Source: Myxococcales bacterium 68-20
GTDB lineage: Bacteria; Myxococcota_A; Polyangia; Polyangiales; Polyangiaceae
NCBI GenBank assembly: GCA_001899635.1
Contig: MKVQ01000012.1
Location: 186,001-250,000 of the forward strand
Reading direction: 5' to 3'
Length of the DNA stretch: 64,000 nucleotides
Part shown: one piece after another, positions 1 to 64,000 of the stretch
How the letters are laid out: each line of letters begins with the position of its first letter
Position numbering within the stretch: position 1 is the stretch's first letter
Position numbers and translations under genes: made by a program
The notes under the pieces: model-generated
Databases searched by the model: none
Told to the model about the DNA's origin: nothing
The model's input: only the letters and a program-made list of their open reading frames with translations

Positions 1-39
1 CTCCACAAAGTCGACAAGAGCGAGCGCTCCAAACTCTGA
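1..39 (+). CDS. WGS-propeller lipoprotein 2, cassette A (C-terminal end only)
   Basis: The first 39 bases read in frame as LHKVDKSERSKL followed by TGA. This matches the C-termini of the second WGS-propeller proteins of cassettes B (ALHKVSPTKL) and C (ALHKTDPTHP), and it sits 17 bases before the RCC1 start, exactly as in B. It is therefore the last 12 residues of cassette A gene 6, cut by the window edge. The rest of cassette A must lie to the left. Nothing else can be said about this copy. Confidence 0.8.
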   Translation, partial: LHKVDKSERSKL

Positions 40-56
40 AGCGAAGGCGCAGGTTC

Positions 57-1406
57 ATGAACCGCCGAGAACGATTCTATTTCATCGTGGCAGCGCCGCT
101 GGTGGCGGCGAGCGTGCTCCTCGCTTGCAGCGACGACGAGCGGCAAGTCTTCGAGGAAGCGCCCGACGCGGGCCCGGACTCGCTGCCGAGCCTTCCCGAA
201 GCCGCGACGCCGCTCGATGACGCCGGCGTACCCGACGTGCGCGTTCCGGTCGATGCGAGCGACGAGCCCGTGGTGTGCACCGCAAAGCCGTGCGTCACGC
301 AGCTCACCGGAGGCGGATTTCATTTCTGCGCTCTCCTCGACGACAAGACCGTCCGCTGCTGGGGAAACGCGTATCGCGCGCTCGGCATCTACGACGCGGG
401 CGGCGATCCTTCCCCGGCGCAGCCGACCCCGATGTCGATGGGGCTTTCGGGGGTGGAGCAGATCAGCGCGGGGAACCAGACGACGTGCGCACGCCTGACG
501 GACGGCACGGTGACGTGCTGGGGCGCGAACTATGCGAACGAGCTGGGCCTCGATCCGCCGAAGTCCGACTACGTGGCTCACGACCCCGCGCTCGTCGCGT
601 TCGACGGCGGCGTGCTCGACGGCGTTACGCGGGTCGACGTCGGCACGACCGGGGTGGTGTTCGCCACGAAGGCCTCCGGAGAGCTCTGGTCGTGGGGCGA
701 CAACGCCGAGGACGTGCTCGGCCGAATGAAGGAGGCCAGAAACTACGTGGGACCCGGCCGGGCGACGGACTTCGCCGGCGAGAAGATCCGGCGCGCCGGA
801 GGCGTGGTAGCTCGGGACCAGTACGGGACCGGCTTCGCCATCACCTACGATGGACGGCTCCTCACGTGGGGAACCTCGAAGTCGACGGTCGCGTATCCAG
901 GTCCGGTCCCGATCGCCGTCGCGGGTTTCGAAAACGTGAGCAGCGCTGCGGGGATCACGGAAAACGTCTGCGCGGTTGCGGATGGACGCCTCTACTGCTG
1001 GGGGCTCAGCGGCACCAAGGCCTGCTCCGGGAGCGCCGACCCCATCATGAGCCCGCTCCAGATCCGGACGCGAGGCGACGCCCCCGCGCAGCAGGTCAGC
1101 GTCAATAGCAGCAACACCTGCGTGCGGCTGACCGACGGCACGATCGAGTGCTGCGGGAGCGACTCTTTCGGACAGCTCGGAACGGGCATCACCGACGCGG
1201 GACCTTCGGCCGCCTCGCCGCTCTTGACCAAGGCCACAGCGTTCACCGGGCACGCCGTTCAGGTCGTCATCGGCAACAGCACGACATGTGCGCTCGTCCA
1301 GGGCGGAGCCGTGCAGTGCTGGGGCAGCAATCAATACGGTGAGCTCGGCCAGGGCACGCGAGACAACGAACGTCATCCCGTACCCGTCACCGTCACGTTC
1401 GACTGA
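57..1406 (+). CDS. RCC1-repeat (seven-bladed propeller) lipoprotein, cassette A
   Basis: Predicted surface lipoprotein of 449 residues. A basic N-terminus and hydrophobic stretch end in a lipobox (LLAC, Cys24), followed by an Asp/Ala/Pro-rich spacer to about residue 75. Seven RCC1-like units follow, each of the form CAL.DG.V.CWG...LG; examples are CALLDDKTVRCWG and CARLTDGTVTCWG. Seven units is the count of a closed RCC1 propeller. Five visible blades carry a Cys pair that could form a disulfide. Blades 3 and 4 lack it (ELWSWG, RLLTWG), and blade 6 has CCG where the others have CWG. The ATG at 57 lies 17 bases after the stop of gene 6. RCC1 propellers usually bind proteins; the ligand here is unknown. 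Family call firm, function inferred. Confidence 0.9.
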   Translation: MNRRERFYFIVAAPLVAASVLLACSDDERQVFEEAPDAGPDSLPSLPEAATPLDDAGVPDVRVPVDASDEPVVCTAKPCVTQLTGGGFHFCALLDDKTVRCWGNAYRALGIYDAGGDPSPAQPTPMSMGLSGVEQISAGNQTTCARLTDGTVTCWGANYANELGLDPPKSDYVAHDPALVAFDGGVLDGVTRVDVGTTGVVFATKASGELWSWGDNAEDVLGRMKEARNYVGPGRATDFAGEKIRRAGGVVARDQYGTGFAITYDGRLLTWGTSKSTVAYPGPVPIAVAGFENVSSAAGITENVCAVADGRLYCWGLSGTKACSGSADPIMSPLQIRTRGDAPAQQVSVNSSNTCVRLTDGTIECCGSDSFGQLGTGITDAGPSAASPLLTKATAFTGHAVQVVIGNSTTCALVQGGAVQCWGSNQYGELGQGTRDNERHPVPVTVTFD

Positions 1407-1424
1407 GGATCGAGGAGAATCGTC

Positions 1425-3206
1425 ATGCGGTTGGATTTCACCGTCGCGTTCGTCTCGGTGTGCGCCATCGCCTTTGCGTCCGCCTCGTGCGCTGGTCAAA
1501 GCCGTTCCTTCATCGAAGAGCCGCCGGGCGGTCAGCTCGACACGGACGGCGGCGGCGCCGAGCCACCGCCGTCTTGCGAAGGCCTCCGCTGCTCGCGTGA
1601 CCTGAAGCGGGTGGTCGACGGGTGCACGGAGGACGTCGTCCAAGAGTGTGGGCAGGAGAAGGGGTGTGCGAAGGGGACGTGCGTCGACCCGTGCACCGCC
1701 GCCGAGGTCGCGAAGGGATCGACCGGCTGCTCCTTCTTCACGCTCCCGCCGGACGAGCCCAACTATGGCGTCGGATCCTGCTTCGCGGCGATGATCGCGA
1801 ACACGTGGGACCTTCCCGTGACCATCACGGCCGAGTACGGCGCTGCGCCGCTCGATCTCGGCGCTTCGCTCTTCACGGCGGACATGGTCGGGACGGACGT
1901 GAAGTACACGAAGCTCGAAGGTCCGCTCCCGCCGGGGCAGGTCGCTCTCGTCTTCCTTTCAGAGATCCGCCCCGCGCCCAAGGGCAGCACCGGCAGCTGT
2001 CCCGACGGGGTCGTCGGAGCGCTCAACGGCGATCCGATCCTCCATGGGACCACGGTCACGAAGGCGTTTTCGATCAAGACGACCGCTCCGGTGAGCGCCT
2101 ACTCGATCTTTCCGTATGGCGGAGCGAAGACGCACTTCCCCACGGCGACGCTCCTCTTGCCGGCGTCGTCGTGGAGCACGAACTACGTCGCCGTGAACGG
2201 GTGGCCGATGACCCGCGACCGCTACGGCAACCCGATCGGAGCTCCGACGCTCCAGATCGTCGCCTCGTCGGACGACACGGAGGTGCGCATGCGCCCGAAG
2301 GTCGACGTCTACGACGGCGCGGGCGTCGTCGGCGCTGCCGCCGGGAAGACCGCAGTTTGGAAGCTCGCGCGCGGCGAGGTCCTCCAGATCACCCAGCCCG
2401 AGGAGCTCACCGGAAGCCCGATCGAGTCGACCAAGCCGGTCGGCGTCTTCGGTGGAAACAGGTGCACGCTCGTACCGGGGCCCGTTCAGGCGTGCGATAT
2501 CCTCCAGCAGCAGATTCCGCCACTGTCGCAGTGGGGCTCCGAGTACACGCTCGTCCCGTACCGTGACCGGTTCGGAGGCCAGCTCGAACGCCGCGAGGTC
2601 GTTCCGTACCGCCTCGTCGGAGCCGTCGACGGTACGGTCCTCACGTACGATCCGGAGAGGCCCCGCGAGGCACCTTCGACCCTTCGCGCGGGCGAGGTCG
2701 TATCGTTCACGACCGACCAGCTCCTCGTGGTGAAGAGCCAGGACGCCGATCATCCCTTCTACGCGTCCGTCATGATGACCGGGGCGCTCTTCAACAGCGG
2801 AGCGTCCGCTCCGAACGACGGCGATCCCGACTTCGTCAATGTCGTTCCCACCGACCAGTTCCTCGACCGCTACGTATTCTTTGCGGACTACACGTATCCA
2901 GAAACGACGCTGACGCTCGTTCGCCGGAAGACGGCCAAGGGTTTCATGCCCGTCGAGCTCGATTGCCTCGGCGAGGTAACGGGTTTCCGCCCGCTCGGCT
3001 CGGCAGGTGAGTACGAGTACGCGTGGGTCGATCTCACGAAGGGCTTCAACCCCGGGAGTGGCACGTGTGGGGCCGGTCGTCGCGAAGCGAAGAGCGACGG
3101 ACCGTTCGCGATCACCGTCTGGGGCATGGGCTACTGCGCGAGCTACGGCTACGCGGGCGGCGCCGGCAGCCGCGCGCTCACGCAGGTGGAAGCGCCCGTG
3201 CGCTGA
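1425..3206 (+). CDS. IgGFc-binding-like lipoprotein, cassette A
   Basis: 593 residues. The signal ends in a lipobox (SASC, Cys22). A short Cys-rich segment follows (RCSRDLKRVVDGC and a CAKGTCVDPC motif, about residues 50 to 90). The rest is a long beta-rich region typical of proteins annotated as IgGFc-binding, with family landmarks YSIFPYGGAKTHFPTATLL, QQQIPPLSQWGSEY, VVPTDQFLDRYVFFADY and a terminal DGPFAITVWGMG. In animals the IgGFc-binding domain occurs in mucin-like proteins; in myxobacteria it is known only as a secreted protein family, so an adhesin or binding role is inferred. A GAGGAG ribosome-binding site lies at 1412-1417, seven bases before the ATG. It is the last gene of cassette A, only 18 bases after the RCC1 gene. 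Confidence 0.88.
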   Translation: MRLDFTVAFVSVCAIAFASASCAGQSRSFIEEPPGGQLDTDGGGAEPPPSCEGLRCSRDLKRVVDGCTEDVVQECGQEKGCAKGTCVDPCTAAEVAKGSTGCSFFTLPPDEPNYGVGSCFAAMIANTWDLPVTITAEYGAAPLDLGASLFTADMVGTDVKYTKLEGPLPPGQVALVFLSEIRPAPKGSTGSCPDGVVGALNGDPILHGTTVTKAFSIKTTAPVSAYSIFPYGGAKTHFPTATLLLPASSWSTNYVAVNGWPMTRDRYGNPIGAPTLQIVASSDDTEVRMRPKVDVYDGAGVVGAAAGKTAVWKLARGEVLQITQPEELTGSPIESTKPVGVFGGNRCTLVPGPVQACDILQQQIPPLSQWGSEYTLVPYRDRFGGQLERREVVPYRLVGAVDGTVLTYDPERPREAPSTLRAGEVVSFTTDQLLVVKSQDADHPFYASVMMTGALFNSGASAPNDGDPDFVNVVPTDQFLDRYVFFADYTYPETTLTLVRRKTAKGFMPVELDCLGEVTGFRPLGSAGEYEYAWVDLTKGFNPGSGTCGAGRREAKSDGPFAITVWGMGYCASYGYAGGAGSRALTQVEAPVR

Positions 3207-3311
3207 CGTCGGCCCCCTTCCGAAGGCGCCGTCGCCCCGCATCGCGCTGGTACGGACCGATCCGTTGGGCGCGATCGCGGCACACCCGTAGTGACGCGCC
3301 TCCGCGCTTGC

Positions 3312-3317
3312 TACCGT
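3312..3317 (+). promoter_or_regulatory. Probable -10 element, cassette B
   Basis: TACCGT in the context GCTACCGT lies 9 bases before the ATG at 3327. Similar GCTAnnnT hexamers occur 9 to 11 bases before the first gene of cassettes D and E, which suggests a very short leader or leaderless start. The same kind of hexamer precedes unrelated genes (TACACT before 42689, TAGACA before 26434), so it looks like a housekeeping promoter. No convincing -35 was seen. Confidence 0.35.
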
Positions 3318-3326
3318 GGGGCCGGG

Positions 3327-4352
3327 ATGTGGCCCCGACGATGCGGAGCTCTCGCGTTCGCTCTTGCTACGCTAGGTCCGGCGTCGGCGTGGGCGGAAGA
3401 GGCTCGAGCGGGACGCCTCTCCCTCGAGTGGTCGCGCGGGCCCGGCGCCGAGACGTGCATCTCCGGCGAAGACGCGACGGTAGAGGTCGAGCGCATGCTC
3501 GGTCGTCCCGTCTTCGCGCCTCGGGAGGAAGCCGACCGCGTCCTCCGCGTCGCCATCGAGCATACGTTCGAGCCGAGCCGATACGCGGCGCACATGGCGC
3601 TCTTCTCGGCGAGCGGCGAGCCTCTCGGCGCGCGCGAGATCGCGATCGAGGCGCAGACCTGCGCGGAGGCGACCGAGGCGTTCACGCTCGCGCTCTCGAT
3701 CATGGCTGACCTTGCTCGGTCCTTGGACGAGCCCTCGCCTCCTCCGCCGCCCCCGCCGAAGGACACACCGCCTTCGCCCGGCCCGATAGCTCTGCCTCAT
3801 GTCCCTGCGCGCAGAACTCCGTGGAAGCTGCAGTTGGCGGCCGGCCCTGCAGTGGTCGTCGAGCCGAGCCCGACCGTTGCGCCCGGCGGGCAGCTCTTCG
3901 CTGTCGTCGAGCCACCCAGGTTCTGGCCGGTGATGCTCGGCGCGCTCTCTTCGCTGCGTCCGCACTCGGCGCGCGAGGACAAGCAGTTCTGGCTCTCGAG
4001 CACGCGCATCGACGCCGCGCTCTGTCTCCCGCGCCAGCACGCCCAACGGTTCTCCGTCTTGGGCTGCCTCGGTCCTCAGATGACCGTCCACGCGGCGTGG
4101 GGCTCGGGATTCGGCGCCGATCGCTCGGGCTTGTCGGCCACCTTCGGCGGCGTGGTGCAAGGCTACGCGAGCTACGCCCTGACGCGAAATCTCCACGCAT
4201 TCACCACGCTCGCTCTCGCGGGGACGCCGCAGCAGATCACGGTCGCCTTCACGGACCGGGCGGGGACGCAGCGAACGGCGTTCGAGACCTCGACCGTGAG
4301 CGCCACGCTCTCGATCGGGATCGCTTTCGAAGATATTTTGGGAAAGCCCTGA
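3327..4352 (+). CDS. Secreted two-domain protein with barrel-like C-terminus, cassette B gene 1
   Basis: Protein of 341 residues from the chosen ATG. A Sec signal peptide ends near AWA/EE (residue 23). An N-terminal domain (about 30-130) has two conserved cysteines (Cys44, Cys112) and the motif LGRPVFAPREEADRVL. A proline-rich linker follows (about 136-150). The C-terminal half (about 165-341) is made of short alternating hydrophobic strands, as in outer-membrane barrels. An upstream in-frame GTG at 3291 would add 12 residues but lies before the likely -10 element. Paralogues at 12927, 34420 and 43450 all sit just before a sigma gene. No named family was recognised. An outer-membrane anchor or channel for the cassette is inferred. 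Confidence 0.75.
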   Translation: MWPRRCGALAFALATLGPASAWAEEARAGRLSLEWSRGPGAETCISGEDATVEVERMLGRPVFAPREEADRVLRVAIEHTFEPSRYAAHMALFSASGEPLGAREIAIEAQTCAEATEAFTLALSIMADLARSLDEPSPPPPPPPKDTPPSPGPIALPHVPARRTPWKLQLAAGPAVVVEPSPTVAPGGQLFAVVEPPRFWPVMLGALSSLRPHSAREDKQFWLSSTRIDAALCLPRQHAQRFSVLGCLGPQMTVHAAWGSGFGADRSGLSATFGGVVQGYASYALTRNLHAFTTLALAGTPQQITVAFTDRAGTQRTAFETSTVSATLSIGIAFEDILGKP

Positions 4353-4373
4353 CGACGCCTCCATTACTTCTTC

Positions 4374-4383
4374 GTGACGTCAC
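4374..4383. promoter_or_regulatory. Perfect 10-bp palindrome at the sigma start, cassette B
   Basis: GTGACGTCAC is a perfect palindrome that contains the proposed GTG start of the sigma gene. It may be an operator, in which case the ATG at 4446 would be the more likely translational start, or it may be coincidence. Confidence 0.25.
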
Positions 4384-4946
4384 TTGCGGAGTCGGTAGCC
4401 GACGGACTCGGTCGTATCGTCGGCCGGCGAGGCAAGGCGGAAGCAATGACTCCGCGTGAGCTCTTCGACGGGTACGCCCCCTTCATTTGGCGAACGTTGA
4501 AGTACCAGGGCGTCGCCGAGCGCGATCTCGACGACATCACCCAGGAGGTCTTCCTGATCATTTTCAGGAAGGTCGACGAGCTCGACTCGCCCCCGTCGAT
4601 GCGCCCGTGGATCTACGGCATCTGCGTGCGCGTCGCTTCGGACTACCGCAAGCGTGCACGCCACCGTCACGAGGTCCTCGTGTCGGACGCGCCGGAGTCG
4701 ACCACCGAGGCGACACCTTCGTCGGAGGCCGAGCGAGTCGCCGCGAAGCGGCAGCTCACCGAAATGATCCAACGCCTCGACGAGGACAAGCGCGCGGTGC
4801 TCGTCCTCCACGAGATCGAGAACATCCCGATGAACGAGGTCGCGCTCATCGTCGATTGCCCGGTGAAGACGGCGTACTCGCGGCTCGCCGCCGCGAGGAA
4901 GCACCTCACGACCATGTTGTCGAAGGCGAACCGCTCGGAGAAGTAA
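4374..4946 (+). CDS. ECF-type RNA polymerase sigma factor, cassette B
   Basis: 190 residues. Sigma region 2 is visible at about residues 30-95 (FDGYAPFIWR, DLDDITQEVFLIIF, MRPWIYGICVRVASDYRK). Region 4 is at about 125-185 (LDEDKRAVLVLHEIENIPM, then a helix-turn-helix ending AYSRLAAARKHL). It lacks regions 1.1 and 3, as ECF (group 4) sigma factors do. The GTG start at 4374 gives an N-terminal extension like that of the paralogues; an in-frame ATG at 4446 (MTPRELF) is the alternative. It lies 21 bases after gene 1 and 1 base before the membrane partner, the usual sigma/anti-sigma arrangement. Its likely target is its own cassette (inference). Confidence 0.9.
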   Translation: MTSLAESVADGLGRIVGRRGKAEAMTPRELFDGYAPFIWRTLKYQGVAERDLDDITQEVFLIIFRKVDELDSPPSMRPWIYGICVRVASDYRKRARHRHEVLVSDAPESTTEATPSSEAERVAAKRQLTEMIQRLDEDKRAVLVLHEIENIPMNEVALIVDCPVKTAYSRLAAARKHLTTMLSKANRSEK

Positions 4947-4947
4947 C

Positions 4948-5709
4948 GTGGGAACGTCATCTGAAGACGAACGTGCGCTCGACGCGCTCTTGCGAGACGC
5001 GCGCGAGGAGCCTCGAAAGGAAGACCTCGCACGCGTCGAGCGGCGTCTGGGGCCCTGGCTCGGAGCCGGAGTCGGCGCGCCGACCTCCGTGCCGCCCGAT
5101 CGAGGCAGGTCGAGCGCGACGCTGAAGGGCGTGGTGATCGCGGCCGGTGCAGGTCTGCTCGCGCTTTCGCTCTTTCATGTGCAGTCACGCACCGTCGATG
5201 CTCCAGCACCGGTAGCCGCCCCCACCAGCGCGAGCACCGGCGCTCCGGCGCCGGCCGCCCCCGAGCCCGAGTCGACGGTCTCGGTCGCGGATCTGCCCTC
5301 GGTCGACTTCGCACCGCAGCCTTCCACGCCTGCGCGTGACAAGGGACGGCCTGCGCCAGCAGGCGCGAGCAAGTCCGCAGCGGTGCGCTCGCAACCGGCT
5401 CAGCCCCTGCCGACACCTGCTCCGAGCGCAGTGGATGGAGCCGCCGAATCCGAGGCGAGCTTCCTCCGCCGGACGCAAGCCACGCTCGCGACGGACCCCG
5501 CGCGCGCTCTTCGGATGACGAACGAGCACGCGACACTCTTCCCGCGCGGCGTGCTCCTCCAGGAGCGCGACGTCATCACGATCGACGCGCTCGCGCGGCT
5601 CGGTCGAAACGACGAGGCTCGTGCCCGAGCCGAAGCCTTCCGCGCGCGCTACCCGCACTCCGCTCACGACAGTCGCATTCTCACCATCCTCCGAGGCATC
5701 GAACGATGA
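4948..5709 (+). CDS. Single-pass membrane TPR-like protein, probable anti-sigma/sensor, cassette B
   Basis: 253 residues. The N-terminus is charged and soluble (1-55), with one transmembrane helix at about 60-77 (GVVIAAGAGLLALSLF). A long Ala/Pro/Thr-rich extracytoplasmic linker runs to about 165. The C-terminal helical domain resembles a TPR pair (ERDVITIDALARLG, ARARAEAFRARYPHS). The zinc-binding HxxxCxxC motif of classic ZAS anti-sigma factors is absent. Adjacency to the sigma gene (1 base apart) and the topology suggest an anti-sigma or surface-signal sensor, but no anti-sigma domain can be proved by eye. The GTG start directly follows the sigma stop. Paralogues: 14693, 33060, 45137, 63120. 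Confidence 0.7.
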   Translation: MGTSSEDERALDALLRDAREEPRKEDLARVERRLGPWLGAGVGAPTSVPPDRGRSSATLKGVVIAAGAGLLALSLFHVQSRTVDAPAPVAAPTSASTGAPAPAAPEPESTVSVADLPSVDFAPQPSTPARDKGRPAPAGASKSAAVRSQPAQPLPTPAPSAVDGAAESEASFLRRTQATLATDPARALRMTNEHATLFPRGVLLQERDVITIDALARLGRNDEARARAEAFRARYPHSAHDSRILTILRGIER

Positions 5710-6977
5710 CACGTGCCACCTCGAGGCTGCGCGCCGGGATGGTCATCCCGGGCGCCGCCCTGCTGTTCGTTCTGAGTGGAGCCGGCGCCGGCTGCGCGGA
5801 CACGATCGATATCGGGACCGAGCTCCGCGACGCCGGCGCCGCCGAGAGCGGACCGGTGCTCGTCGCCCCTACGCCTGAAGACGGTGGTGAGGGCGGCGCG
5901 CTGCCCGGCGCACCGCAGAACCTCTGCATCGCGACGACGTGCCCGGCACCGTACGACACGTGCGGAGCAGCCGACCGCTGCTCGACGAATCTCTCGAACG
6001 ATTCGAACAACTGCGGCGCGTGCGGGAAGGTCTGCCCCGAGAGCTTCGGCTACATGAACCTGACCTCCGCGTGCGTGAACGGGAAGTGCGAACCGTCGTG
6101 CCGCAAGAAGCTGCTCTACCCCAGCGGCTTCGAGAACTTTGCAGACTGCAACAAGGTCCTCGAGGACGGGTGCGAGATCAACATCTCGACCGACGATAAC
6201 AACTGCGGCGCGTGCGGGAACAAGTGCGCGGACGGCGTTTCGTGCATCGACGGCAAGTGCGGATGCGACCCCGGATACATTCTCTGCCCAGACCCCTACG
6301 CGGCCAAAGGCAAATGCATCGACGCCCGGCACGACGACGCCAACTGTGGCGCATGCGGTAATCGTTGCGGCACGCCCGCCGACGCCGGCGCACCGCCGGA
6401 CAACATGGTCTACGGCTGCGTCGACAGCCAGTGCGGCCAGCTCAAGTGCGAAGACATGTGGGGCAACACGTGGGCGAACTGCGACAACAACCTGGCGAAC
6501 GGCTGCGAGGTCTATATCGGGACCAACGACAGCCTGATTGACCCGAACAACTGCGGAAAATGCGGGAAGAAGTGCGTCGGCGCGGATCAGGTCTGCACGG
6601 ACGCGAACTACGACTACGTCGCGGAGTGTCTCTGCGAGAAGCCGCACGAGACACGGTGTGGAAGCAAGGATTGGGGGAACCTCGGCTGCTTCGACCTCCT
6701 GAACGATCCCGACAACTGCGGGACCTGCTCCAACAAGTGCACCGCCTACCAGGACAACACGGCGGCGGTATGTCGGAAGGGAGCCTGCGAGCTCGAATGT
6801 TTGCCGGGCTGGGGCGACTGCGACGGCGAACCGGGCAACGGTTGCGAGACGAACCTGAAGAGCAGCGGCGGCCACTGCGGCGCCTGCGGGAACCGTTGTG
6901 ACACCCAAGCTGGCCAGCCGTGCGTCGAAGGCCAGTGCGCGATGACGGAGTGCGACGCAGGAGTTGTAACGCAATGA
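5706..6977 (+). CDS. Cysteine-repeat (NCGxCG) lipoprotein, cassette B
   Basis: 423 residues. The signal ends in a lipobox-like GAGC (Cys30). An Asp/Gly-rich spacer is followed by six cysteine units of the form NCGACGxxC (for example NCGACGKVC and NCGKCGKKC), each preceded by a GC-E or DGCE turn. The protein ends with AGQPCVEGQC. Cysteine is far above normal, implying many disulfides outside the cytoplasm. Proteins of this type are common in myxobacteria, and I believe some are mislabelled in databases as tryptophan synthase alpha chain; there is no TIM-barrel or catalytic pattern here. Its ATG overlaps the previous stop by 4 bases (ATGA), indicating translational coupling. Role unknown; probably a rigid surface spacer. 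Confidence 0.85.
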   Translation: MTRATSRLRAGMVIPGAALLFVLSGAGAGCADTIDIGTELRDAGAAESGPVLVAPTPEDGGEGGALPGAPQNLCIATTCPAPYDTCGAADRCSTNLSNDSNNCGACGKVCPESFGYMNLTSACVNGKCEPSCRKKLLYPSGFENFADCNKVLEDGCEINISTDDNNCGACGNKCADGVSCIDGKCGCDPGYILCPDPYAAKGKCIDARHDDANCGACGNRCGTPADAGAPPDNMVYGCVDSQCGQLKCEDMWGNTWANCDNNLANGCEVYIGTNDSLIDPNNCGKCGKKCVGADQVCTDANYDYVAECLCEKPHETRCGSKDWGNLGCFDLLNDPDNCGTCSNKCTAYQDNTAAVCRKGACELECLPGWGDCDGEPGNGCETNLKSSGGHCGACGNRCDTQAGQPCVEGQCAMTECDAGVVTQ

Positions 6978-8290
6978 GCGCCCCGCGTTCCGAGAACGAG
7001 CTGCGCATCCACGCGGCGGTCGACTGCCCTTCGAAGAAGCCGGTGACGGCGATGCGAGGAATCGTGGCGGCCTCGGGCCTCTTCGGCCTTCTCGTGTTCG
7101 CCACCGCGGTCGCGAGCTGCGCCGAGTCCGAAAGCGCAGTCGCTCCACAAGAACCCCCGACGACGGTTCCCGAGGCGGGGAGCCCGCAGACCGACGCCGC
7201 CGCGGATGCTTCTGCGGACGCCGACTGCCTCGACGCGGGCGACGGAGGCTGCACGACGAACGAGCTCACGTGCGCCGAGGCTGACTTCTGCGCGGTGCCG
7301 ACCGGGGTCGATCTCCGCTATGCGCTCTTCGGCGTCTGGGGCTCGTCGGACAAGGACGTGTGGGCGGTCGGCTCCGCCGGCACGGTCATTCACTGGGACG
7401 GGACCGCGTGGACGGGCGTCCCCCTCGGTCGCAAGGAAACGATGCGCGGCGTGGGCGGCCGCTCGGCGAACGACGTCTTCGTCGTGTCCTCGCTGGACGT
7501 CGTCCTTCACAGCGACGGTTTCAAGAACGGGAGCGCGACCTTCACGGCCGAGCCGACTCTCGATCCCATCGACCCCACGAATTTCATGGGCGCGACGCTG
7601 ACGAAGGTCTGGGCCGCCAATACGGGCGAGCTCTTCGTCGGCGGTCCGGCCACGGCCGGCTGGTCGCCGCCGAACAGTCTCTGGCGCCACCATCCCGGCG
7701 CCGATGAGTATTCCACCTGGGAAGCAGCGTCGACGTATTGCGCGGAAGATCCGTGCCTCAGCGCCAACGACATCTGGGGGACCAGCGCCAGCGACATCTG
7801 GGTCGTCGGACAGAGCGGCGGTCTCCGCCGGTCGAAGGGCCCCGTCGGCAACGGCGGCGGCCCCGAGCAATGGACCAACGTGAAGACGACGGTCACCACT
7901 GCCAATCTCAACGGCATCTGGGGAAGCAGCGCATCGGACGTCTGGATCGTCGGCGACGGCGGGACGATCCGCCACTGGTCGAACGACGGCACGGAGCGCT
8001 GGGAGATCGTGCCGTCGCCGACGAAGGAGAACCTTCGAGCGGTCTGGGGCACGAGCCCGACCGACGCGTGGGCCGTCGGCGATGCAGGAACGATCCTGCA
8101 CTGGGACGGCAAGACCTGGAGCTTCGCCACCGCGACCTTGCCGGTCGGTCCGAAGCCCCGCCTCTACGGCATCTGGGGCAGTGGCCCGAACGACGTCTGG
8201 GTCGTCGGCGAAGCCATCGCGCTCCACTTCACGGGACCGAAGTCCTCCGGGGCCCCACGTACTCGTGGGGAAGCAGACAAGGCCAATTGA
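6974..8290 (+). CDS. WGS-propeller lipoprotein 1, cassette B
   Basis: 438 residues from the ATG that overlaps the preceding stop (ATGA). A second ATG at 7052 would remove a 26-residue hydrophilic lead and leave a cleaner signal peptide with lipobox VASC. After a Pro/Asp-rich spacer come seven blade motifs of the type WGSSxxDVWAVG (for example IWGTSASDIWVVG, IWGSSASDVWIVG, IWGSGPNDVWVVG), typically followed by G-I-HWDG. Seven such motifs suggest a closed seven-bladed propeller. The motif resembles BNR-type repeats but is not the sialidase Asp-box (SxDxGxxW), so no glycosidase activity is claimed. It precedes a second, related propeller by 2 bases. Confidence 0.83.
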   Translation: MSAPRSENELRIHAAVDCPSKKPVTAMRGIVAASGLFGLLVFATAVASCAESESAVAPQEPPTTVPEAGSPQTDAAADASADADCLDAGDGGCTTNELTCAEADFCAVPTGVDLRYALFGVWGSSDKDVWAVGSAGTVIHWDGTAWTGVPLGRKETMRGVGGRSANDVFVVSSLDVVLHSDGFKNGSATFTAEPTLDPIDPTNFMGATLTKVWAANTGELFVGGPATAGWSPPNSLWRHHPGADEYSTWEAASTYCAEDPCLSANDIWGTSASDIWVVGQSGGLRRSKGPVGNGGGPEQWTNVKTTVTTANLNGIWGSSASDVWIVGDGGTIRHWSNDGTERWEIVPSPTKENLRAVWGTSPTDAWAVGDAGTILHWDGKTWSFATATLPVGPKPRLYGIWGSGPNDVWVVGEAIALHFTGPKSSGAPRTRGEADKAN

Positions 8291-8292
8291 CG

Positions 8293-9597
8293 ATGACCCT
8301 CCTCATGAGTCGCCGCATCCTGTTCCCCGCGCTCCTCGCATCGCTCTTCGCCACCTCGGCGATCGCATGCTCGAGCGGCGAAGACACGAAGGGCGTCAGC
8401 GACGACGGACAGCCCGACGCGAGCGCGCCCGACGCCGTGAGCCCGAACGAAGACGAGGACGCCGCGGCTCCGGACGGCAGCGCAAGGCCCGACTCCAGTG
8501 CCGAGCCGCCGCGTACGTGCTCCGATGACAACATCTGCCATACGGCGCTCCCGCCGAAGTCCTTCCTGAGGGACGTCTGGAGCGCTGGCGACGGCGTGGT
8601 CTGGGCCGTTGGGTGGAAGGACAAGCAGCTCCTCGCTGCCGACGGCGTGATCCTTCGCTGGGACGGCACCTCCTGGACCGCGCAGCACAAGGTCCCGCTG
8701 CGCCTCAATGCCGTGTGGGGAAGCAGTCCGACGGACATCTGGGTCGGAGGCGACAGCGGGCTCTTCCACGGGACCGGCCCGTCCTCGGCGCAGATCACGT
8801 GGACCAAGGTGCGGAGCGAGCCCATCGTCTCGATCTGGGGCTCGAGCGCGAACGACGTCTGGGCCGTCGGTCACACGAGGACCTGGAAGGACTTCTTCGA
8901 CGGGCAGGTGCTTCACTATCGAGGACCGAGCGCGGACGGCGGCGACGGTTGGGAGATCGATCCGCTCTCGTCGCGCCCGGCCGCGTACCGCAAGGTCTGG
9001 GGAACGAGCGCCCAGGACGTGTGGATCGGCGGCTCCGAGTTCTCCACGTGCGGATACGATTTCTGCAACGGCTCGCGTGCATTCGCCCTGCACCGGGACC
9101 CCGACGGCGATGGCGGATTCACGTGGAGCGAGGCAGGAGCCGACTTCGTCGGGATCGAGCCCGGGAGTGGCATTCACCGCGGGAGCGAGTTCTCCGGCGG
9201 CGGGTCGATCGGGAGTTCGAATGTCTGGCTGATGGGGAGCAAAGCACCAAAGACGCCCATACCGACTTACGACGCGCTCTTCATCGGCTCGAAGGATGGA
9301 GCCGGCGACTACACCTGGTCCGAGGGAACATTCGGGACGAGCCAGGGGGGTCGCGGCGACTTCGGGCTCTGGTTCAATCGCGCTGTCTGGGGCAAGACCC
9401 CGAACGACGTTTATCTGGCCGGCGACTTCGGCCAGCTCCGGCACTGGAACGGAACGGACTTCTCGCTGGTCAAGACCACGATCGACGCGATCCCGGTGAC
9501 GGCAGCTTTCCATGCCATGTGGGGATCGTCGAGCACCGATCTCTGGATCGTCGGCGACGAGATCGCGCTCCACAAGGTCTCTCCCACCAAACTCTGA
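8293..9597 (+). CDS. WGS-propeller lipoprotein 2, cassette B
   Basis: 434 residues from the ATG 2 bases after the previous stop. Lipobox AIAC (Cys26; a second Met at residue 5 is possible). A Cys-containing lead-in (CHTALPPKSFLRDVW) is followed by seven blade motifs: WAVGW, IWVGG, VWAVG, VWIGG, VWLMG, VYLAG and LWIVG. It ends in EIALHKVSPTKL. It is distinct from propeller 1: the spacing is longer and several blades carry inserts of 40 to 60 residues. The ORF is open far upstream of the chosen start, but that part overlaps propeller 1 out of frame and has no signal peptide. A surface binding role is inferred. Confidence 0.82.
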   Translation: MTLLMSRRILFPALLASLFATSAIACSSGEDTKGVSDDGQPDASAPDAVSPNEDEDAAAPDGSARPDSSAEPPRTCSDDNICHTALPPKSFLRDVWSAGDGVVWAVGWKDKQLLAADGVILRWDGTSWTAQHKVPLRLNAVWGSSPTDIWVGGDSGLFHGTGPSSAQITWTKVRSEPIVSIWGSSANDVWAVGHTRTWKDFFDGQVLHYRGPSADGGDGWEIDPLSSRPAAYRKVWGTSAQDVWIGGSEFSTCGYDFCNGSRAFALHRDPDGDGGFTWSEAGADFVGIEPGSGIHRGSEFSGGGSIGSSNVWLMGSKAPKTPIPTYDALFIGSKDGAGDYTWSEGTFGTSQGGRGDFGLWFNRAVWGKTPNDVYLAGDFGQLRHWNGTDFSLVKTTIDAIPVTAAFHAMWGSSSTDLWIVGDEIALHKVSPTKL

Positions 9598-9614
9598 TGC
9601 GAGGCGCAGGTTTC

Positions 9615-10964
9615 ATGAACCGCCGAGAACGATTCTTCTTCATCGCCTCTGCGCCGCTGGTGGCGGCGAGCGTGCTCCTCGCCTGCAGCGACGACGATCG
9701 CAGAGTCTTCGAGGAGGCGCCCGACGCGGCGCCCGACTCGCGGCCGAACCTCCCCGAGGCCTCGGCTCCGCTCGAGGATGCCGGCGTGATCGACGCCCGT
9801 GTTCCGTTCGATGCGAGCGACGAACCCGTCGTCTGCACCGCGAAGCCGTGCGTCACGCAGCTCGTGGGAGCGGGAAATCACTTCTGCGCGCTCCTCGACG
9901 ACAAGACGGTCCACTGTTGGGGCTCCGCCGCTCAAGCGCTGGGCACCTTCGACGGTGGCGCAGCGTACGGGGCGGCGCAGCCGAGTCCGATGTCGATGGG
10001 CATCGAAGGCGTCGAGCAGATCAGCTCGGCGAACGCGACGACGTGCGCGCTCCTGGCGAACGGCACGGTGACGTGCTGGGGCGCGAACGGCTCGAACGAG
10101 CTCGGCTTCGATCCGCCGGCAGCCAGCTTCCAAGCTCACGACCCCGTGCTCGTCGCGTTCGACGGCGGCGTGCTCGATGGCATCACGCGGGTCGACGTCG
10201 GCCCCGGGATGGTCTTTGCCACGCAGGCCTCCGGCGAGCTCTGGTCGTGGGGCGACAACGGCGACGGCATTCTCGGCCGTATGAACGAACCCGCAGACTA
10301 CCTGAGCGCCGGCAAGGCGACGGATTTGGCCGGCGAGAAGATCTGGCGCGGCGGCGGCGTAGGCTTCCGGTGGGGCTTCACCGGGATCGGCTTCGCGATC
10401 ACCGAAGACCGACGGCTCCTCACGTGGGGAAGGTCGAAGCAAGCGGTCGCGTACCCAGGCCCTGTCCCCGTCGCGGTCGACGGTCTCGAGAACGTGAGCA
10501 GCGCGTCCGCGGTCCAGGACCAGCTCTGCGCGGTAGCCGACGGACGCCTCCATTGCTGGGGACGTAGCGGCCTCAAGGCCTGCTCGGGGACCAACGACGT
10601 CATCACGACCCCGCTCGAGATCCGCACGCAAGGCAAGGCTCCCGCGCAGCAGGTCGCCCTGAACTACGACAATACCTGCGTGAGGCTGACCGACGGCACG
10701 GTCGAGTGCTGCGGGAACGACAACCTCGGGCAGCTCGGAACGGGGATCACCGACGCGGGCGAGCCGGTCTCCGCTCCCGTGTTGACCAAGGCGACGGCCT
10801 TCACGGCGCACGCGGTTCAGATCGCCGTCGGCGCCACCACGATCTGCGCGCTCGTCCAGGGCGGAACGGTGCAGTGCTGGGGCGGCAACGCGGACGGTCA
10901 GCTCGGTCAGGGCACGCGCGATACCGAACGCCATCCCGTCCCCGTCACCGTCAAGTTCGATTGA
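9615..10964 (+). CDS. RCC1-repeat lipoprotein, cassette B
   Basis: 449 residues, the same length as the cassette A copy, and clearly its recent relative: the first 30 residues differ at only a few positions (MNRRERFFFIASAPLV). Lipobox LLAC (Cys24). Seven RCC1 blades, for example CALLANGTVTCWG and CALVQGGTVQCWGG, with the same two cysteine-free blades (ELWSWG, RLLTWG) and the same CCG in blade 6. The ATG lies 17 bases after the propeller 2 stop; the long open frame upstream overlaps that gene and is rejected. A 55-base spacer separates it from the next gene, against 18 in cassette A. Confidence 0.9.
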   Translation: MNRRERFFFIASAPLVAASVLLACSDDDRRVFEEAPDAAPDSRPNLPEASAPLEDAGVIDARVPFDASDEPVVCTAKPCVTQLVGAGNHFCALLDDKTVHCWGSAAQALGTFDGGAAYGAAQPSPMSMGIEGVEQISSANATTCALLANGTVTCWGANGSNELGFDPPAASFQAHDPVLVAFDGGVLDGITRVDVGPGMVFATQASGELWSWGDNGDGILGRMNEPADYLSAGKATDLAGEKIWRGGGVGFRWGFTGIGFAITEDRRLLTWGRSKQAVAYPGPVPVAVDGLENVSSASAVQDQLCAVADGRLHCWGRSGLKACSGTNDVITTPLEIRTQGKAPAQQVALNYDNTCVRLTDGTVECCGNDNLGQLGTGITDAGEPVSAPVLTKATAFTAHAVQIAVGATTICALVQGGTVQCWGGNADGQLGQGTRDTERHPVPVTVKFD

Positions 10965-11019
10965 ACGATTGGAAGCTCGCGCCATGTGGCTCACACCGCG
11001 CCGAGCGAGGAGAGACGTC

Positions 11020-12810
11020 ATGACTCGCTCGGCCTTCGCCATCGCGCTGGGTTCTTTTGCAGCCATCGTCGCCGCGTCCGCGTGCGCGGGGCAGGGCCGT
11101 TCCTTCACGGAAGAGCCGCCCAGGGGGGTGCTCGAGACGGACGCAGAAGCGCCGCCCCCGCCCGATTGCCAAGGCCTCCGCTGCTCGCGCGATCTGAAAC
11201 GGGTCGTCGACGGGTGCACCGAAGAGGGCGTCCAGGAGTGCGGGCCGGAAAAAGGCTGCGCGAACGGCGCGTGCGTCGACCCGTGTGCCGCCGCGGAGCT
11301 CGCGAAGGGCTCGACGGGATGCTCCTTCGTCACGCTTCCGCCGGACGAGGCCGAGTACGGCGCCGGCTCCTGCTTCGCGGCGATGATCGCGAACACGTGG
11401 GACCTTCCCGTGAACATCACGGCCGAGCACGGCACGACCCCGCTCGATCTCGGCCAATCGGTCTTCACGGCGGAGACGAGCGGCACGGAGGTGACGTACA
11501 CGAAGCTCGAAGGCCCGCTCCAGCCGGGACAGGTCGCGCTCGTCTTTCTCTCCGAGCTCCGCCCCGCCCCGAATCCCTCGGTCAATGATGTCTTCTCCGC
11601 CTGTCCGATCGGCACCGTCGGGGCGTTCAACGGCGATCCGATCGATCACGGCACGACCCTGACGAAGGCGTTCACGATCAAGACGGACGCGCCCGTGAGC
11701 GCGTACTCGATCTTCCCATACGGCGGAGCGAAGACCCACTTCCCCACCGCGACGCTCCTCTTGCCGACATCGTCGTGGAGCGGGAACTACGTCGCCGTGA
11801 ACGGGTGGCCGATGACGCGCGACCGCTTCGGCAAACCGATCGGAGCCCCGACGCTCCAGATCGTCGCGACCGCGGACGATACCGAGGTGCGCATGCGGCC
11901 GAAGGTCGACGTCCACGACGGCGCGGGAGTCACCGGGGTCGCGGCCGGACAGATGGCCGTGTGGAAGCTCTCGCGCGGACAGGTCATCCAGATCACCCAG
12001 CCCGAGGAGCTCACCGGAAGCCCGATCGAGTCGACGAAGCCCATCGCCGTCTTCGGTGGAAACCGCTGCACGCTCGTCCCCGGGCCCGTCCAGGCGTGCG
12101 ACACGCTCCAGCAGCAGATCCCACCGCTCGGACAGTGGGGCTCCGAATACGCGCTCGTCCCCTACCGTGACCGATTCGGAGGCAAGGCCGAGCGCCGCGA
12201 GACCGTTCCATACCGCCTCGTCGGCGCCGTCGACGGCACCGTCCTCACATACGATCCGGCGAAGCCCCGCGAGGCTCCTTCGACACTCCGCGCGGGCGAG
12301 GTCGTCTCGTTCACGACCGACGAGCTCGTGGTGGTGAAGAGCCAGGACAACGAGCACCCGTTCTACACGGCCGTGATGATGACCGGAGCCCTCTTCAATA
12401 GCGGTGTCGGAGCTCCGAGCGACGGCGATCCCGACTTCGTCAACGTCGTTCCCACCGATCAGTTCCTCGACCGCTACGTCTTCTTTGCAGATTACACATT
12501 CCCGGAGACCACGCTCACGCTCGTGCGCCGGAAGACGGCCAAGGGCTTCATGCCCGTCGAGCTCGATTGCCTGGGTGAGGTGAAGACGTTCCGCCCGCTC
12601 GGCGCCACCGGCGAGTACGAATACGCGTGGGTCGATCTGACGAAGAGCTTCACCTCGGCGAGCGGCACGTGCGGGGCGGGCCGTCGCGAGGCCAAGAGCG
12701 ACGGACCGTTCTCGATCACCGTCTGGGGCATGGGCTACTGCGCGAGCTACGGCTACGCGGGTGGAGCAGGCAGCCGACCGCTCACGCAGGTCGAAGCCCC
12801 CGTGCGCTGA
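11020..12810 (+). CDS. IgGFc-binding-like lipoprotein, cassette B
   Basis: 596 residues. Lipobox ASAC (Cys22), the Cys-rich lead (RCSRDLKRVVDGC), then the IgGFc-binding-like region with SIFPYGGAKTHFPTATLL, QQQIPPLGQWGSEY, YVFFADYTFPETTLTLV and the terminal DGPFSITVWGMG. The start was set at the ATG preceded by GAGCGAGGAGAGA. An upstream in-frame TTG at 10969 would add 17 residues before the signal and is less likely. It differs from cassette A mainly in the spacer and in a short insertion near PAPNPSVNDVF. Last gene of cassette B; cassette C begins about 120 bases later on the same strand. Confidence 0.88.
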   Translation: MTRSAFAIALGSFAAIVAASACAGQGRSFTEEPPRGVLETDAEAPPPPDCQGLRCSRDLKRVVDGCTEEGVQECGPEKGCANGACVDPCAAAELAKGSTGCSFVTLPPDEAEYGAGSCFAAMIANTWDLPVNITAEHGTTPLDLGQSVFTAETSGTEVTYTKLEGPLQPGQVALVFLSELRPAPNPSVNDVFSACPIGTVGAFNGDPIDHGTTLTKAFTIKTDAPVSAYSIFPYGGAKTHFPTATLLLPTSSWSGNYVAVNGWPMTRDRFGKPIGAPTLQIVATADDTEVRMRPKVDVHDGAGVTGVAAGQMAVWKLSRGQVIQITQPEELTGSPIESTKPIAVFGGNRCTLVPGPVQACDTLQQQIPPLGQWGSEYALVPYRDRFGGKAERRETVPYRLVGAVDGTVLTYDPAKPREAPSTLRAGEVVSFTTDELVVVKSQDNEHPFYTAVMMTGALFNSGVGAPSDGDPDFVNVVPTDQFLDRYVFFADYTFPETTLTLVRRKTAKGFMPVELDCLGEVKTFRPLGATGEYEYAWVDLTKSFTSASGTCGAGRREAKSDGPFSITVWGMGYCASYGYAGGAGSRPLTQVEAPVR

Positions 12811-12875
12811 GAACGGGCTCCGAGATCGGCCGAGCTCCCGAGCGTTCGGAGATCGAGCTCGAGCGCACGACGCGC

Positions 12876-12881
12876 TAGACT
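12876..12881 (+). promoter_or_regulatory. Probable -10 element, cassette C
   Basis: TAGACT within GCTAGACT, in the same position relative to cassette C as the elements of cassettes B, D and E. Spacing of 9 bases would point to the TTG at 12891 as a leaderless start, although the ATG at 12927 is the more conventional choice. Confidence 0.35.
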
Positions 12882-12926
12882 CGTTTGGCCTTGCGCTGCC
12901 TCGGCCCTTTCGCTCACGCTCAGGCG

Positions 12927-14036
12927 ATGCGGGACGACCGGGCGCGAGCTCCCTCATCGGGCATCGGCGCCCGGCGCCGTCGTGCGATCGCGTGCGCGTG
13001 CGCCCTCGCCACGGGCTCGAGCGCCCTCGTGTCGCTCGCGCAGCACGGGATGCCGCCCGAGCACGGGAAGGTTCGCCTCGTGTGGGTCCGCGGCACCGAC
13101 ACCGACTCGTGCGCGACGCGCGAGGAGCTGATGAGAAGCGTCGTCACGCGCCTCGGCTACGACCCCTTCTCCGAGGACGGCTCGCGCCTGGTGGTGGGCA
13201 GCGTCACCCACACGCGAGGTCGCTACGTCATCACGCTTCGTGCCGACGACAGCGACGCCTCGAGTCCAACCCGGCAACTCGAGAGCAGCATCGACGACTG
13301 TTCATCGGTCGGTCAGGCCGCGGCGCTCGCGCTCGCGCTCGACATCGAGGCAACCAGCCTCGCTCCCTCCCGATCCACCGATGCCGCCGTGCTCGAGTCT
13401 TCCGCTCCGCCGCTCGAGGTGGAGCTCGACGCCTCGGCCAAAAGCGAGCTCCGCACGAATGCCGTCGCGACTCCTGGCGCTCCGCGAGACGCCGGTTCCA
13501 TCGAAGCGGGCATCAAGGCTCCGACGGCCCCCTCTCGACGTGGCGCCTCGGCATCCGTCGGCATGGCGGGCTCGTTCGGTCTGCTCCCGCGCGCGGCCGC
13601 CGGTGTCGACGTGGCGGGCATCGTTCATTTCGACGGGCCGCTCTCGTTGTCGGTGGGCATGGCCCACTTTCCCGAAGTCTCCGCGGACGACCCGAGGTTC
13701 TCCTTCGGCTCGACGCTTCTCCGAGCAGGAGCCTGCCTCGATCTGTTCTCGTCCGGCCCGGACCGTCTCGACGGGTGCGCTCACGCCGTCGTCGGGAGCA
13801 CACATTCGGTGGTCGAAGAGCTCCAGCCGGTCGCGTCAGGTCCGAGGCGTTTCGCAGCGCCGGCGCTCGGCCTGCGGTACTCGCGGTCGTTCGGACCTCT
13901 CGTCCTCTCCGTGGGCGGCAACGTTCTCGCGCCGTTCCCGCGCTACCAGTTCGACGTGCTGGGCACGAATCGAGTGGCATTCGCCCCATCGACTGTGGCT
14001 GCGCTTGCGAATGTGGCGATCGGCGCGGGCTTTTGA
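12927..14036 (+). CDS. Secreted two-domain protein with barrel-like C-terminus, cassette C gene 1
   Basis: 369 residues from ATG 12927; in-frame TTG codons at 12885 and 12891 give longer versions. Signal-like hydrophobic stretch at about residues 20-37. The N-terminal domain has two cysteines (Cys62, Cys125) bracketing LGYDPFSEDGSRLVVGS, equivalent to the LGRPVF motif of cassette B. A variable, Ala/Ser/Pro-rich middle follows. The C-terminal half is strand-rich, with repeated short hydrophobic strands such as LSVGMAHFPEVS and LVLSVGGNVLAPFP. Sequence similarity to the other gene 1 proteins is weak beyond the N-domain, so this is the fastest-diverging cassette gene. Predicted envelope protein of unknown function. 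Confidence 0.7.
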   Translation: MRDDRARAPSSGIGARRRRAIACACALATGSSALVSLAQHGMPPEHGKVRLVWVRGTDTDSCATREELMRSVVTRLGYDPFSEDGSRLVVGSVTHTRGRYVITLRADDSDASSPTRQLESSIDDCSSVGQAAALALALDIEATSLAPSRSTDAAVLESSAPPLEVELDASAKSELRTNAVATPGAPRDAGSIEAGIKAPTAPSRRGASASVGMAGSFGLLPRAAAGVDVAGIVHFDGPLSLSVGMAHFPEVSADDPRFSFGSTLLRAGACLDLFSSGPDRLDGCAHAVVGSTHSVVEELQPVASGPRRFAAPALGLRYSRSFGPLVLSVGGNVLAPFPRYQFDVLGTNRVAFAPSTVAALANVAIGAGF

Positions 14037-14064
14037 GCGTGCCCGCGTGACTTTGCTGCCCGCA

Positions 14065-14076
14065 TCGAAATTTCGA
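14065..14076. promoter_or_regulatory. Perfect 12-bp palindrome before sigma gene, cassette C
   Basis: TCGAAATTTCGA is a perfect palindrome in the 72-base gap between gene 1 and the sigma gene of cassette C. Its position suits an operator. The equivalent gap of cassette D has an imperfect TCGA-N7-TCGA dyad; that of cassette E has none. Confidence 0.3.
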
Positions 14077-14108
14077 AGCGGAGCCGGGGCTGGCGACTAA
14101 GACAGAAC

Positions 14109-14696
14109 GTGAACACGGCGCTCGCCGAACGGCCACCTGTGAGCCATGCTGGCGAGGTCCCAGCCGTGCCCGATATTGTCGAGCTTTATCGGCAACACCG
14201 CGCCTTCGTGTGGGGTTCCCTCTCGCGGCTCGGTGTTCGGTCCGAAGACCTCGAAGACGTGCTCCAGGACGTCTTCATCACCGTGCATCGACGGTTGCCG
14301 GAGTTCGACGGCACCCGAGCGAGCCTCCGGACCTGGCTGTTCGTCATCTGCCGGGGCGTCGCTTCCAACCATCGGCGCAGCCTGCAAACACGCCACGCAG
14401 CGGTCGCCCAGAGCGCCGCGGAGCCCCGGCTCGTCGACGACGTGAGCCCCGAAGAAGCGGCCGCGCGCGCCCAAGCGAAGGCTCGCCTCGACTCCATCCT
14501 CGCCGAGATGTCCTTCGAGAAGCGGATCACGTTCCTGATGTACGAGGTCGACCGAATGTCCACGGAGGACATCGCCGAGATCCTCGGAGTCGAGAAGGGC
14601 ACGGTGTTCTCGCGCCTGCACGCTGCACGTCGGGAGTTCGAACGTGGCGTTCGACGGCTGCAGCTCCTCGATCTCGTCAAAGAGAAGGCCAAATGA
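14109..14696 (+). CDS. ECF-type RNA polymerase sigma factor, cassette C
   Basis: 195 residues from a GTG. Region 2: VELYRQHRAFVWGSLSRLG, DLEDVLQDVFITVHRRL and LRTWLFVICRGVASNHRRS (about 22-95). Region 4: MSFEKRITFLMYEVDRMS, then EDIAEILGVEKGTVFSRLHA (about 130-180). There is no region 3 or C-terminal extension. It is coupled to the membrane protein by an ATGA overlap. The recognition helix (VEKGTVFSRLHA) differs clearly from that of cassette B (CPVKTAYSRLAA), which hints at different promoter specificity for each cassette (inference). Confidence 0.9.
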   Translation: MNTALAERPPVSHAGEVPAVPDIVELYRQHRAFVWGSLSRLGVRSEDLEDVLQDVFITVHRRLPEFDGTRASLRTWLFVICRGVASNHRRSLQTRHAAVAQSAAEPRLVDDVSPEEAAARAQAKARLDSILAEMSFEKRITFLMYEVDRMSTEDIAEILGVEKGTVFSRLHAARREFERGVRRLQLLDLVKEKAK

Positions 14697-15394
14697 GAGA
14701 GCCGACCGAAGCACCTCCTCGCTACGCAGATCTGGGCGCCTCCGAAGGACGGCTCCTCGACCTCTTGCGCACGCCGGAGATGAGCGCCGAGCAAATCGCT
14801 CGATGCGAACGACGCGTCGTCGAGCTGGCGAAGGCGCCACCCGCCCCCACTGCCACGGGGACCGGCGCCCTGAAGATCGCGGCCGTCGCGCTGGTCGTGG
14901 TGCCCCTCACCCTCTTCGGTCTGAGCGAGTTGCGAGACGTCGATCGACCGCTCGTCCGATCGGTGCAGGTCGAAGCCCCTCTCCCCGCCACGACTTCGAC
15001 GCTGCCCTCGACGGAAGCCCTACCGACGATCGACGTCGACAGTCTCCCCACCGCAGCGGAGAGCGCGCCGAAGCTCGCCGAGCCGCGCACGACGCCGACG
15101 CCTCGCGCGCCGACCGACAGACTCGCTCGCGAGCTCGCATTGCTCGACCACGCGCGCGCGGTGCTGGGGACCGCCCCGGAGGCGGCACTACGCGACGTCG
15201 ATCGACACGCGCGTGACTTCTCCGATGGGCAGCTCGTTGCCGAACGTGAGGTCATCGCCGTCGACGCTCTGAAACGTCTCGGGCGGATGAGCGAAGCGCG
15301 CGCGCGAGGCAAGGCGTTCTCCGAGCGTGCTCCCGGCACCTCCGCCGCGCGCCGCATCGACACCTTGCTCGACGGGCTGCCTGCCCATCCCTGA
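14693..15394 (+). CDS. Single-pass membrane TPR-like protein, probable anti-sigma/sensor, cassette C
   Basis: 233 residues from the ATG overlapping the sigma stop. Cytoplasmic N-terminus (1-58), transmembrane helix about 61-78 (KIAAVALVVVPLTLFGL), Pro/Thr/Ser-rich linker to about 140, and a C-terminal helical domain (ELALLDHARAVLG, EREVIAVDALKRLG, ARARGKAFSERAPG) matching the TPR-like tails of the other cassettes. The ZAS zinc motif is absent. The N-terminal part is poorly conserved between cassettes while the extracytoplasmic tail is better conserved, as expected if the N-terminus co-evolves with its own sigma. Function inferred from context. Confidence 0.7.
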   Translation: MREPTEAPPRYADLGASEGRLLDLLRTPEMSAEQIARCERRVVELAKAPPAPTATGTGALKIAAVALVVVPLTLFGLSELRDVDRPLVRSVQVEAPLPATTSTLPSTEALPTIDVDSLPTAAESAPKLAEPRTTPTPRAPTDRLARELALLDHARAVLGTAPEAALRDVDRHARDFSDGQLVAEREVIAVDALKRLGRMSEARARGKAFSERAPGTSAARRIDTLLDGLPAHP

Positions 15395-15414
15395 TTCGAA
15401 GAAGGAAACGAGAC

Positions 15415-16632
15415 ATGCACCGAGCCATCGGTATTCTTCTCGGCGGGCTCACCTTCGCCGGGGTCGTCGCGGCCTGCGCGGTCAGCCACCAACCCATCGC
15501 GTTCGAGCTGCCCGACGGCAGCACTCCGTCGGAGCCCTTCTTCACGCCTCCTGCCGATGACGCCGGCGACGCCGGCCCCGGCGTCCCGATGAATCCGCTT
15601 CTATGCATCGCCACGGCGTGCCCGGCCCCGTACGACACGTGTGGAGCGGGCGAGCGGTGCAGCACGAACCTTTCGAACGATCCGAAGAACTGCGGCGCGT
15701 GCGGGAGCGAGTGCCTGGCGGACTTCGTCTACCTGAACATGACGTCCACGTGCGTGAACGGGGCGTGCGAGCCGCTCTGCCTCAAGAAGCCCGCCGGCGG
15801 CGGCTTCGACGTCTACGCCGACTGCAACAAGGTCCTCGAAGACGGCTGCGAGGTATCGCTCTCTACCGATCCGAACAACTGCGGAGCGTGCGGGACCAAA
15901 TGCGACCCCGGCGTGCGCTGCATCGGCGGCAAGTGCGGATGCCCGCCCGGAACCGTGGATTGCAGCGGCCGTTGCATCGACGTCCGGCACGACGACTTCA
16001 ACTGCGGAGCCTGCGGCAATGTCTGCCAGACGCCCGCGGACGCCGGGGCACCACCGCCCAACATGGTCTACGGCTGCGTCGACAACCAGTGCGGCAAGCC
16101 CAAGTGCATCGACGGGTGGGGAGAGACGTGGGCCGACTGCGACGGCAACCTGGCGAACGGTTGCGAGACCTTCATCGGCATCAGCCCCGAGACCGACCCG
16201 AACAACTGCGGAGCGTGCGGGAACAAGTGTGCTCCCCACCAAGTCTGCGCTGACATCGACATGGACTTCGTCGCGGAGTGCATCTGCACGAAGCCGAACG
16301 AGACTCTGTGTGGAAGCGAGCCGTGGGACTTCGGTTGCTACGACCTCCTGAACGACGTCAAGAGCTGCGGGACCTGCTTTCGGGAGTGTCGCGCCGACAC
16401 GGAACGCCACCTGGTCGCGGCGTGCCGTAAAGGCGTCTGCGAGCGCGATTGCGCGCCCGGTTGGGGCGACTGCGACGGCGATCCGAGCAACGGCTGTGAG
16501 AGCAATCTCAAGACGAACGACGTCAATTGCGGGGCATGCGGCAATCGTTGCGATACCCAAGCAGGTCAGCCCTGCGTCGAGGGACAGTGCGTGATGACGA
16601 CGGAGTGCGACGCAGGAAGGGGGCCGCAATGA
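15415..16632 (+). CDS. Cysteine-repeat (NCGxCG) lipoprotein, cassette C
   Basis: 405 residues. Lipobox VAAC (Cys21). Six units: NCGACGSEC, NCGACGTKC, NCGACGNVC, NCGACGNKC, SCGTCFREC, NCGACGNRC. C-terminal AGQPCVEGQC. The fifth unit is degenerate (FREC) in a position that is also aberrant in cassette B (TCSNKC). It starts 20 bases after the anti-sigma gene instead of overlapping it, and its stop overlaps the next ATG by 4 bases. Secreted, disulfide-rich; role unknown. Confidence 0.85.
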   Translation: MHRAIGILLGGLTFAGVVAACAVSHQPIAFELPDGSTPSEPFFTPPADDAGDAGPGVPMNPLLCIATACPAPYDTCGAGERCSTNLSNDPKNCGACGSECLADFVYLNMTSTCVNGACEPLCLKKPAGGGFDVYADCNKVLEDGCEVSLSTDPNNCGACGTKCDPGVRCIGGKCGCPPGTVDCSGRCIDVRHDDFNCGACGNVCQTPADAGAPPPNMVYGCVDNQCGKPKCIDGWGETWADCDGNLANGCETFIGISPETDPNNCGACGNKCAPHQVCADIDMDFVAECICTKPNETLCGSEPWDFGCYDLLNDVKSCGTCFRECRADTERHLVAACRKGVCERDCAPGWGDCDGDPSNGCESNLKTNDVNCGACGNRCDTQAGQPCVEGQCVMTTECDAGRGPQ

Positions 16633-17852
16633 GGACGCGAGCACTCGTGGCGACGTCGGGGATCCTCGCGCTACCGCTGCTCGCGGTCGCGATCGCGAGC
16701 TGCGCCGAATCGAGCGCAGCCGGCAATCCCCCCGAAGACACGATCACGGTCCCGGAGGCGGGCTCTCTCGATGCGGTCGCCGACGGCCCGGCCGATGCAG
16801 CCTGCTCCACGGAAGACGGCGGCTGCGCGACACGCGAGCTCACGTGTGACGAGGCGGACTTCTGCGCGGTCCCAACCGGAGTCGACAGCCGCTACGCGCT
16901 CCTCGGTGTGCGAGGATCTTCGGCCACGGACGTGTGGGCCGTCGGCTCCGCGGGCACGATCATCCACTGGGACGGCACTGCCTGGACCAAGGTGCCGCTC
17001 GATCGAAAGGACACGCTGCTCGGCGTCTGGGCGAGCTCCGCGAGCGACGTCTGGGTCGTCTCGTCGCTGAACGTGGTCCTCCGTGGCTCGGGCTTCGTGA
17101 GCGGCACGGCGACCTTCGTGGAGAGGCCACCGATCGATCCCGACGATCCTACGAACTTGAACGGCGCGATCCTGACGAGCGTGTGGGGAGCCGGTCCGGA
17201 CGACGTCTTCGTCGGCGGTCCGGCCGCAAACACGTGGCCGCGGAACAGCATGTGGCGCCATGTTCCGGAGGCCGACGGAGACCCCGCCTCCGCCCCCCAC
17301 GCCTGGGAGGGCGCATCGACCTTCTGCAAGGGCTCGAGGTGCGTCGACGTCAACGCCATCTGGGGAACGAGCGCGAGCGACCTCTGGATCGCCAGTAACT
17401 CCGGCATGGTCCTTCGCTCGAAGGGCGCCGTGGGCGATGGCGGCGGGGCCGAGCAATGGACCACCATCACGACGACGGTGACGATCGCCGACCTTCATGG
17501 CATCTGGGGGAGCAGCGACTCCGACGTGTGGATCGTCGGCAACGGCGGGACGATCCGCCACTGGTCCAACGACGGCACGCAGCGCTGGAAGATCGTCGCA
17601 TCACCGACGACGGAGAACCTCCGCGCGGTCTGGGGCACCGGCCCGAACGATGCCTGGGCGGTCGGCGACTCCGGAACGATCCTCCACTGGGACGGCACGA
17701 CATGGAGCGTCGCCTCGACGGCGCTCCCGCTCGGCCCGAGGCCGCGTCTCTACAGCATCTGGGGAAGTGGTCCGAACGACGTCTGGGTCGTCGGCGAGGC
17801 GGTCGCTCTCCATTTCACGGGAAAGAAGCCGACGCCGCAGGGAGAGAAATGA
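16629..17852 (+). CDS. WGS-propeller lipoprotein 1, cassette C
   Basis: 407 residues from the ATG overlapping the preceding stop. Lipobox IASC (Cys25), then a Pro/Asp/Ala spacer and a conserved ADFCAVPTGVDSRYALLG lead. Seven blades: DVWAVG, DVWVVS, DVFVGG, DLWIAS, DVWIVG, DAWAVG, DVWVVG. Strong similarity to the cassette B protein, including IHWDGTAW after blade 1 and IRHWSNDGT after blade 5. Predicted seven-bladed surface propeller; ligand unknown. No enzymatic residues are evident. Confidence 0.83.
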   Translation: MRTRALVATSGILALPLLAVAIASCAESSAAGNPPEDTITVPEAGSLDAVADGPADAACSTEDGGCATRELTCDEADFCAVPTGVDSRYALLGVRGSSATDVWAVGSAGTIIHWDGTAWTKVPLDRKDTLLGVWASSASDVWVVSSLNVVLRGSGFVSGTATFVERPPIDPDDPTNLNGAILTSVWGAGPDDVFVGGPAANTWPRNSMWRHVPEADGDPASAPHAWEGASTFCKGSRCVDVNAIWGTSASDLWIASNSGMVLRSKGAVGDGGGAEQWTTITTTVTIADLHGIWGSSDSDVWIVGNGGTIRHWSNDGTQRWKIVASPTTENLRAVWGTGPNDAWAVGDSGTILHWDGTTWSVASTALPLGPRPRLYSIWGSGPNDVWVVGEAVALHFTGKKPTPQGEK

Positions 17853-19144
17853 TGAGCCTCGTCATCCACCGGCGCCTCGCGCTCACGGCGCTGCTCGCGT
17901 CCTGCCTCGTGTCACCCGCGCTCGCCTGCACGAGCAGCGACGAGCCGAACACCATCGCCCCCGGCACCGAGGACGGCGGCGCATCCGATGCGCCGGTGAT
18001 TCCGAGCGATGACGTATCCGACGACGCCGTCGACGCGAGCGCGGCGGACGTCGACACGCCGCCGCGAACCTGCTCCCTCGACGACGTCTGCCACACGGCG
18101 CTGCCGCCGAAGTCGTTCCTGAGAGACGTGTGGAGCGCCGGGGACGGCGTCGTGTGGGCCGTCGGCTGGAACGACCGCTTCGTCACCGCGACCACCGGCA
18201 CCATCCTTCGCTGGGACGGCACGAAGTGGGCTGCGCACTTCACGGCGGAGAGCAGGCTCAACGCGATCTGGGGAAGCAGCCCGACGGACATCTGGGTCGG
18301 AGGCGACGGCGGGCTCTTCCACGGAACGGGCCCGTCCTCCGCGGAGATCACCTGGACGAAGGTACGAAGCGAGCCGATCGCATCGATCTGGGGCTCGGGC
18401 CCGAACGACGTCTGGGCCGTCGGCGCGACGAGGACCTGGAGGTACTTCTTCGACGGCAAGGTCCTGCACTATTCAGGGCCCGGCTCGGGCGGTGGTGACG
18501 GATGGGAGATCGATCCGATCTCGTCACGCCAGATCGGGTTCCGCAAGGTGTGGGGAACGAGCGCCTCCGACGTTTGGATCGGTGGACTCGAGGACAACAA
18601 CTGCGGTGACTGCTGGGAGGGCGCGCACGCGATCACCCTGCGGCGCCGCCCCGACGGCAACGGTGGCTTCACGTGGAGCCAGGACGAGCTTCCGGAGTTC
18701 GGCGGCGCCGGTCGTGGAAGCAACTTCATGGGCGGCGGCTCGATCGCGCCGAACAGCGTCTGGCTGATGGGCAACCTCTCGATGGCCCAGTGGAGCCCCT
18801 CCTACGACGTGGTGTTCATCGGCACGCCGAAGACCGATGGATCCGGCGACTACGCCTGGACCGAGGAAACGTTCGGGACCTGTCGCTCGGCGAGCGACCT
18901 CACTTGCCGGGGACTCTGGTTCAGTCGCGCGGTCTGGGGAAAGACGCCGAACGACGTCTACCTTGCCGGCGACTTCGGGCACCTCCGTCACTGGAACGGG
19001 ACGCAGTTCTCGCTCGTGCGGACCACCATCACGAAGGTCCCCGTGACCGCGGCCTTCTACGCCATGTGGGGAACATCGAGCACCGATCTCTGGATCGTCG
19101 GCGACGAGATCGCTCTCCACAAGACCGATCCCACCCACCCCTGA
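17849..19144 (+). CDS. WGS-propeller lipoprotein 2, cassette C
   Basis: 431 residues from the first of two adjacent ATGs overlapping the previous stop. Lipobox ALAC (Cys27). Lead-in CHTALPPKSFLRDVWSAG is nearly identical to cassette B. Seven blade motifs are visible (WAVGW, IWVGG, VWAVG, VWIGG, VWLMG, VYLAG, LWIVG). Ends EIALHKTDPTHP. Insert loops between blades 4 and 6 carry extra cysteine pairs (NNCGDC, TCRSASDLTC), unlike cassette B, and may be ligand-contact loops (inference). Confidence 0.82.
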   Translation: MMSLVIHRRLALTALLASCLVSPALACTSSDEPNTIAPGTEDGGASDAPVIPSDDVSDDAVDASAADVDTPPRTCSLDDVCHTALPPKSFLRDVWSAGDGVVWAVGWNDRFVTATTGTILRWDGTKWAAHFTAESRLNAIWGSSPTDIWVGGDGGLFHGTGPSSAEITWTKVRSEPIASIWGSGPNDVWAVGATRTWRYFFDGKVLHYSGPGSGGGDGWEIDPISSRQIGFRKVWGTSASDVWIGGLEDNNCGDCWEGAHAITLRRRPDGNGGFTWSQDELPEFGGAGRGSNFMGGGSIAPNSVWLMGNLSMAQWSPSYDVVFIGTPKTDGSGDYAWTEETFGTCRSASDLTCRGLWFSRAVWGKTPNDVYLAGDFGHLRHWNGTQFSLVRTTITKVPVTAAFYAMWGTSSTDLWIVGDEIALHKTDPTHP

Positions 19145-19162
19145 AGCGAGCGCGAGAGTTCC

Positions 19163-20506
19163 ATGAACCGCCGACAGCGATTCCTTTTCATCGGCACGGC
19201 ACCGCTCGCCGCCGCAGTCGCGCTCTTCGCGTGCAGCGACGACGATCCGAGGCAACGCTTCGAAGAGAAACCAGACGCGGTCGCGAGCTTGCCTGAAGCC
19301 GCCGCTCCGCTCGAGGACGAGGACGGAGGAGTCGTCGACGCGCGCACGCCGGAAGACGCAGCGGACCAGCCGCTAATCTGCACCGCGAAGCCGTGCGTCA
19401 CGCAGATCGTCGGGGGGCGCAATCACTTCTGTGCCCTCCTCGACGACAAGACCGTCCGCTGCTGGGGATCGGGCTACCGAGCACTCGGCATCTACGACGG
19501 CGGCAACGAATCGGCCTCGTATCAACCGCGTCCGACCTCGATGGGCCTGTCCGGCGTCGAGCAGATCAGCGCAGCCAACCTCACGACCTGCGCTCGGCTG
19601 ACGAACGGCACGGTGACCTGCTGGGGCGCGAGTCAAGCGAACGAGCTGGGCCTCGATCCCCCCCGCGAGGACTTCAATCCTCATGGGCCTACCCCCATCG
19701 CGGTCGACGGCGGTGTCGTCGACGGCTTCACGCGCGTCGATGTCGGCGCAAGCGGGGTGGTATTTGCCACGAAGACCTCCGGTGAGCTCTGGTCGTGGGG
19801 CGACAACGCCGACTACGTCCTCGGCCGCGTGAACGAAGGCACGAAGTACCTGGGCCCTGGTCCCGCCACCGACCTCGCGGGCGTGAAGGTCAGCCGCGCC
19901 GGAGGCGCGACCTTCCGGAGCTACGGCGGCATCGGGTTGGCGATCACCGACGAGGGGCAGCTCATCACGTGGGGAAGCTCGCGGCAGATGGTCGCCTATC
20001 CGGGCCCCGTTCCGGTTCCGGTCGCCGACTTCGAGAACGTGACGAGCGTGGCTGCAACGACGGGCCACGTCTGCGCCGTCGCGGATGGACGCCTCTACTG
20101 CTGGGGACGCGATGGCGCCCTGGCCTGCACGGGCTCTACGCATGCGGCCGTGACCCCGGTCGCGATCGAGACACGCGGACGGGCACGGGTGCAGCAGGTC
20201 AGCCTCTACATTCGCAACACCTGCGTGAGGCTGATCGACGGCACGATCGAGTGCTGCGGGAGCGACGATCAGGGGCAGCTCGGAACGGGAGAGATGGACG
20301 CGGGAGCATTGACGGCGCGCCTCTTGACCGAGGCCAAGGCCTTCACCGGGCACGCCCTCCAGATCGCCGTCGGCATCAGCACGGTGTGCGCGCTCGTCCA
20401 GGGCGGAACCGTGCAGTGCTGGGGCGGCAACGAGCGCGGCGAGCTCGGTCAGGGCACGGCCGACGGCGAACGACACCCCACCCCGGTCACGGTCACGTTC
20501 GACTGA
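19163..20506 (+). CDS. RCC1-repeat lipoprotein, cassette C
   Basis: 447 residues. MNRRQRFLFIGTAPL signal with lipobox LFAC (Cys24). Seven RCC1 blades, including CALLDDKTVRCWG, CARLTNGTVTCWG and CALVQGGTVQCWGG. Blades 3 and 4 again lack cysteines and blade 6 reads IECCGS. The spacer to propeller 2 is 18 bases. The pattern of cysteine loss is shared by A, B and C but differs from E and F, which marks the two lineages. Surface protein, probable binding function. Confidence 0.9.
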   Translation: MNRRQRFLFIGTAPLAAAVALFACSDDDPRQRFEEKPDAVASLPEAAAPLEDEDGGVVDARTPEDAADQPLICTAKPCVTQIVGGRNHFCALLDDKTVRCWGSGYRALGIYDGGNESASYQPRPTSMGLSGVEQISAANLTTCARLTNGTVTCWGASQANELGLDPPREDFNPHGPTPIAVDGGVVDGFTRVDVGASGVVFATKTSGELWSWGDNADYVLGRVNEGTKYLGPGPATDLAGVKVSRAGGATFRSYGGIGLAITDEGQLITWGSSRQMVAYPGPVPVPVADFENVTSVAATTGHVCAVADGRLYCWGRDGALACTGSTHAAVTPVAIETRGRARVQQVSLYIRNTCVRLIDGTIECCGSDDQGQLGTGEMDAGALTARLLTEAKAFTGHALQIAVGISTVCALVQGGTVQCWGGNERGELGQGTADGERHPTPVTVTFD

Positions 20507-20567
20507 CCGACCCACCTTCGAGAGCTCGCGCCGCGTGGCTCACACGCGCCGAGCGAGGAGAAACGCC

Positions 20568-22361
20568 ATGACTCGCATGGGTCTCGCCATCACATTCGTG
20601 TCCGTCGCGGCCGTCGTCATCGCGTCGGCCTCGTGTGCCGGGACGGAGCGTAGCTTCCCCGAGCAGCAGCCCGTCGAAATCGTGCCGCCGGAAGCAGGTG
20701 CACTGGAGGAGCCACCGTCGTGCGAAGGCCTCCGCTGCTCGCGCGACATGAAGAACGTCGTCGACGGCTGCACCGGTGACGTCGTCACGGAGTGCGGACC
20801 GGACAAGGGCTGCGCGAACGGATCGTGCGTCGATCCCTGCACCGCCGCCGAAGTCTCGAAGGGCTCGGTCGGATGCTCCTTCTGGACGCTGCCACCCGAT
20901 GAGCCGCTTGGGTCGGGGTCCTGCTTTGCGGCGATGATCGCGAACACGTGGGATCGCCCGGTCACGATCACGGCCGACTACGGCACGACCCCGCTCGACC
21001 TCGGCGAGTCCCTCTTCACGGCCGAGATGATCGGCTCCGAGCCGAAGTACACGAAGCTCGAAGGCCCACTCCCGCCAGGCCAAGTGGCGCTCGTCTTCCT
21101 CTCCGAGGTCCGTCCCGCTCCCAAGAAGCCCAACTTCTCTGCGTGCCCGCTCGGAACCGTCGGAGCGTTCAACGGCAGCCCGCTGGTCCATGGGACCGCG
21201 ATCACGAGCGCGTTCTCCATCAAGACCGACGCGCCCGTGAGCCTGTACTCGATCTATCCGTACGGCGGCGCGAAGACCTATATCCCGACCGCGACCCTCG
21301 TCTTGCCGACCTCCTCGTGGAGCGACAACTACATCGCGGTCAACGGATGGCCCCCCTCGCGCAACATCACCTCGGGCGAGCTGGTCGGAGGTCCATCACT
21401 CCAGATCGTCGCGATGTCGGACGACACGGAGGTGCGCATGCGCCCCAAGATCGATGTCTACGACGGCGCCGGAGTCACGGGTGGCGGAGCCGGACAGCCC
21501 CTGACGTGGAGGCTCGCACGCGGGCAGGTCCTACAGATCACCCAGCCCGACGAGCTCACCGGGAGCCCGATCCAGTCGAACAAGCCGGTCGGCCTCTTCG
21601 GTGGAGCGAAGTGCACCTTCGTCCCCGAGAGCGTGATGGCGTGTGACAGCCTCCAGCAGCAGATCCCGCCGCTTGCGCAGTGGGGCCACGAATACGCCCT
21701 GGTTCCGTTCCACAGCCGACTCGCAGGCGCGGCCGAGCGGCGCGAGGTCGTGCCGTATCGTCTGGTCGGCGCCGTCGACGGCACCGCGCTCACGTATGAT
21801 CCGAAGAAGCCACGCGACGCTCCGTCCGTCCTTCGCGCCGGCGAGGTCGTCTCCTTCATGACCGACGATCTCGTCGTCGTGAAGAGCCAGGACGCCGATC
21901 ACCCCTTCTACGCGGCAGTCATGATGACCGGCGCGGTCTTCAACGGCGGCTACACCGCGCAGACCGACGGCGATCCCGACTTCGTCAACATCGTGCCGAC
22001 GGAGCAGTTCCTCGACCGCTACGTCTTCTTCGCCGACTACACGTTCCCGGAGACGACGCTCACGCTCGTGCGCAGGAAGACAGCTTCGGGGTTCAAGCCC
22101 GTCGAGCTCGATTGCGTCGGTGAGGTGCAAGGCTTCCAGCCGCTCGGCGTGGCCGGCGAGTACGAATACGCATGGGTGGATCTCACGAAGAACTTCGCGT
22201 CGGCGACCGGCACCTGCGGTGCGGGACGCCGCGAGGCGAAGAGCGACGGTCCCTTCTCCGTCACCGTCTGGGGCATGGGCTATGCCGCGAGCTACGGCTA
22301 CGCGGGCGGGACCGGTAGCCGGCCGCTCACGAAGGTCGAAGCGCCGGTGATCGTGAATTGA
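20568..22361 (+). CDS. IgGFc-binding-like lipoprotein, cassette C
   Basis: 597 residues from the ATG preceded by GAGCGAGGAGAAAC; an upstream in-frame GTG at 20535 adds 11 non-signal residues. Lipobox SASC (Cys23). Landmarks: RCSRDMKNVVDGC, SIYPYGGAKTYIPTATLVL, QQQIPPLAQWGHEY, IVPTEQFLDRYVFFADY, DGPFSVTVWGMG. More diverged than A is from B. Last gene of cassette C, followed by terminator-like hairpins. Confidence 0.88.
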   Translation: MTRMGLAITFVSVAAVVIASASCAGTERSFPEQQPVEIVPPEAGALEEPPSCEGLRCSRDMKNVVDGCTGDVVTECGPDKGCANGSCVDPCTAAEVSKGSVGCSFWTLPPDEPLGSGSCFAAMIANTWDRPVTITADYGTTPLDLGESLFTAEMIGSEPKYTKLEGPLPPGQVALVFLSEVRPAPKKPNFSACPLGTVGAFNGSPLVHGTAITSAFSIKTDAPVSLYSIYPYGGAKTYIPTATLVLPTSSWSDNYIAVNGWPPSRNITSGELVGGPSLQIVAMSDDTEVRMRPKIDVYDGAGVTGGGAGQPLTWRLARGQVLQITQPDELTGSPIQSNKPVGLFGGAKCTFVPESVMACDSLQQQIPPLAQWGHEYALVPFHSRLAGAAERREVVPYRLVGAVDGTALTYDPKKPRDAPSVLRAGEVVSFMTDDLVVVKSQDADHPFYAAVMMTGAVFNGGYTAQTDGDPDFVNIVPTEQFLDRYVFFADYTFPETTLTLVRRKTASGFKPVELDCVGEVQGFQPLGVAGEYEYAWVDLTKNFASATGTCGAGRREAKSDGPFSVTVWGMGYAASYGYAGGTGSRPLTKVEAPVIVN

Positions 22362-22427
22362 GCCATAGCGGTGCTCACTTGGATTGAGCGAGTTCGTGTG
22401 AGCCGACCGCTTCGAGCTTTCAGGATC

Positions 22428-22446
22428 GGCGCAACTGAGTTGCGCC
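22428..22446. terminator. Hairpin between convergent cassette C and reductase gene
   Basis: GGCGCAAC-TGA-GTTGCGCC forms a perfect 8-bp stem with a 3-base loop, followed by only two T residues. It lies between two convergent genes (IgGFc-like, + and reductase-like, -) and so could act in both directions. Confidence 0.5.
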
Positions 22447-22450
22447 TTGG

Positions 22451-22488
22451 CGCACGGGCGAACCGAAGGAGGCCGGCGCGCCCGTGCG
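22451..22488. terminator. Second hairpin downstream of cassette C
   Basis: CGCACGGGCG (22451-22460) and CGCCCGTGCG (22479-22488) are perfectly complementary 10-base arms with an 18-base loop, four bases after the previous hairpin. Together they probably insulate the cassette from the convergent gene. Confidence 0.4.
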
Positions 22489-22503
22489 ACCTGCAAAGGA
22501 GCT

Positions 22504-23040
22504 TCAGGCTCGTGGCGAGCGCTTCACGCGGTACTGGAGGAAGACGACTCCGTTCTCGTACACCTTGGTGTCGACGAGCTCGAGGGCCGTCGGTCGATCC
22601 ATCTTCGCGAAGACGGGGATCCCCTCCCCTGCGATGACCGGGTTCAGCTTGATCGTGATCTCGTCGACGAGATCGTGCTCGAGAAGGAGCGCGGCGAGCT
22701 TCCCGCCGCCACACAGATAGATGCCGCGCCCGGGTCGTTCCTTGAGGGAGCGAACCACGTTCACGGCGTCGTCGCCGACGATCGTGACGTTCGGATCCGC
22801 GCTCGACGCGATCGTCTTCGAGACGACGTACGTCGTGAGCCATGGATACGGGTTCGTCACGCCGGCCTTCGCGGCGATGTCGTAGGTCCGCCGCCCCATC
22901 ACGACGGAGTCGAAGGTCTTCAGGGCAGCGAGGTAGTCGGTGACGTGGTCGCCCTCGCCGACGAAGAAGTCGAACGAGTCGTCGGGGCGAGCGATGTTTC
23001 CGTCGATGCTGGTCGCGACGAAATAGGTGAGGCGTTGCAT
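22504..23040 (-). CDS. Dihydrofolate reductase-like (RibD C-terminal family) protein
   Basis: 178 residues from an ATG with GGAG ribosome-binding site just upstream (about 23041-23050, reverse strand). The start MQRLTYFVATSIDGNIA, the motif VMGRRTYD and the segment YLCGGGKLAALLLEHDLVDEI are diagnostic of the RibD C-terminal/YyaP-like dihydrofolate reductase family, which binds NADPH. Most members have no assigned substrate, and this one has no folate or riboflavin neighbours. Convergent with cassette C; cytoplasmic. Confidence 0.85.
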   Translation of the reverse strand: MQRLTYFVATSIDGNIARPDDSFDFFVGEGDHVTDYLAALKTFDSVVMGRRTYDIAAKAGVTNPYPWLTTYVVSKTIASSADPNVTIVGDDAVNVVRSLKERPGRGIYLCGGGKLAALLLEHDLVDEITIKLNPVIAGEGIPVFAKMDRPTALELVDTKVYENGVVFLQYRVKRSPRA

Positions 23041-23340
23041 GGAGGTCTCCGGTCTCGACGCGCTCGTGCCGCGTCGATTCAAAGGTTGTCGTTATCGATG
23101 ACTTCGCGCGTGCGCGCATGTCGCGCCCCGGCTTCTCAGCGGGCGCGGACGAAGCGGCGGTCTCTCGGAGAGAGGAGGTTCAGCGCGAGTCGGTCATCGT
23201 CGGCGCGCGATGACGCGCCGGTCGACACCCTAGCACCGCTCGAACGGTGACGCCCTGCGGCAACGTCAACACGTGGCTCGATGCCCGTCAGGAGTGTCGC
23301 GGGCGTGAGCTCGCTCACGACACCCCTGCGCCGGTGAGGC
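23041..23340. other. Intergenic region without recognisable gene
   Basis: 300 bases between the reductase start and the SGNH hydrolase stop, both on the minus strand. It contains the reductase ribosome-binding site and probably its promoter. A 60-codon minus-strand reading frame (23136-23318) has no start signal or recognisable protein features and is not called. Confidence 0.5.
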
Positions 23341-25314
23341 TCACAGCTTCTTCAAGATGATGGGCCGCGTCGTGCTGATGGTCGGAGGCGTCTGGGGACC
23401 GGAATTCACGGGATCGCCCACCTTGATGGTGACCTTGGTGACCGCTTCGAGGAAGCCGTCGGAGACCGTGTAGAAGAACGACTCGGTGCCCTTGAAGTTG
23501 GTCGCCGGGTTGTAGGTGAAGCTCCCGTCGGGCTTCACCTCGACCTTGCTGCCCTTCCCGCCATTGGGCTGCGTGTGATTGACGACCCTCAGGTGGGCGA
23601 TGAGATCGGGATCGGTGTCGTTCACCAGCACCCCGCCCGTCTTGACGACCAGGAGCTGGTTACCCGGGGTCGAGTACGTATCGGGGACGGCGACAGGCCG
23701 CCGGCTCTCTTCGCGGCTAGTGAGCGCGCGGACGATGAAGGTGCTGAGCGCGTGGTAGCCGGCGAAGTTGGGGTGGATCGTCCCCTTCGTGTTCTTGTGG
23801 AGGGTCGGCCCCTGGATTGCGGATGACTCGGTCGCGCGTCGAACCCAGCGCTGCGCGTCGGAAGCGCAGTAGCCGTGACCGCGGAACGCGTTCCAGACGC
23901 CCCCGACGAACTCGAATCCCGCGTCCCTGACCCCGGCGCGGATCGCGTTGTGGAGAAGCGGCTCCGCGTACGATTGGGCCCAGGTCGACTCGTACTTCGT
24001 CATCGAGAGCGCGAGCTGACCGGGCAGCGGGCTGATGACGTCCTCGAGGAGGTCGTCGCAGGTCTGGCCGTTGTCGTTGGTGAACGGGTTCGGGTACTCG
24101 AAGACGAGGACACGGTTCGCGAGCCCGGCGATCTCGTGGCTGAACCGCTTGTAGGCCGCGGGAATGCCCTTCACGTCCCGGGCGAAGCGTTGCTTGAGGG
24201 GGATCTGGTTCGGCTGGAAGCCGACGTTCTCGTTCGGGCAATCGGAGTAGAGGGTGCAGGTGAACAGCATCTTGCTGAAGCCTGCGTCGTTGATGCCGGC
24301 GCTCATGACGATCGCGTCGACCTTGCGCTTGTTGGCGACGGCGTGTTTGAGCTGGGCCACTTGACCCGGGATCATGACCCCGCGCTTGTCCTTCGCGAAC
24401 TCCTCGATGCTCATCACGTGCTCGCCGGCAGGCGACTCGATCCCGATGTACGACCCGAGGATCCCCGAGCCGGCGTTGTTGAGCTGCTCGTTCTGCTCGT
24501 AGCCGTCGAACATCGCGCTATCGAGCGCCCACTCCTTCTCGAGCGTCGCCCCGGAGCAGGCGAAGGAGAGGAAGGTGACCGATGTCGTCGGGTCCATCCG
24601 TTCGATCGCCTCCGCCGCCAGCGCTGCCGGTGCCGACTTGGAGCGATGGCACTGACGATCGACCCAATCGGCAGGCTTGAACGGCGTCCCCTCGAAGATC
24701 CAGGAGTCGGGCGAGCCTTCGCCGGAGGACATCGAATCGCCGAGCGCCACGATCAGGATGTCGCGGACGCGCACCTCCCGCGTCTTCGACGAGATCTTCT
24801 TCCCGCTCGCGTCAGTGACGTCGAGGGTCACCGGATGGACGCCCTGCGCGGGGAACGTGAGCTGGGCGATGCAGCGCTTGCCCTTCTGCACCTGCCCGTT
24901 GGCGGTCCACGTGTACGTGTTGACGGTGTTCTTGCCCGCCATGTTCCGGTCCCAGTCGTTCTGGTCGACGCAGCCCTGAACGTCGATCGTCCACGACTTC
25001 GGGTTCACGTAGTCGGGGTCGTACGACTGCACCGAGGGGAAGCTCTTCTGGGGCCAGGTCTGAGGCCTCCAGGCCTTCACCCATCCACCGGCACGCGACT
25101 GCGCCGACCAAATGAAGCCCTCCGATGCCTTCGTGTACTCCGGCTTCGGCGGCTTGGGAGGCGACGGCGGAGGCTCGTCCAGCACGAACTTCTTCGGGCG
25201 CGCCGAGGCGTTCGTCGCGAACTGCGTGACCGCGAGACCTACGAGAAGCGGAGCCAGGAGCAAGCGGGCTCGGCGGAAGACACGTGCGGGCGGAAGAGCG
25301 GACTGCGTGTGCAT
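23341..25314 (-). CDS. Secreted SGNH/GDSL-type hydrolase with Ig-like C-terminal domain
   Basis: 657 residues. Sec signal peptide ending ASA/RP (about residue 39), a Pro-rich linker (48-58), then a PKD/Ig-like domain to about 184. The SGNH hydrolase core has block I LGDSMSSGEG (nucleophile Ser194), block II SFACSGA (about 250-256), block III SAGIND (Gly340, Asn342) and block V HPNFAGYH (His514 probable catalytic His). The last ~110 residues (from VPDTYSTPG) form a cadherin/VCBS-like Ig domain with GVLVNDTDPD and FTYNPATNFKGTESFFYTV. Likely an extracellular esterase or lipase; substrate unknown. Monocistronic, with its own divergent promoter region. Confidence 0.85.
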   Translation of the reverse strand: MHTQSALPPARVFRRARLLLAPLLVGLAVTQFATNASARPKKFVLDEPPPSPPKPPKPEYTKASEGFIWSAQSRAGGWVKAWRPQTWPQKSFPSVQSYDPDYVNPKSWTIDVQGCVDQNDWDRNMAGKNTVNTYTWTANGQVQKGKRCIAQLTFPAQGVHPVTLDVTDASGKKISSKTREVRVRDILIVALGDSMSSGEGSPDSWIFEGTPFKPADWVDRQCHRSKSAPAALAAEAIERMDPTTSVTFLSFACSGATLEKEWALDSAMFDGYEQNEQLNNAGSGILGSYIGIESPAGEHVMSIEEFAKDKRGVMIPGQVAQLKHAVANKRKVDAIVMSAGINDAGFSKMLFTCTLYSDCPNENVGFQPNQIPLKQRFARDVKGIPAAYKRFSHEIAGLANRVLVFEYPNPFTNDNGQTCDDLLEDVISPLPGQLALSMTKYESTWAQSYAEPLLHNAIRAGVRDAGFEFVGGVWNAFRGHGYCASDAQRWVRRATESSAIQGPTLHKNTKGTIHPNFAGYHALSTFIVRALTSREESRRPVAVPDTYSTPGNQLLVVKTGGVLVNDTDPDLIAHLRVVNHTQPNGGKGSKVEVKPDGSFTYNPATNFKGTESFFYTVSDGFLEAVTKVTIKVGDPVNSGPQTPPTISTTRPIILKKL

Positions 25315-25484
25315 GACGGCCTCGATGGCGGGTGCCGGGGAGTGGGTAGAGAGAGAGGGCCCAATCCAGGCATTGGTACAGGCCCAGGCCCAGGCTCCTC
25401 GACGAGCCTGCCCTTCCCTCGGTCACGCCCTTACGCACGGCACGGGCCATCCCATTGTTTCAACAAAATCCACCAGTTGCGACC

Positions 25485-25604
25485 AAAGAGACCGCGATCA
25501 GCGGCGGGCGCGCACGGACGATGATCGTGCGCGCACGACGAGGGCGAGCTGAGCCGTGCGCCGTGAAGCGAGCGCGGCATCGAGGCTCCCTACGCGGTCT
25601 CTTT
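25485..25604 (+). ncRNA. Candidate structured RNA or cis-element (nested hairpins)
   Basis: A perfect 12-base inverted repeat, AAAGAGACCGCG (25485-25496) and CGCGGTCTCTTT (25593-25604), encloses two smaller hairpins. The first has perfect 9-base arms GCGCGCACG (25508-25516) and CGTGCGCGC (25526-25534) with a 9-base loop. The second has arms GAGCC (25551-25555) and GGCTC (25584-25588) plus an inner GCGC pair. This is the layout of a three-way junction. It lies about 96 bases before the cytochrome start and matches no RNA family I know. It could also be a DNA operator or cruciform. Confidence 0.4.
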
Positions 25605-25630
25605 AAGAAGCCTTGAAGGAGTCTTAAGAA
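25603..25630 (+). promoter_or_regulatory. Direct repeats TTAAGAA, 21 bases apart
   Basis: TTAAGAA occurs at 25603-25609 and 25624-25630 within similar contexts (TCTTTAAGAAGCC and GTCTTAAGAAACC). The 21-base spacing puts both on one face of the helix, as expected for an activator binding upstream of the cytochrome gene. Confidence 0.35.
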
Positions 25631-25700
25631 ACCAAAAATAACCTTTTGCGAATCAACCGGCGGCCGCGGGCGCATCCATCCTCCGTCAAGGAGGACCCTC

Positions 25701-26378
25701 ATGCGTCATCGTTCGATGCTCTGCCTGTTCGCTTTCACTGCTTGCCTGGCTGCTGCGTGCAGCAAGGAGGATTCCAAGCCGCTTCCGAACCCGAAGCAGC
25801 CGCCCGCCCCGACCGCCCAACCGACCTCCGAGGCCTCGCTCGTGAAGCGCGGCGAGTTTCTCGTCGGCATCGGCGGCTGCAACGACTGCCACACGCCGAT
25901 GAAGTTCGACCCCGCGCTCGGCATGCCCGTGCCCCAGATGGAGCGGAGGCTCTCCGGGCATCCCGAGGGAGGCCCGGATCCGAGTGCGACGCCGGGCAAC
26001 GGCGACCAGGCCGTCATCGGACCGACGTTCACTGCTTTCCGGCTGCCGTTCGGGGTCGTCTACGCGTCGAACCTGACGCCGGACGACGCGACGGGGCTCG
26101 GGCTGTGGAAGGAGGAAGACTTCGTGCGCGCGATGCGCACGGGCAAGCACCGCGGAGCCGAGAGCGGCCGTCCGATCCTGCCGCCGATGCCGTGGAGCAA
26201 CATCAGCGCGCACCTGAGCGACGACGACCTCAAGGCGATGTTCGCGTATCTGAAGTCCGTTCCGGCGCTCAAGAACAGCGTCCCGGAGCCGAACGTGCCG
26301 CCGCCGGTCTACGCAGCAGTCGCCGAGTCGCACGAGAAGCTCGCGGCGAGAGCGAAGAGCGCTCCGCGGCAGCATTGA
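25701..26378 (+). CDS. Monoheme c-type cytochrome lipoprotein
   Basis: 225 residues. Lipobox AAAC (Cys20), then a Lys/Pro/Thr-rich spacer and one heme-binding CNDCH (Cys60, Cys63, His64) after GEFLVGIGG, as in class I cytochromes. PPMPWSNI supplies a plausible axial Met, and the C-terminal helix LSDDDLKAMFAYLKSVP is the usual final cytochrome c helix. Start chosen at the ATG after GGAGGACCC. Probably a periplasmic or membrane-anchored electron carrier; the partner is not in the neighbourhood. Possibly regulated by the upstream structured element. Confidence 0.88.
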   Translation: MRHRSMLCLFAFTACLAAACSKEDSKPLPNPKQPPAPTAQPTSEASLVKRGEFLVGIGGCNDCHTPMKFDPALGMPVPQMERRLSGHPEGGPDPSATPGNGDQAVIGPTFTAFRLPFGVVYASNLTPDDATGLGLWKEEDFVRAMRTGKHRGAESGRPILPPMPWSNISAHLSDDDLKAMFAYLKSVPALKNSVPEPNVPPPVYAAVAESHEKLAARAKSAPRQH

Positions 26379-26433
26379 CCGCGCTCCAGCGGCGCTCGAT
26401 AGCGCGTCCGAGCGGGTCGCAGTAGACAGGGGC

Positions 26434-26994
26434 ATGGTCGACCTTGCAGGCGAAGTCCTGATCCTGACCGGCCCGCCGGGCTCCGGAAAGACGACGACGG
26501 CCCAGACTCTCGCCAGAGAGCCTGGGTCCCGCAAGGTGCACCTCCATGCCGATGACTTCTGGCACTTCATCAAGAACGGCGCGATCGCACCGTACCTGCC
26601 GGAGGCCCATGAACAGAACAGCGTGGTGGTCGACGTTCTGGCCAAGGTGGCTGAGGGCTATGCCGGCGGCGGATACTTCGTAGTTCTCGACGGCATCATC
26701 GGTCCTTGGTTCCTGCAGCCGTTCAAAGCACGCGCTGTACCCCTCCACTACATCGTCCTGCGCCCGCCGCTCGACGTCGCGCTCGATCGTTGCCGTGAAC
26801 GCGACGGCGATACGCTGACGGATCCCGAACCGATCACTTCGCTCTACCAACAGCTCTCTTCGCTCGGAGCGCTCGAACGGCATGTTCTCCGAACGGATGG
26901 GCACACGCCGGAGCAGACGCTAGACGCGGTGATCGAAGCCGTGCAGAGCGGCGCGTTTCGGCTCGGCGAGCCTTGCGCCGCCTCCCAGGCGTAG
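26434..26994 (+). CDS. P-loop kinase-like AAA-family ATPase
   Basis: 186 residues, cytoplasmic. Walker A GPPGSGKTTT at about residues 13-22, a lid-like region with HADDFWHFIKNG, a strand ending VVLDGIIGP (possible Walker B) and LDRCRERDGD. This is the pattern of small stand-alone kinases/ATPases (AAA_33-like, related in fold to shikimate and chloramphenicol kinases). The phosphate acceptor cannot be deduced. A TAGACA hexamer lies close to the ATG, suggesting a very short leader. Confidence 0.8.
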   Translation: MVDLAGEVLILTGPPGSGKTTTAQTLAREPGSRKVHLHADDFWHFIKNGAIAPYLPEAHEQNSVVVDVLAKVAEGYAGGGYFVVLDGIIGPWFLQPFKARAVPLHYIVLRPPLDVALDRCRERDGDTLTDPEPITSLYQQLSSLGALERHVLRTDGHTPEQTLDAVIEAVQSGAFRLGEPCAASQA

Positions 26995-27300
26995 CCGCGA
27001 AGCTCGAATACGAGCTCGAAGCCGACGGCGACCTGTACGCCGAGCAGGTCTTCGGCCGCGCGCACGTCGCGAGCCGCATGGACTTGCGACATCGGAAGTG
27101 TCCACCCCCACGTCGACATCGTTCGAGACTGCCACCCGAGGTCTTCAGTCGCTGGGCCTTCGCGAGCCCGACTCGGGCAAGTCAGCGTATACAAGCCGAG
27201 CATGGCCCCGAACACGCACTGTCAAAATTGGCCGGATGGCGGGACACTGTGATCGATTGGGCGCACGCTTTACGCGCACTCTCGAGTGCGCCCTTTCGGG
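26995..27300. other. Intergenic region, possible decayed coding sequence
   Basis: 306 bases between two convergent genes. Short open frames exist on both strands but none has a start site, signal or recognisable motif. A perfect hairpin sits at the right end (27274-27291). The left part could be the remains of a gene, but nothing identifies it. Confidence 0.4.
27274..27291. terminator. Hairpin downstream of cassette D
   Basis: GCGCACTC-TC-GAGTGCGC is a near-perfect palindrome 9 bases beyond the stop of the last cassette D gene, between convergent transcripts. There is no T-run on the minus strand, so termination may be Rho-dependent or the site may only stabilise the mRNA end. Confidence 0.4.
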
Positions 27301-29100
27301 CTACTTCACGATCGGTGGCGGAGCGTCGTTGACCGGGCGCAGGCCAGTCCCGCCAACGTACCCGTAACTCGAATCTGGGCCGACCCCCCAAACGGTCACC
27401 GCGAACGGACCGTTGCTGCGGGCCTCCTGGCGGCCGTAGCCACACTCTCCCTTCGCAGATTTCTGCGCGACGAAGCCGCTCGTCAACTGAACCCAGGCAT
27501 ACTCGTACTGGCCGCTCGAACCGAGCGGCTTGAAGTCCGTGACTTCACCCGCACACTCGAGCTCGACAGGCATGAAGCCATTGGGCGTCTTCTTGCGTAC
27601 GAACGTCAACGTCGTGTCAGGGAACGTGAAGTCGGTCAGGAACACATACCGGTCGAGGTACTGATCCGTGGCCGGGACATTGACGTAGTCGGGATCGCCG
27701 AGAGTAATGTTGTCCGGGATCCCGCCGCCGAACTGCGAGCTGGTCATGTAGACGTTGACGTGGAACGGGTGCTTCGAGTCCTGGCTCTTCACGACAAACA
27801 GCTGGTCTGTGAGGAAGTCTGCGGATTGCCCTGCGTCGAGCGCCTCGGGAGCGCCTCGCGGTCGCGACGGCTCGTAGGTGAGGATCGTGCCGTCGGCACC
27901 ACCGACGATCGTGTACGGGACCAGCTCGCGTGCGTCGGGGGAGGTGCTCGCGAGGCGCGGCTTGAACGGGACGGCGGCGTATTCGATCCCCCATTGCGAC
28001 AGCGGGGGAATCTGCTGCTGGAGCATGTCGCACCATCCCTTCGGGCCCGGGAGAAACGTGCATTCGGAACCACCGAATACGCCGACGGGCTTGTCGGCTT
28101 CGATTGGGCTCCCGGTCAGCGAGCTCTGAGAGAACTGAAGGACCTCCCCCTTCGCCAGCGTCCACGTCTGGGCCACGCCGGCCGCCGCCCCGTCGACGCC
28201 TGCCGAGCCGGAGATATCGGCTGTTGGCCGGATGCTGACCTCCGTATCGTCTTCATTCGCGATGATCTGTAGGCTTCGACGCGTGGTCGCCTCCTCGAAG
28301 TGGGACGGGCTCACTGCGATGTAGCTCTTCGTCCAAGACGAGACGGGCAAGAGGAGCGTCGCGGTTGGTGTGAAAGACTCGAATCCGCCGTACGGCGCTA
28401 CCGAGTAAGCCGCCACAGGGGCATCCGTCTTGATACGGAAGGCCTTCGTCCTGGTCGTGCCACTTCGGGTCGGATGAACCAAGAGCGCTGGCGTCACGTC
28501 TGCCGGGCAGCGGACCATATTCTGCCCTCTCTCCTCCTCGTCGTGAGAGAAGAACAGGACGGCGACCTGTCCTGGAGCGAGCGGTCCCTCGAGGAGCGCG
28601 TAGGTGGGCTTTTCATTCTTTCGATCGATGACGTACACCGATTTCGAGATGTCGAGCGCGCTGCTCCCATATTCGGCCGTTATGCTCACGCCGCGGTCCC
28701 ACGTATTGGCGATCATTGCCGCAAAGCAGGGTCCGCGAGGGGGAACGGAGTTGACCGGATACACCGTCCAGAAGTCACAGCCGAGCGACCCCTGCGACAG
28801 GTCCGCGGCGGTGCATGCGTCGACGCACTTTCCTGCACCACATCCTTGATCTGCATTGCAGGTTGCGACCACGGTCTCGGCTCCCTCGCAACCCTCGAGC
28901 ACCTGCTTCAGGTCGCGTGAGCAGCGGAGGCCACAGTCGGGCCGCACGGGCTCGGACGTGCCTCCGTCGGGCGGCAACGGGAATGATGAGTCGTCCTGGT
29001 GAAAGCCCTCACGGCTCGAGCACGCGAAGATGGCGAGGGCAACCACCATCCCGCAGGCAAGACGAGAGACGAGACGAACGGAGCGGTCAGGACTGTTCAT
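27301..29100 (-). CDS. IgGFc-binding-like lipoprotein, cassette D
   Basis: 599 residues. Lipobox IFAC (Cys27). Cys-rich lead LRCSRDLKQVLEGC, then family landmarks APYGGFESFTPTATLLLPV, QQQIPPLSQWGIEY, VPATDQYLDRYVFLTDF and terminal NGPFAVTVWGVG with SYGYVGG. Clearly homologous to the other cassettes but divergent. It directly follows propeller 2 with only a 140-base gap where the RCC1 gene should be. Last gene of cassette D. Role as a surface binding protein is inferred. Confidence 0.87.
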   Translation of the reverse strand: MNSPDRSVRLVSRLACGMVVALAIFACSSREGFHQDDSSFPLPPDGGTSEPVRPDCGLRCSRDLKQVLEGCEGAETVVATCNADQGCGAGKCVDACTAADLSQGSLGCDFWTVYPVNSVPPRGPCFAAMIANTWDRGVSITAEYGSSALDISKSVYVIDRKNEKPTYALLEGPLAPGQVAVLFFSHDEEERGQNMVRCPADVTPALLVHPTRSGTTRTKAFRIKTDAPVAAYSVAPYGGFESFTPTATLLLPVSSWTKSYIAVSPSHFEEATTRRSLQIIANEDDTEVSIRPTADISGSAGVDGAAAGVAQTWTLAKGEVLQFSQSSLTGSPIEADKPVGVFGGSECTFLPGPKGWCDMLQQQIPPLSQWGIEYAAVPFKPRLASTSPDARELVPYTIVGGADGTILTYEPSRPRGAPEALDAGQSADFLTDQLFVVKSQDSKHPFHVNVYMTSSQFGGGIPDNITLGDPDYVNVPATDQYLDRYVFLTDFTFPDTTLTFVRKKTPNGFMPVELECAGEVTDFKPLGSSGQYEYAWVQLTSGFVAQKSAKGECGYGRQEARSNGPFAVTVWGVGPDSSYGYVGGTGLRPVNDAPPPIVK

Positions 29101-29230
29101 CGGCCACCAGACCTCTCGACGAACGAACGGGATGGGCGGAATGCTCTTCGCTCTTCTCCAGCGTGTTGGACGCGGCGACGGAGACGAGCCGACTCCGGCT
29201 GGTAACGAGTGCGCTTCGAAGGAAATTCAT
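29087..29230 (-). pseudogene. Possible remnant of the RCC1 gene, cassette D
   Basis: A 47-codon open frame starts 11 bases after the propeller 2 stop, the position where the RCC1 gene begins in every other cassette, and overlaps the IgGFc-like gene start by 14 bases. It starts MNFLRSALVTSRSRLVSVAA, loosely like the RCC1 signal peptides (MNRRERF...LVAASVLL), but no RCC1 blade follows. It may be the stub left by a deletion, or a chance frame. Confidence 0.3.
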
Positions 29231-29240
29231 CGACTCTGCC

Positions 29241-30488
29241 TCACGGTCTTCCGGCGGTGGTCTTGTGGAGCGCAATCTCGTCACCGACGATCCAGAAGTC
29301 GTCGCTGCTGTTTCCCCAGATCGCCCAGAACGTCTTGCCAACCGGAGCGCTCGTCACACGGATGTTGGCTTGCTGCCATTGCGTCCCGTCCCAGTGGCTG
29401 ACGTTGCCCCATGCACCGACGGCCCACATATCGTTCGCAGCGCTGCCCCAGAACGCGTGCGTGGCGCGGAGGTGGGCTCCCGGCCCAGGTCGACGGTCGA
29501 CCGTCCAGCTGAACGAGGCTCCGCTATCGCTGCTCCTGCCGCGCCAGATCAGCTGGGCATCGCTGTTCGAGGCACGGAGCATGACGCCCAGGTCCGGGCT
29601 CACGTTGGCCGCCGTCATCGGCCGCGCAAAGGGAAGAGAACCACCGGACGGGTCGTCCGGCAGCGCGATCGATGTCCAGCCGGTCGCTCCCGGAGAACGT
29701 CGAAGCACGCGAGCGAAGTAGCCCCCGGGCCGCCTCGTCTCCCGCCCATCGACCCAGGTGCCGCTCACAGCGCTTCCCCAAACTGCACGATAGGAGACTG
29801 CCTGCGAGGAGAGCTCCTCATCCACGGCCCAGCCCGTCCCTCCGGCCGCTGCATCACCTCCGAAATGGAGCACTCGGCCTGCTTGGGTCGGAGGGAATCT
29901 GTCGAAGATCTCCCGGCCGCCCACTGCCCAGATGTCGCTCGGTCCGGTCCCCCAAATCGACATGATGGGAATGGACGAATCGCCCGGCAAATCGCTTACG
30001 GGTGAGAAGACGAGCTCCTCCGAGCTCGGTCCCTGTCCACGAAGTACGGCTGTCGTAGTGACTACCCAGACGTCTCGGGGTCCACTGCCCCAAATACCGA
30101 TGCAGTCTCCAACGCCCTGCTCCTGGAATTGCCAGGCGGCGCCGTCCCAACGGAGGATGGCACCTTGCACGCTCACGGCCCAGACGGTGCCCTGCCCATC
30201 GCCCCACACCCCGCGTAGGTCCTGGCCCTTCGGGACGACGCTGTGACAAAAGCCGTCGATGGAGCAAATGGGGGAGCCCGCATCGACGTCGGCGGCGGCG
30301 TCGGCGGCACCATCGAGGATGTCCTCCACATCCGTGTCAGACGACGCGTCGAGCGCCGGGATGATCGCGCCCCCATCGTCGCTCGTTTCCAGAGGAGAGG
30401 ATGAGCCCGAGTCGGCGCAGGCCATGAGGCCGATGAGCGCTCCGGCTCCGAGAATGCCCGAGACCGCGGCGAATTCGAGCGCCTTCAT
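29241..30488 (-). CDS. WGS-propeller lipoprotein 2, cassette D
   Basis: 415 residues from the ATG overlapping the previous stop (ATGA). Lipobox LMAC (Cys24). CSIDGFCHSVVPKGQDLRGV lead-in is related to the B/C copies. Blade motifs: TVWAVS, DVWVVT, DIWAVG, TWVDG, a degenerate fifth blade, DMWAVG and DFWIVG, then EIALHKTTAGRP. Six clear blades and one degenerate. Shorter than the B/C paralogues because the long inter-blade inserts are reduced. Confidence 0.8.
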   Translation of the reverse strand: MKALEFAAVSGILGAGALIGLMACADSGSSSPLETSDDGGAIIPALDASSDTDVEDILDGAADAAADVDAGSPICSIDGFCHSVVPKGQDLRGVWGDGQGTVWAVSVQGAILRWDGAAWQFQEQGVGDCIGIWGSGPRDVWVVTTTAVLRGQGPSSEELVFSPVSDLPGDSSIPIMSIWGTGPSDIWAVGGREIFDRFPPTQAGRVLHFGGDAAAGGTGWAVDEELSSQAVSYRAVWGSAVSGTWVDGRETRRPGGYFARVLRRSPGATGWTSIALPDDPSGGSLPFARPMTAANVSPDLGVMLRASNSDAQLIWRGRSSDSGASFSWTVDRRPGPGAHLRATHAFWGSAANDMWAVGAWGNVSHWDGTQWQQANIRVTSAPVGKTFWAIWGNSSDDFWIVGDEIALHKTTAGRP

Positions 30489-31807
30489 TCGTCACCTCCA
30501 GCCTTCGGACCGCTGTAGCGGAGGACCACGCCGTCGCCGACGATCCACACGTCGTTCGGACCGCTTCCCCATACACCGCGGAGGTGGGGCTTGAAACCGA
30601 CCGGAAGCTGGACGCTCGACGGTTCGAGCTTCGAGCCGTCGAAATGAAGGATCGTGGCGTCATCGCCGACCATCCAGATGTCGTTCGGACCGCTGCCCCA
30701 CACGCCGTGGAGGGTCTTGGTGGTCGGTGACTCGATCTTCTGCCAGCGAGCGTCCCCAGTTTGGATGCGACGGATCGTGCCGTGCACTCCGACGGCCCAG
30801 ACGTCGCTCGCGGAGCTCCCCCAGACGGACTCGAGCAGCGCGCTGGTCTGACTATCGACTACCGTCCATTCGAGCGCATCATCCATGATCGCGCAGCCCG
30901 AGCACCCAGGGTCGCAGTTGAGGCAGAGGTCGGCGTTGGCGGGCACGTTTGGATGGGGCCGGCCCCCACCGTAGGGCCTCCCATGAAGCGTCACCCCGCG
31001 TCCGAGATCGTCCCCCGCGGTGATCTCGCCGGTCATCCACACGTCGGTCGCCGAGCTTCCCCAGATGCTCTTGATCGTGTGTCGGCCAGGAAGCGGACGC
31101 CAGACGGCGACGTCGTTCGCCGCTCGCTTCACGAGTTGATTGCCGCGTCCTACGAAGAGGAAGTCGGTCGACTCATCCCACTCTTCCCATGGGACGGCGG
31201 TCGCCGAGAAGTCGAACGCGCTGCCCCCGATCCGCACGTCGCTCGCGGACGTTCCCCACACGGCGAGGGTCCGTCCTCGCCGCGATGGCACCTCGTAAGT
31301 CGGTCCCCAAGCGGTCACCTTCTCCCAAGCGGCGGCGCCATCCTTGAAGCCGGTTCCATGGAGGATGAGGTCGGTCGAGCTCACGACCCAGATATCGTTC
31401 GGACCGCTACCCCAGACACCGTAGAGCGTCTGCTGATGACCCGACGGCGTCGCCGTCCAGACCGCGCCGTCGAAGTGGATGATCGAACCACCGGAGCCGA
31501 CTGCCCAGACGTCGTCCTTGCTCGCTCCCCACACGGACGTGAGCGCATGGATCGGCGTCACTGGCGTCTCTACCATGCACCAGGAGACGTTCGCGCACGA
31601 TGGGACGACTCCCCGGCAATCGTCGCCATCACACCCCGCATCGAGGACGCCGGCTTCGACGTCCGGCCCGGGGACCGGTGACGTTCGGTCATCGTCGATG
31701 GGACCACCATCAACGTTCGTGGCGCAACTCGCGAATGACGCAACGAGTACTGCGAGTGGCAGCATCGACCGCAATGCGATCATCCGGGTCCTCCAGGGCA
31801 ACTTCAT
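30485..31807 (-). CDS. WGS-propeller lipoprotein 1, cassette D
   Basis: 440 residues. Lipobox FASC (Cys28). Lead-in NVSWCMVETPVTPIHALT, then seven blades: DVWAVG, DIWVVS, DVRIGG, DVWMTG, DVWAVG, DIWMVG, DVWIVG. Between blades 4 and 5 is an insert rich in Cys (ADLCLNCDPGCSGC), not present in B or C. Start overlaps the preceding stop by 4 bases; an internal Met at residue 9 is a possible alternative. Confidence 0.83.
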   Translation of the reverse strand: MKLPWRTRMIALRSMLPLAVLVASFASCATNVDGGPIDDDRTSPVPGPDVEAGVLDAGCDGDDCRGVVPSCANVSWCMVETPVTPIHALTSVWGASKDDVWAVGSGGSIIHFDGAVWTATPSGHQQTLYGVWGSGPNDIWVVSSTDLILHGTGFKDGAAAWEKVTAWGPTYEVPSRRGRTLAVWGTSASDVRIGGSAFDFSATAVPWEEWDESTDFLFVGRGNQLVKRAANDVAVWRPLPGRHTIKSIWGSSATDVWMTGEITAGDDLGRGVTLHGRPYGGGRPHPNVPANADLCLNCDPGCSGCAIMDDALEWTVVDSQTSALLESVWGSSASDVWAVGVHGTIRRIQTGDARWQKIESPTTKTLHGVWGSGPNDIWMVGDDATILHFDGSKLEPSSVQLPVGFKPHLRGVWGSGPNDVWIVGDGVVLRYSGPKAGGDE

Positions 31808-33063
31808 TTCGTCTCGCCTCCGGGCTCACACTCCACCATCAAGCATTTGCCCTCGATGCACGGCTGACCAGCCGCAAGATCGCACTCGTGACCGCAGGCA
31901 CCGCAGTTCGACGGGTCGCTGTTCACGTCGACCTCGCAACCGTCGGACCGGTCACCGTTGCAGTCCGCAAACCCTGGACGGCACTCGGTCACGCACAAGC
32001 CCTTCTTGCACGCAGAGACTTCGTTCGCGCGTCCTTCGCACCCGAGCCCGCACATTCCACAGTTGAATCGGTCCGTGAGGAGGTCGCGACAGGAACCTCC
32101 GCATTTGACGCGCCCGTCCTTCCCGCAGGCGTCGCGGCACCCCAGTTGGCCCGAATCGTCGTAGGAGCACTCCTGTCCCGGAAGACACTGAATCCCACAC
32201 CCGCCGCAGTTGTTCCGATCGGTAGTGTCGGTCTCGCAGCCGTCGGACGCGCAGCCGCTGCTCAGGTCGCCGTTGCAATCCTGATATGAACCTTGACACT
32301 TGAGGCGCCCGCACTCCGCGTCCGCGCAGCCGTACACCGTGTTCGGAGGCATGTTCGTGCAGGCGCCCGCAGGGACTTCGCAGGCATTGCCGCACGTCTT
32401 GCAGTTGTTGTCGTCGAAGCGCGGATCGACGCACTTGCCATTGCAGTCGATCTTGCCGATCGAGCAGCCACACTGCCCCCCGATGCACCGCACTCCCGGT
32501 GCGCACCGATGGCCGCACGTTCCGCAGTTCTCCGCGTCATGGTAGACGTCCACCTCGCAGCCGTCGTCGAGGACATTGTTGCAATCACGGAAGAGGAGCG
32601 GACCATCGCCCGAACCGACGTCGACGACGCACACGTACGCGCATTCGCCGTTGACGCAACTGCCGGCCATCTTGAGGCCATCGACGAAGCTGTTGCATGA
32701 GACGCCGCACCCGCCGCAGTTCTGCGGGTCGTTCATCAGGTTCGTTCCGCATACGTGCGAAGGCGTCTCCGGGCAGGTCGTGTACGGCGCGGGACACTCC
32801 GTCCCGGGACAGAGCAGGAGGTTCGGGGCGTTCGCATCGACCTGCTGGACGTCCGCTCCGCCTGCATCAGGGTCGACGAAGCCGATCGGAGGACCGTCCG
32901 GTTGCTCGAGGAAGACGTTCTCTCGCTCGGCGCACGAAACGACGACGAGCAGGACAAGGGCAGAACCGGCGGAGAGCGCGTAGCTGCGCCGGCGGGGCTG
33001 AGGCATGGAGGGCCGAGAGGATTCGGCGAGAGCCGAGCCGGGTGGAACGCTGGGAAGCTTCAT
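31804..33063 (-). CDS. Cysteine-repeat (NCGxCG) lipoprotein, cassette D
   Basis: 419 residues. The n-region is long; the hydrophobic stretch ends VVSC (Cys44), and an internal Met at residue 20 would give a more usual signal. Six units: NCGGCGVSC, NCGTCGHRC, NCKTCGNAC, NCGGCGIQC, NCGMCGLGC, NCGACGHEC. C-terminal AGQPCIEGKC. Both ends overlap neighbouring genes by 4 bases. The unit number is the same as in every other cassette despite low sequence identity. Confidence 0.85.
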   Translation of the reverse strand: MKLPSVPPGSALAESSRPSMPQPRRRSYALSAGSALVLLVVVSCAERENVFLEQPDGPPIGFVDPDAGGADVQQVDANAPNLLLCPGTECPAPYTTCPETPSHVCGTNLMNDPQNCGGCGVSCNSFVDGLKMAGSCVNGECAYVCVVDVGSGDGPLLFRDCNNVLDDGCEVDVYHDAENCGTCGHRCAPGVRCIGGQCGCSIGKIDCNGKCVDPRFDDNNCKTCGNACEVPAGACTNMPPNTVYGCADAECGRLKCQGSYQDCNGDLSSGCASDGCETDTTDRNNCGGCGIQCLPGQECSYDDSGQLGCRDACGKDGRVKCGGSCRDLLTDRFNCGMCGLGCEGRANEVSACKKGLCVTECRPGFADCNGDRSDGCEVDVNSDPSNCGACGHECDLAAGQPCIEGKCLMVECEPGGETK

Positions 33064-33770
33064 TGCGAGCCGTCTCCGAGTAGCTGCGCGATTCGCGCGC
33101 GGTAGATCGAATCGGGATGACGCGCGAGGAACTCCGTCCCGAGCCTGCGCGCCTCTTTCGAGCGCCCGAGGGCGATGAGCACCTCGACGCGCAGAACGAC
33201 GGCTTCGTCACCGGTCCGCGGACGAGGGAAACGACGATCGAATTCGTCGAGCAACGCGGCCGCTCCCGCCGCGTCGTGCTCGCGAAGCGTCTTTCGCGCC
33301 CTCTCGAGCGCCGCAAGCTCGAGGGCCAGCGTGTCAGGAGCTGCGCTCGGCAGCGGGGCCGTCGCCTTCGGCGCGTCAGCGGCCGGGAGCTCCCACACCG
33401 ATGTTCCGACCGCGGGCTCGACTGGTGAGGGCTTGGCTGGTGAGGGCTCGGAGATCACGTTCGTCTCCGAGATTGCCTGCGCCGGCGCAGGGCGCCTGTC
33501 CGTCGAGTCGTGGGTCGGCTCCGTGCCGGACTTCGGGCTCACCAGCGCGAACGCTCCTGCGCCGACCATCACGAGCGCCCCGAATCCGGCAGCGGTGAGC
33601 CCACCCCACGGGCGAAGCGAGCGTGGGCTGCTCGGTGCCTCTCCGCCGCCAGATCCGGCGGCGAGGACGCGCTCGCAAATCCGCCCCTCGCGCTCGGCTT
33701 CGTCCGCCGCTACGTCGCGGCGTGCGGCAGCGAGTAGTCGCGCCGCGTAGTCTCGATCGTCGGCGCTCAT
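33060..33770 (-). CDS. Single-pass membrane TPR-like protein, probable anti-sigma/sensor, cassette D
   Basis: 236 residues. N-terminus 1-55 is charged (ARRDVAADEAEREGRI), transmembrane helix about 57-77 (TAAGFGALVMVGAGAFALV), Pro/Ser/Ala linker, then a helical tail with LELAALERARKTLREHD, VLRVEVLIALGRSKEARRLG and FLARHPDS, the best TPR match of the set. Overlaps sigma and cysteine-repeat genes by 4 bases each. Anti-sigma role inferred from operon position. Confidence 0.7.
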   Translation of the reverse strand: MSADDRDYAARLLAAARRDVAADEAEREGRICERVLAAGSGGGEAPSSPRSLRPWGGLTAAGFGALVMVGAGAFALVSPKSGTEPTHDSTDRRPAPAQAISETNVISEPSPAKPSPVEPAVGTSVWELPAADAPKATAPLPSAAPDTLALELAALERARKTLREHDAAGAAALLDEFDRRFPRPRTGDEAVVLRVEVLIALGRSKEARRLGTEFLARHPDSIYRARIAQLLGDGSQ

Positions 33771-34342
33771 CGCGTCGCTCCTTTCTCTTCCGCCGCACGG
33801 GCACGCGAGGCGAGTTTCTCGAAGACCTCGCGCGCGCGGCGCAGCCGAGAGGTCGCCGTGCCGACGGGGACCTCGAGGATCTCCGCGGCTTGCGGTATCG
33901 AAAGCTGCTCGATCTCGCAGAGGGTGAACACCATTCGCAGCTCCAGAGGCATCGCCGCGAGGAGCCGATCGAGGAGCTCGAGGTCTTGCTCGTGGCTCAT
34001 CTCTTCTTCGGGATTCGGATGCACCCGCTCGAACTCTTCGAATGCGGGCTCCAGCTTCTCTCGCCTGCGGGAAAACGAGCGCTGGCGCGCGAGGACGACT
34101 CGGAACGCCGACTGAAGGAGGAACTGCCGCTCAGCGTTGGTGTGGATCGACGACGCCTTGCGGTGGAATGCGAGGAAGGCCTCTTGAGCGACGTCGTCGA
34201 CCTCGAACTCCGGCACGCCCAAGCGACGGATCGCGCGACGGAGCGAGCGGTAGTTGGTCGCTACGGCATTCCGAAGCCTCTGTTCCTGCAGCCGGAGCTC
34301 AAGAGGATCTTCGAAGGTCATCGCCATCCGAGCGAGGAGCAT
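33767..34342 (-). CDS. ECF-type RNA polymerase sigma factor, cassette D
   Basis: 191 residues; ATGs at 34342 and 34327 are both possible, with no clear ribosome-binding site. Region 2: LRRAIRRLGVPEFEVDDVA and QEAFLAFHRKASS; region 4: LPLELRMVFTLCEIEQLSI is approximated by MPLELRMVFTLCEIEQLSI, then QAAEILEVPVGTATSRLRRA. The recognition helix VPVGTATSRLRRAREVF closely resembles the partial cassette F sigma (IPAGTVASRLRRAREFF), so D and F may share promoter specificity. Confidence 0.9.
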   Translation of the reverse strand: MLLARMAMTFEDPLELRLQEQRLRNAVATNYRSLRRAIRRLGVPEFEVDDVAQEAFLAFHRKASSIHTNAERQFLLQSAFRVVLARQRSFSRRREKLEPAFEEFERVHPNPEEEMSHEQDLELLDRLLAAMPLELRMVFTLCEIEQLSIPQAAEILEVPVGTATSRLRRAREVFEKLASRARAAEEKGATR

Positions 34343-34390
34343 TCACCGGCGGAACTGCCGAGAATGCTCGAATCGATCTCGAAATCGTCC

Positions 34391-34399
34391 GGGGGGGGG
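34391..34399 (+). repeat. G9 homopolymer between gene 1 and sigma, cassette D
   Basis: Nine consecutive G residues lie in the 77-base gap between cassette D gene 1 and its sigma gene. It is the longest single-base run noticed in the window and is prone to slippage; a length change here could alter the spacing or leader of the sigma gene. Confidence 0.5.
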
Positions 34400-34419
34400 C
34401 GGAACCTTCCAGCTTCGTC

Positions 34420-35484
34420 TCAGAAGAGCGGCACGACGAGGCCAAGCTCTACCGCAACGCCAACGCGCGGAGTCGTGTAGGCGAGCCCGCTGAGGGTGCG
34501 AAAGTCGAACGGCAGCAGGGGGGCGAAGACTCCCCCGGATGTCTCGAGCTCGACCGTGTGCCCGAGACGCGTGCGCAGTCGACCAACACCACCGAGGGAG
34601 ATCCACGGCCGTACCCTCGCGGCCCCCCCCGCCGCTCCGTCGAGCGCGGCTCGTTGCAAGCCAAGCTCGCCTGCAGGGCAGAGGCTCGCGAGCAGCGTCG
34701 GCGCCAGCTCGGCCCACATCGGGCAGACGTCGAGGCGCGTCCATCCCATACCGAGCCAGAGAGCTCCACCTCCGAAACTCTGCGGGATGACGCCACCGAC
34801 ATTGAGGCTCGCCCGCAGCGACGTCCGCCATGTTCGATGGATCTCGAGCTCGGCGAACGCCCCTAGGTACCGGACGAGGCGGGTGCCGGCAGCGTCCTCT
34901 TGCCCCAGAACGAGCCCGAGCAGATGCCGGTGATGCTCCGCCTCCGCGGGTGCGATGACTGCGGGCTTCGCCACTGGTGACCGCATCGGCACGCCCGTCG
35001 GCCCAGGCTCTTCTCTCGGCGGCGGCCCTTCGGCCGCGAGCGGTTCTTCTTCAAGGTCCTTCTGCACATCCTTTCGGCGGTGCTCGAAATGGGCGTCGAG
35101 CGCGATGGCGGAGAAGAGAGCGAGGCCGCGCACGACGTCCTCACAGCGATCGGCGATGACCTCTCGCGCCCCCTCCTCTTTGCTGGCGACGAGCGAAACG
35201 CGCCCGCGATGCCCCCGCTGGTCTCGCGTGATCCGAACGAAGAGGGTGAGGGACGCCGCGGGGTCGAAGACGACGTCCGAGTGCGGCGCGAGCAGCATGG
35301 CGAACTGGTTCTCGTTCGGACACGCGTTTGGCGCCGAGTACACGAGCCGCGCGCGAGGTCCGTTCCCTGCCGCGAAGGTGGGGGTCGGCGAGAGCAGTAC
35401 GGCGATCACAACCGCGACGAACCGCGAGCGCGAGCTCGAGCGGCGCCTGCCTCCCGTCTTGCTGGCGTGCTGGTCGGCGATCAA
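34420..35484 (-). CDS. Secreted two-domain protein with barrel-like C-terminus, cassette D gene 1
   Basis: 354 residues from a TTG, 10 bases after the likely -10 element. Signal peptide ending TFA/AG (about residue 38). N-domain with Cys54 and Cys113 at the same spacing as in the paralogues (ARLVYSAPNACPNENQFA, VIADRCEDVVRGLALFSAI). A Pro-rich linker (EGPPPREEPGPTGVP) precedes a C-terminal strand-rich region ending VAVELGLVVPLF, with a terminal Phe as in many outer-membrane barrels. First gene of cassette D. Supports an outer-membrane location for this family. Confidence 0.72.
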   Translation of the reverse strand: MIADQHASKTGGRRRSSSRSRFVAVVIAVLLSPTPTFAAGNGPRARLVYSAPNACPNENQFAMLLAPHSDVVFDPAASLTLFVRITRDQRGHRGRVSLVASKEEGAREVIADRCEDVVRGLALFSAIALDAHFEHRRKDVQKDLEEEPLAAEGPPPREEPGPTGVPMRSPVAKPAVIAPAEAEHHRHLLGLVLGQEDAAGTRLVRYLGAFAELEIHRTWRTSLRASLNVGGVIPQSFGGGALWLGMGWTRLDVCPMWAELAPTLLASLCPAGELGLQRAALDGAAGGAARVRPWISLGGVGRLRTRLGHTVELETSGGVFAPLLPFDFRTLSGLAYTTPRVGVAVELGLVVPLF

Positions 35485-35494
35485 GCTCGATCAT

Positions 35495-35500
35495 TGGATA
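35495..35500 (-). promoter_or_regulatory. Probable -10 element, cassette D
   Basis: TATCCA (reverse strand, within GCTATCCA) lies 10 bases before the TTG start at 35484, in the same place as the elements of cassettes B and E. Confidence 0.33.
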
Positions 35501-35630
35501 GCAGTATGGGGGTGCTCCGTGCGGAGATCCTCTTGGCGCTCCGGAGAGCATGAGCTAGTCGCCGACTCGATCCCTCCAATCAACCGACGAACGAGATCCG
35601 GTGTGGAGCGGGCGATCGGCGCCGAGCGCC

Positions 35631-36146
35631 TCAGAAAGTCCCCTGCTTGCACTCGGGCCCGCACGTGGGTCCGTTCGGGTAGGACGTCTCGTAGCTCGCG
35701 ACCGTTCCCGAGCGTTCGGCGATCGTGATGGAAGCGCTCGCATCCAGGATGCGCACGGTGAACTCGTCACCATCCAGCAGAGGCTCGTCGAATGCTGGCC
35801 TGTACTGGACCTGAATCCGCACGCTCGATGGGCTGATCTCCACGCGAGGGTCACAGCCGGCGTACGCTCCACCGCCGGCCCCACGGCACAAGAGGAGATC
35901 GTTCGACTCGAGCCTCAGTGTCGAATGAGCGCAGCTGCCGTTCCGACACACCTCGAGACGGGTACCGGTGAGGAGATGGGCGGAGACCACCGGAACGTCG
36001 ATCTCTGCGGTCACCACGTCGCTGCAACCGACGAGATTACAATCCTCGTCCGGCGCGCTGTTGCTCTCTGGACCTGGACCTCCACACGCCAGCAATACGC
36101 ACGCGACCGCGGCGAGGAGACGATCTCGATGCACTGCAGCAAACAC
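35631..36146 (-). CDS. Small cysteine-containing lipoprotein
   Basis: 171 residues, no family recognised. Lipobox LLAC (about Cys21). Several Cys in pairs (CNLVGC, CRNGSC, CGPEC) suggest disulfides outside the cytoplasm. The body is beta-rich and may be an Ig-like or fibronectin-like fold. It follows the 36170-37213 gene by 23 bases on the same strand, so the two are probably co-transcribed. Confidence 0.65.
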   Translation of the reverse strand: MFAAVHRDRLLAAVACVLLACGGPGPESNSAPDEDCNLVGCSDVVTAEIDVPVVSAHLLTGTRLEVCRNGSCAHSTLRLESNDLLLCRGAGGGAYAGCDPRVEISPSSVRIQVQYRPAFDEPLLDGDEFTVRILDASASITIAERSGTVASYETSYPNGPTCGPECKQGTF

Positions 36147-36169
36147 GTTCGTCAGCTCCTCTCGTCTCG

Positions 36170-37213
36170 TCAGGGAGTCGGGATGATCTGAATGCCGAGG
36201 CCCGCTCGCCCACGGGGCCCGTTCCGCCAGCCGAGTCGAAGGAGCGGACCTCCGGCCGAGCCGACGATCTCACCCGGCGAGAACCGGTTGTCGCGCATGG
36301 GCAGGTTGTCGACTTGCAGGGACCGTCCCTCGGCGTCGAAGACCGCCAGCATGTCCGGATAGTCGGTAACGCAGGTCCCCGAACCGCACGGCGTCATGCC
36401 GGAGGGCGCCTGCATGAAGTGGTCGGCTCGCGACGGCCCGTATCGACCGAGGACCTCGCCGTCCGAGCTCACGATCCAGCCCTGCTTGTCGAGCGACAGG
36501 TTCGTCCCGGTCTCGACGATATGGAGCTGCTCCGCGCGGTCGGCGACGATTCCTCCGATCCACCGGCCCTCCGGAAGCTCGGCGGGCATCGCAACGACCT
36601 CGCAGCTCTGGCCGGAGACGAGCACCTTCGCGAGCTTCGGCTCCGTGGTCCTGTCCCAGACGACGTAGCCCGTCCGCCCGCCCGGCGCCATCGCGAGGAG
36701 CGCGTGATCGCCGAGCGTCACGTCGCGCGGCGTGCAGTCGACCGCCGGCCCCGGCGAAATCCTGCGGACGACGCGCGGTCCGAGCGCGAAGACGGCGCCG
36801 TCCTCCGTCGCGCTGATGGCCGAGAGATGCGCGTGCACCTCGCCGAAGCCTTCGTCCCGCGCGAAGCCGCACGGTTCGACGCCTGTCATCCGGTAGCGAC
36901 GTACGCGCGCGACGTTTTCCTTCGGATCGCGCGAAGCGACGTAGAGCTGCGTGCACCCGTCCTTCGTCGTCGTCCACTGGTGAACCGGCTCGTATTCGCG
37001 CTCTTCGGCGGGCGACGCGCAATACGCGGTCGACGACGGCATGCCCGTCACGCATGGCGCGCGAGGATCGGTGCTGGCTCCGCTTCGCCAATCCGGATCG
37101 TCGGGCACGACCTCGCCCATCTCGACTGGACCGCCCTCGCACGCGAGCAGGCCCGCGGTGGCGACGGAGATGGATACGACGAAACAGGTACGGACGCGTG
37201 CGCCCCACGCCAT
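36170..37213 (-). CDS. Predicted lipoprotein, possible beta-propeller
   Basis: 347 residues from the ATG (MAWGARVR) that gives a proper signal peptide with lipobox LLAC; longer open sequence upstream lacks one. The body has repeated short strands with GYVVWDRTTEPKLAKV, HIVETGTNLSLDKQGW and VFDAEGRSLQVDN, suggesting a propeller, but no standard blade motif is clear. Six or more Cys. Not a member of the cassette propeller families. Function unknown. Confidence 0.65.
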   Translation of the reverse strand: MAWGARVRTCFVVSISVATAGLLACEGGPVEMGEVVPDDPDWRSGASTDPRAPCVTGMPSSTAYCASPAEEREYEPVHQWTTTKDGCTQLYVASRDPKENVARVRRYRMTGVEPCGFARDEGFGEVHAHLSAISATEDGAVFALGPRVVRRISPGPAVDCTPRDVTLGDHALLAMAPGGRTGYVVWDRTTEPKLAKVLVSGQSCEVVAMPAELPEGRWIGGIVADRAEQLHIVETGTNLSLDKQGWIVSSDGEVLGRYGPSRADHFMQAPSGMTPCGSGTCVTDYPDMLAVFDAEGRSLQVDNLPMRDNRFSPGEIVGSAGGPLLRLGWRNGPRGRAGLGIQIIPTP

Positions 37214-37419
37214 GAGCGAGCGGCACTGTATGCGAAACGAAGCGTTGTCGGTTCTCGAAATACTAGCTCGACCGTTTTGATGCGCGCATATCGTCGCCGC
37301 TCCGTCAGCGAACCTTCGTGATGCGTTCGTCGCCGACACGCGAGCAATCGCGACCGTCGTGACGGCGCGAGATGTCCAATCATCGACAACGTTTCGCCTT
37401 TGGAGCTAGCGTCCATGCC

Positions 37420-37872
37420 ATGAAGCTGCCGCTCGAAGGGGGATGTCGTTGTGATGCCGTCCGCATTCGCGTGACCGAGGCGCCGCTCATCACGTTCGCC
37501 TGTCATTGCAACGGTTGTCAGCGCATGTCTTCGAGCGCCTTCTCGCTCACCGCGCTCTGCCTCGCTTCGGGATTCACGGTCACGAAGGGAGAGCCGGTCA
37601 TCGGCGGACTTCACGGAGAGGACGTGCAGCACTACTTCTGCGGGCATTGCATGACGTGGATGTTCACGCGTCCCGCTCCGCTCCCGCACATCGTGAACGT
37701 GCGGCCGACGATGTTCGACGATCACGCCTGGTTCGCACCGTTCGCGGAGACCTTCACGAAGACGAAGCTCCCGTGGGCGCAGACCGGCGCGGTGCACTCG
37801 TTCGAAGAGTTCCCACCGATGGATGCGTTCGAAGACCTGGTGAAGGCGTACGCCGCGCAGCAGAAGCCCTGA
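37420..37872 (+). CDS. GFA/CENP-V family zinc-binding protein
   Basis: 150 residues from the ATG giving MKLPLEGGCRCDAV; an upstream in-frame ATG adds 16 residues. The zinc ligands of the glutathione-dependent formaldehyde-activating (GFA/CENP-V) fold are present: GGCRCDAV (Cys9, Cys11), CHCNGCQR (Cys28, Cys30, Cys33) and FCGHCMT (Cys74, Cys77). Family members are mostly of unknown substrate; cytoplasmic. Divergent from the lipoprotein pair at 36170-37213. Confidence 0.88.
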   Translation: MKLPLEGGCRCDAVRIRVTEAPLITFACHCNGCQRMSSSAFSLTALCLASGFTVTKGEPVIGGLHGEDVQHYFCGHCMTWMFTRPAPLPHIVNVRPTMFDDHAWFAPFAETFTKTKLPWAQTGAVHSFEEFPPMDAFEDLVKAYAAQQKP

Positions 37873-38063
37873 CGGAGCTCCTGCGGGCGCACCGCTCGGC
37901 GTGTCAGCGTGATGTTCGCGCGCGCACCAGCGTCGACCTCGAGCGATGTGAAGAGGCGGAGACGCTGAGTGGCGCACCGCTCGCGCAGCTCGGCACGATG
38001 ACGGCCGCCTTCGCGTCCGCGCGCTCGGACGACGAGCCTCGCGAGCCCGAAGATCCTGGTCCG

Positions 38064-38609
38064 TCAGTCATCCGCAGCGGCTGCTCCGCCACCATCGCCG
38101 GCGTTCGATGGCGCGGGTCGGTTCTCCGGCGGTAGCGACGGCACCTGCACGTGGACCCGAAGCCAGAAGTCGGAGCACGTGTCGTTCTTGAGGATGAAGC
38201 CGTTCGGCCGAACGTTGGAGATCTTGACCGCGTCCCCCGAGCCCGGCGTGGCGTCGCTCAGGTTCGGATCCGAGGTCACGCTCAGATACGGGGCGATGAG
38301 CATCGGTGTTCGACCTCCTAGCGCCGTGATGTCGAAGCTGTAGAGCCGCTGGCGAGGATACCAGAGCCAGATGTCGTCGAACCCGCTCGACTCCCACGAG
38401 CGCTCGTCGAGCATGCGGCCCTGTCCGGCCTCGACACCAAACGTCTCGGTGTTGCCGTCACAGTTGCGCCCGTAACAGCCGGGCGCGAGGAGCACGACGC
38501 TGCTGATTGCGAGCCAGAGCGCGCCCAGCGCGAATACGCGTCGGCGAGAGGACCTTTGCGGACAAGAAGGGGTCAAGGAGAAGGAAGGTACGTGCATCGC
38601 GCGGAGCAT
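38064..38609 (-). CDS. Predicted lipoprotein of unknown function
   Basis: 181 residues from the ATG at 38609 (GAGGG seven bases upstream); ATG 38597 would remove four residues. A twin-Arg-rich n-region (SSRRRVFALGALW) leads to lipobox APGC. The body contains SFDITALGGRTPMLIAPYL and ILKNDTCSDFWLRVHVQV, suggesting a beta-sandwich; the tail is Pro/Ala/Asp-rich and low complexity. No homologous family recognised. Stands alone between divergent genes. Confidence 0.6.
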   Translation of the reverse strand: MLRAMHVPSFSLTPSCPQRSSRRRVFALGALWLAISSVVLLAPGCYGRNCDGNTETFGVEAGQGRMLDERSWESSGFDDIWLWYPRQRLYSFDITALGGRTPMLIAPYLSVTSDPNLSDATPGSGDAVKISNVRPNGFILKNDTCSDFWLRVHVQVPSLPPENRPAPSNAGDGGGAAAADD

Positions 38610-38827
38610 ACCGTCGCCCTCGAATGATGTAGCTCGTGTCCGCTGGCCCTTCTGCGGTCTCAGGTTCCGCAGCCCGTAGAGCCTCGGCCGCCGGCGCAGC
38701 GCGTTCACGTGCGCACTCAGGCCGTGCGCGCACGTCCACGGGGAGTGCGCGCACGACGTCACGAGCGACGAGACTCACGCGGATTCATGCAGTTCGCACC
38801 GGTCGGCGTCTGGCGTGAGGGTTGCTC

Positions 38828-39178
38828 ATGTCCCTCGGCATGGAACCCTGCTTTCAGGCCATCAACGGAATCTCCCTCGAACGTTACGCCGACCTCGGCG
38901 CCGCCACTGCCGATGTCCTCGATGATCAGGCGAAACTCGCCGAGGTCCTGGCGTCCGAAGGCGTAGGCGCCTCCGACTGGGACGCCGCCAAGAAGGGCTG
39001 GACCGCGCGCATGCAGGCGGGCGGCGTCGTGCCGGGCGCTTCGGTCCTCGTCACCCACCCGGCGAACCGGCAGAAGTACCCGGCCCGCGTCCTTTCGACG
39101 GCTCCGGAGCAGACGCTCGTGCAGTTCTCGAACGGCGCGCAGCAGTGGGTCCCCGCAAGGGCGGTGGAGCGCGCATGA
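38828..39178 (+). CDS. DUF6620-like small protein
   Basis: 116 residues from ATG 38828 (a TTG two codons earlier is also open). The N-terminal half has INGISLERYADLGA and ASDWDAAKKGWTARM, the pattern of small helical proteins that I associate with DUF6620. The second half (VLVTHPANRQKYPARVL, ALQTLVQF-like strands, ending WVPARAVERA) looks like a small SH3/Tudor-type barrel. Its stop overlaps the next ATG (ATGA), so it is coupled to a zinc-ribbon protein. Function unknown. Confidence 0.7.
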   Translation: MSLGMEPCFQAINGISLERYADLGAATADVLDDQAKLAEVLASEGVGASDWDAAKKGWTARMQAGGVVPGASVLVTHPANRQKYPARVLSTAPEQTLVQFSNGAQQWVPARAVERA

Positions 39179-39444
39179 GCCCGCCCGTCTACACGTGCCA
39201 CGGTTGCGGTGCGCAGCTGTCGCTCGACCATCTTCGCGGGACGGACTGCCCGTACTGCCGCGCCGCGTTTCCTCATCACGGCCGCGCTCATGCCCGTTCG
39301 TTGGAATTCGAGCGAGCTCGGCCGAACAAGGAATCCAAGGCCGCATGGACCATGCTCGAGCAGGGCCAAGCGGCGACCGTCGCACGACTCGCTGCGGGAT
39401 GCCCGACAGCAGCACGTTTTGAAGGGCCTAAGCGCCTGTTTTGA
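39175..39444 (+). CDS. Small zinc-ribbon protein
   Basis: 89 residues. CHGCG (about residues 8-12) and CPYC (about 25-28) form a CxxC-CxxC zinc ribbon like that at the head of many adaptor proteins, followed by a basic helical tail. Translationally coupled to the DUF6620-like gene, so the two products probably act together. Cytoplasmic; no catalytic domain seen. Confidence 0.65.
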   Translation: MSPPVYTCHGCGAQLSLDHLRGTDCPYCRAAFPHHGRAHARSLEFERARPNKESKAAWTMLEQGQAATVARLAAGCPTAARFEGPKRLF

Positions 39445-39600
39445 CGTCGGGGAGACCGTCGAACGCGTACCGCGGGCCCCGTGCGCGTGACCAGCGTCAG
39501 GCAGTGAGCTCTTCTGCGTGGCCCGGCCCCTTCGCGAAGAAGACGGCTCGTCGGAATCCAAGTGCGGGACTCGAAGCGCCCGTGCATGTTCCCCTGAAAC

Positions 39601-41688
39601 TTGGAGTCGCAACAAATTCGCCAGGGGGGACTCTGGCTCTGCGCCGTCGCCGCGACGGTGCTCGGCTGGGCTTGTCAGGACGCCCCGGCGGTCGCCGAGA
39701 CCAAGCAGGCCCTCTGTCGTCCGCCGAGCATCGCGCCGGCATTTCGCGTCGTCGACGCGTTCCCCGGCGTCAGGTTCGATCTGCCTCTGAGCGTGTCGCG
39801 TGTCGGGTCGGACTATCTGGTCGCCGGACAAGGCGGCACGATCGTGCGCGTCACGCGCAGCGGCGATGCTTGGATACGCGAGCCGTTCCTCGACGTCAGC
39901 AGCGAGCTCGCCGAGACCGAAGGCGAGTCCGGTCTCATCGGCTTCGTTCCCTCGCCCGACTACGAGACACGCCCCGAGGTGTTCATCGCCTACACGGGCC
40001 GATCGACGGTCGAGGGCTCGGTGTTCCGCACCGTCCTCGCCCGACTGTCGAGCACCGACGGAGGCCGAACGATCGATCCGAGCACGGAGGAGCCCGTCTT
40101 GACGCTCGAGCGGGACGTGAAGGGGCACAACGGCGGCAGGCTCGTGTTCGGGCCCGATCGCCATCTCTACGTCGGCATCGGCGACGGGTCGTGGGGAGAC
40201 CCGCTCCATCGCTCGCAGGATCCGAACGAGCTCTTCGGCAAGGTCCTCCGTCTCGACGTGCTCGGCGCGCGCCCGTACGCCTCGCCCCCGGACAACCCCT
40301 TCTTCGGAGGCGGCGGCCGGCCGGAGGTCTGGGCGTACGGATTCCGAAACCCCTGGAGCTTCTCCTTCGACCCAAGCGGTCGCCTCTGGCTCGGGGACGT
40401 CGGGCACGAGGCCTGGGAGGAGGTCAACCTCGTGACGAAGGGCGGCAACTACGGCTGGCCGGTCCGCGAAGGCAGACACTGCTTCCAGTCGCCGCCGTGC
40501 GACGTCCCCGGCGCGATCGAGCCGGTGTTCGAGTACGGCCACGTCGATGGGTACGCAGTCACCGGCGGCGTCGTCTATCGAGGCAAACATCCCGCACTCG
40601 CCGGCTCGTACGTCTTCTCCGACTTCATGACGGGAAGGATCTGGGCGCTCGATGCTGAGCAGCCGAGAGACGCTCGGATGTTGCTCGACAGCGCACGCAA
40701 CATTTCCGCGTTCGGAGAGGACGAGAACGGCGAGATCCTCCTCGTCGACTTCGGCGGCCAGATCGTGCGGCTCGAGGCCTCCGAGGCGGAGACATCGGCG
40801 TCGGCATCCCTGGCCTCCCTCGACTGCCTGGATCCGAACCGCGACGGCGAGGTGCATCCGGCGTTCACCTCGTACGACGTCAATTCGCCGCTCTGGTCCG
40901 ACGGGCTCGACAAGCGACGCTGGTTCTCCCTCCCCCAAGGCGCGAAGATCCACGTCGCCGACGACGGGAAGCTCGATCTCCCCGTCGGCTCGATCGTGCT
41001 CAAGGAGTTCGCCGCCCACGGCCGCCGGATCGAGACGCGCATGCTCACGCGCGACGCCGAAAACGGCTGGCTCGGCTACACGTTCCAGTGGAACGACGCT
41101 CAGACCGACGCGGTCCTCATCGACGACGCGGTCACGGTCGATGTCGACGGCTCACCATGGACGCTGCCGAGCCGCGGGCAGTGCTCCGCGTGCCATCGGA
41201 GGGCGGCCGGGACGCTGCTCGGCTTCGTCCCGGAGCAACTCGAACGGGGTGATCAGCTCGACAGGTTCGCGCAGAGCGGCCTGCTCGACAGGCCCGTCGA
41301 TCACGCCTCGATCACGCCGCTCGTCGATCCGTACGACACCTCGCTGCCCGACGAGCCGCGCGCTCGCAGCTACCTCGCCGCCAACTGCTCGTCCTGCCAT
41401 GGCGGAGCCGGCAGCCCGCATGGCGTCATCGATTTCCGCGCCTCAATCCATGTGTCCGCGATGTTCACGCTGTGCCACCCCGCGCGGATCGCGCTCGAAA
41501 GTCAGGACAATGACGAGGTGCAGCCGATCCACATCATCGCGCCGGGCAACCCGACAGGCTCGGCGGTCATCCAACGGATGAGCCGTACGGATAGCGGCCG
41601 CATGCCGCCCATCGGGCGCAACCGCGTCGACTTCGCCGCGCTCGACGTCGTCTCGTCCTGGATCGGCTCGCTCTCCGAGTGTCCGTGA
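39601..41688 (+). CDS. PQQ-type sugar dehydrogenase fused to diheme cytochrome c (SO2930-like)
   Basis: 695 residues from a TTG; no ATG or GTG upstream is in frame because a TGA lies two codons before. Lipobox-like GWAC near residue 25. Residues ~40-395 are a glucose/sorbosone dehydrogenase propeller (DYLVAGQGGTIVRV, GGRLVFGPDRHLYVGIGDG, YGFRNPWSFSFDPSGRLW, GGNYGWP). Residues ~405-695 match the SO2930-type diheme cytochrome: SYDVNSPLWSDGLDKRRW, then CSACH (about 528-532) and CSSCH (about 596-600). The fusion would pass electrons from sugar oxidation directly to a heme relay. Periplasmic or surface. Confidence 0.87.
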   Translation: MESQQIRQGGLWLCAVAATVLGWACQDAPAVAETKQALCRPPSIAPAFRVVDAFPGVRFDLPLSVSRVGSDYLVAGQGGTIVRVTRSGDAWIREPFLDVSSELAETEGESGLIGFVPSPDYETRPEVFIAYTGRSTVEGSVFRTVLARLSSTDGGRTIDPSTEEPVLTLERDVKGHNGGRLVFGPDRHLYVGIGDGSWGDPLHRSQDPNELFGKVLRLDVLGARPYASPPDNPFFGGGGRPEVWAYGFRNPWSFSFDPSGRLWLGDVGHEAWEEVNLVTKGGNYGWPVREGRHCFQSPPCDVPGAIEPVFEYGHVDGYAVTGGVVYRGKHPALAGSYVFSDFMTGRIWALDAEQPRDARMLLDSARNISAFGEDENGEILLVDFGGQIVRLEASEAETSASASLASLDCLDPNRDGEVHPAFTSYDVNSPLWSDGLDKRRWFSLPQGAKIHVADDGKLDLPVGSIVLKEFAAHGRRIETRMLTRDAENGWLGYTFQWNDAQTDAVLIDDAVTVDVDGSPWTLPSRGQCSACHRRAAGTLLGFVPEQLERGDQLDRFAQSGLLDRPVDHASITPLVDPYDTSLPDEPRARSYLAANCSSCHGGAGSPHGVIDFRASIHVSAMFTLCHPARIALESQDNDEVQPIHIIAPGNPTGSAVIQRMSRTDSGRMPPIGRNRVDFAALDVVSSWIGSLSECP

Positions 41689-41777
41689 ACGCACGGCGCG
41701 CGCGCACGCCACCTTCCCGCGCGTGCACACCTCGACCCGCGGCGGACGTCGCGCTCGATTGGGGGCCAAGACGTGGA

Positions 41778-42545
41778 TCAGTTCCGCCCCGACGTGCCGA
41801 AGAAGCGACGGTGCTTCGCCTGCAAGTGGCACCCCATGCATGAGGCGATCTTGCCTGCCGACGTGATCTCCCCCGCCGGCGTGAGCGTTCCGTAGACGAA
41901 GCCCTCGTCCGTCCCCGGCGTGCCCTTCGGCTTTTCGAGGACGACGTAGAGACCAGCGAGCTTCGACGCGCGGTAGATCCTGCCGTCGTCCGCGCGCGCG
42001 TACGGCTTGAAGTGGTCGGCATCGACGTTGCCAGCGTTGCCACTGATCCCGCCGACCGGCACGCGCGGATCTTCCGCCGGCCCCGCGTCGGGCACGAGCT
42101 CGGGGAGGTAGCTCTCCTTGACGACGACTTGCCCGCCCCTCGCAATGGTCGGCGCTTCTCCGTTCATCGAGACGTACGCGGCGCGATCGCGCGCGAAGAG
42201 CGAGTACAGCTTCCTCGCATGCTCGCCCTCGTCGGCGGCGCTCATCCGCGCTGTGCCGGGCATCGGCATCCGGCAGAGGAAGGGCGCCCACCGGAGCTCG
42301 TCGTCGACTCGCCCCCACGCCTTGTACTCGGCGAACGCCTTCTGCAGATCGGCTACGAAGCGTGCGTCGATCTCACCTTTCTCCGGCACCGGCGCGGCGG
42401 TCGTCGGGGCGCTACCTGCACTCGACGCCGAAGCCGTGGCGCTCGAAGTCTCGGGCTCCTTCGCCGCGTGCCCGTTGTCGGAGCGCGTGCATGCAGCCAA
42501 GGGAAGAAGGACGATCGCAACAAGCGCGGGAGACAAGCGGTCCAT
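41778..42545 (-). CDS. Cytochrome P460-like lipoprotein
   Basis: 255 residues from the ATG giving MDRLSPALVAIVLLPLAAC (lipobox Cys19); the longer upstream frame lacks a signal. Ala/Ser/Thr-rich spacer to about 55. The body has LYSLFARDRAAYVSMNGE and DEGFVYGTLTP, and a single CMGCH heme site close to the C-terminus (Cys236 to His240), as in cytochrome P460/c'-beta-like proteins. Convergent with the sugar dehydrogenase-cytochrome fusion, which may be its redox partner (inference). Confidence 0.75.
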   Translation of the reverse strand: MDRLSPALVAIVLLPLAACTRSDNGHAAKEPETSSATASASSAGSAPTTAAPVPEKGEIDARFVADLQKAFAEYKAWGRVDDELRWAPFLCRMPMPGTARMSAADEGEHARKLYSLFARDRAAYVSMNGEAPTIARGGQVVVKESYLPELVPDAGPAEDPRVPVGGISGNAGNVDADHFKPYARADDGRIYRASKLAGLYVVLEKPKGTPGTDEGFVYGTLTPAGEITSAGKIASCMGCHLQAKHRRFFGTSGRN

Positions 42546-42688
42546 GGCCGGATCGTACGGTCGACGCCGGTGCTCGATCCACCTGCCCGTCGTCTTCGAG
42601 CAGATGGGCTGCGACATGCGCGAGATCTCCCTTGCGCGTCGCGTCTTTCCTGAACGCCCCATGAAGCCACGGGCTACACTCGCGCGTC

Positions 42689-43288
42689 ATGAACGACGCG
42701 CACGACGCCTTCGTCGAGAGAGAGCTCACGCGACACTTCGAAGCGAAGCCCGACAAGATCTGGGTCGACCAGGCGCCCGGCCATCGCGTCTCGTGTGCCT
42801 GGTTCTCTGCAGCGAAGACGGGCCGCCCGTGGGCGACGCTCGCCACGATCGGCATGAGCCGCGCGCGCATGGTGCTGGACGCGCGCGCGACCGACACGGA
42901 TACCGCGCGCACGGAGCTCGTCGCCTACGTCGACGATGCCGAAGGCCCGCCGGAGGACCTGGCGGCGCTGCTGCGATGGGTCGGCCGCCTCCCATTCGAG
43001 CCGAATCCGCCGACGTTCCTCGGCTGGGGCCACACGATCCCGCTCGGTCGCCCGCAGTTCGCCCAATCGCTCCTGACGACGGTGTTCACGATCAATCCGC
43101 TCGTGCGCCCGGACAAGGGGACCATCTTCCGCGTGGGGGACGATCCCGTCTCGCTGCTCTGGACCACGCTCATCACCGACGCCGAATACGCCCTGAAGAA
43201 GGCACGCGGCGAGAACGCCATCCTCGACCTCTTCGCCGCGAACAGACATCCCGTCGCGCTCGCTCGCTCGCGCCCGTCGTACGTCTAG
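42689..43288 (+). CDS. Suppressor-of-fused (SUFU)-like domain protein
   Basis: 199 residues. The pattern GPP-x-FLGWGHTIPLGRPQF, a strand FTINPLVRPDKGTIFRVGD and the helix LLWTTLITDAEYALKKARG match bacterial SUFU-domain proteins, which are small cytoplasmic proteins often found in polymorphic-toxin immunity settings; no toxin is adjacent here. ATG 42689 follows a TACACT hexamer at short distance. Annotation is by motif recall and is moderate in strength. Confidence 0.7.
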   Translation: MNDAHDAFVERELTRHFEAKPDKIWVDQAPGHRVSCAWFSAAKTGRPWATLATIGMSRARMVLDARATDTDTARTELVAYVDDAEGPPEDLAALLRWVGRLPFEPNPPTFLGWGHTIPLGRPQFAQSLLTTVFTINPLVRPDKGTIFRVGDDPVSLLWTTLITDAEYALKKARGENAILDLFAANRHPVALARSRPSYV

Positions 43289-43432
43289 CGCGACACTGCG
43301 GGACCACGGCCTCCGCATCGCAACCGGCAGCGCGCAGGAGCGCGACCGTGCTCGGCCGTCACGCCGCCTACGTGGTCGTCCTCCGGCTCGTCCGTCGACG
43401 AAGGCCAGCAACCGTTCCGAGCGCGCCTACGT

Positions 43433-43438
43433 TAGAGT
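43433..43438 (+). promoter_or_regulatory. Probable -10 element, cassette E
   Basis: TAGAGT (within GTTAGAGT) lies 11 bases before the ATG at 43450, matching the elements of cassettes B and D in position and form. Confidence 0.37.
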
Positions 43439-43449
43439 CGCTCGTTGCA

Positions 43450-44532
43450 ATGCCTTGGGCTTGGGCGGACTCGCGCTGGAGGGCGCTCATTCATGCTGCC
43501 CTCGTCCTGACGGCGTGGTCGTTCTTCACCAGGCCTGCGCTGTGCGCCGACGCGACGTTCGCGCTGACGTGGCGCTCCGAGCCGAAGACGCAATGCGTGA
43601 CGGAGACCGCGCTCCGCGCCGGCGTCGCGCGAAAGCTCGGACGTGCGCCCTTCGCGGATCAGGAGCGCGCCGACATCGTGATCGAAGGAGAGGAGCGCGC
43701 CCTCGACGGCGAACGATGGCGCGCGCGCATCGCGGAGCGTGATCGAGACGGTGTCCTTCTCGGCGAGCGCGAGATCTCGGCAAAGAGCTGCGAGAGCTTG
43801 CTGCGTGCGGCGACGTTCGTCGTTGCACTCTTCATCGATCCGGATCGCGAAGAGGAGCAGACCTCGGACGAGGAGGCGCCGGCATCCGTACGTGACGAGC
43901 CGACGAGTGCAGTCCCCTCAGCCTCAGCCCCTTCCCCGCCACCTCGACTTCCGCCTCCACCCACGCGCTCGCTGGACGCACAGCGACCGCCATCGAAAGG
44001 AGCGTCCGGGTTCGATCTGAGGCTCGGGCTCGGCGCTTCCGTCGGGACCGGACTGCTCCCGTCGATGAACGGCTCGCTGCTCGCGACCGCGCGCCTCGAG
44101 CGACGGCACTCGCCGTGGAGCTTCGACTGGACGGGCGCCTATTCGTGGACGCAGACCATCGCTCACGGCACGATCCGCGGCGAGTTCGCGGCCATCGAGC
44201 AACGTGCTCGCGCCTGCCTCGCGTTGATCGATGGCTCGGCGACGCGGCTCGACGCCTGCGGTGGAGCGATGTGGGGAGCGATCATCCCTCAGACGACCGG
44301 CGTCCTCGCAGCGAGCGGCGCCTGGAGAAAGCTCATCGGTCCGACCGCCGCGCTCGCGCTCGAGATTCGCGCGGCAGGCAAGGCGGCGCGGCTCGAGGCG
44401 GGCGTCGACGTTCCGCTCGGACGCTACGAGTTCTCCTACCTCAGCAATACTGGCGAAACGAAGCTCTTCTATACGAGCAGTAGCCTCGTTGGCTTCGTCG
44501 GCTTCAGCGGGCTACAGACGATTCTTCCATAA
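43450..44532 (+). CDS. Secreted two-domain protein with barrel-like C-terminus, cassette E gene 1
   Basis: 360 residues from the ATG 11 bases after the -10 element. Signal peptide about residues 1-33 (ALC/ADA). N-domain: Cys49 and Cys113 bracketing RKLGRAPFADQERADIVI. Pro-rich linker (SPPPRLPPPPTR, about 160-175). Barrel-like C-terminal half with LRLGLGASVGTGLLPS, WSFDWTGAYSW, GRYEFSYLSNTG and a strand near the end (SSLVGFVGFSG). The open frame extends far upstream but has no signal there. Closest to the cassette B copy in its N-domain. Confidence 0.75.
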   Translation: MPWAWADSRWRALIHAALVLTAWSFFTRPALCADATFALTWRSEPKTQCVTETALRAGVARKLGRAPFADQERADIVIEGEERALDGERWRARIAERDRDGVLLGEREISAKSCESLLRAATFVVALFIDPDREEEQTSDEEAPASVRDEPTSAVPSASAPSPPPRLPPPPTRSLDAQRPPSKGASGFDLRLGLGASVGTGLLPSMNGSLLATARLERRHSPWSFDWTGAYSWTQTIAHGTIRGEFAAIEQRARACLALIDGSATRLDACGGAMWGAIIPQTTGVLAASGAWRKLIGPTAALALEIRAAGKAARLEAGVDVPLGRYEFSYLSNTGETKLFYTSSSLVGFVGFSGLQTILP

Positions 44533-44561
44533 TCGTCCCGAGCGGCGGGCATGACCCGACC

Positions 44562-45140
44562 GTGCAGTCCTCCCCGCTCGCGCCCTTCATTTCCGTTGAA
44601 GACGCAGTGGAGCAGCATCCGTCGACCATTCCGCTCGACCCCGAGGCGATCTTTCGTGAGCACGCCCCGTACGTCCACCGGGTGATCCGGCAGCTGGGCG
44701 TCGCCCCAGGGGACGTCGACGACGCCTTGCAGGACGTCTTCGTCATCGTCCATCGAAAGGCCGCCGACTTCGAACAGCGCGGCTCCGTCCGCGCGTGGGT
44801 TCACGGGATCGCGATCCGGGTAGCGGCTCGCTATCGCCGGCGTCGGACCGCCTCGCGCGAGGTCGCGTCGGGCGATGAGCGCGAGGCGATCGATCCGAGG
44901 ACGCCCGCAGAGGACCTCAGCGACCAGGACGCCCGCAGAGTCCTCGCCACGATTTTGGACCGTCTCGATGACGAGAAGCGAACCGTCTTCGTCCTCTACG
45001 AGCTCGAAGGGCTGACGATGCAGGAGGTCGCCCAGGCAATGGATACGCCGCTCCAGACGGCCTTCTACCGTCTGCACTCTGCACGCGAGCTCGTCTACGC
45101 CGCCGTTCGTCGCCATCAGGTCCGGGAGAACTTCAAATGA
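44562..45140 (+). CDS. ECF-type RNA polymerase sigma factor, cassette E
   Basis: 192 residues from a GTG. Region 2: EAIFREHAPYVHRVIRQLG, GDVDDALQDVFVIVHRKAA, VRAWVHGIAIRVAARYRR (about 28-100). Region 4: LDDEKRTVFVLYELEGLTM, then QEVAQAMDTPLQTAFYRLHS (about 128-185). Recognition helix TPLQTAFYRLHSA resembles that of cassette B (VKTAYSRLAA). It lies 29 bases after gene 1 and overlaps the membrane protein by 4 bases. Confidence 0.9.
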   Translation: MQSSPLAPFISVEDAVEQHPSTIPLDPEAIFREHAPYVHRVIRQLGVAPGDVDDALQDVFVIVHRKAADFEQRGSVRAWVHGIAIRVAARYRRRRTASREVASGDEREAIDPRTPAEDLSDQDARRVLATILDRLDDEKRTVFVLYELEGLTMQEVAQAMDTPLQTAFYRLHSARELVYAAVRRHQVRENFK

Positions 45141-45877
45141 GCAGCGACCCGCCCCGCATCGCAGACCTCGAAGGAGGCCAACCGGCCGAAGTGGAGCTCG
45201 TTCGCGCCGCGATCCGCGGGTACCGCGAAGAGCTCCCTCCCCTGTCGGCGATGCCGGCTGCTCTCCACGCGGCTCGGACCGGTCGGCGTTCATGGACTGC
45301 CACGTCGCATCTGCTCTGGCCCGGCCTCTCCGCGCTCGCCGTCGCGCTCACGCTGGGGACCGCGTGGCTCGCCTGGCCGCGCAATCCCGAACGCGATGCG
45401 GCCGCTCCTGTCCCGCCACGCCATGAGACGGCAAGCGCGAGCTCGAGCGAAGCGACTCCCGCGCCGACGGCACCGAGCGAGGTCGTGACGCCGAACGCGC
45501 CCGCAGAGGCGGCGCCGGTGCCGGCGCCTGTCTTCTCGGTCGACTCGTTGCCAAGCGCGAAGCATCGTCCCGCCCCGGCGCGTCCGGCGGCGCCCGCGAA
45601 AGCGACCTGCTCCGACGAAGTCGACCTGATCGACGACGCGGACGCCGCGCTCCGAGCCGGCAATGCCGAGCGCGCGTATGCGCTCACGCGCCAGCATGCG
45701 GAGCGCTGCCCGGCCGGAACGTTCATCCAGGAGCGCGAACGCATCGCGATCGAAGCCCTCGCCAAGCTTGGTCGTCTCGACGCCATGCGCGAGCGGGCGC
45801 GTGCGTTCGAAGAGCGCTTCCCGTCGTCGCCCCACCTTCGTCGAGTTCGCAATGTCGTCGAACGACATGGCCAATGA
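45137..45877 (+). CDS. Single-pass membrane TPR-like protein, probable anti-sigma/sensor, cassette E
   Basis: 246 residues. Charged N-terminus (1-57), transmembrane helix about 59-79 (LLWPGLSALAVALTLGTAWLA), Pro/Ala/Ser-rich linker, and a helical tail: DLIDDADAALRAGNAERAYA, ERERIAIEALAKLGRLDAM, RARAFEERFPSS. The tail also has two Cys (one at the start of the linker end, CSDEV, and one at RCPAG) that could form a periplasmic disulfide, a feature not seen in the other cassettes. Followed by a 124-base gap holding a small ORF. Confidence 0.7.
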   Translation: MSSDPPRIADLEGGQPAEVELVRAAIRGYREELPPLSAMPAALHAARTGRRSWTATSHLLWPGLSALAVALTLGTAWLAWPRNPERDAAAPVPPRHETASASSSEATPAPTAPSEVVTPNAPAEAAPVPAPVFSVDSLPSAKHRPAPARPAAPAKATCSDEVDLIDDADAALRAGNAERAYALTRQHAERCPAGTFIQERERIAIEALAKLGRLDAMRERARAFEERFPSSPHLRRVRNVVERHGQ

Positions 45878-45921
45878 TCGATTCTCCCATAATCAACATT
45901 GCCTCATTGCATCACGACAGC

Positions 45922-46005
45922 ATGAACCCATCGCGCGTAGAGCGAACGGTCCGCCGCCTCCTTGACGGGAGCCTGTTTCTCCTGAACGGACGGCGAGAGC
46001 AATGA
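45922..46005 (+). CDS. Small upstream ORF (27 codons), cassette E
   Basis: An ATG-initiated frame of 27 codons (MNPSRVERTVRRLLDGSLFL...) whose TGA overlaps the ATG of the cysteine-repeat gene by 4 bases, repeating the ATGA coupling used throughout the cassette. The encoded peptide is basic then hydrophobic. It could be a leader whose translation controls entry to the next gene, or a chance frame. No counterpart was found in the other cassettes. Confidence 0.35.
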   Translation: MNPSRVERTVRRLLDGSLFLLNGRREQ

Positions 46006-47189
46006 CGAGGAGGGCTGTCGTCGCGACCGTCGTCGCGTCCTCGTTCGTGCTCGTCTGGGGCTGCTCCACGACCGAAGTGCGCCTCGGCGTCCAGCCACCG
46101 GACCCGCCGCCGTCCTTCGTCGATCCGGACGCTGGTGACGCCTTCGACGGAGCGGCCAAGGTGCGTTCGTACTGCCCCTCCGATCGCTGCCCGCCGGGAC
46201 ATACCACCTGTCCGGACTCCTTGTTCCTTTGCGACGTCGACCTGCGTACCGACATCGACAACTGCGGCGAGTGCGGAAACACCTGCCCGCGACGCGGTTC
46301 GAACGGAGAGGAGTACTCCTGCCAAGACGGGCGCTGCGTCCTCGTTTGCGACATCCGCGAAGGGCTCGACTGCGACGGCATCCCCGACAACGGATGCGAG
46401 GCCAAGCCCAACACGAACGAGAACTGCGGGACCTGTGGACTGCAATGCCCTGCGGACAAGCCATGCATCAATCGCGGGCTCACCGACTATGGCTGCGGTT
46501 GTAGACCAGGCCAGATCTACTGCCCGGGCGGCATTCTTCCCTGCGTCGATCCAACCGCCGATGACTCCCACTGCAATGGCTGCGGGAACGTCTGCCCGCC
46601 GACCATCGAGGGGCAGACGCTGCCGGACAACACGTACGCGGGTTGCTGGGACAGCGCTTGCGGCGCGATCAAGTGCGAGAAGAATTGGGGCGACTGCGAC
46701 AACAGCAGCGTGAACGGTTGCGAGACCGATCTCGTCGACGACGACAACTGCGGGGGTTGCGGCGTCAAATGCAGCGACGGCATGAAATGCCGCCTCGACT
46801 ACTACATGAACCCGCAGTGCGCGTGCCCGGATGGTCAGACCTTCTGCCAGGCGTTCTGTCTCACTCCGGACAAGTGCATCGGCTTCTGCGCCAATCTCGA
46901 GTCGGACCGAAACAACTGCGGAACGTGCGGCGCCTCGTGCGATTACAACGTTCCGAATGCCTACAACATGTGTGACTACGGCAATTGCGCCGCCAAGTGC
47001 CTCAACGGATGGGCGGACTGCAACGGCAACGAGTTCGACGGTTGCGAGACGGACATCTCCGCAGATCCCAAGAACTGCGGCGGCTGCGGCATCGTTTGCG
47101 ACGGAATCGCCGGTCAAGCATGCGTGGACGGTCAGTGCATGGTCGAGCCGTGTGACGTCATCCAGGACGCCGGAGGTCCCACACGATGA
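46002..47189 (+). CDS. Cysteine-repeat (NCGxCG) lipoprotein, cassette E
   Basis: 395 residues. Lipobox is weak (LVWGC, Cys21) because of the Trp at -2. Six units: NCGECGNTC, NCGTCGLQC, HCNGCGNVC, NCGGCGVKC, NCGTCGASC, NCGGCGIVC. C-terminus AGQACVDGQCMVEPCD differs from B and C (AGQPCVEGQC..ECDAG) and is shared with F (AGQACVGGSCVVEPCD), supporting an E/F lineage. Coupled to the next gene by ATGA. Confidence 0.83.
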   Translation: MTRRAVVATVVASSFVLVWGCSTTEVRLGVQPPDPPPSFVDPDAGDAFDGAAKVRSYCPSDRCPPGHTTCPDSLFLCDVDLRTDIDNCGECGNTCPRRGSNGEEYSCQDGRCVLVCDIREGLDCDGIPDNGCEAKPNTNENCGTCGLQCPADKPCINRGLTDYGCGCRPGQIYCPGGILPCVDPTADDSHCNGCGNVCPPTIEGQTLPDNTYAGCWDSACGAIKCEKNWGDCDNSSVNGCETDLVDDDNCGGCGVKCSDGMKCRLDYYMNPQCACPDGQTFCQAFCLTPDKCIGFCANLESDRNNCGTCGASCDYNVPNAYNMCDYGNCAAKCLNGWADCNGNEFDGCETDISADPKNCGGCGIVCDGIAGQACVDGQCMVEPCDVIQDAGGPTR

Positions 47190-48391
47190 GAAAGAAGTGG
47201 CTCTTGGCCATGGCCACCGCGACGGTCTTTTTCGAGGCCGCACTGCTCGTGGCGTGCGCCAACGACGGAGACACGAGCGCGACGCCTCCTGAGGAGGAAT
47301 CGCAACTTCCGGTGCCCGCACCGCCCGAAGGCGGCGCCGCGCCGACGGAAGACGAGGACGCCGGTCTTTGCACGAAGGACTGCGAGTACTTCGTCGACGA
47401 TTGCACGGATGACGTGCTCTGCAACTCTGGCCCCTTCGCCTCCACCTTCGAAGGCGGACCGCTCGACCCACGCACGCACATCCGCGCGCTCTCTGGACGT
47501 TCCGCGAACGACGTCTGGCTCGCGGGAACCGTCGGCACCGTCGCCAAGTTCGACGGTACCGCGTGGAGGCGCTCCGCGACGGAGACGCAGCAGTCGTTCT
47601 ATGCGCTCTGGCTCCGCCCGGACGCCGAGATCGCGTTCGACGATCCGTCGCGGCTCTACGTGCGCGGCATCGGCAATCCCGCTTCGACGTCCACCGGCGG
47701 ATGGTGGCTCTACGGCACGGCCACGATGGACCCTGGCTGGAGGTCAGCCGGGATGCGCCTCGTCTCCGCATGGGCCCATCCGGACGGCCAGAGCCTATGG
47801 ATCGGCGCCTCCACGGGCGGCATCTCTGAAACGGGACTCTGGCGGATGCGCTACGCGGACGACTCGTTCAGGGTCGATCCCGTCGCGAGCGGCCAGTGTT
47901 ACGCCCTGCCGTGCCTTTACATCACGACGTACGACGGTCTCAGTCCGAATGAGGTTTGGGCCGTCGGTCCGCAAGGCGCGGCGCTCCGGATCCAGAATGC
48001 CGAAGAAGAGACGCCGACCATCACTGGGTACAACACGCAGACGTCGTACGCCCTCAACGACGTTTGGGTTCGTGCATCGGACGACGTATGGGCCGTCGGC
48101 TCGACCGGCACCATAAGGCGCTACCGCGGCGACGCGCGTTTATGGGAGGTCTACTCCCACCTCGGAACCACGCAGCACCTCAATGCCATCGTCGGATCAT
48201 CGGCCAACGACATCTGGATCGCGGGTGACGACGCAACGGTCTTTCACTTCGACGGAACCGAGTGGAAGCGCCTGAAGGTGGCCGGCCTCGGTCGTCGGCG
48301 ACCGAACCTCGAACGCATCTGGAGGTCGAGCACCGGACAAGTTTGGATCGCAGGACAGGGCGCGCTCCTGTCGCTCGGAGGAAAACCATGA
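47186..48391 (+). CDS. WGS-propeller lipoprotein 1, cassette E
   Basis: 401 residues. Lipobox LVAC (Cys24). Lead-in CEYFVDDCTDDVLC (four Cys) is absent from B, C and D but matched in F. Blade motifs: DVWLAG, EIAFDD, LWIGA, EVWAVG, DVWAVG, DIWIAG, QVWIAG, seven in total, with less regular WGS cores than B and C. The end LLSLGGKP resembles F (VLSLGGTP). Overlaps both neighbours by 4 bases. Confidence 0.8.
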   Translation: MRKKWLLAMATATVFFEAALLVACANDGDTSATPPEEESQLPVPAPPEGGAAPTEDEDAGLCTKDCEYFVDDCTDDVLCNSGPFASTFEGGPLDPRTHIRALSGRSANDVWLAGTVGTVAKFDGTAWRRSATETQQSFYALWLRPDAEIAFDDPSRLYVRGIGNPASTSTGGWWLYGTATMDPGWRSAGMRLVSAWAHPDGQSLWIGASTGGISETGLWRMRYADDSFRVDPVASGQCYALPCLYITTYDGLSPNEVWAVGPQGAALRIQNAEEETPTITGYNTQTSYALNDVWVRASDDVWAVGSTGTIRRYRGDARLWEVYSHLGTTQHLNAIVGSSANDIWIAGDDATVFHFDGTEWKRLKVAGLGRRRPNLERIWRSSTGQVWIAGQGALLSLGGKP

Positions 48392-49692
48392 GAACCTGGA
48401 TCGTTCTCGCGGCAGGCTCCGCATCGCTCGCCATCATGGCGGCGTGCGCGAGCTCGGAAGCCGACGCTCCGCCCGCCACGGCCCCGCCCACGACATCGCT
48501 CCCCGACGCTGGCTTGCCCGACGCGGACATCTGGGACGTCGACGTTCCGGACACGCGCTTGCCCGACTGCAGCAGCGCCGGATGGTGCGTGACCCGCTTC
48601 CCGGATGCCGACCTCGTCTTCAAGGACATCTGGCCGTTCGAAGACATCGCGTTTGCGGTTGGAGAGAGTCGCACCGAGGGTGTGAAAGTCCTCGAGTGGA
48701 CAAAGGCCACCAACGAGTGGAGATACATCGACGATCAGTCACAGAACGGTGCCGGGATGGGCGAGTTCATCGGTAGCGTCTACGCGCCGAACGAAAATGT
48801 CGTCTACTTCACGGTAGGCTCCTCGCATATCTATCGCGGCGAGCGGCCCGTCGCGCCCGAAACCCAATGGCGTTGGACGAAGCACGCGCTGCCCGACAAC
48901 GTCATCGGGCACTCGAACACGCACACGCACGGAACCCCGTTCTACGTCGCCACGCGAGAGCGGCACGCCGCGTTCGGCGTATGGGGCACGGATGCCGACA
49001 ACGTCTACGCCTTCTTCAGCAACACCATCTTTCGTCGCAACCCCTCCGACGGAACGTGGGAGGAGCTGTACGTCGCCGACGACCTCGAGGCCCCCAACGA
49101 GCATATCTTCTTCATGGCCGCCGCCGGGACCGGACCGAACGATCTCTGGTTCGCCGGAGCACGCGATCGCGAGTGGTATAGCTGCCCGCTCTTGCTCCAC
49201 AAGTCGGAGAGCGGTTGGGAGCGCATCATCGACGGGGTGGTTCAAGAGGATGGCGCTTCGCCGTGCACAGAGCGTGAGGGAACGCTCCGCGTCGGCGGTG
49301 AGCTCGGCGGCTGGTTCTCCGACATCCAACGCTCGTCGACGAACGAGTATCTCCTCCTTCATGACGAGATCGACTGGTTCTCGTTCAAAAGTACGAACCT
49401 GACAAAGATAAACCTGACGGAGAGTGGTCCGTCAATCGAGCAGTCCCCCGTTCCGCTGAAGAACGCGATGGGCGACGCGCGCGGCACGTCGGTGTGGCGC
49501 ATGGACGGCGAGACCTGGTTTACCACCGTGGGCCTCGTGGTCCGTGGCACCGATGACGGGAAGTATACACCGTCGTCCATTTCGCGCGACGGAGCCCCCG
49601 TCAATGCACCGCTATTCAAGATTCGCGGTACGTCGAACCAGAACTTGTGGGCAATTGGAGCGCGCTATGCGTATCACAAGACGACTCCGTGA
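48388..49692 (+). CDS. WGS-propeller lipoprotein 2, cassette E
   Basis: 434 residues from the ATG overlapping the previous stop. Lipobox MAAC (Cys20). Lead-in CSSAGWCVTRFPDADLVFKD differs from B/C (CHTALPPKSF) but matches F (CSGAGWCITDLPDSDLMMKD). Blades are degenerate (FAVGE, VYFTVG, VYAFFS, LWFAG, ...LLL, WFTTVG, LWAIG), with about seven recognisable positions. Its last 26 bases overlap the RCC1 start. Confidence 0.78.
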   Translation: MRTWIVLAAGSASLAIMAACASSEADAPPATAPPTTSLPDAGLPDADIWDVDVPDTRLPDCSSAGWCVTRFPDADLVFKDIWPFEDIAFAVGESRTEGVKVLEWTKATNEWRYIDDQSQNGAGMGEFIGSVYAPNENVVYFTVGSSHIYRGERPVAPETQWRWTKHALPDNVIGHSNTHTHGTPFYVATRERHAAFGVWGTDADNVYAFFSNTIFRRNPSDGTWEELYVADDLEAPNEHIFFMAAAGTGPNDLWFAGARDREWYSCPLLLHKSESGWERIIDGVVQEDGASPCTEREGTLRVGGELGGWFSDIQRSSTNEYLLLHDEIDWFSFKSTNLTKINLTESGPSIEQSPVPLKNAMGDARGTSVWRMDGETWFTTVGLVVRGTDDGKYTPSSISRDGAPVNAPLFKIRGTSNQNLWAIGARYAYHKTTP

Positions 49693-51091
49693 GGCCGAGC
49701 TGGGCTCGGATGAAGTGAGCTTCGACAAAGACCACGCACCACGTCGACGGCTCTTGGCTCGGGCGGTCACTGGCCTCGCACTCGTGGCGAGCCTCGCAGC
49801 ACTGGCAGCGGCGACCGCGAGCTGTTCGAGCAACGGCGACGAGCCCGGAGGTGGAGAGGAGACGCCCACTCCTCCGAACACGACGTCCGACGCAGCGCCG
49901 GAAGCTGCCGCCGACGCCGGCGGACCGGACGCGTCCATCGTCGATGCGGCCCCGCTCCCGATCACGTGCGAAGCGCCGCCGTGTGCGACCCAGCTGACGA
50001 CGGTGTACGCGAACGACGGTGAAAGCGAAGGCTACTGCGCGCTGCTAACGGACGGCACCGTGGCGTGCTGGGGAACGAACAAGAGCGGACAACTCGGAGA
50101 TCCGGACAACGCCGACGGCGACAGCCCCGTCCCCGTACGTGTACCAGGGCTCACCGGCATCACGTCGATCGCGCACACTTGCGCCCTCAACGACGCGGGA
50201 GAGGTTTGGTGTTGGGGCTCGGGCCCGTACGCGCAAAGCGATACGAGCGCGATCACCACGGAGCTCGCGCCCGTCAAACTCGCACTTCCGGGGCCGGCCA
50301 AGAAGGTCGACTTCGGCTTCCACGTCGGGTGCGCTCTCCTCCGCGACGAGTCGCTCGTTTGCTGGGGGAACAACGTCTCACTTCAAATCAGCGGAGCCGC
50401 CGACAGCTTTGGCGCCGTCCTGCCACCGACGACGGTCATCGAGATGGCCGCTGGCGCCAAAGAGATCGCTGTCTCGAGCGCTACCTTCGCCATCTTCGAC
50501 GATGGGCGCCTGGTCAGCTGGGGCGAGTCCCCGACCGTCGGTCGCCAGACGTCGCTGTCACGGGACAGCTGGCCGACCGCCGTTCGACTCGACCACGTCA
50601 CCATGATCGACACGGCTGGGCGCGAAGCGTGCGCGGTCGCGAACGGGATGGGTTGGTGCTGGGGCGCTGCGGACCAGAAGAGCTCCTTCCAGACCGTGGA
50701 CCCACTCTCCCGCGCCATGCCGAGTGCACTCGACACGCCGGAGCCGATCACGCGCGTCGCCACGACAGGCTCCGTCAGTCGCTACGATCACGGAATCTAC
50801 ACGCTCGAAAAGCGGCGCTGGTGTGCGACGTCGGTGACCGGAGAGGTCTACTGCTGGGGGTTCAACAACGCCGGTCAAGTGGGCGATGGGACGAAAGAGT
50901 ACGCGTCACGCACCGTCCGCGTTGGCGGACTTCCGGCCCCCGCGGCCGAGGTGAAGGTGCTTCCGTATTCGTCGTGCTCGCTTCTGACGACCGGCAAAGT
51001 CTACTGCTGGGGGAGCAACCGAAATGGCCAGATCGGTGCGGGACGCCCAAAGGGCTCGATCCTCACCCCGACAGAGGTGATTCTTCCATGA
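49667..51091 (+). CDS. RCC1-repeat lipoprotein, cassette E
   Basis: 474 residues from an ATG inside the end of the previous gene (26-base overlap). It starts MRITRRLREA with an unusually long charged n-region; the hydrophobic stretch ends TASC (Cys53). Seven RCC1 blades: CALLTDGTVACWG, CALNDAGEVWCWG, CALLRDESLVCWG, FAIFDDGRLVSWG, CAVANGMGWCWG, CATSVTGEVYCWG, CSLLTTGKVYCWG. Only blade 4 lacks the Cys pair, in contrast to blades 3 and 4 in A, B and C. The start is conserved in F (MRSTRRLLDR, same overlap). Confidence 0.87.
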   Translation: MRITRRLREAELGSDEVSFDKDHAPRRRLLARAVTGLALVASLAALAAATASCSSNGDEPGGGEETPTPPNTTSDAAPEAAADAGGPDASIVDAAPLPITCEAPPCATQLTTVYANDGESEGYCALLTDGTVACWGTNKSGQLGDPDNADGDSPVPVRVPGLTGITSIAHTCALNDAGEVWCWGSGPYAQSDTSAITTELAPVKLALPGPAKKVDFGFHVGCALLRDESLVCWGNNVSLQISGAADSFGAVLPPTTVIEMAAGAKEIAVSSATFAIFDDGRLVSWGESPTVGRQTSLSRDSWPTAVRLDHVTMIDTAGREACAVANGMGWCWGAADQKSSFQTVDPLSRAMPSALDTPEPITRVATTGSVSRYDHGIYTLEKRRWCATSVTGEVYCWGFNNAGQVGDGTKEYASRTVRVGGLPAPAAEVKVLPYSSCSLLTTGKVYCWGSNRNGQIGAGRPKGSILTPTEVILP

Positions 51092-52890
51092 AGCAAGCGG
51101 GCTACTCGATCGGTGTCTTGAGCGCCGTGCTCGGTCTGGGCTTCGTTGCGTCGGGGACGGGCGGATGCAGCGACGAGCGCGACGGCTTTGCGCCCCCCAA
51201 CGCTGGCTTCCTCACCGACGCCGGGTCCGAGGCGGCGGCTCCGGAGGAGTGCTTCCAGCAATGCTCGCTCGACGGGCGTGCGGTCATCGATTCGTGCACG
51301 GGTGAAGCGCTGGAACAATGCGCAGACGACCAAGCGTGCGGTGCAGCGAAGTGCCAAGAGCCGTGTGCGGCGGCCGAAGCGGACCGCAGCTCTAACGGTT
51401 GCAACTTCTACTTCGCGATGCACCGATATGAGCAGACTTGGCCGCAATCGTGCTACGCGGCATTCGTCGTCAATACGTCGAACCAACCCGCGACGCTGAC
51501 CCTCGAGCGAAAAGGCGAGAAGCTCGACATCTCGAACGCGGTCTTTCGCGCGGTGTCGAACAGCACCGAGCTCGAGCACCTCGAGGGCGCGATTCCTCCC
51601 GGAGAGAGCGCCATCCTCTTCCTCTCCGACTGGGACCGAGGTAAAGCGCGTACGGTCGGTGAAAAGGCCTATCACATCGGGTGTCCGTACGGCACCAAGC
51701 CTGCCATCGAGGCCGACTTCGGTACGTTCAATTCCGCCATCGGCGATGCATTTCGCCTCGCGAGCGACGTCCCTGTCGGATTGACCTCGATGTACCCGTA
51801 CGGAGGCGCGGCGAGCTTCATCCCGTCCGCCACGTTGGTGTTCCCGGTGAGCGCTTGGGCCAAGGAGCACGTCGTCGTCAACGGCTGGGAAGCGACGTAC
51901 GGCAATCCCATGACCCAGATCTACGCGTCCGAAGACGACACCGAGGTCACGCTCATCGGTAAGGTAAACGTCGGCAACGGCTCTGGGTTCAAGGGAGCAG
52001 CGGCCGGCGACCCCATGACGATTCGCCTGCAGAAGGGGCAGTTCGCGCAGATCGTCCAGACGGCCGAGCTGACAGGAAGCCTCGTCTTCTCGAACAAGCC
52101 CACGATCACGCTCGGCGGCAACACGTGCGCGTTCCTCCCGCACCAGGCAGGCGCGTGCGATACGCTCGCGCAGCAGATTCCGCCCTTCGAGCAGTGGGGT
52201 ACCGAATACGCAGGTGTCGGCTACCGCCCGCGCACCGCCGGCGAAGACGAGCTCATCTGGTATCGCCTCGTGGCCGCGCGCGACGGAACCGAGCTCGACT
52301 ACGAGCCCGTGAAGCCTGCAGGCGCACCGCTCACCATGGCGGCCGGCGAGCTCGCCCTCTTCCGCGCCCGCGCGAGCGAGCCGTTCATCATCCGCTCGCG
52401 CGATGCCGAGCATCCGTTCTATCTCGGCGCGCACATGTCGGGCGGCGGCGGCGATCCCAATTTCGGCATCCCCACCTTCGGCGGGATGGGCGACCCGGAC
52501 TTCGTGAACGTGGTTCCGACGGGTCAGTACATGAGCTCGTACAGCTTCTACGCCGACTCGACGTATCCCGAGCACTCACTCGTCATCGTCCGCAAGAAGA
52601 CCCGCGGTGAGTTCAAGGACGTCTGGCTCGAGTGCGCAGGCAACCTGCCCGACTTTCGCCCGATCGACACGGCCGGACAGTACGAGTACACCCGCGTGGA
52701 CCTGTCTCGTCTATTTCGTCCGGGAGACAAGTTCGGCGACAAGCAGTGCACGACCGGCCTTCAGCGCATGAAGAGCGAGGGCCCGTTCGCCGCCACGCTC
52801 TGGGGTTGGGGCTCGTACGCGAGCTACGGCTACCCCGGCGGCCTTGCCAACCGAAAGCTCGTCGGGTTCTCGCTCAGCGGCGTGAACTAG
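51088..52890 (+). CDS. IgGFc-binding-like lipoprotein, cassette E
   Basis: 600 residues from the ATG overlapping the previous stop. Lipobox TGGC (Cys27). Cys-rich lead QCSLDGRAVIDSC. Landmarks: MYPYGGAASFIPSATLVF, AQQIPPFEQWGTEY, VVPTGQYMSSYSFYADSTY and terminal EGPFAATLWGWG. YSFYADSTYPEHSLVIV replaces the YVFFADYTFPETTLTLV of A to C and is matched in F. Last gene of cassette E; convergent with the gas-vesicle-like pair 64 bases downstream. No terminator-like hairpin seen between them. Confidence 0.87.
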   Translation: MKQAGYSIGVLSAVLGLGFVASGTGGCSDERDGFAPPNAGFLTDAGSEAAAPEECFQQCSLDGRAVIDSCTGEALEQCADDQACGAAKCQEPCAAAEADRSSNGCNFYFAMHRYEQTWPQSCYAAFVVNTSNQPATLTLERKGEKLDISNAVFRAVSNSTELEHLEGAIPPGESAILFLSDWDRGKARTVGEKAYHIGCPYGTKPAIEADFGTFNSAIGDAFRLASDVPVGLTSMYPYGGAASFIPSATLVFPVSAWAKEHVVVNGWEATYGNPMTQIYASEDDTEVTLIGKVNVGNGSGFKGAAAGDPMTIRLQKGQFAQIVQTAELTGSLVFSNKPTITLGGNTCAFLPHQAGACDTLAQQIPPFEQWGTEYAGVGYRPRTAGEDELIWYRLVAARDGTELDYEPVKPAGAPLTMAAGELALFRARASEPFIIRSRDAEHPFYLGAHMSGGGGDPNFGIPTFGGMGDPDFVNVVPTGQYMSSYSFYADSTYPEHSLVIVRKKTRGEFKDVWLECAGNLPDFRPIDTAGQYEYTRVDLSRLFRPGDKFGDKQCTTGLQRMKSEGPFAATLWGWGSYASYGYPGGLANRKLVGFSLSGVN

Positions 52891-52954
52891 GGACGCGCGC
52901 TCGCGATGCCAAGTTGATCGACGCTACGGTCACGATGAAAACTACCCCCTGACC

Positions 52955-53278
52955 TCACGCGGTGCGGGCGCGGCGACGAGGTGGCGACGTCGCTCGGCCG
53001 CCGAGACGAGGCGGGCCGACCTTGCCTGCCATGAGCGCGGGACGGCCCGCACGGCGCTTCGCCGAGCGCTCGGGCGCTGCGAAGATGCGGTCTGCGGCGC
53101 AGAGGACGGCGGAGAGACGGAGGTAGACGAGATCGACGTCGGCGACGCCGAGCACGAGATCGCCGGTGATGACGATGCCCTTCGTGAGGACGTGATCGAC
53201 GATGTCGAGCAGCGACGCGTCGACGCCCTCGAGCACGGGCGGAGGCGTCTTCGTGGTCGATCGCTTCCGCGCGCTCAT
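52955..53278 (-). CDS. Gas vesicle GvpA/J/M-like protein
   Basis: 107 residues from the ATG overlapping the preceding stop (ATGA). The core (about 20-70) has LLDIVDHVLTKGIVITGDLV and GVADVDLVYLRLSAVLCAAD, the helix-strand-strand-helix pattern of the GvpA/GvpJ/GvpM shell family. A basic, low-complexity tail of ~37 residues (RRAGRP, PRRRARTA) follows and is not found in structural GvpA. Paired only with a GvpL/F-like gene; no other gas-vesicle genes are present, so assembly of a normal vesicle is doubtful. Confidence 0.75.
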   Translation of the reverse strand: MSARKRSTTKTPPPVLEGVDASLLDIVDHVLTKGIVITGDLVLGVADVDLVYLRLSAVLCAADRIFAAPERSAKRRAGRPALMAGKVGPPRLGGRATSPPRRRARTA

Positions 53279-54159
53279 CGCGCACCGATGAAGCTGTATG
53301 CGGGCCAGGGGCCGCTGAGCGTCACGTCGAACCCCTCCTCCGCGAGCTTCTCTGCCGTTGCGCCGACCGTCACCTTCAGCTTCTTCACCGACGCGTGCGG
53401 AACGAGGAAGACGGCATCGAGGAGCACGCGCCCGGCGAGCTCGCGGTTCGGCGCCGCCCGGCGTTGCGCGCTTCGGGCGATCTTCGCGACGCGCTCGTAG
53501 AGCTCGTCGACCTCCGCCGCGCCGCGCGCGCCGAGGCTCCGCCGCTCGTCGTCGAGGGCCTTCTTCCTCTGAAGGAAGCTCGTGCCGGTGACGACCTTCT
53601 TCGCGCGCGCCTCCACGGCGGCCGCACGCGCGGCGCGGACCTCGTCGAAGAAGATCCGGAGGCCCCACTCCTCGCAGCCGGCGATCCGCTCGACGACGCG
53701 GTCGAGCGACCGCTTCATCTTCCGCACGTGCTCGATCGCGCGCTCGTCCGTCGAGAAGAGCGTGAAGAGCTTCATCGGGATCACGGTGCCGAGGCCGGCC
53801 GCGTGCTCGACGATGGCCTGGTGCTCCGCAGCCCTGCCGCCCACCCAGTCGAGGTCGCGGAGCTTCGCGTCGATCGCCGCCGCGTCGTAGCGAGCGAGCG
53901 GCGCGCTCGTGACGACGAGGTGGTAGCCATCGCCGGCGTCGACCAACCGCGTCTTCTCCGCGCCGTCGAGGCCTGCGGGTACGCGGCCGAGCTTCGGCAC
54001 ACGCGAGCTCTTCACGACGCAATACACGTACGTGGCGTTCGTGCCGGTGCTCGACGCGCTCCGGCGGCGCTCACCGGTTGCCTTCTTCGTCGCCCGAGGG
54101 GCTCGCGATCCCGCCGAGGCCTTTTCGAGCGAAGCCGCGCTCCGCTTGCTCCGATTCAT
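53275..54159 (-). CDS. Gas vesicle GvpL/GvpF-like protein
   Basis: 294 residues from the ATG giving MNRSKRSAAS; the longer upstream frame has no support. After a basic N-terminal tail (1-60), the GvpL/F pattern appears: YVYCVVKSS, DWVGGRAAEHQAIVEHAAG, VIPMKLFTLFSTDE and EEWGLRIFFDE. GvpF/L proteins act in gas-vesicle assembly by binding GvpA. Coupled to the GvpA/J-like gene by a 4-base overlap. The basic tail is unusual and may bind RNA, DNA or membrane (inference). Confidence 0.82.
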   Translation of the reverse strand: MNRSKRSAASLEKASAGSRAPRATKKATGERRRSASSTGTNATYVYCVVKSSRVPKLGRVPAGLDGAEKTRLVDAGDGYHLVVTSAPLARYDAAAIDAKLRDLDWVGGRAAEHQAIVEHAAGLGTVIPMKLFTLFSTDERAIEHVRKMKRSLDRVVERIAGCEEWGLRIFFDEVRAARAAAVEARAKKVVTGTSFLQRKKALDDERRSLGARGAAEVDELYERVAKIARSAQRRAAPNRELAGRVLLDAVFLVPHASVKKLKVTVGATAEKLAEEGFDVTLSGPWPAYSFIGAR

Positions 54160-54266
54160 GCGGCGGGCAGCATAGCTCGCCCGCTCGCGTTCATGTAGGC
54201 CACACGTCGCGCGCGTTTCGTGGCGCGTCCTTCTCGCGCTCACGCACGGTTCGATGCGATAACGGG

Positions 54267-54767
54267 ATGGCGATGGAGCTCCTACTCGTTCTCGGGCTGT
54301 TCATCGGCTCCGCCGGCATCGCGTACGTTCGCGATCTGCGCGCTGCGGTCGAGCAGCTGACGAAACGTGGAGGTCTCGAGTCGGCGCTCCACTTGGAGCG
54401 AGTCCTCGCAAAGGTGGACCTCTTGGCGCTTGCGGTCCTGGCGGATGGCGAGGTCACCGCCACGGAGCGCACGGCAGTCGCCGCGGCCGCCAAACGCGAT
54501 GCCGTGGTCGCCGACGAGGCGATCGCGCGGTTCCTCTCCGTTGCGGGAGAGCTTCGCACCCCGGACGTATTGCGCGAGAAGATCGTGCAGACCGCCGCGC
54601 GGCTGAGCGCCGACGAGCGCATCGAGGTCTTCGTCGCCGTGAAGAACCTTGCCTATGGAGGGGGGGCGCGCGCGTGGGCCCCCGCCCAAAGTTATCGCGA
54701 CGTCGCGCGCCCGACTCCGGAAGCGCTCATCTCGATCTTTCGCGAGGGGCTGGGCATCCGCTCCTGA
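54267..54767 (+). CDS. TerB-like domain membrane protein
   Basis: 166 residues from ATG 54267 (another ATG two codons on). One N-terminal transmembrane helix (LLLVLGLFIGSAGIAYV), then a helical domain with LLALAVLADGEVTATERTAV, the motif typical of TerB/tellurite-resistance-like domains with an acidic DGE calcium-type site, and ERIEVFVAVKNLAYGG near the end. Divergent from the GvpL-like gene. No tellurite-resistance operon around it, so a general stress or signalling role is possible. Confidence 0.7.
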   Translation: MAMELLLVLGLFIGSAGIAYVRDLRAAVEQLTKRGGLESALHLERVLAKVDLLALAVLADGEVTATERTAVAAAAKRDAVVADEAIARFLSVAGELRTPDVLREKIVQTAARLSADERIEVFVAVKNLAYGGGARAWAPAQSYRDVARPTPEALISIFREGLGIRS

Positions 54768-54887
54768 GCCTTCGCGTCCGGCGGGCGATGACGGTGATCG
54801 GTTGCCTTGACCTCCGGTCGAAGCACCGTGGTCCGATCACCGCCTCCTATGCGTCAAGATCGGCGGCAACGCCTTGCGCCTTGCACA

Positions 54888-55283
54888 TCAGTCGATGCCG
54901 GCTGCCCATGCGCGAGCGGTATCGGGCTCCGTGAAGAAGCGCGCTGTGGTCGGGCCGCTCGCCGACAGCGGCGTCGTGAGCGTCGCGTGCTGGACGCCCT
55001 GCGCGAGAAGGACGCTGATGGGCTTCTTCGCCGCCTCGAACACGCCGACGATCTCCGCGAGCGTCGCCCTCGTCCGCTTACCTGTGAGCGCCGGCGCCTC
55101 GCGCAGGTCCATGACGAACCCCCTCGCATCGGTGCGGGCCGAGATCCGACGCACGTCGTCGAGGATCATGACCGCAAGCCGAGCTCCCTCGTCGAACGTG
55201 AGATCGGGGCGCCTCCAGACGCGGAGCGTCGCAACGCCCGCATCGAGATCGATCGAGTAGTTTCCCCCTTCTCCCACGCGCAT
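54888..55283 (-). CDS. STAS/SpoIIAA-like small protein
   Basis: 131 residues. ATG at 55283. The alternating pattern of strands and helices (YSIDLDAGVATLRVWRRP, GFVMDLREAPALTG, IVGVFEAAKKPISVLLAQG, RFFTEPDTARAWAAG) resembles STAS-like/SpoIIAA-like domains used in signalling; the phosphorylatable Ser of true SpoIIAA is not identified. Cytoplasmic. Weak call based on secondary-structure pattern. Confidence 0.55.
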   Translation of the reverse strand: MRVGEGGNYSIDLDAGVATLRVWRRPDLTFDEGARLAVMILDDVRRISARTDARGFVMDLREAPALTGKRTRATLAEIVGVFEAAKKPISVLLAQGVQHATLTTPLSASGPTTARFFTEPDTARAWAAGID

Positions 55284-55467
55284 GAGTCGAGACTATCACC
55301 ATCGACGCAGTCGCGGTTCGAATGCGCGGTAGCCACTGCCCTGCGGTGCATGTCCTCGCGGGTCACGTCTTCCCGCTCCCGCTGAGGGAGGTGGAAAGAC
55401 GTCGGCGAGCGCTCCTGAGCTCGCGAGATTGCGGATCTAGTGCTCGGACTTCCGAGTCGCCAGCGTG

Positions 55468-56184
55468 TCAGTTGCCGCCGTCCGGTGCCTCGTAGCGGCA
55501 GAGATACTCGATGCCATCGAACAGGCTCTGACACCGACTGTCGGCCTCCGGGTTCGTGCACTGCATCCGCGTCTCCGCATACACGTCATCGCATTGCTTT
55601 CCCGCCGCCTCCTGGATGCAGGCCTGGCGCTCAGCGGGAGCAGCGCAGCCCGAGCATGCCTTCGTGAGACAGATCTCGAGATACTGCCTGGCCTTGCCGC
55701 ATGCCGGCTTGTCCACTGCCGCGAAGCACGCGCCGAAGTTTATGAGCCCGCTCGTGCCTGCCTCATCCGCGATCACGATTGGAGCCCAGGTGGGAGAGTC
55801 CGTGGTGCTCAGTGCGCACGCCTGACAGGCGGCGCTCGTCCCGGCGACGAAGTCACGATACGACTTGGCCTGGTTGACGGCCTTGATCGCCGCAAGGTCG
55901 TCCGCGGTGCAGGCGTTCTGGCGAGCCACGGGCGGTTTCCAGCCGAGCTCGGCGTCGAGGGCCGCCATCGTTACGGCTTCGCCCTTCGGACCGCATGCCT
56001 CTTCGGGCGAATCGTCGTCGTCGTCTGCTGGTGGAGGCGTGGGCGCCTTTCCGTCCGGCGCGCCACCATCGGCAACGGGCGAAGGGCCTACAGGATCGGA
56101 CGAGGAACAGCCACCGACCGTGAACGCGAAACAAAAGCCAGCCACTGCCGTCACGCTCGCGAGAGCGTGCATCTTGTCCAACAT
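55468..56184 (-). CDS. Cysteine-rich lipoprotein of unknown function
   Basis: 238 residues. Lipobox VGGC (about Cys26), Asp/Pro-rich spacer (PTPPPADDDDD), then a helical, Cys-rich body with about ten Cys in pairs (ACQACA, CSGCA, CNMQC-like spacing near the end). It does not contain NCGxCG units and is not related to the cassette proteins. It follows cassette F downstream by about 86 bases on the same strand and might be transcribed with it. Confidence 0.6.
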   Translation of the reverse strand: MLDKMHALASVTAVAGFCFAFTVGGCSSSDPVGPSPVADGGAPDGKAPTPPPADDDDDSPEEACGPKGEAVTMAALDAELGWKPPVARQNACTADDLAAIKAVNQAKSYRDFVAGTSAACQACALSTTDSPTWAPIVIADEAGTSGLINFGACFAAVDKPACGKARQYLEICLTKACSGCAAPAERQACIQEAAGKQCDDVYAETRMQCTNPEADSRCQSLFDGIEYLCRYEAPDGGN

Positions 56185-56270
56185 GAGGTCCTCCGAAGTG
56201 TGTCGTGATCAGCGCGGGCATCCGGCGATGCCAGAGCTCGCCCCTCGCGCGCCCGACTAGTGATCTTTCG

Positions 56271-58055
56271 TCAGTGAACCGAACCGAGCGGCGCTTCGAC
56301 GAGCTTCCGCTGAGCCATGCCGCCGGGATAGGCGTAGCTGGCGGCGTAATCCCAACCCCATAGCGTCGCGGTGAACGGGCCCTCGCTCTTCATGCGCTGG
56401 AGGCCGTTCTGGCAGATGCTCTCTCCGAAGCTCTCGCCTGCACGGCCGTTCCGAGCAAGGTCGACGCGCAGGTACTCGTACTCGCCACGAGTTCCGACGG
56501 GCTTCCATCCCGTCAGGTTGCCGGCGCACTCGAGCCACACATCCCTGAACTCACCACGGAGCTTCGCCCGCACGACGACAAGCGAGGTCTCGCCGAACGT
56601 CGGATCCGCGTAGAAGCTGTACGCGTTCAGGTATTGGCCCGCCGGGACGATATTGACGAACTCCGGATCGCCGCGCCCTCCGTATGACTTGGCCGTCTTG
56701 CCGTCGCCGGAGCTGCCCGTCATGTACGCCGCGACATAGATCGGATGTTCGGTGTCCTGCGTGCGAACGACGAAGGCGTCCCCCGTCCCCTGGCGGAACG
56801 TCACCGTCTCGCCGGCGTTCATCATCGTCGGAGCCCCCGGAGGGATCTCGGGATCGTATTCGAGCATCGTTCCGTCGCGGGCCGCGACGATCCGATACGG
56901 CACGGCCTCGTGCTCGTTACCGAGGCGCGGGCGGTAGGCGACGCCCACGTACTCGGATCCCCAGTGCTCGAAAGCGGGGATCTGCTGCGCGAGGATATCG
57001 CACGTGGCCGCGGTCGCCGGGACGTCGCCGCAGCTGTGTCCACCGAAGCTCGTGGTCGGTTTGGTCGAGGTGATGATGCTGCCGGTAAGCTCCTCGTCCT
57101 GGACGATTCGCAAGTACTGGCCCTTGCCGAGCATGTACTTCGCCGGACGGCCTGCGCGACCGCCCTTGACCCCCTCGCCGTCTTGGATGTCCCGCTTGGG
57201 GAGGATCGTGACCTCGGTCTCGTCCTCGGATGCAACGATCTGGATCCCCGGACTGCCGCTCTCCGACGCCTCCCATCCGTTGACGAGGATGTGCTCCTTC
57301 GCCCACGACGCGACGGGGAGAATGAGACCTGCCGTCGGGACGTAGCTCGTCGCTCCGCCGAAGGGATACATCGCCGCCAACGACACCGGCGCGTTCGTCT
57401 GCAGGCGGAAGGACGATCCGACACCGGTACCGCCCGTCAGCGTCTGAGCGAACGTTGCCGGGGTCACCCCGGCTGGACAGGCCTTGTAGCTGAGCTCCCA
57501 CTCGATGTTGCGCGGCATCTCCGGCGAGGCATCCGAGAGGAAGACGATGACGCTCTCACCGACAGGGATCGGCCCGGTGTGCTGCAGCAGCGTCGCGCTG
57601 CCCGGCTTCGTCAGGAACATCGTCTTCGAGACGTCGACGGGCTCGCCCGCGAGCTCGAGCGAGAGCTCGACGGGCTGGTTCGACGTGTTCACGACGAACG
57701 CGGCGTAGCAGGACGGGGGCAGACGCTTCATGAGCTGCGGAGACTGGAAGTAGAAGTCGCAGCCGTTCGAGCTTCGGTCCTCCGCCGCGGCGGCGCACGG
57801 CTCGATGCACTTGGCGCCACCGCAGGCGAGGTGGTCCGGGCACGTCTCGACGACGGTGCCCGTGCAGGCTTCGACGATCGAGCGTCCGTCGAGCGAGCAC
57901 TGGTGACGGCAGTCCGGCGCATCGACCGACGCATCGGGCGAGAAGCTCTGGTCGATCTGCTTGAAGCCACCCCTGTCTTGTCCGCAGGCGCTCAGGCACG
58001 CAGCGGGGAGAGCGATGCCTAGGACGGCGGCGGTCAACCAGTGCTGACGGTTCAT
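56271..58055 (-). CDS. IgGFc-binding-like lipoprotein, cassette F
   Basis: 594 residues from the ATG overlapping the RCC1 stop. Lipobox LSAC (Cys24; PAAC at Cys20 is an alternative). Cys-rich lead HQCSLDGRSIVEAC. Landmarks: MYPFGGATSYVPTAGLIL, AQQIPAFEHWGSEY, VPAGQYLNAYSFYADPTF, EGPFTATLWGWD. Closest relative is cassette E (shared QCSLDGR lead, SFYAD and SEGPF motifs). Last gene of cassette F. Confidence 0.87.
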   Translation of the reverse strand: MNRQHWLTAAVLGIALPAACLSACGQDRGGFKQIDQSFSPDASVDAPDCRHQCSLDGRSIVEACTGTVVETCPDHLACGGAKCIEPCAAAAEDRSSNGCDFYFQSPQLMKRLPPSCYAAFVVNTSNQPVELSLELAGEPVDVSKTMFLTKPGSATLLQHTGPIPVGESVIVFLSDASPEMPRNIEWELSYKACPAGVTPATFAQTLTGGTGVGSSFRLQTNAPVSLAAMYPFGGATSYVPTAGLILPVASWAKEHILVNGWEASESGSPGIQIVASEDETEVTILPKRDIQDGEGVKGGRAGRPAKYMLGKGQYLRIVQDEELTGSIITSTKPTTSFGGHSCGDVPATAATCDILAQQIPAFEHWGSEYVGVAYRPRLGNEHEAVPYRIVAARDGTMLEYDPEIPPGAPTMMNAGETVTFRQGTGDAFVVRTQDTEHPIYVAAYMTGSSGDGKTAKSYGGRGDPEFVNIVPAGQYLNAYSFYADPTFGETSLVVVRAKLRGEFRDVWLECAGNLTGWKPVGTRGEYEYLRVDLARNGRAGESFGESICQNGLQRMKSEGPFTATLWGWDYAASYAYPGGMAQRKLVEAPLGSVH

Positions 58056-59440
58056 TGAAACACCACTTCCTGCGGGACGAGACTCGGTGCGCGCATTTTT
58101 CCGTTCCCAAGCTGTCCGTAGTAGTTCGTTCCCCAGCAATGGACCTTGCCAGTCGTCAAGAGCGCGCACGTGGAGTCGGGCAAGGTCCTCACCTCGACAG
58201 CGGGTCCCGGTAGGCCCTTCACCTTGACCGGCTCGTACGCGTGCTCCTTCGTCCCATCGCCGGCCTGACCGCCCGCGTTGTATCCCCAGCAGTACACCGC
58301 GCCCGACGCGCCCACGGCGCACCAGCGCTGCGGCTGCTTGACGATCGCGCCGGCCTGAGCGCTCTGGAAAGCTCGCGTCGTCGCGATCTGCACGACGGGC
58401 TCCGGCGTAGCGACGGGCTCTGGAACGAAGCGATCGAACAGCGGGTTCGTAACGGCGCGTCCCCAGCAGTAGCCGATGCCGGAAGTCGTCGCGCACGCGC
58501 TGTCGGACGTCAGATCGATCGAGGAGATCCCGGCAAGCGGGATCGCCATCGGATTCGGATCGGGCGACATCGACGAGATGCGTCCGAGCGGCGGGTTCGT
58601 TCCCCAGCTGAGCGTCACGCCATCCTCGCGAACGGCGAACGCCGCTCTGCCGAGAGTAAGCTCGCGGATCGGCGCCCCGGTCGGAATGCCGATCGACGTG
58701 GGAGGGAGAGTGGCGCTCGCAGGAGCGACATCGGGCGGTGCGATGAGGCCGTTGCTGTTCCTCCCCCAGCAGCGGACCCCGTCGTCGACGACGGCGCAGC
58801 TGACGTCGAGGGCGGTGGCCACGCGCTTCGCGGGCGGCAGCGCAAGCTTCACCGGCGTGCGCTCGGTCGTAGAAGCGCCAGCGTCGTTGCGGAGGAACGC
58901 TCCCGTTCCCCAGCACCAAACGCCGCCGTCCTTGTCGACCGCGCACGTATGATCGAGCTGGACGACGTCCGACAGCGCCTCGACGCGCATCGCGGTCGCG
59001 CTATCCTTCGTTCCCGCATCGTCACCACGGCCGAGCTGTCCGTAAGCGTTCGAGCCCCAGCACGCCACCGTGCCGTCGTCGAGCAGTGCGCAGTAGCCCT
59101 CGAAGTACTCGTAATCGACCGGCGGCCGCGTCGTCGTGAGCGACTTCACGCACGGCTTCGAGGTGCAGGAGATCGGCAGTGGGCCGCCGTCGAAGGGCGC
59201 CGCGTCGCGCGACGGCGTGGTCGGGGCATCGGGATCCCCTGCGTCGACGACCGGTCCGGCTTCAGCCGGCACCGACGCCTCCGGCGCTGCGTCGGCCTGC
59301 TCGAACGATGTTCCCGTCTCGTCGCTCGAGCAACTCACGATCGTCGATCCGGCGGTCAGGCCGACGAGGATGGTGAGGGCGATCGATGAACGTCGAACCA
59401 CGGAAGAATACCGATCAAGGAGTCGTCTTGTGGAGCGCAT
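58052..59440 (-). CDS. RCC1-repeat lipoprotein, cassette F
   Basis: 462 residues from the ATG that gives MRSTRRLLDR; another ATG at 59452 adds four residues. The 26-base overlap with the previous gene is the same as in E. Signal ends IVSC (Cys37). Seven RCC1 blades: CALLDDGTVACWG, CAVDKDGGVWCWG, CAVVDDGVRCWG, FAVREDGVTLSWG, CATTSGIGYCWG, CAVGASGAVYCWG, CALLTTGKVHCWG. As in E, only blade 4 lacks its Cys pair. Confidence 0.87.
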   Translation of the reverse strand: MRSTRRLLDRYSSVVRRSSIALTILVGLTAGSTIVSCSSDETGTSFEQADAAPEASVPAEAGPVVDAGDPDAPTTPSRDAAPFDGGPLPISCTSKPCVKSLTTTRPPVDYEYFEGYCALLDDGTVACWGSNAYGQLGRGDDAGTKDSATAMRVEALSDVVQLDHTCAVDKDGGVWCWGTGAFLRNDAGASTTERTPVKLALPPAKRVATALDVSCAVVDDGVRCWGRNSNGLIAPPDVAPASATLPPTSIGIPTGAPIRELTLGRAAFAVREDGVTLSWGTNPPLGRISSMSPDPNPMAIPLAGISSIDLTSDSACATTSGIGYCWGRAVTNPLFDRFVPEPVATPEPVVQIATTRAFQSAQAGAIVKQPQRWCAVGASGAVYCWGYNAGGQAGDGTKEHAYEPVKVKGLPGPAVEVRTLPDSTCALLTTGKVHCWGTNYYGQLGNGKMRAPSLVPQEVVFQ

Positions 59441-60707
59441 ACCGGACACCAATTGCCCATAGGTTGGAATTGGACGTGCCTCGAACCCGGTAGATCGGCC
59501 AGGTCAACGGCGCTCCGTTCAACGAGCTCGAGGAGATCTCGAAGGCCCCTCCGTCCCACACTCCAGCGCCGCGAACGATCAGACCTGTGCCGCCGAGCCA
59601 GAGATCTCCTTCAGTGCTCGACAGCGAGTTGAGTCCATTGGCGGACAGCGTCGTCGGGATCGAAGCGGGCGCGACGGAGTAGCTGTCGGAATCGACCGAG
59701 ATCTTCACCACGTCGCGAGCGCCCTTGAGGGCGACGATCGCTTCCGGCGAAAGGACCTCGATGTCCGTCAGCCAGCCTTCCGCTCCGCCGACCAGGAGGT
59801 GATCCGCGCGCGGCTTGCATGCCTGGTTGATACTGCCGGCGATGCCGTCGGCGATCCGCTCCCAGCCCGTAGACGTTCTGCGCACGAGGAGCGCGCAGCC
59901 CGAGAGGAGTCGCGTGCGCGCGCCGGCAAACCAGACATCGTCCGCGCTCTTCCCAGCCGCAGCGAAGAAGTACATCTGCTCCGCGGGGACATCGGTATCG
60001 GCTGCGACGTACACGGGGACCCACTCGGGCGCCCCGCCGTCGACGCTCGACCTTTGATAGATGGTGCCCTTGAACCAGGCGTAGACGTCGGTGCTGCTCG
60101 TCCCCCAGATCCCGAGCGCGGGCGTACGCGCCGATCCCGGACGCTTCCAATACGTGGGATTCCCGTCGTCGGGATCCACGCCGCTACTCGTTCCTATCGA
60201 GTCATGCGCCCATGACCAGGGCAGCCCGGGCGCTGTTCGTGTTCCGCGGAACACGTAGTTGGGTGAGACTCCGAAGTAGACCTCGTTCTCGGTCGGCGCC
60301 CAGATCCTCCCCGCCCATCGACCTCGCCCGTCCTCGTTCTGCGAGCCGTCGTCGATGTACGTCCACTTGGCGTCGGAATCGACCCATTCGAGGACCTTCA
60401 CGCCGAGCGTGGGACTCTCCGCGATGGCGAAAGCACGCCCCGCGAGCGGCCACAGGTCCTTCATCATGAGGTCCGAGTCAGGCAAGTCGGTGATGCACCA
60501 GCCGGCCCCGCTGCACCTGGGCGGCTCTACGACGGAAGCCTCGCCGCCCGCGTCGGCCTCGGTCGTTCCGCCCTCCGTGACCGGGGCCACGCTCGTCCCG
60601 GAGTCGTGCTCCGGCAATGACGTTCCGTCATTGTCCCCTTTCGCTGCACAGGCCATGACCGCGGCCGCGGCAAACGCGATCGATCCGATGAAGAACGACG
60701 CCCTCAT
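59415..60707 (-). CDS. WGS-propeller lipoprotein 2, cassette F
   Basis: 430 residues from the ATG overlapping the previous stop; the open frame extends further upstream but overlaps propeller 1. Lipobox VMAC (Cys20). Lead-in CSGAGWCITDLPDSDLMMKD matches E. Blades are degenerate as in E: AFAIAE, VYFGV, VYAWFK, DVWFAG, IVALKG, DLWLGG, NLWAIG. Ends ALHKTTP. This subfamily has drifted away from the regular WGS motif. Confidence 0.78.
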   Translation of the reverse strand: MRASFFIGSIAFAAAAVMACAAKGDNDGTSLPEHDSGTSVAPVTEGGTTEADAGGEASVVEPPRCSGAGWCITDLPDSDLMMKDLWPLAGRAFAIAESPTLGVKVLEWVDSDAKWTYIDDGSQNEDGRGRWAGRIWAPTENEVYFGVSPNYVFRGTRTAPGLPWSWAHDSIGTSSGVDPDDGNPTYWKRPGSARTPALGIWGTSSTDVYAWFKGTIYQRSSVDGGAPEWVPVYVAADTDVPAEQMYFFAAAGKSADDVWFAGARTRLLSGCALLVRRTSTGWERIADGIAGSINQACKPRADHLLVGGAEGWLTDIEVLSPEAIVALKGARDVVKISVDSDSYSVAPASIPTTLSANGLNSLSSTEGDLWLGGTGLIVRGAGVWDGGAFEISSSSLNGAPLTWPIYRVRGTSNSNLWAIGVRYALHKTTP

Positions 60708-61888
60708 GGCGTTCCTCCGAGAGAGAGAACGACGCCCTGCCCACCGATCCAGACGTGACCGGGGGCGGGCCCCCAGACGGTGGTGAGGTTCGGCCGATAG
60801 GAGCCGAGACCGGCGACCTTCACACGCGACCAGCCCGCGCCGTCGTAGTGAAGGACGACCCCCGAATCGCCGACCGCCCAGATGTCGGACGACGAAAAGC
60901 CCCAGACGGCGTTGAGATTGACGCTCGTCGGGACGTTCGAGACGATCTCCCAGAGCAGCGGGTCTCCCGTGTAGTGCCGGATCGTCCCGCGCGCTCCGAC
61001 GGACCAGGCATCGGATGCAGTCGCTTCCCAGACGCCGTTCAGCGCGTTCATCGTCTGGCTGTTGAACCCCCTGGCCTTCGGCGTGGCGCCCTCGGCGCCC
61101 TTGATGCGGACCGTCGCGCCCCCCGCCCCGACCGCCCAGAGCTCGCTCGCCGTTGCGCCGTGGATGCTCCCGACGTGGTTGCATCCGACCGTCCGGCACA
61201 CGGAAGCCGGGATGCCCGTCGCGCCCTCGAACGCGCCAGACGGCGACTGGCGCAGGCGCCAGAGTCCGCCGTTCGCCCCCTTCGACGCGCACCAGAGCCA
61301 CTCGGCGCCCGGGACCGCCCATGCACCGGCGAAGACCCCGTCAGGCGGCTCTTGACCGGGTGCATAGGTCGCAGCGTGAACCGTCCACCCGCCGGGAGAC
61401 GGAGGCGCGCCTCCGTCGGGCGGGTCGACACCACGCACGAAGAACTCGGCCAGTCCTCCAAAGGCGACCTCCGCGCCGGGAGGCAGCCAGAGCGCACGCA
61501 TCGTTTGCTGCGTCGTCGGGTCGGAGCGCGTCCACGACGTCCCGTCGAAGTGGGCGAGGCCTCCGACCGCGCCGGCGGCCCAGACGTCGTTCGCCGAACG
61601 ACCGCGGATGGCGTTGATCGTGGTCCGGAGGTCGAGGCTGCTCTCGCTGTTCGGATCGAACGGGCCGTTCGGGCAGAACACGTCGAGTGAGCACTCGGCG
61701 GGGAAGTACTCGCAGTCGGAGCACGGTCCCGCGTCGAAGTCCGCCGTCGGGCCATCGGCGCCGGCGTCCGATGGAGCCCCCGCATCAGGCACACGAACCT
61801 CGGTCGAAGGTCCCGTGTACTCGGTGTGCTCCGCGGTTGCGGTGCACGCCGCAGCGCCCGCGATGACGAAGATCCAGACGGTCCTCAT
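60704..61888 (-). CDS. WGS-propeller lipoprotein 1, cassette F
   Basis: 394 residues from the ATG overlapping the previous stop; a longer upstream frame lacks a signal. Lipobox AAAC (Cys15). Lead-in CEYFPAECSLDVFC mirrors E. Seven blade positions: DVWAAG, EVAFGG, WLWCAS, ELWAVG, DAWSVG, DIWAVG, HVWIGG. C-terminus VLSLGGTP. Probable seven-bladed surface propeller. Confidence 0.8.
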   Translation of the reverse strand: MRTVWIFVIAGAAACTATAEHTEYTGPSTEVRVPDAGAPSDAGADGPTADFDAGPCSDCEYFPAECSLDVFCPNGPFDPNSESSLDLRTTINAIRGRSANDVWAAGAVGGLAHFDGTSWTRSDPTTQQTMRALWLPPGAEVAFGGLAEFFVRGVDPPDGGAPPSPGGWTVHAATYAPGQEPPDGVFAGAWAVPGAEWLWCASKGANGGLWRLRQSPSGAFEGATGIPASVCRTVGCNHVGSIHGATASELWAVGAGGATVRIKGAEGATPKARGFNSQTMNALNGVWEATASDAWSVGARGTIRHYTGDPLLWEIVSNVPTSVNLNAVWGFSSSDIWAVGDSGVVLHYDGAGWSRVKVAGLGSYRPNLTTVWGPAPGHVWIGGQGVVLSLGGTP

Positions 61889-63123
61889 TGCGGCACCTCG
61901 ACTGGTCCAGCGTCCCGTGCGGGCGAATCGCATGGCTCGACGACGCAGCTTCCGCCGACGCACGCTTGACCCGCGACGGCATCACAGACCTTGCCGCATC
62001 CCCCGCAGTTCATCGGATCGCTGTCGATGTTGGTCTCGCACTGGTCCGTCTCGTTACCGTTGCAGTCGGCCCAGCCCTTCATGCACTGGCGGTTGCACAT
62101 GCCGTAGGTGCACGTACCGATGCTGTTGATGCTGCCGTTCGGCGCGCACGACGATCCGCAGGCGCCGCAGTTGTTTCGATCCGAGGCGAGGTTGAAGCAC
62201 GCGCCCGTGCAGATGCCGTCGAAGCACCAGGTCGGGCAGAACGTCTCGCCAGCCGGACACATGCACTGAGGAGCTCCGTAGTCGTCGAGCCGGCATTCCT
62301 GACCCGCCGCGCAGGCGACCCCGCAGCCACCGCAGTTCTCGGCCGTGAGGATGCTGGTCTCGCAGCCGTTGCTCTTGTCGCCGTCGCAGTTCGCCAGGGT
62401 CGGCAAGCACTTCAGGTGGCCGCACTGACCGGAGTAGCACCCGAAATAGAAGGTTTCGTGCGGGACGCCGGCGTCGCCATCACCGTTCGGGTCACACGCA
62501 TTGCCGCAGGCACCGCAGTTCTCGTCATCGTCCGTCGCGTTGACACAGCGAGTCCATGGCGTCCTGCAGAGCGCCTGGCCCGGCTTGCACCCGCACCCGA
62601 TGTCGCCGAAGAGAGAGCGCTGGACACACGGCTTGTCGGGAGAGCATTTGTTCCCGCACGCGCCGCAATGGTCGTCGTTCAGGTCCTTGATCTCACAGCC
62701 GTTGTCAGGGACGCCATCGCAGTCGAGCGCCGTAGGAACGCCTGTGCATGCCATCATGCAGCGCCCCTCGACGCACTCGAACATCTCGGAGCCGGTCTCG
62801 CGGGGGCAAGCGAGCCCGCAGGCGCCGCAGTTGTCCCTGTCCGTCATCAGGTCGACGTCGCAGCGGAAGCGTGAATCCGGGCAGGTCGTCCGGCCCGCGG
62901 GGCACTCGCTCGACGGGCAGTACAACGTGAACCCGGCCTCCGCCTCGGGGCCTGCGTCCTCGACCGGGGCGACGAAGACGCCGCCGGCGTCACCCGCGAC
63001 GCCGAAGCCCAGGTTCACGTCGCGATCGGAGCAAGCGAAGACGACGACACAGAAGCCGGTAGCGATCGTGGATATCGCCGTCCGCGTCACCAATCGGTGG
63101 AGCGTCGTGGATCGATCGCTCAT
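61885..63123 (-). CDS. Cysteine-repeat (NCGxCG) lipoprotein, cassette F
   Basis: 412 residues. Lipobox VFAC (Cys31). Six units: NCGACGLAC, HCGACGNKC, NCGACGNAC, NCGGCGVAC, NCGACGSSC, NCGGCGKVC. C-terminus AGQACVGGSCVVEPCD matches E. Both ends overlap neighbours by 4 bases. The first unit is followed by a Cys-containing insert (CVEGRCMMAC), also present in E. Confidence 0.85.
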   Translation of the reverse strand: MSDRSTTLHRLVTRTAISTIATGFCVVVFACSDRDVNLGFGVAGDAGGVFVAPVEDAGPEAEAGFTLYCPSSECPAGRTTCPDSRFRCDVDLMTDRDNCGACGLACPRETGSEMFECVEGRCMMACTGVPTALDCDGVPDNGCEIKDLNDDHCGACGNKCSPDKPCVQRSLFGDIGCGCKPGQALCRTPWTRCVNATDDDENCGACGNACDPNGDGDAGVPHETFYFGCYSGQCGHLKCLPTLANCDGDKSNGCETSILTAENCGGCGVACAAGQECRLDDYGAPQCMCPAGETFCPTWCFDGICTGACFNLASDRNNCGACGSSCAPNGSINSIGTCTYGMCNRQCMKGWADCNGNETDQCETNIDSDPMNCGGCGKVCDAVAGQACVGGSCVVEPCDSPARDAGPVEVPQ

Positions 63124-63863
63124 GGCTTCACCTCATCCGAGGGGATGGAGGAACGAACGCGCCGCTCGTACGGCGAGCCGGGATGCGCGGCGAGGAAGCG
63201 CTCTCCCTTCGCGCGTGCCTCGCTGAGCCGTCCGAGCGCGGCGAGCGCCTGGATCTCCAGAGCATCGGCTTCTTCCGAAAAGCGGCCGGCGCGGAAGGTC
63301 CGCTGGTAGCTCTGCACGCGGGCCAGCGCGGCGTCGGGGTGCCCGGAGGCGAGCTCGCTTCGGGCGCCGTCGATCGCCGCGAGCTCGTCCTCGAGCCCAG
63401 GGCGCGAGGGGGCCTTCGACGCAGACGAAGGTCGAGGTACAGCCACCTTCCCGGTACCATCGTCGATGGCCGCCGAGGGCAGTTGCTCGACGCGAACCGT
63501 TTCGACCACCGAGGGCGCAGGCGGGCTGGCGCTCGGCTGCGCCGGCGCGATCTTCGGTGCATCGGGTCCCGCACTCGGAGGCAGTGCAGGTGCAGTCGAC
63601 GAGGTACGGACCGCGAGCACAACGCCGAAGGCTGCAACGACGGCCAGCGAGCCGAGCATGCCGAGGCGGGTGAACGAGCCGAAGCCTCTGCCGGTAGGTA
63701 ACGTGGATGTTGCGAGCTCTGCCGCCGGCAGCAGCCCAATCGCAGCAAGCGTGCGGGCCTCCGCCGACTTGGGCGACTCCGGTCCGTCCTTCGCCGCGGA
63801 GCGGAGCAGCTTCGCCGCGTCCGGAGAGACGGACTCGTCGAGCAGTGGTTTCATCTCGCTCAT
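63120..63863 (-). CDS. Single-pass membrane TPR-like protein, probable anti-sigma/sensor, cassette F
   Basis: 247 residues from the ATG overlapping the sigma stop. N-terminus 1-66 (longer than in B to E), transmembrane helix about 68-85 (GMLGSLAVVAAFGVVLAV), Pro/Ala/Ser linker, then a helical tail with DELAAIDGARSELASGHPD-like helices, ADALEIQALAALGRLSEARA and FLAAHPGSPYERRV. Anti-sigma role inferred from position; no ZAS motif. Confidence 0.7.
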   Translation of the reverse strand: MSEMKPLLDESVSPDAAKLLRSAAKDGPESPKSAEARTLAAIGLLPAAELATSTLPTGRGFGSFTRLGMLGSLAVVAAFGVVLAVRTSSTAPALPPSAGPDAPKIAPAQPSASPPAPSVVETVRVEQLPSAAIDDGTGKVAVPRPSSASKAPSRPGLEDELAAIDGARSELASGHPDAALARVQSYQRTFRAGRFSEEADALEIQALAALGRLSEARAKGERFLAAHPGSPYERRVRSSIPSDEVKP

Positions 63864-64000
63864 CGTTCACCTCGGCCGCCGCACTCCACGCAGGAGAGGA
63901 AGAACTCTCTCGCTCGTCGCAAACGGGATGCGACGGTCCCTGCTGGAATCCCCAGCATCCGGGAAATCTCGATCATCGTGACCCGTTCGAGCTCGAAGAG
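63860..64000 (-). CDS. ECF-type sigma factor, cassette F (C-terminal 46 residues)
   Basis: Reading the minus strand from the right edge gives 46 codons ending in TGA that overlap the anti-sigma ATG by 4 bases. They encode a region 4 helix-turn-helix: LFELERVTMIEISRMLGIP then AGTVASRLRRAREFF, ending CVECGGRGER. The terminal Cys pair (CVEC) is unlike the other sigma factors. The rest, and cassette F gene 1, lie beyond the window. Confidence 0.85.
   Translation of the reverse strand, partial: LFELERVTMIEISRMLGIPAGTVASRLRRAREFFLSCVECGGRGER

What the first reader, a model, noticed from the sequence alone, without database searches (positions are those of the whole stretch)
6974..61888. Three probable seven-bladed propellers encoded side by side in each cassette
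Both WGS-repeat proteins and the RCC1 protein each show seven blade motifs, so one operon would make three different propeller lipoproteins of similar size. A co-assembled three-propeller surface complex appears undescribed.
Basis: partly seen in the sequence, partly recalled or inferred. Interest (0 to 1): 0.7.

Follow-up and report, generated by a model that had tools for sequence, protein, structure and literature searches.

The report
Swappable three-propeller surface lipoprotein operons
A soil bacterium carries well over a hundred copies of one operon, each pairing its own gene switch with a set of five probable outer-membrane lipoproteins, three of them ring-shaped propellers, and the sets appear to have been swapped as whole blocks between switches during evolution.

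Summary
The three neighbouring proteins are very probably propellers. AlphaFold2 models of both WGS proteins of one cassette are closed seven-bladed propellers; the third is an RCC1 protein by sequence. "In each cassette" is nearly right: window cassette D has no RCC1; 122 of 128 cassettes genome-wide have all three.

Following the cassettes gave the larger result. This Labilithrix-type genome holds 128, 9.2% of its DNA. Each has a head (barrel-like MP, ECF sigma, anti-sigma candidate) and a payload (Cys-rich, WGS1, WGS2, RCC1, IgGFc_binding-domain lipoproteins). Payload genes share one history (distance r 0.83-0.95), as do head genes (0.74-0.76); head and payload are nearly uncorrelated (0.04-0.13; 1 of 47 supported splits shared). 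Payload blocks 71-88% identical in DNA mostly sit behind unrelated sigmas (36 of 38 pairs); similarity starts inside the Cys-rich gene and stops at the last stop codon. Two of 12 orthologous heads in a sister species carry a different payload.

Payloads thus appear to be exchanged as intact sets, which indirectly supports a co-adapted complex. Assembly, surface position and ligand are inferred.

The parts
3291..4352 (+). Cassette B MP: N-terminal domain plus small outer-membrane-barrel-like protein (head)
   Evidence: no Pfam hit; 102 of 121 heads have a member, distances track sigma r 0.76; C-terminal Phe in 29 of 102; barrel is inferred
4374..4946 (+). Cassette B ECF sigma factor (head)
   Evidence: PF04542 and PF08281 over cut-off
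4948..5709 (+). Cassette B anti-sigma candidate: one hydrophobic segment, weak TPR-like C-terminus (head)
   Evidence: TPR matches below cut-off; one segment in 81 of 93 copies; distances track sigma r 0.74
5706..6977 (+). Cassette B Cys-rich lipoprotein; junction gene, leader tends to go with head, core with payload
   Evidence: PF04885 over cut-off, NF041328 below cut-off
6974..8290 (+). Cassette B WGS1 propeller lipoprotein
   Evidence: homologue modelled
8293..9597 (+). Cassette B WGS2 propeller lipoprotein
   Evidence: homologue modelled
9615..10964 (+). Cassette B RCC1 propeller lipoprotein
   Evidence: PF13540, PF00415 over cut-off
10969..12810 (+). Cassette B IgGFc_binding-domain lipoprotein
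   Evidence: PF17517 E 4.2e-104
12885..14036 (+). Cassette C MP (start codon uncertain)
14109..14696 (+). Cassette C ECF sigma
   Evidence: HMM walk
14693..15373 (+). Cassette C anti-sigma candidate
15415..16632 (+). Cassette C Cys-rich lipoprotein
16629..17852 (+). Cassette C WGS1, modelled: seven-bladed propeller at about residues 74-401
17849..19144 (+). Cassette C WGS2, modelled: seven-bladed propeller at about residues 76-429
19163..20506 (+). Cassette C RCC1 lipoprotein
20535..22361 (+). Cassette C IgGFc_binding-domain lipoprotein
57..1406 (+). Cassette A RCC1 (rest of the cassette lies left of the window)
1425..3206 (+). Cassette A IgGFc_binding-domain lipoprotein
27301..35484 (-). Cassette D: MP, sigma, anti-sigma, Cys-rich, WGS1 (30485-31807), WGS2 (29241-30488), Fc (27301-29100); no RCC1
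43450..45877 (+). Cassette E head: MP (start about 43450), sigma 44562-45140, anti-sigma 45137-45877
46002..47189 (+). Cassette E Cys-rich lipoprotein
47186..48391 (+). Cassette E WGS1
   Evidence: weak PSII_BNR/YCF48 match, below cut-off
48388..49692 (+). Cassette E WGS2
49667..51091 (+). Cassette E RCC1 (start uncertain)
51088..52890 (+). Cassette E IgGFc_binding-domain lipoprotein
56271..63863 (-). Cassette F: anti-sigma 63120-63863, Cys-rich 61885-63123, WGS1 60704-61888, WGS2 59415-60707, RCC1 58052-59440, Fc 56271-58055

Best explanation
Each cassette is a self-contained signal-to-surface unit. Head: a small outer-membrane-barrel-like protein (MP), a one-TM anti-sigma and an ECF sigma sense an envelope signal and switch on the operon. 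Payload: five lipoproteins (Cys-rich, WGS1 and WGS2 seven-bladed propellers, an RCC1 propeller, an IgGFc_binding-domain protein) are made together and act as one co-adapted assembly at the outer membrane, most likely for binding or recognition (matrix, prey, kin or a glycan). The genome keeps 128 such units. Payload blocks are copied or swapped between loci as wholes while the heads stay, so combinations of switch and surface set are reshuffled. Shown by sequence: gene content, payload blocks behind unrelated heads, intactness of the payload, separate histories of head and payload. Predicted: propeller folds of WGS1 and WGS2. Inferred: lipid anchoring, sigma/anti-sigma pairing, autoregulation, physical assembly, surface location, recognition role.
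For: 122 of 128 cassettes have W1+W2+RCC1. Two closed seven-bladed models (VIA Z 30.2 over 289 and 28.7 over 281 residues). Lipobox-like signal in CYS 74/128, W1 82/118, W2 66/118, RCC 93/124, FC 108/128, against MP 1/43 and ANT 0/93. Distance correlations: payload 0.83-0.95, SIG-ANT 0.74, head-payload 0.05-0.13 over 82 cassettes; MP-SIG 0.76, MP-FC 0.05. Trees of 108 cassettes: SIG shares 1 of 47 supported splits with each payload tree, payload trees share 31-41 with each other. 38 close payload pairs in 33 cassettes and 12 clusters: 0 internally discordant, sigma at background in 36. Block ends: left median 16.5 bp before the first core Cys codon of CYS, right median 1 bp past the FC stop. 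Sister genome: 2 of 12 orthologous heads with a different payload. dN/dS 0.23-0.63 in 10 close pairs.
Against: Linkage alone can keep a block together: long exchange tracts with no homology outside would look intact without any complex. Of 31 close sigma pairs, only 15 have FC at background, so about half still have somewhat related payloads: re-pairing is slow, not free. No complex was modelled and no fusion found. Six of 128 cassettes lack W2 and/or RCC1, so the trio is not strictly needed. No common ECF-type promoter motif was found upstream of MP (3 of 98 against 1.1 expected), so autoregulation has no sequence support. MP shows a C-terminal Phe in only 29 of 102. Nothing here shows a ligand or surface exposure.
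Confidence: 0.5

Rival explanations
1. Co-regulated but separate lipoproteins: five surface proteins are made together and carried as one block only because they are linked, each binding its own ligand without forming a complex.
For: No fusions; block ends coincide with the limits of homology, so tract length may be set by homology alone; three cassettes lack W2, two lack RCC1 and one lacks both.
Against: No internally discordant pair among 38; propeller trees conflict with one another less (2-5 splits) than adjacent pairs outside the trio, CYS-W1 (9-10) and RCC-FC (8-10). This may partly reflect tree resolution.
Confidence: 0.3
2. Glycan or nutrient capture units working like Bacteroidetes polysaccharide utilization loci: ECF sigma/anti-sigma heads sense a substrate through an outer-membrane protein and induce binding lipoproteins.
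For: Same logic of head and surface lipoproteins; in B. [quoted passage not shown]
Against: No SusC, SusD or enzyme family over a cut-off among the ten proteins scanned, which were eight of cassette B and two WGS proteins of cassette E.
Confidence: 0.15
3. Mainly selfish or neutral amplification: the cassette multiplied and exchanges by recombination without a selected repertoire function.
For: Copy number is very uneven among relatives: 141 PF17517 matches in G000, 46 in G003, 17 in G006, 0-12 in the other 35 genomes; these counts include PF17517 genes outside cassettes.
Against: dN/dS 0.23-0.63 in all five payload genes of 10 close pairs; among 128 cassettes only one WGS1 and perhaps one RCC1 look split into two frames. 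Both point to purifying selection.
Confidence: 0.05

Closest known systems
Bacteroidetes polysaccharide utilization loci with ECF sigma/anti-sigma regulators
   Same: Many operons with their own ECF sigma/anti-sigma pair and an outer-membrane protein, inducing surface proteins (PMC3878776 and PMC10766802, passages).
   Different: No SusC/SusD or enzyme found in the ten proteins scanned; payload is three propellers, a Cys-rich and an IgGFc_binding-domain protein; 128 copies; payload blocks exchanged between heads.
YCF48/HCF136 seven-bladed propellers
   Same: Best Foldseek matches of both WGS models (E 3.9e-13 and 1.2e-10); weak sequence similarity of W1. That YCF48 has seven blades is recalled.
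   Different: Below the PF14870 cut-off (22.7 against 27 bits for one of four WGS proteins scanned, no listed match for the other three); probable lipoproteins of a non-photosynthetic bacterium.
RCC1-repeat proteins (RCC1, UVR8, HERC)
   Same: RCC1 repeats over the Pfam cut-offs; nearest solved chains HERC1 and UVR8.
   Different: Probable lipoprotein, operonic, multicopy; PF25390 below cut-off (137.5 against 150); no exchange-factor role implied.
Myxobacterial RCC1-like proteins noted in Haliangium ochraceum
   Same: RCC1-domain gene family in myxobacteria (15 genes; PMC3035250, passages).
   Different: No cassette, head or block exchange in the passages seen.

Membership tests
Seven-bladed beta-propeller (WGS1, WGS2) | closed ring of seven four-stranded blades | tested here: met
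   strand lists of models mb9465a594d5f and m2eb3d508ef78; VIA Z 29.7 (rmsd 2.4, 276 aligned) and 28.3 (rmsd 2.4, 270 aligned) to 7big_A, titled a 7-bladed designer protein; prediction only, cassette C only
YCF48 family (PF14870) | Pfam score over the curated cut-off | tested here: not met
   22.7 against 27 bits for E WGS1; not listed for B WGS1, B WGS2, E WGS2
RCC1 repeat family | PF00415 / PF13540 repeats over the cut-off | tested here: met
   60.8 and 104.4 bits for B RCC1
RCC1 repeat family | seven repeats forming a closed propeller | tested here: inconclusive
   seven motifs by eye in window copies; regex finds seven in 42 of 124; not folded
IgGFc_binding (PF17517) | domain match over the cut-off | tested here: met
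   348.4 bits against 25.6
IgGFc_binding (PF17517) | binding of IgG Fc | not testable with these tools
   family name only; no assay
ECF sigma factor with anti-sigma | sigma regions 2 and 4 | tested here: met
   PF04542 and PF08281 over cut-off for cassette B
ECF sigma factor with anti-sigma | adjacent one-TM partner with matching history | tested here: met
   one hydrophobic segment in 81 of 93, none in 12; SIG-ANT r 0.74; no known anti-sigma domain found
ECF sigma factor with anti-sigma | sigma binds anti-sigma and autoregulates | not testable with these tools
   no shared promoter motif found
Bacteroidetes PUL | SusC/SusD pair or glycan enzymes | tested here: not met
   none over a cut-off in ten cassette proteins scanned

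The most novel reading that the evidence does not exclude
The genome holds a combinatorial surface repertoire: more than a hundred distinct signal-sensing ECF heads and a pool of matched five-lipoprotein assemblies, re-paired over evolution by block exchange with a junction inside the Cys-rich gene, whose leader stays with the head and whose core travels with the propellers. The Cys-rich leader may tie the assembly to its own sensor.
Probability: 0.4. Interest if true: 0.88.

Novelty: new variant of a known kind. Interest (0 to 1): 0.74.

Why it matters
About a tenth of a bacterial genome given to one repeated sense-and-display operon would make social or predatory recognition in this group directly testable. 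Re-pairing of heads and payloads is a natural experiment on how ECF switches are insulated from one another and how multi-protein surface sets are kept matched. The uncharacterised bacterial IgGFc_binding-domain, WGS-repeat and RCC1 lipoproteins would gain a shared context.

Tried and rejected
Gene fusions between payload proteins as evidence of contact: none found in the G000 and G003 stretches. An early count of cassettes with one WGS gene (nine) was partly a classification artefact of overlapping frames; four truly lack a called WGS2. Common ECF promoter motif upstream of MP: not above shuffles. Large internal chimeras of the payload: residual outliers reach only z 3.7-5.7, and splits in conflict between payload trees are few but not zero (2-14). 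WGS and RCC1 as one family: profile comparison aligns only the signal peptides, while WGS1 and WGS2 align along their whole length (E 1.8e-48). Solved relatives of the Fc protein by sequence: none at E 0.01. Papers: 8 searches. The searches for IgGFc binding protein with myxobacteria, RCC1 repeat with myxobacteria and ECF, and ECF with gene conversion, lipoprotein and paralogous operons gave no paper; the others gave listings, from which I read passages of three papers. Subscription papers and preprints are not held.

Limits: cassettes were found from PF17517 hits, so any without that gene are missed; HMMs were trained on the genome's own copies; distances are uncorrected identities; the 38 close pairs fall into 12 clusters, so they are not independent; 82 and 108 cassettes were used because only those had all the genes called; the CYS leader test finds the leader by a pattern that picks a wrong site in some copies; G003 gave 28 usable cassettes from 35 regions, for 46 hits. 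Of 141 PF17517 matches in G000, 133 outside the window were used to choose regions, six lie in the window, and two small fragments were left out. The anti-sigma gene was called in only 93 of the 128 cassettes.
Full report
What is in the window. The window lies in an 11.9 Mb genome. Most of it is repeated cassettes with a fixed gene order: MP, ECF sigma, anti-sigma candidate, Cys-rich protein, WGS1, WGS2, RCC1, IgGFc_binding-domain protein (FC). Cassettes B, C, E and F carry WGS1, WGS2 and RCC1 side by side. D has no RCC1. A has only RCC1 and FC inside the window. For cassette B, Pfam confirms ECF sigma, STIG1-like Cys-rich, RCC1 and IgGFc_binding; WGS1, WGS2, MP and the anti-sigma candidate have no family over a cut-off.

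Are they propellers? AlphaFold2 models of the cassette C WGS proteins, built on shallow alignments of 17 and 18 sequences, are confident in the core (216 of 407 and 194 of 431 residues at pLDDT 90 or more; the first 60-70 residues are disordered). By my reading of the strand lists they have seven four-stranded blades closed by an N-terminal strand. The best Foldseek matches are YCF48 chains for both; VIA-align gives Z 30.2 (rmsd 3.2, 289 aligned) and 28.7 (rmsd 2.7, 281 aligned) to virginiamycin B lyase chains, tied with many other propellers, among them a designer protein titled 7-bladed. WGS1 and WGS2 are full-length homologues; RCC1 shows no similarity to WGS1 beyond the signal peptide. RCC1 was not folded.

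How many cassettes? PF17517 has 141 matches in this genome. Regions around the hits (1.56 Mb including the window) were read with HMMs built from the window copies. 128 cassettes have CYS through FC; 122 have W1, W2 and RCC1 (114 plain, 7 with a second RCC1 match in range, one of which may be a split gene, and 1 with WGS1 split into two pieces), three lack W2, two lack RCC1, one lacks both. They span 1.10 Mb, 9.2% of the genome. Searching 38 genomes (the own one and 37 relatives) with one WGS2 protein at E 1e-10 finds it in six of the 12 of the same genus, plus one weak partial match elsewhere in the order; a single query may miss distant copies. In the named collection 13 of 26 loci carry WGS or RCC1 payload genes near FC and all 13 are Labilithrix records; the other 13 show FC without them, some on short contigs (the own genome is left out there). 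G003 contigs have the same lengths as contigs of record JAHBWA, Labilithrix sp. ACE_MYX5 (my comparison).

Two modules with separate histories. Over 82 cassettes with all seven genes called, pairwise distances of CYS, W1, W2, RCC and FC correlate at 0.83-0.95, SIG-ANT at 0.74, and head with payload at 0.05-0.13 (SIG-FC 0.049 against a permutation maximum of 0.098). MP follows sigma (0.76), not FC (0.05; 102 MP). FastTree trees of 108 cassettes: the sigma tree shares 1 of its 47 supported splits with each payload tree and 46 conflict; payload trees share 31-41 with each other. Sigma is not simply saturated: pairs up to 82% identical exist, and among 31 close sigma pairs 22 of the 25 with both anti-sigmas called have close anti-sigmas. 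Of those 31, 15 have FC at background and the rest have somewhat related payloads, so the separation is strong but not complete for recent relatives.

Block exchange. 38 pairs have a payload gene at scaled identity 0.6 or more (scaled: 0 at the genome median, 1 at identity). None is internally discordant (no payload gene below 0.25; CYS is the lowest in all 38, minimum 0.28), and sigma is at background in 36; the two exceptions have sigma identity 0.51 and 0.73. The window's own example is cassettes A and B: FC 84% identical, sigma 30%. DNA identity rises inside CYS and falls at the FC stop: 28 of 38 blocks are 6.5-6.9 kb; mean identity 71-88%; left end median 16.5 bp before the first core Cys (IQR -694 to -3.5; ten pairs have further similar stretches upstream or downstream), right end median +1 bp (IQR -3 to 6; profiles of 12 pairs). 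The CYS leader tends to go with the head: score ratio 0.24 for head-close, payload-far pairs (30), 0.14 for the reverse (32), 0.10 at random (367); across genomes 0.74 where both are orthologous (9) and 0.45 where only the head is (3). CYS has higher dS (0.38-0.83) than the other payload genes (0.18-0.54) in 10 close pairs, as expected if junctions differ within it.

Time scale. Between G003 and G000, 13 pairs with sigma identity of 0.75 or more involve 12 distinct G003 heads. Ten keep a payload with FC 0.74-0.94, though for two of these (C319, C341) another G000 locus matches the FC slightly better. Two do not: C290:29779 (sigma 0.82, anti-sigma 0.81, payload 0.35-0.55, its payload matching another G000 locus at 0.69-0.82) and C321:37993 (sigma 0.76, FC 0.40). 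So re-pairing has probably gone on since these species parted, though slowly; loss of the true orthologue cannot be excluded for these two.

Meaning. Five lipoprotein genes that stay together while their regulators are exchanged most simply encode a matched set. The three propeller trees conflict least among themselves (2-5 splits), less than adjacent pairs outside the trio (8-10), though tree resolution differs. The head resembles the cell-surface signalling logic of PUL regulators, where anti-sigma factors interact with an outer-membrane porin (PMC3878776, passages). Selection on the payload is purifying (dN/dS 0.23-0.63, 10 pairs), so the copies tested are in use. Surface location, assembly and ligand remain inference.

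Noticed in passing
window 27301-35484: Cassette D has both WGS genes but lacks RCC1; one other cassette of G000 (C48:348859) does too.
   Followed up: yes
L173 2386-3722: In another Labilithrix record sigma and anti-sigma lie on the strand opposite to a complete payload, a head placed divergently.
   Followed up: no
G000 contigs 21, 36, 42, 45, 49, downstream of FC: Five cassettes have a second RCC1-like match right after FC.
   Followed up: no
G000 C16:17780-26023 and C19:65545: WGS1 is split into two open frames in one cassette, and RCC1 perhaps in another: likely frameshifts.
   Followed up: no
G000 C9:49854-54818, C4:487760-490601: A few IgGFc_binding-domain genes stand alone or in pairs without a cassette.
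   Followed up: no
window 23341-25314: Large secreted protein with a GDS-type hydrolase-like motif and an Ig-like or cadherin-like C-terminal repeat between cassettes (by eye, motifs recalled).
   Followed up: no
whole genome G000: RCC1 repeats are very numerous: 150 of 811 first-look candidates were scored and all 150 match.
   Followed up: partly
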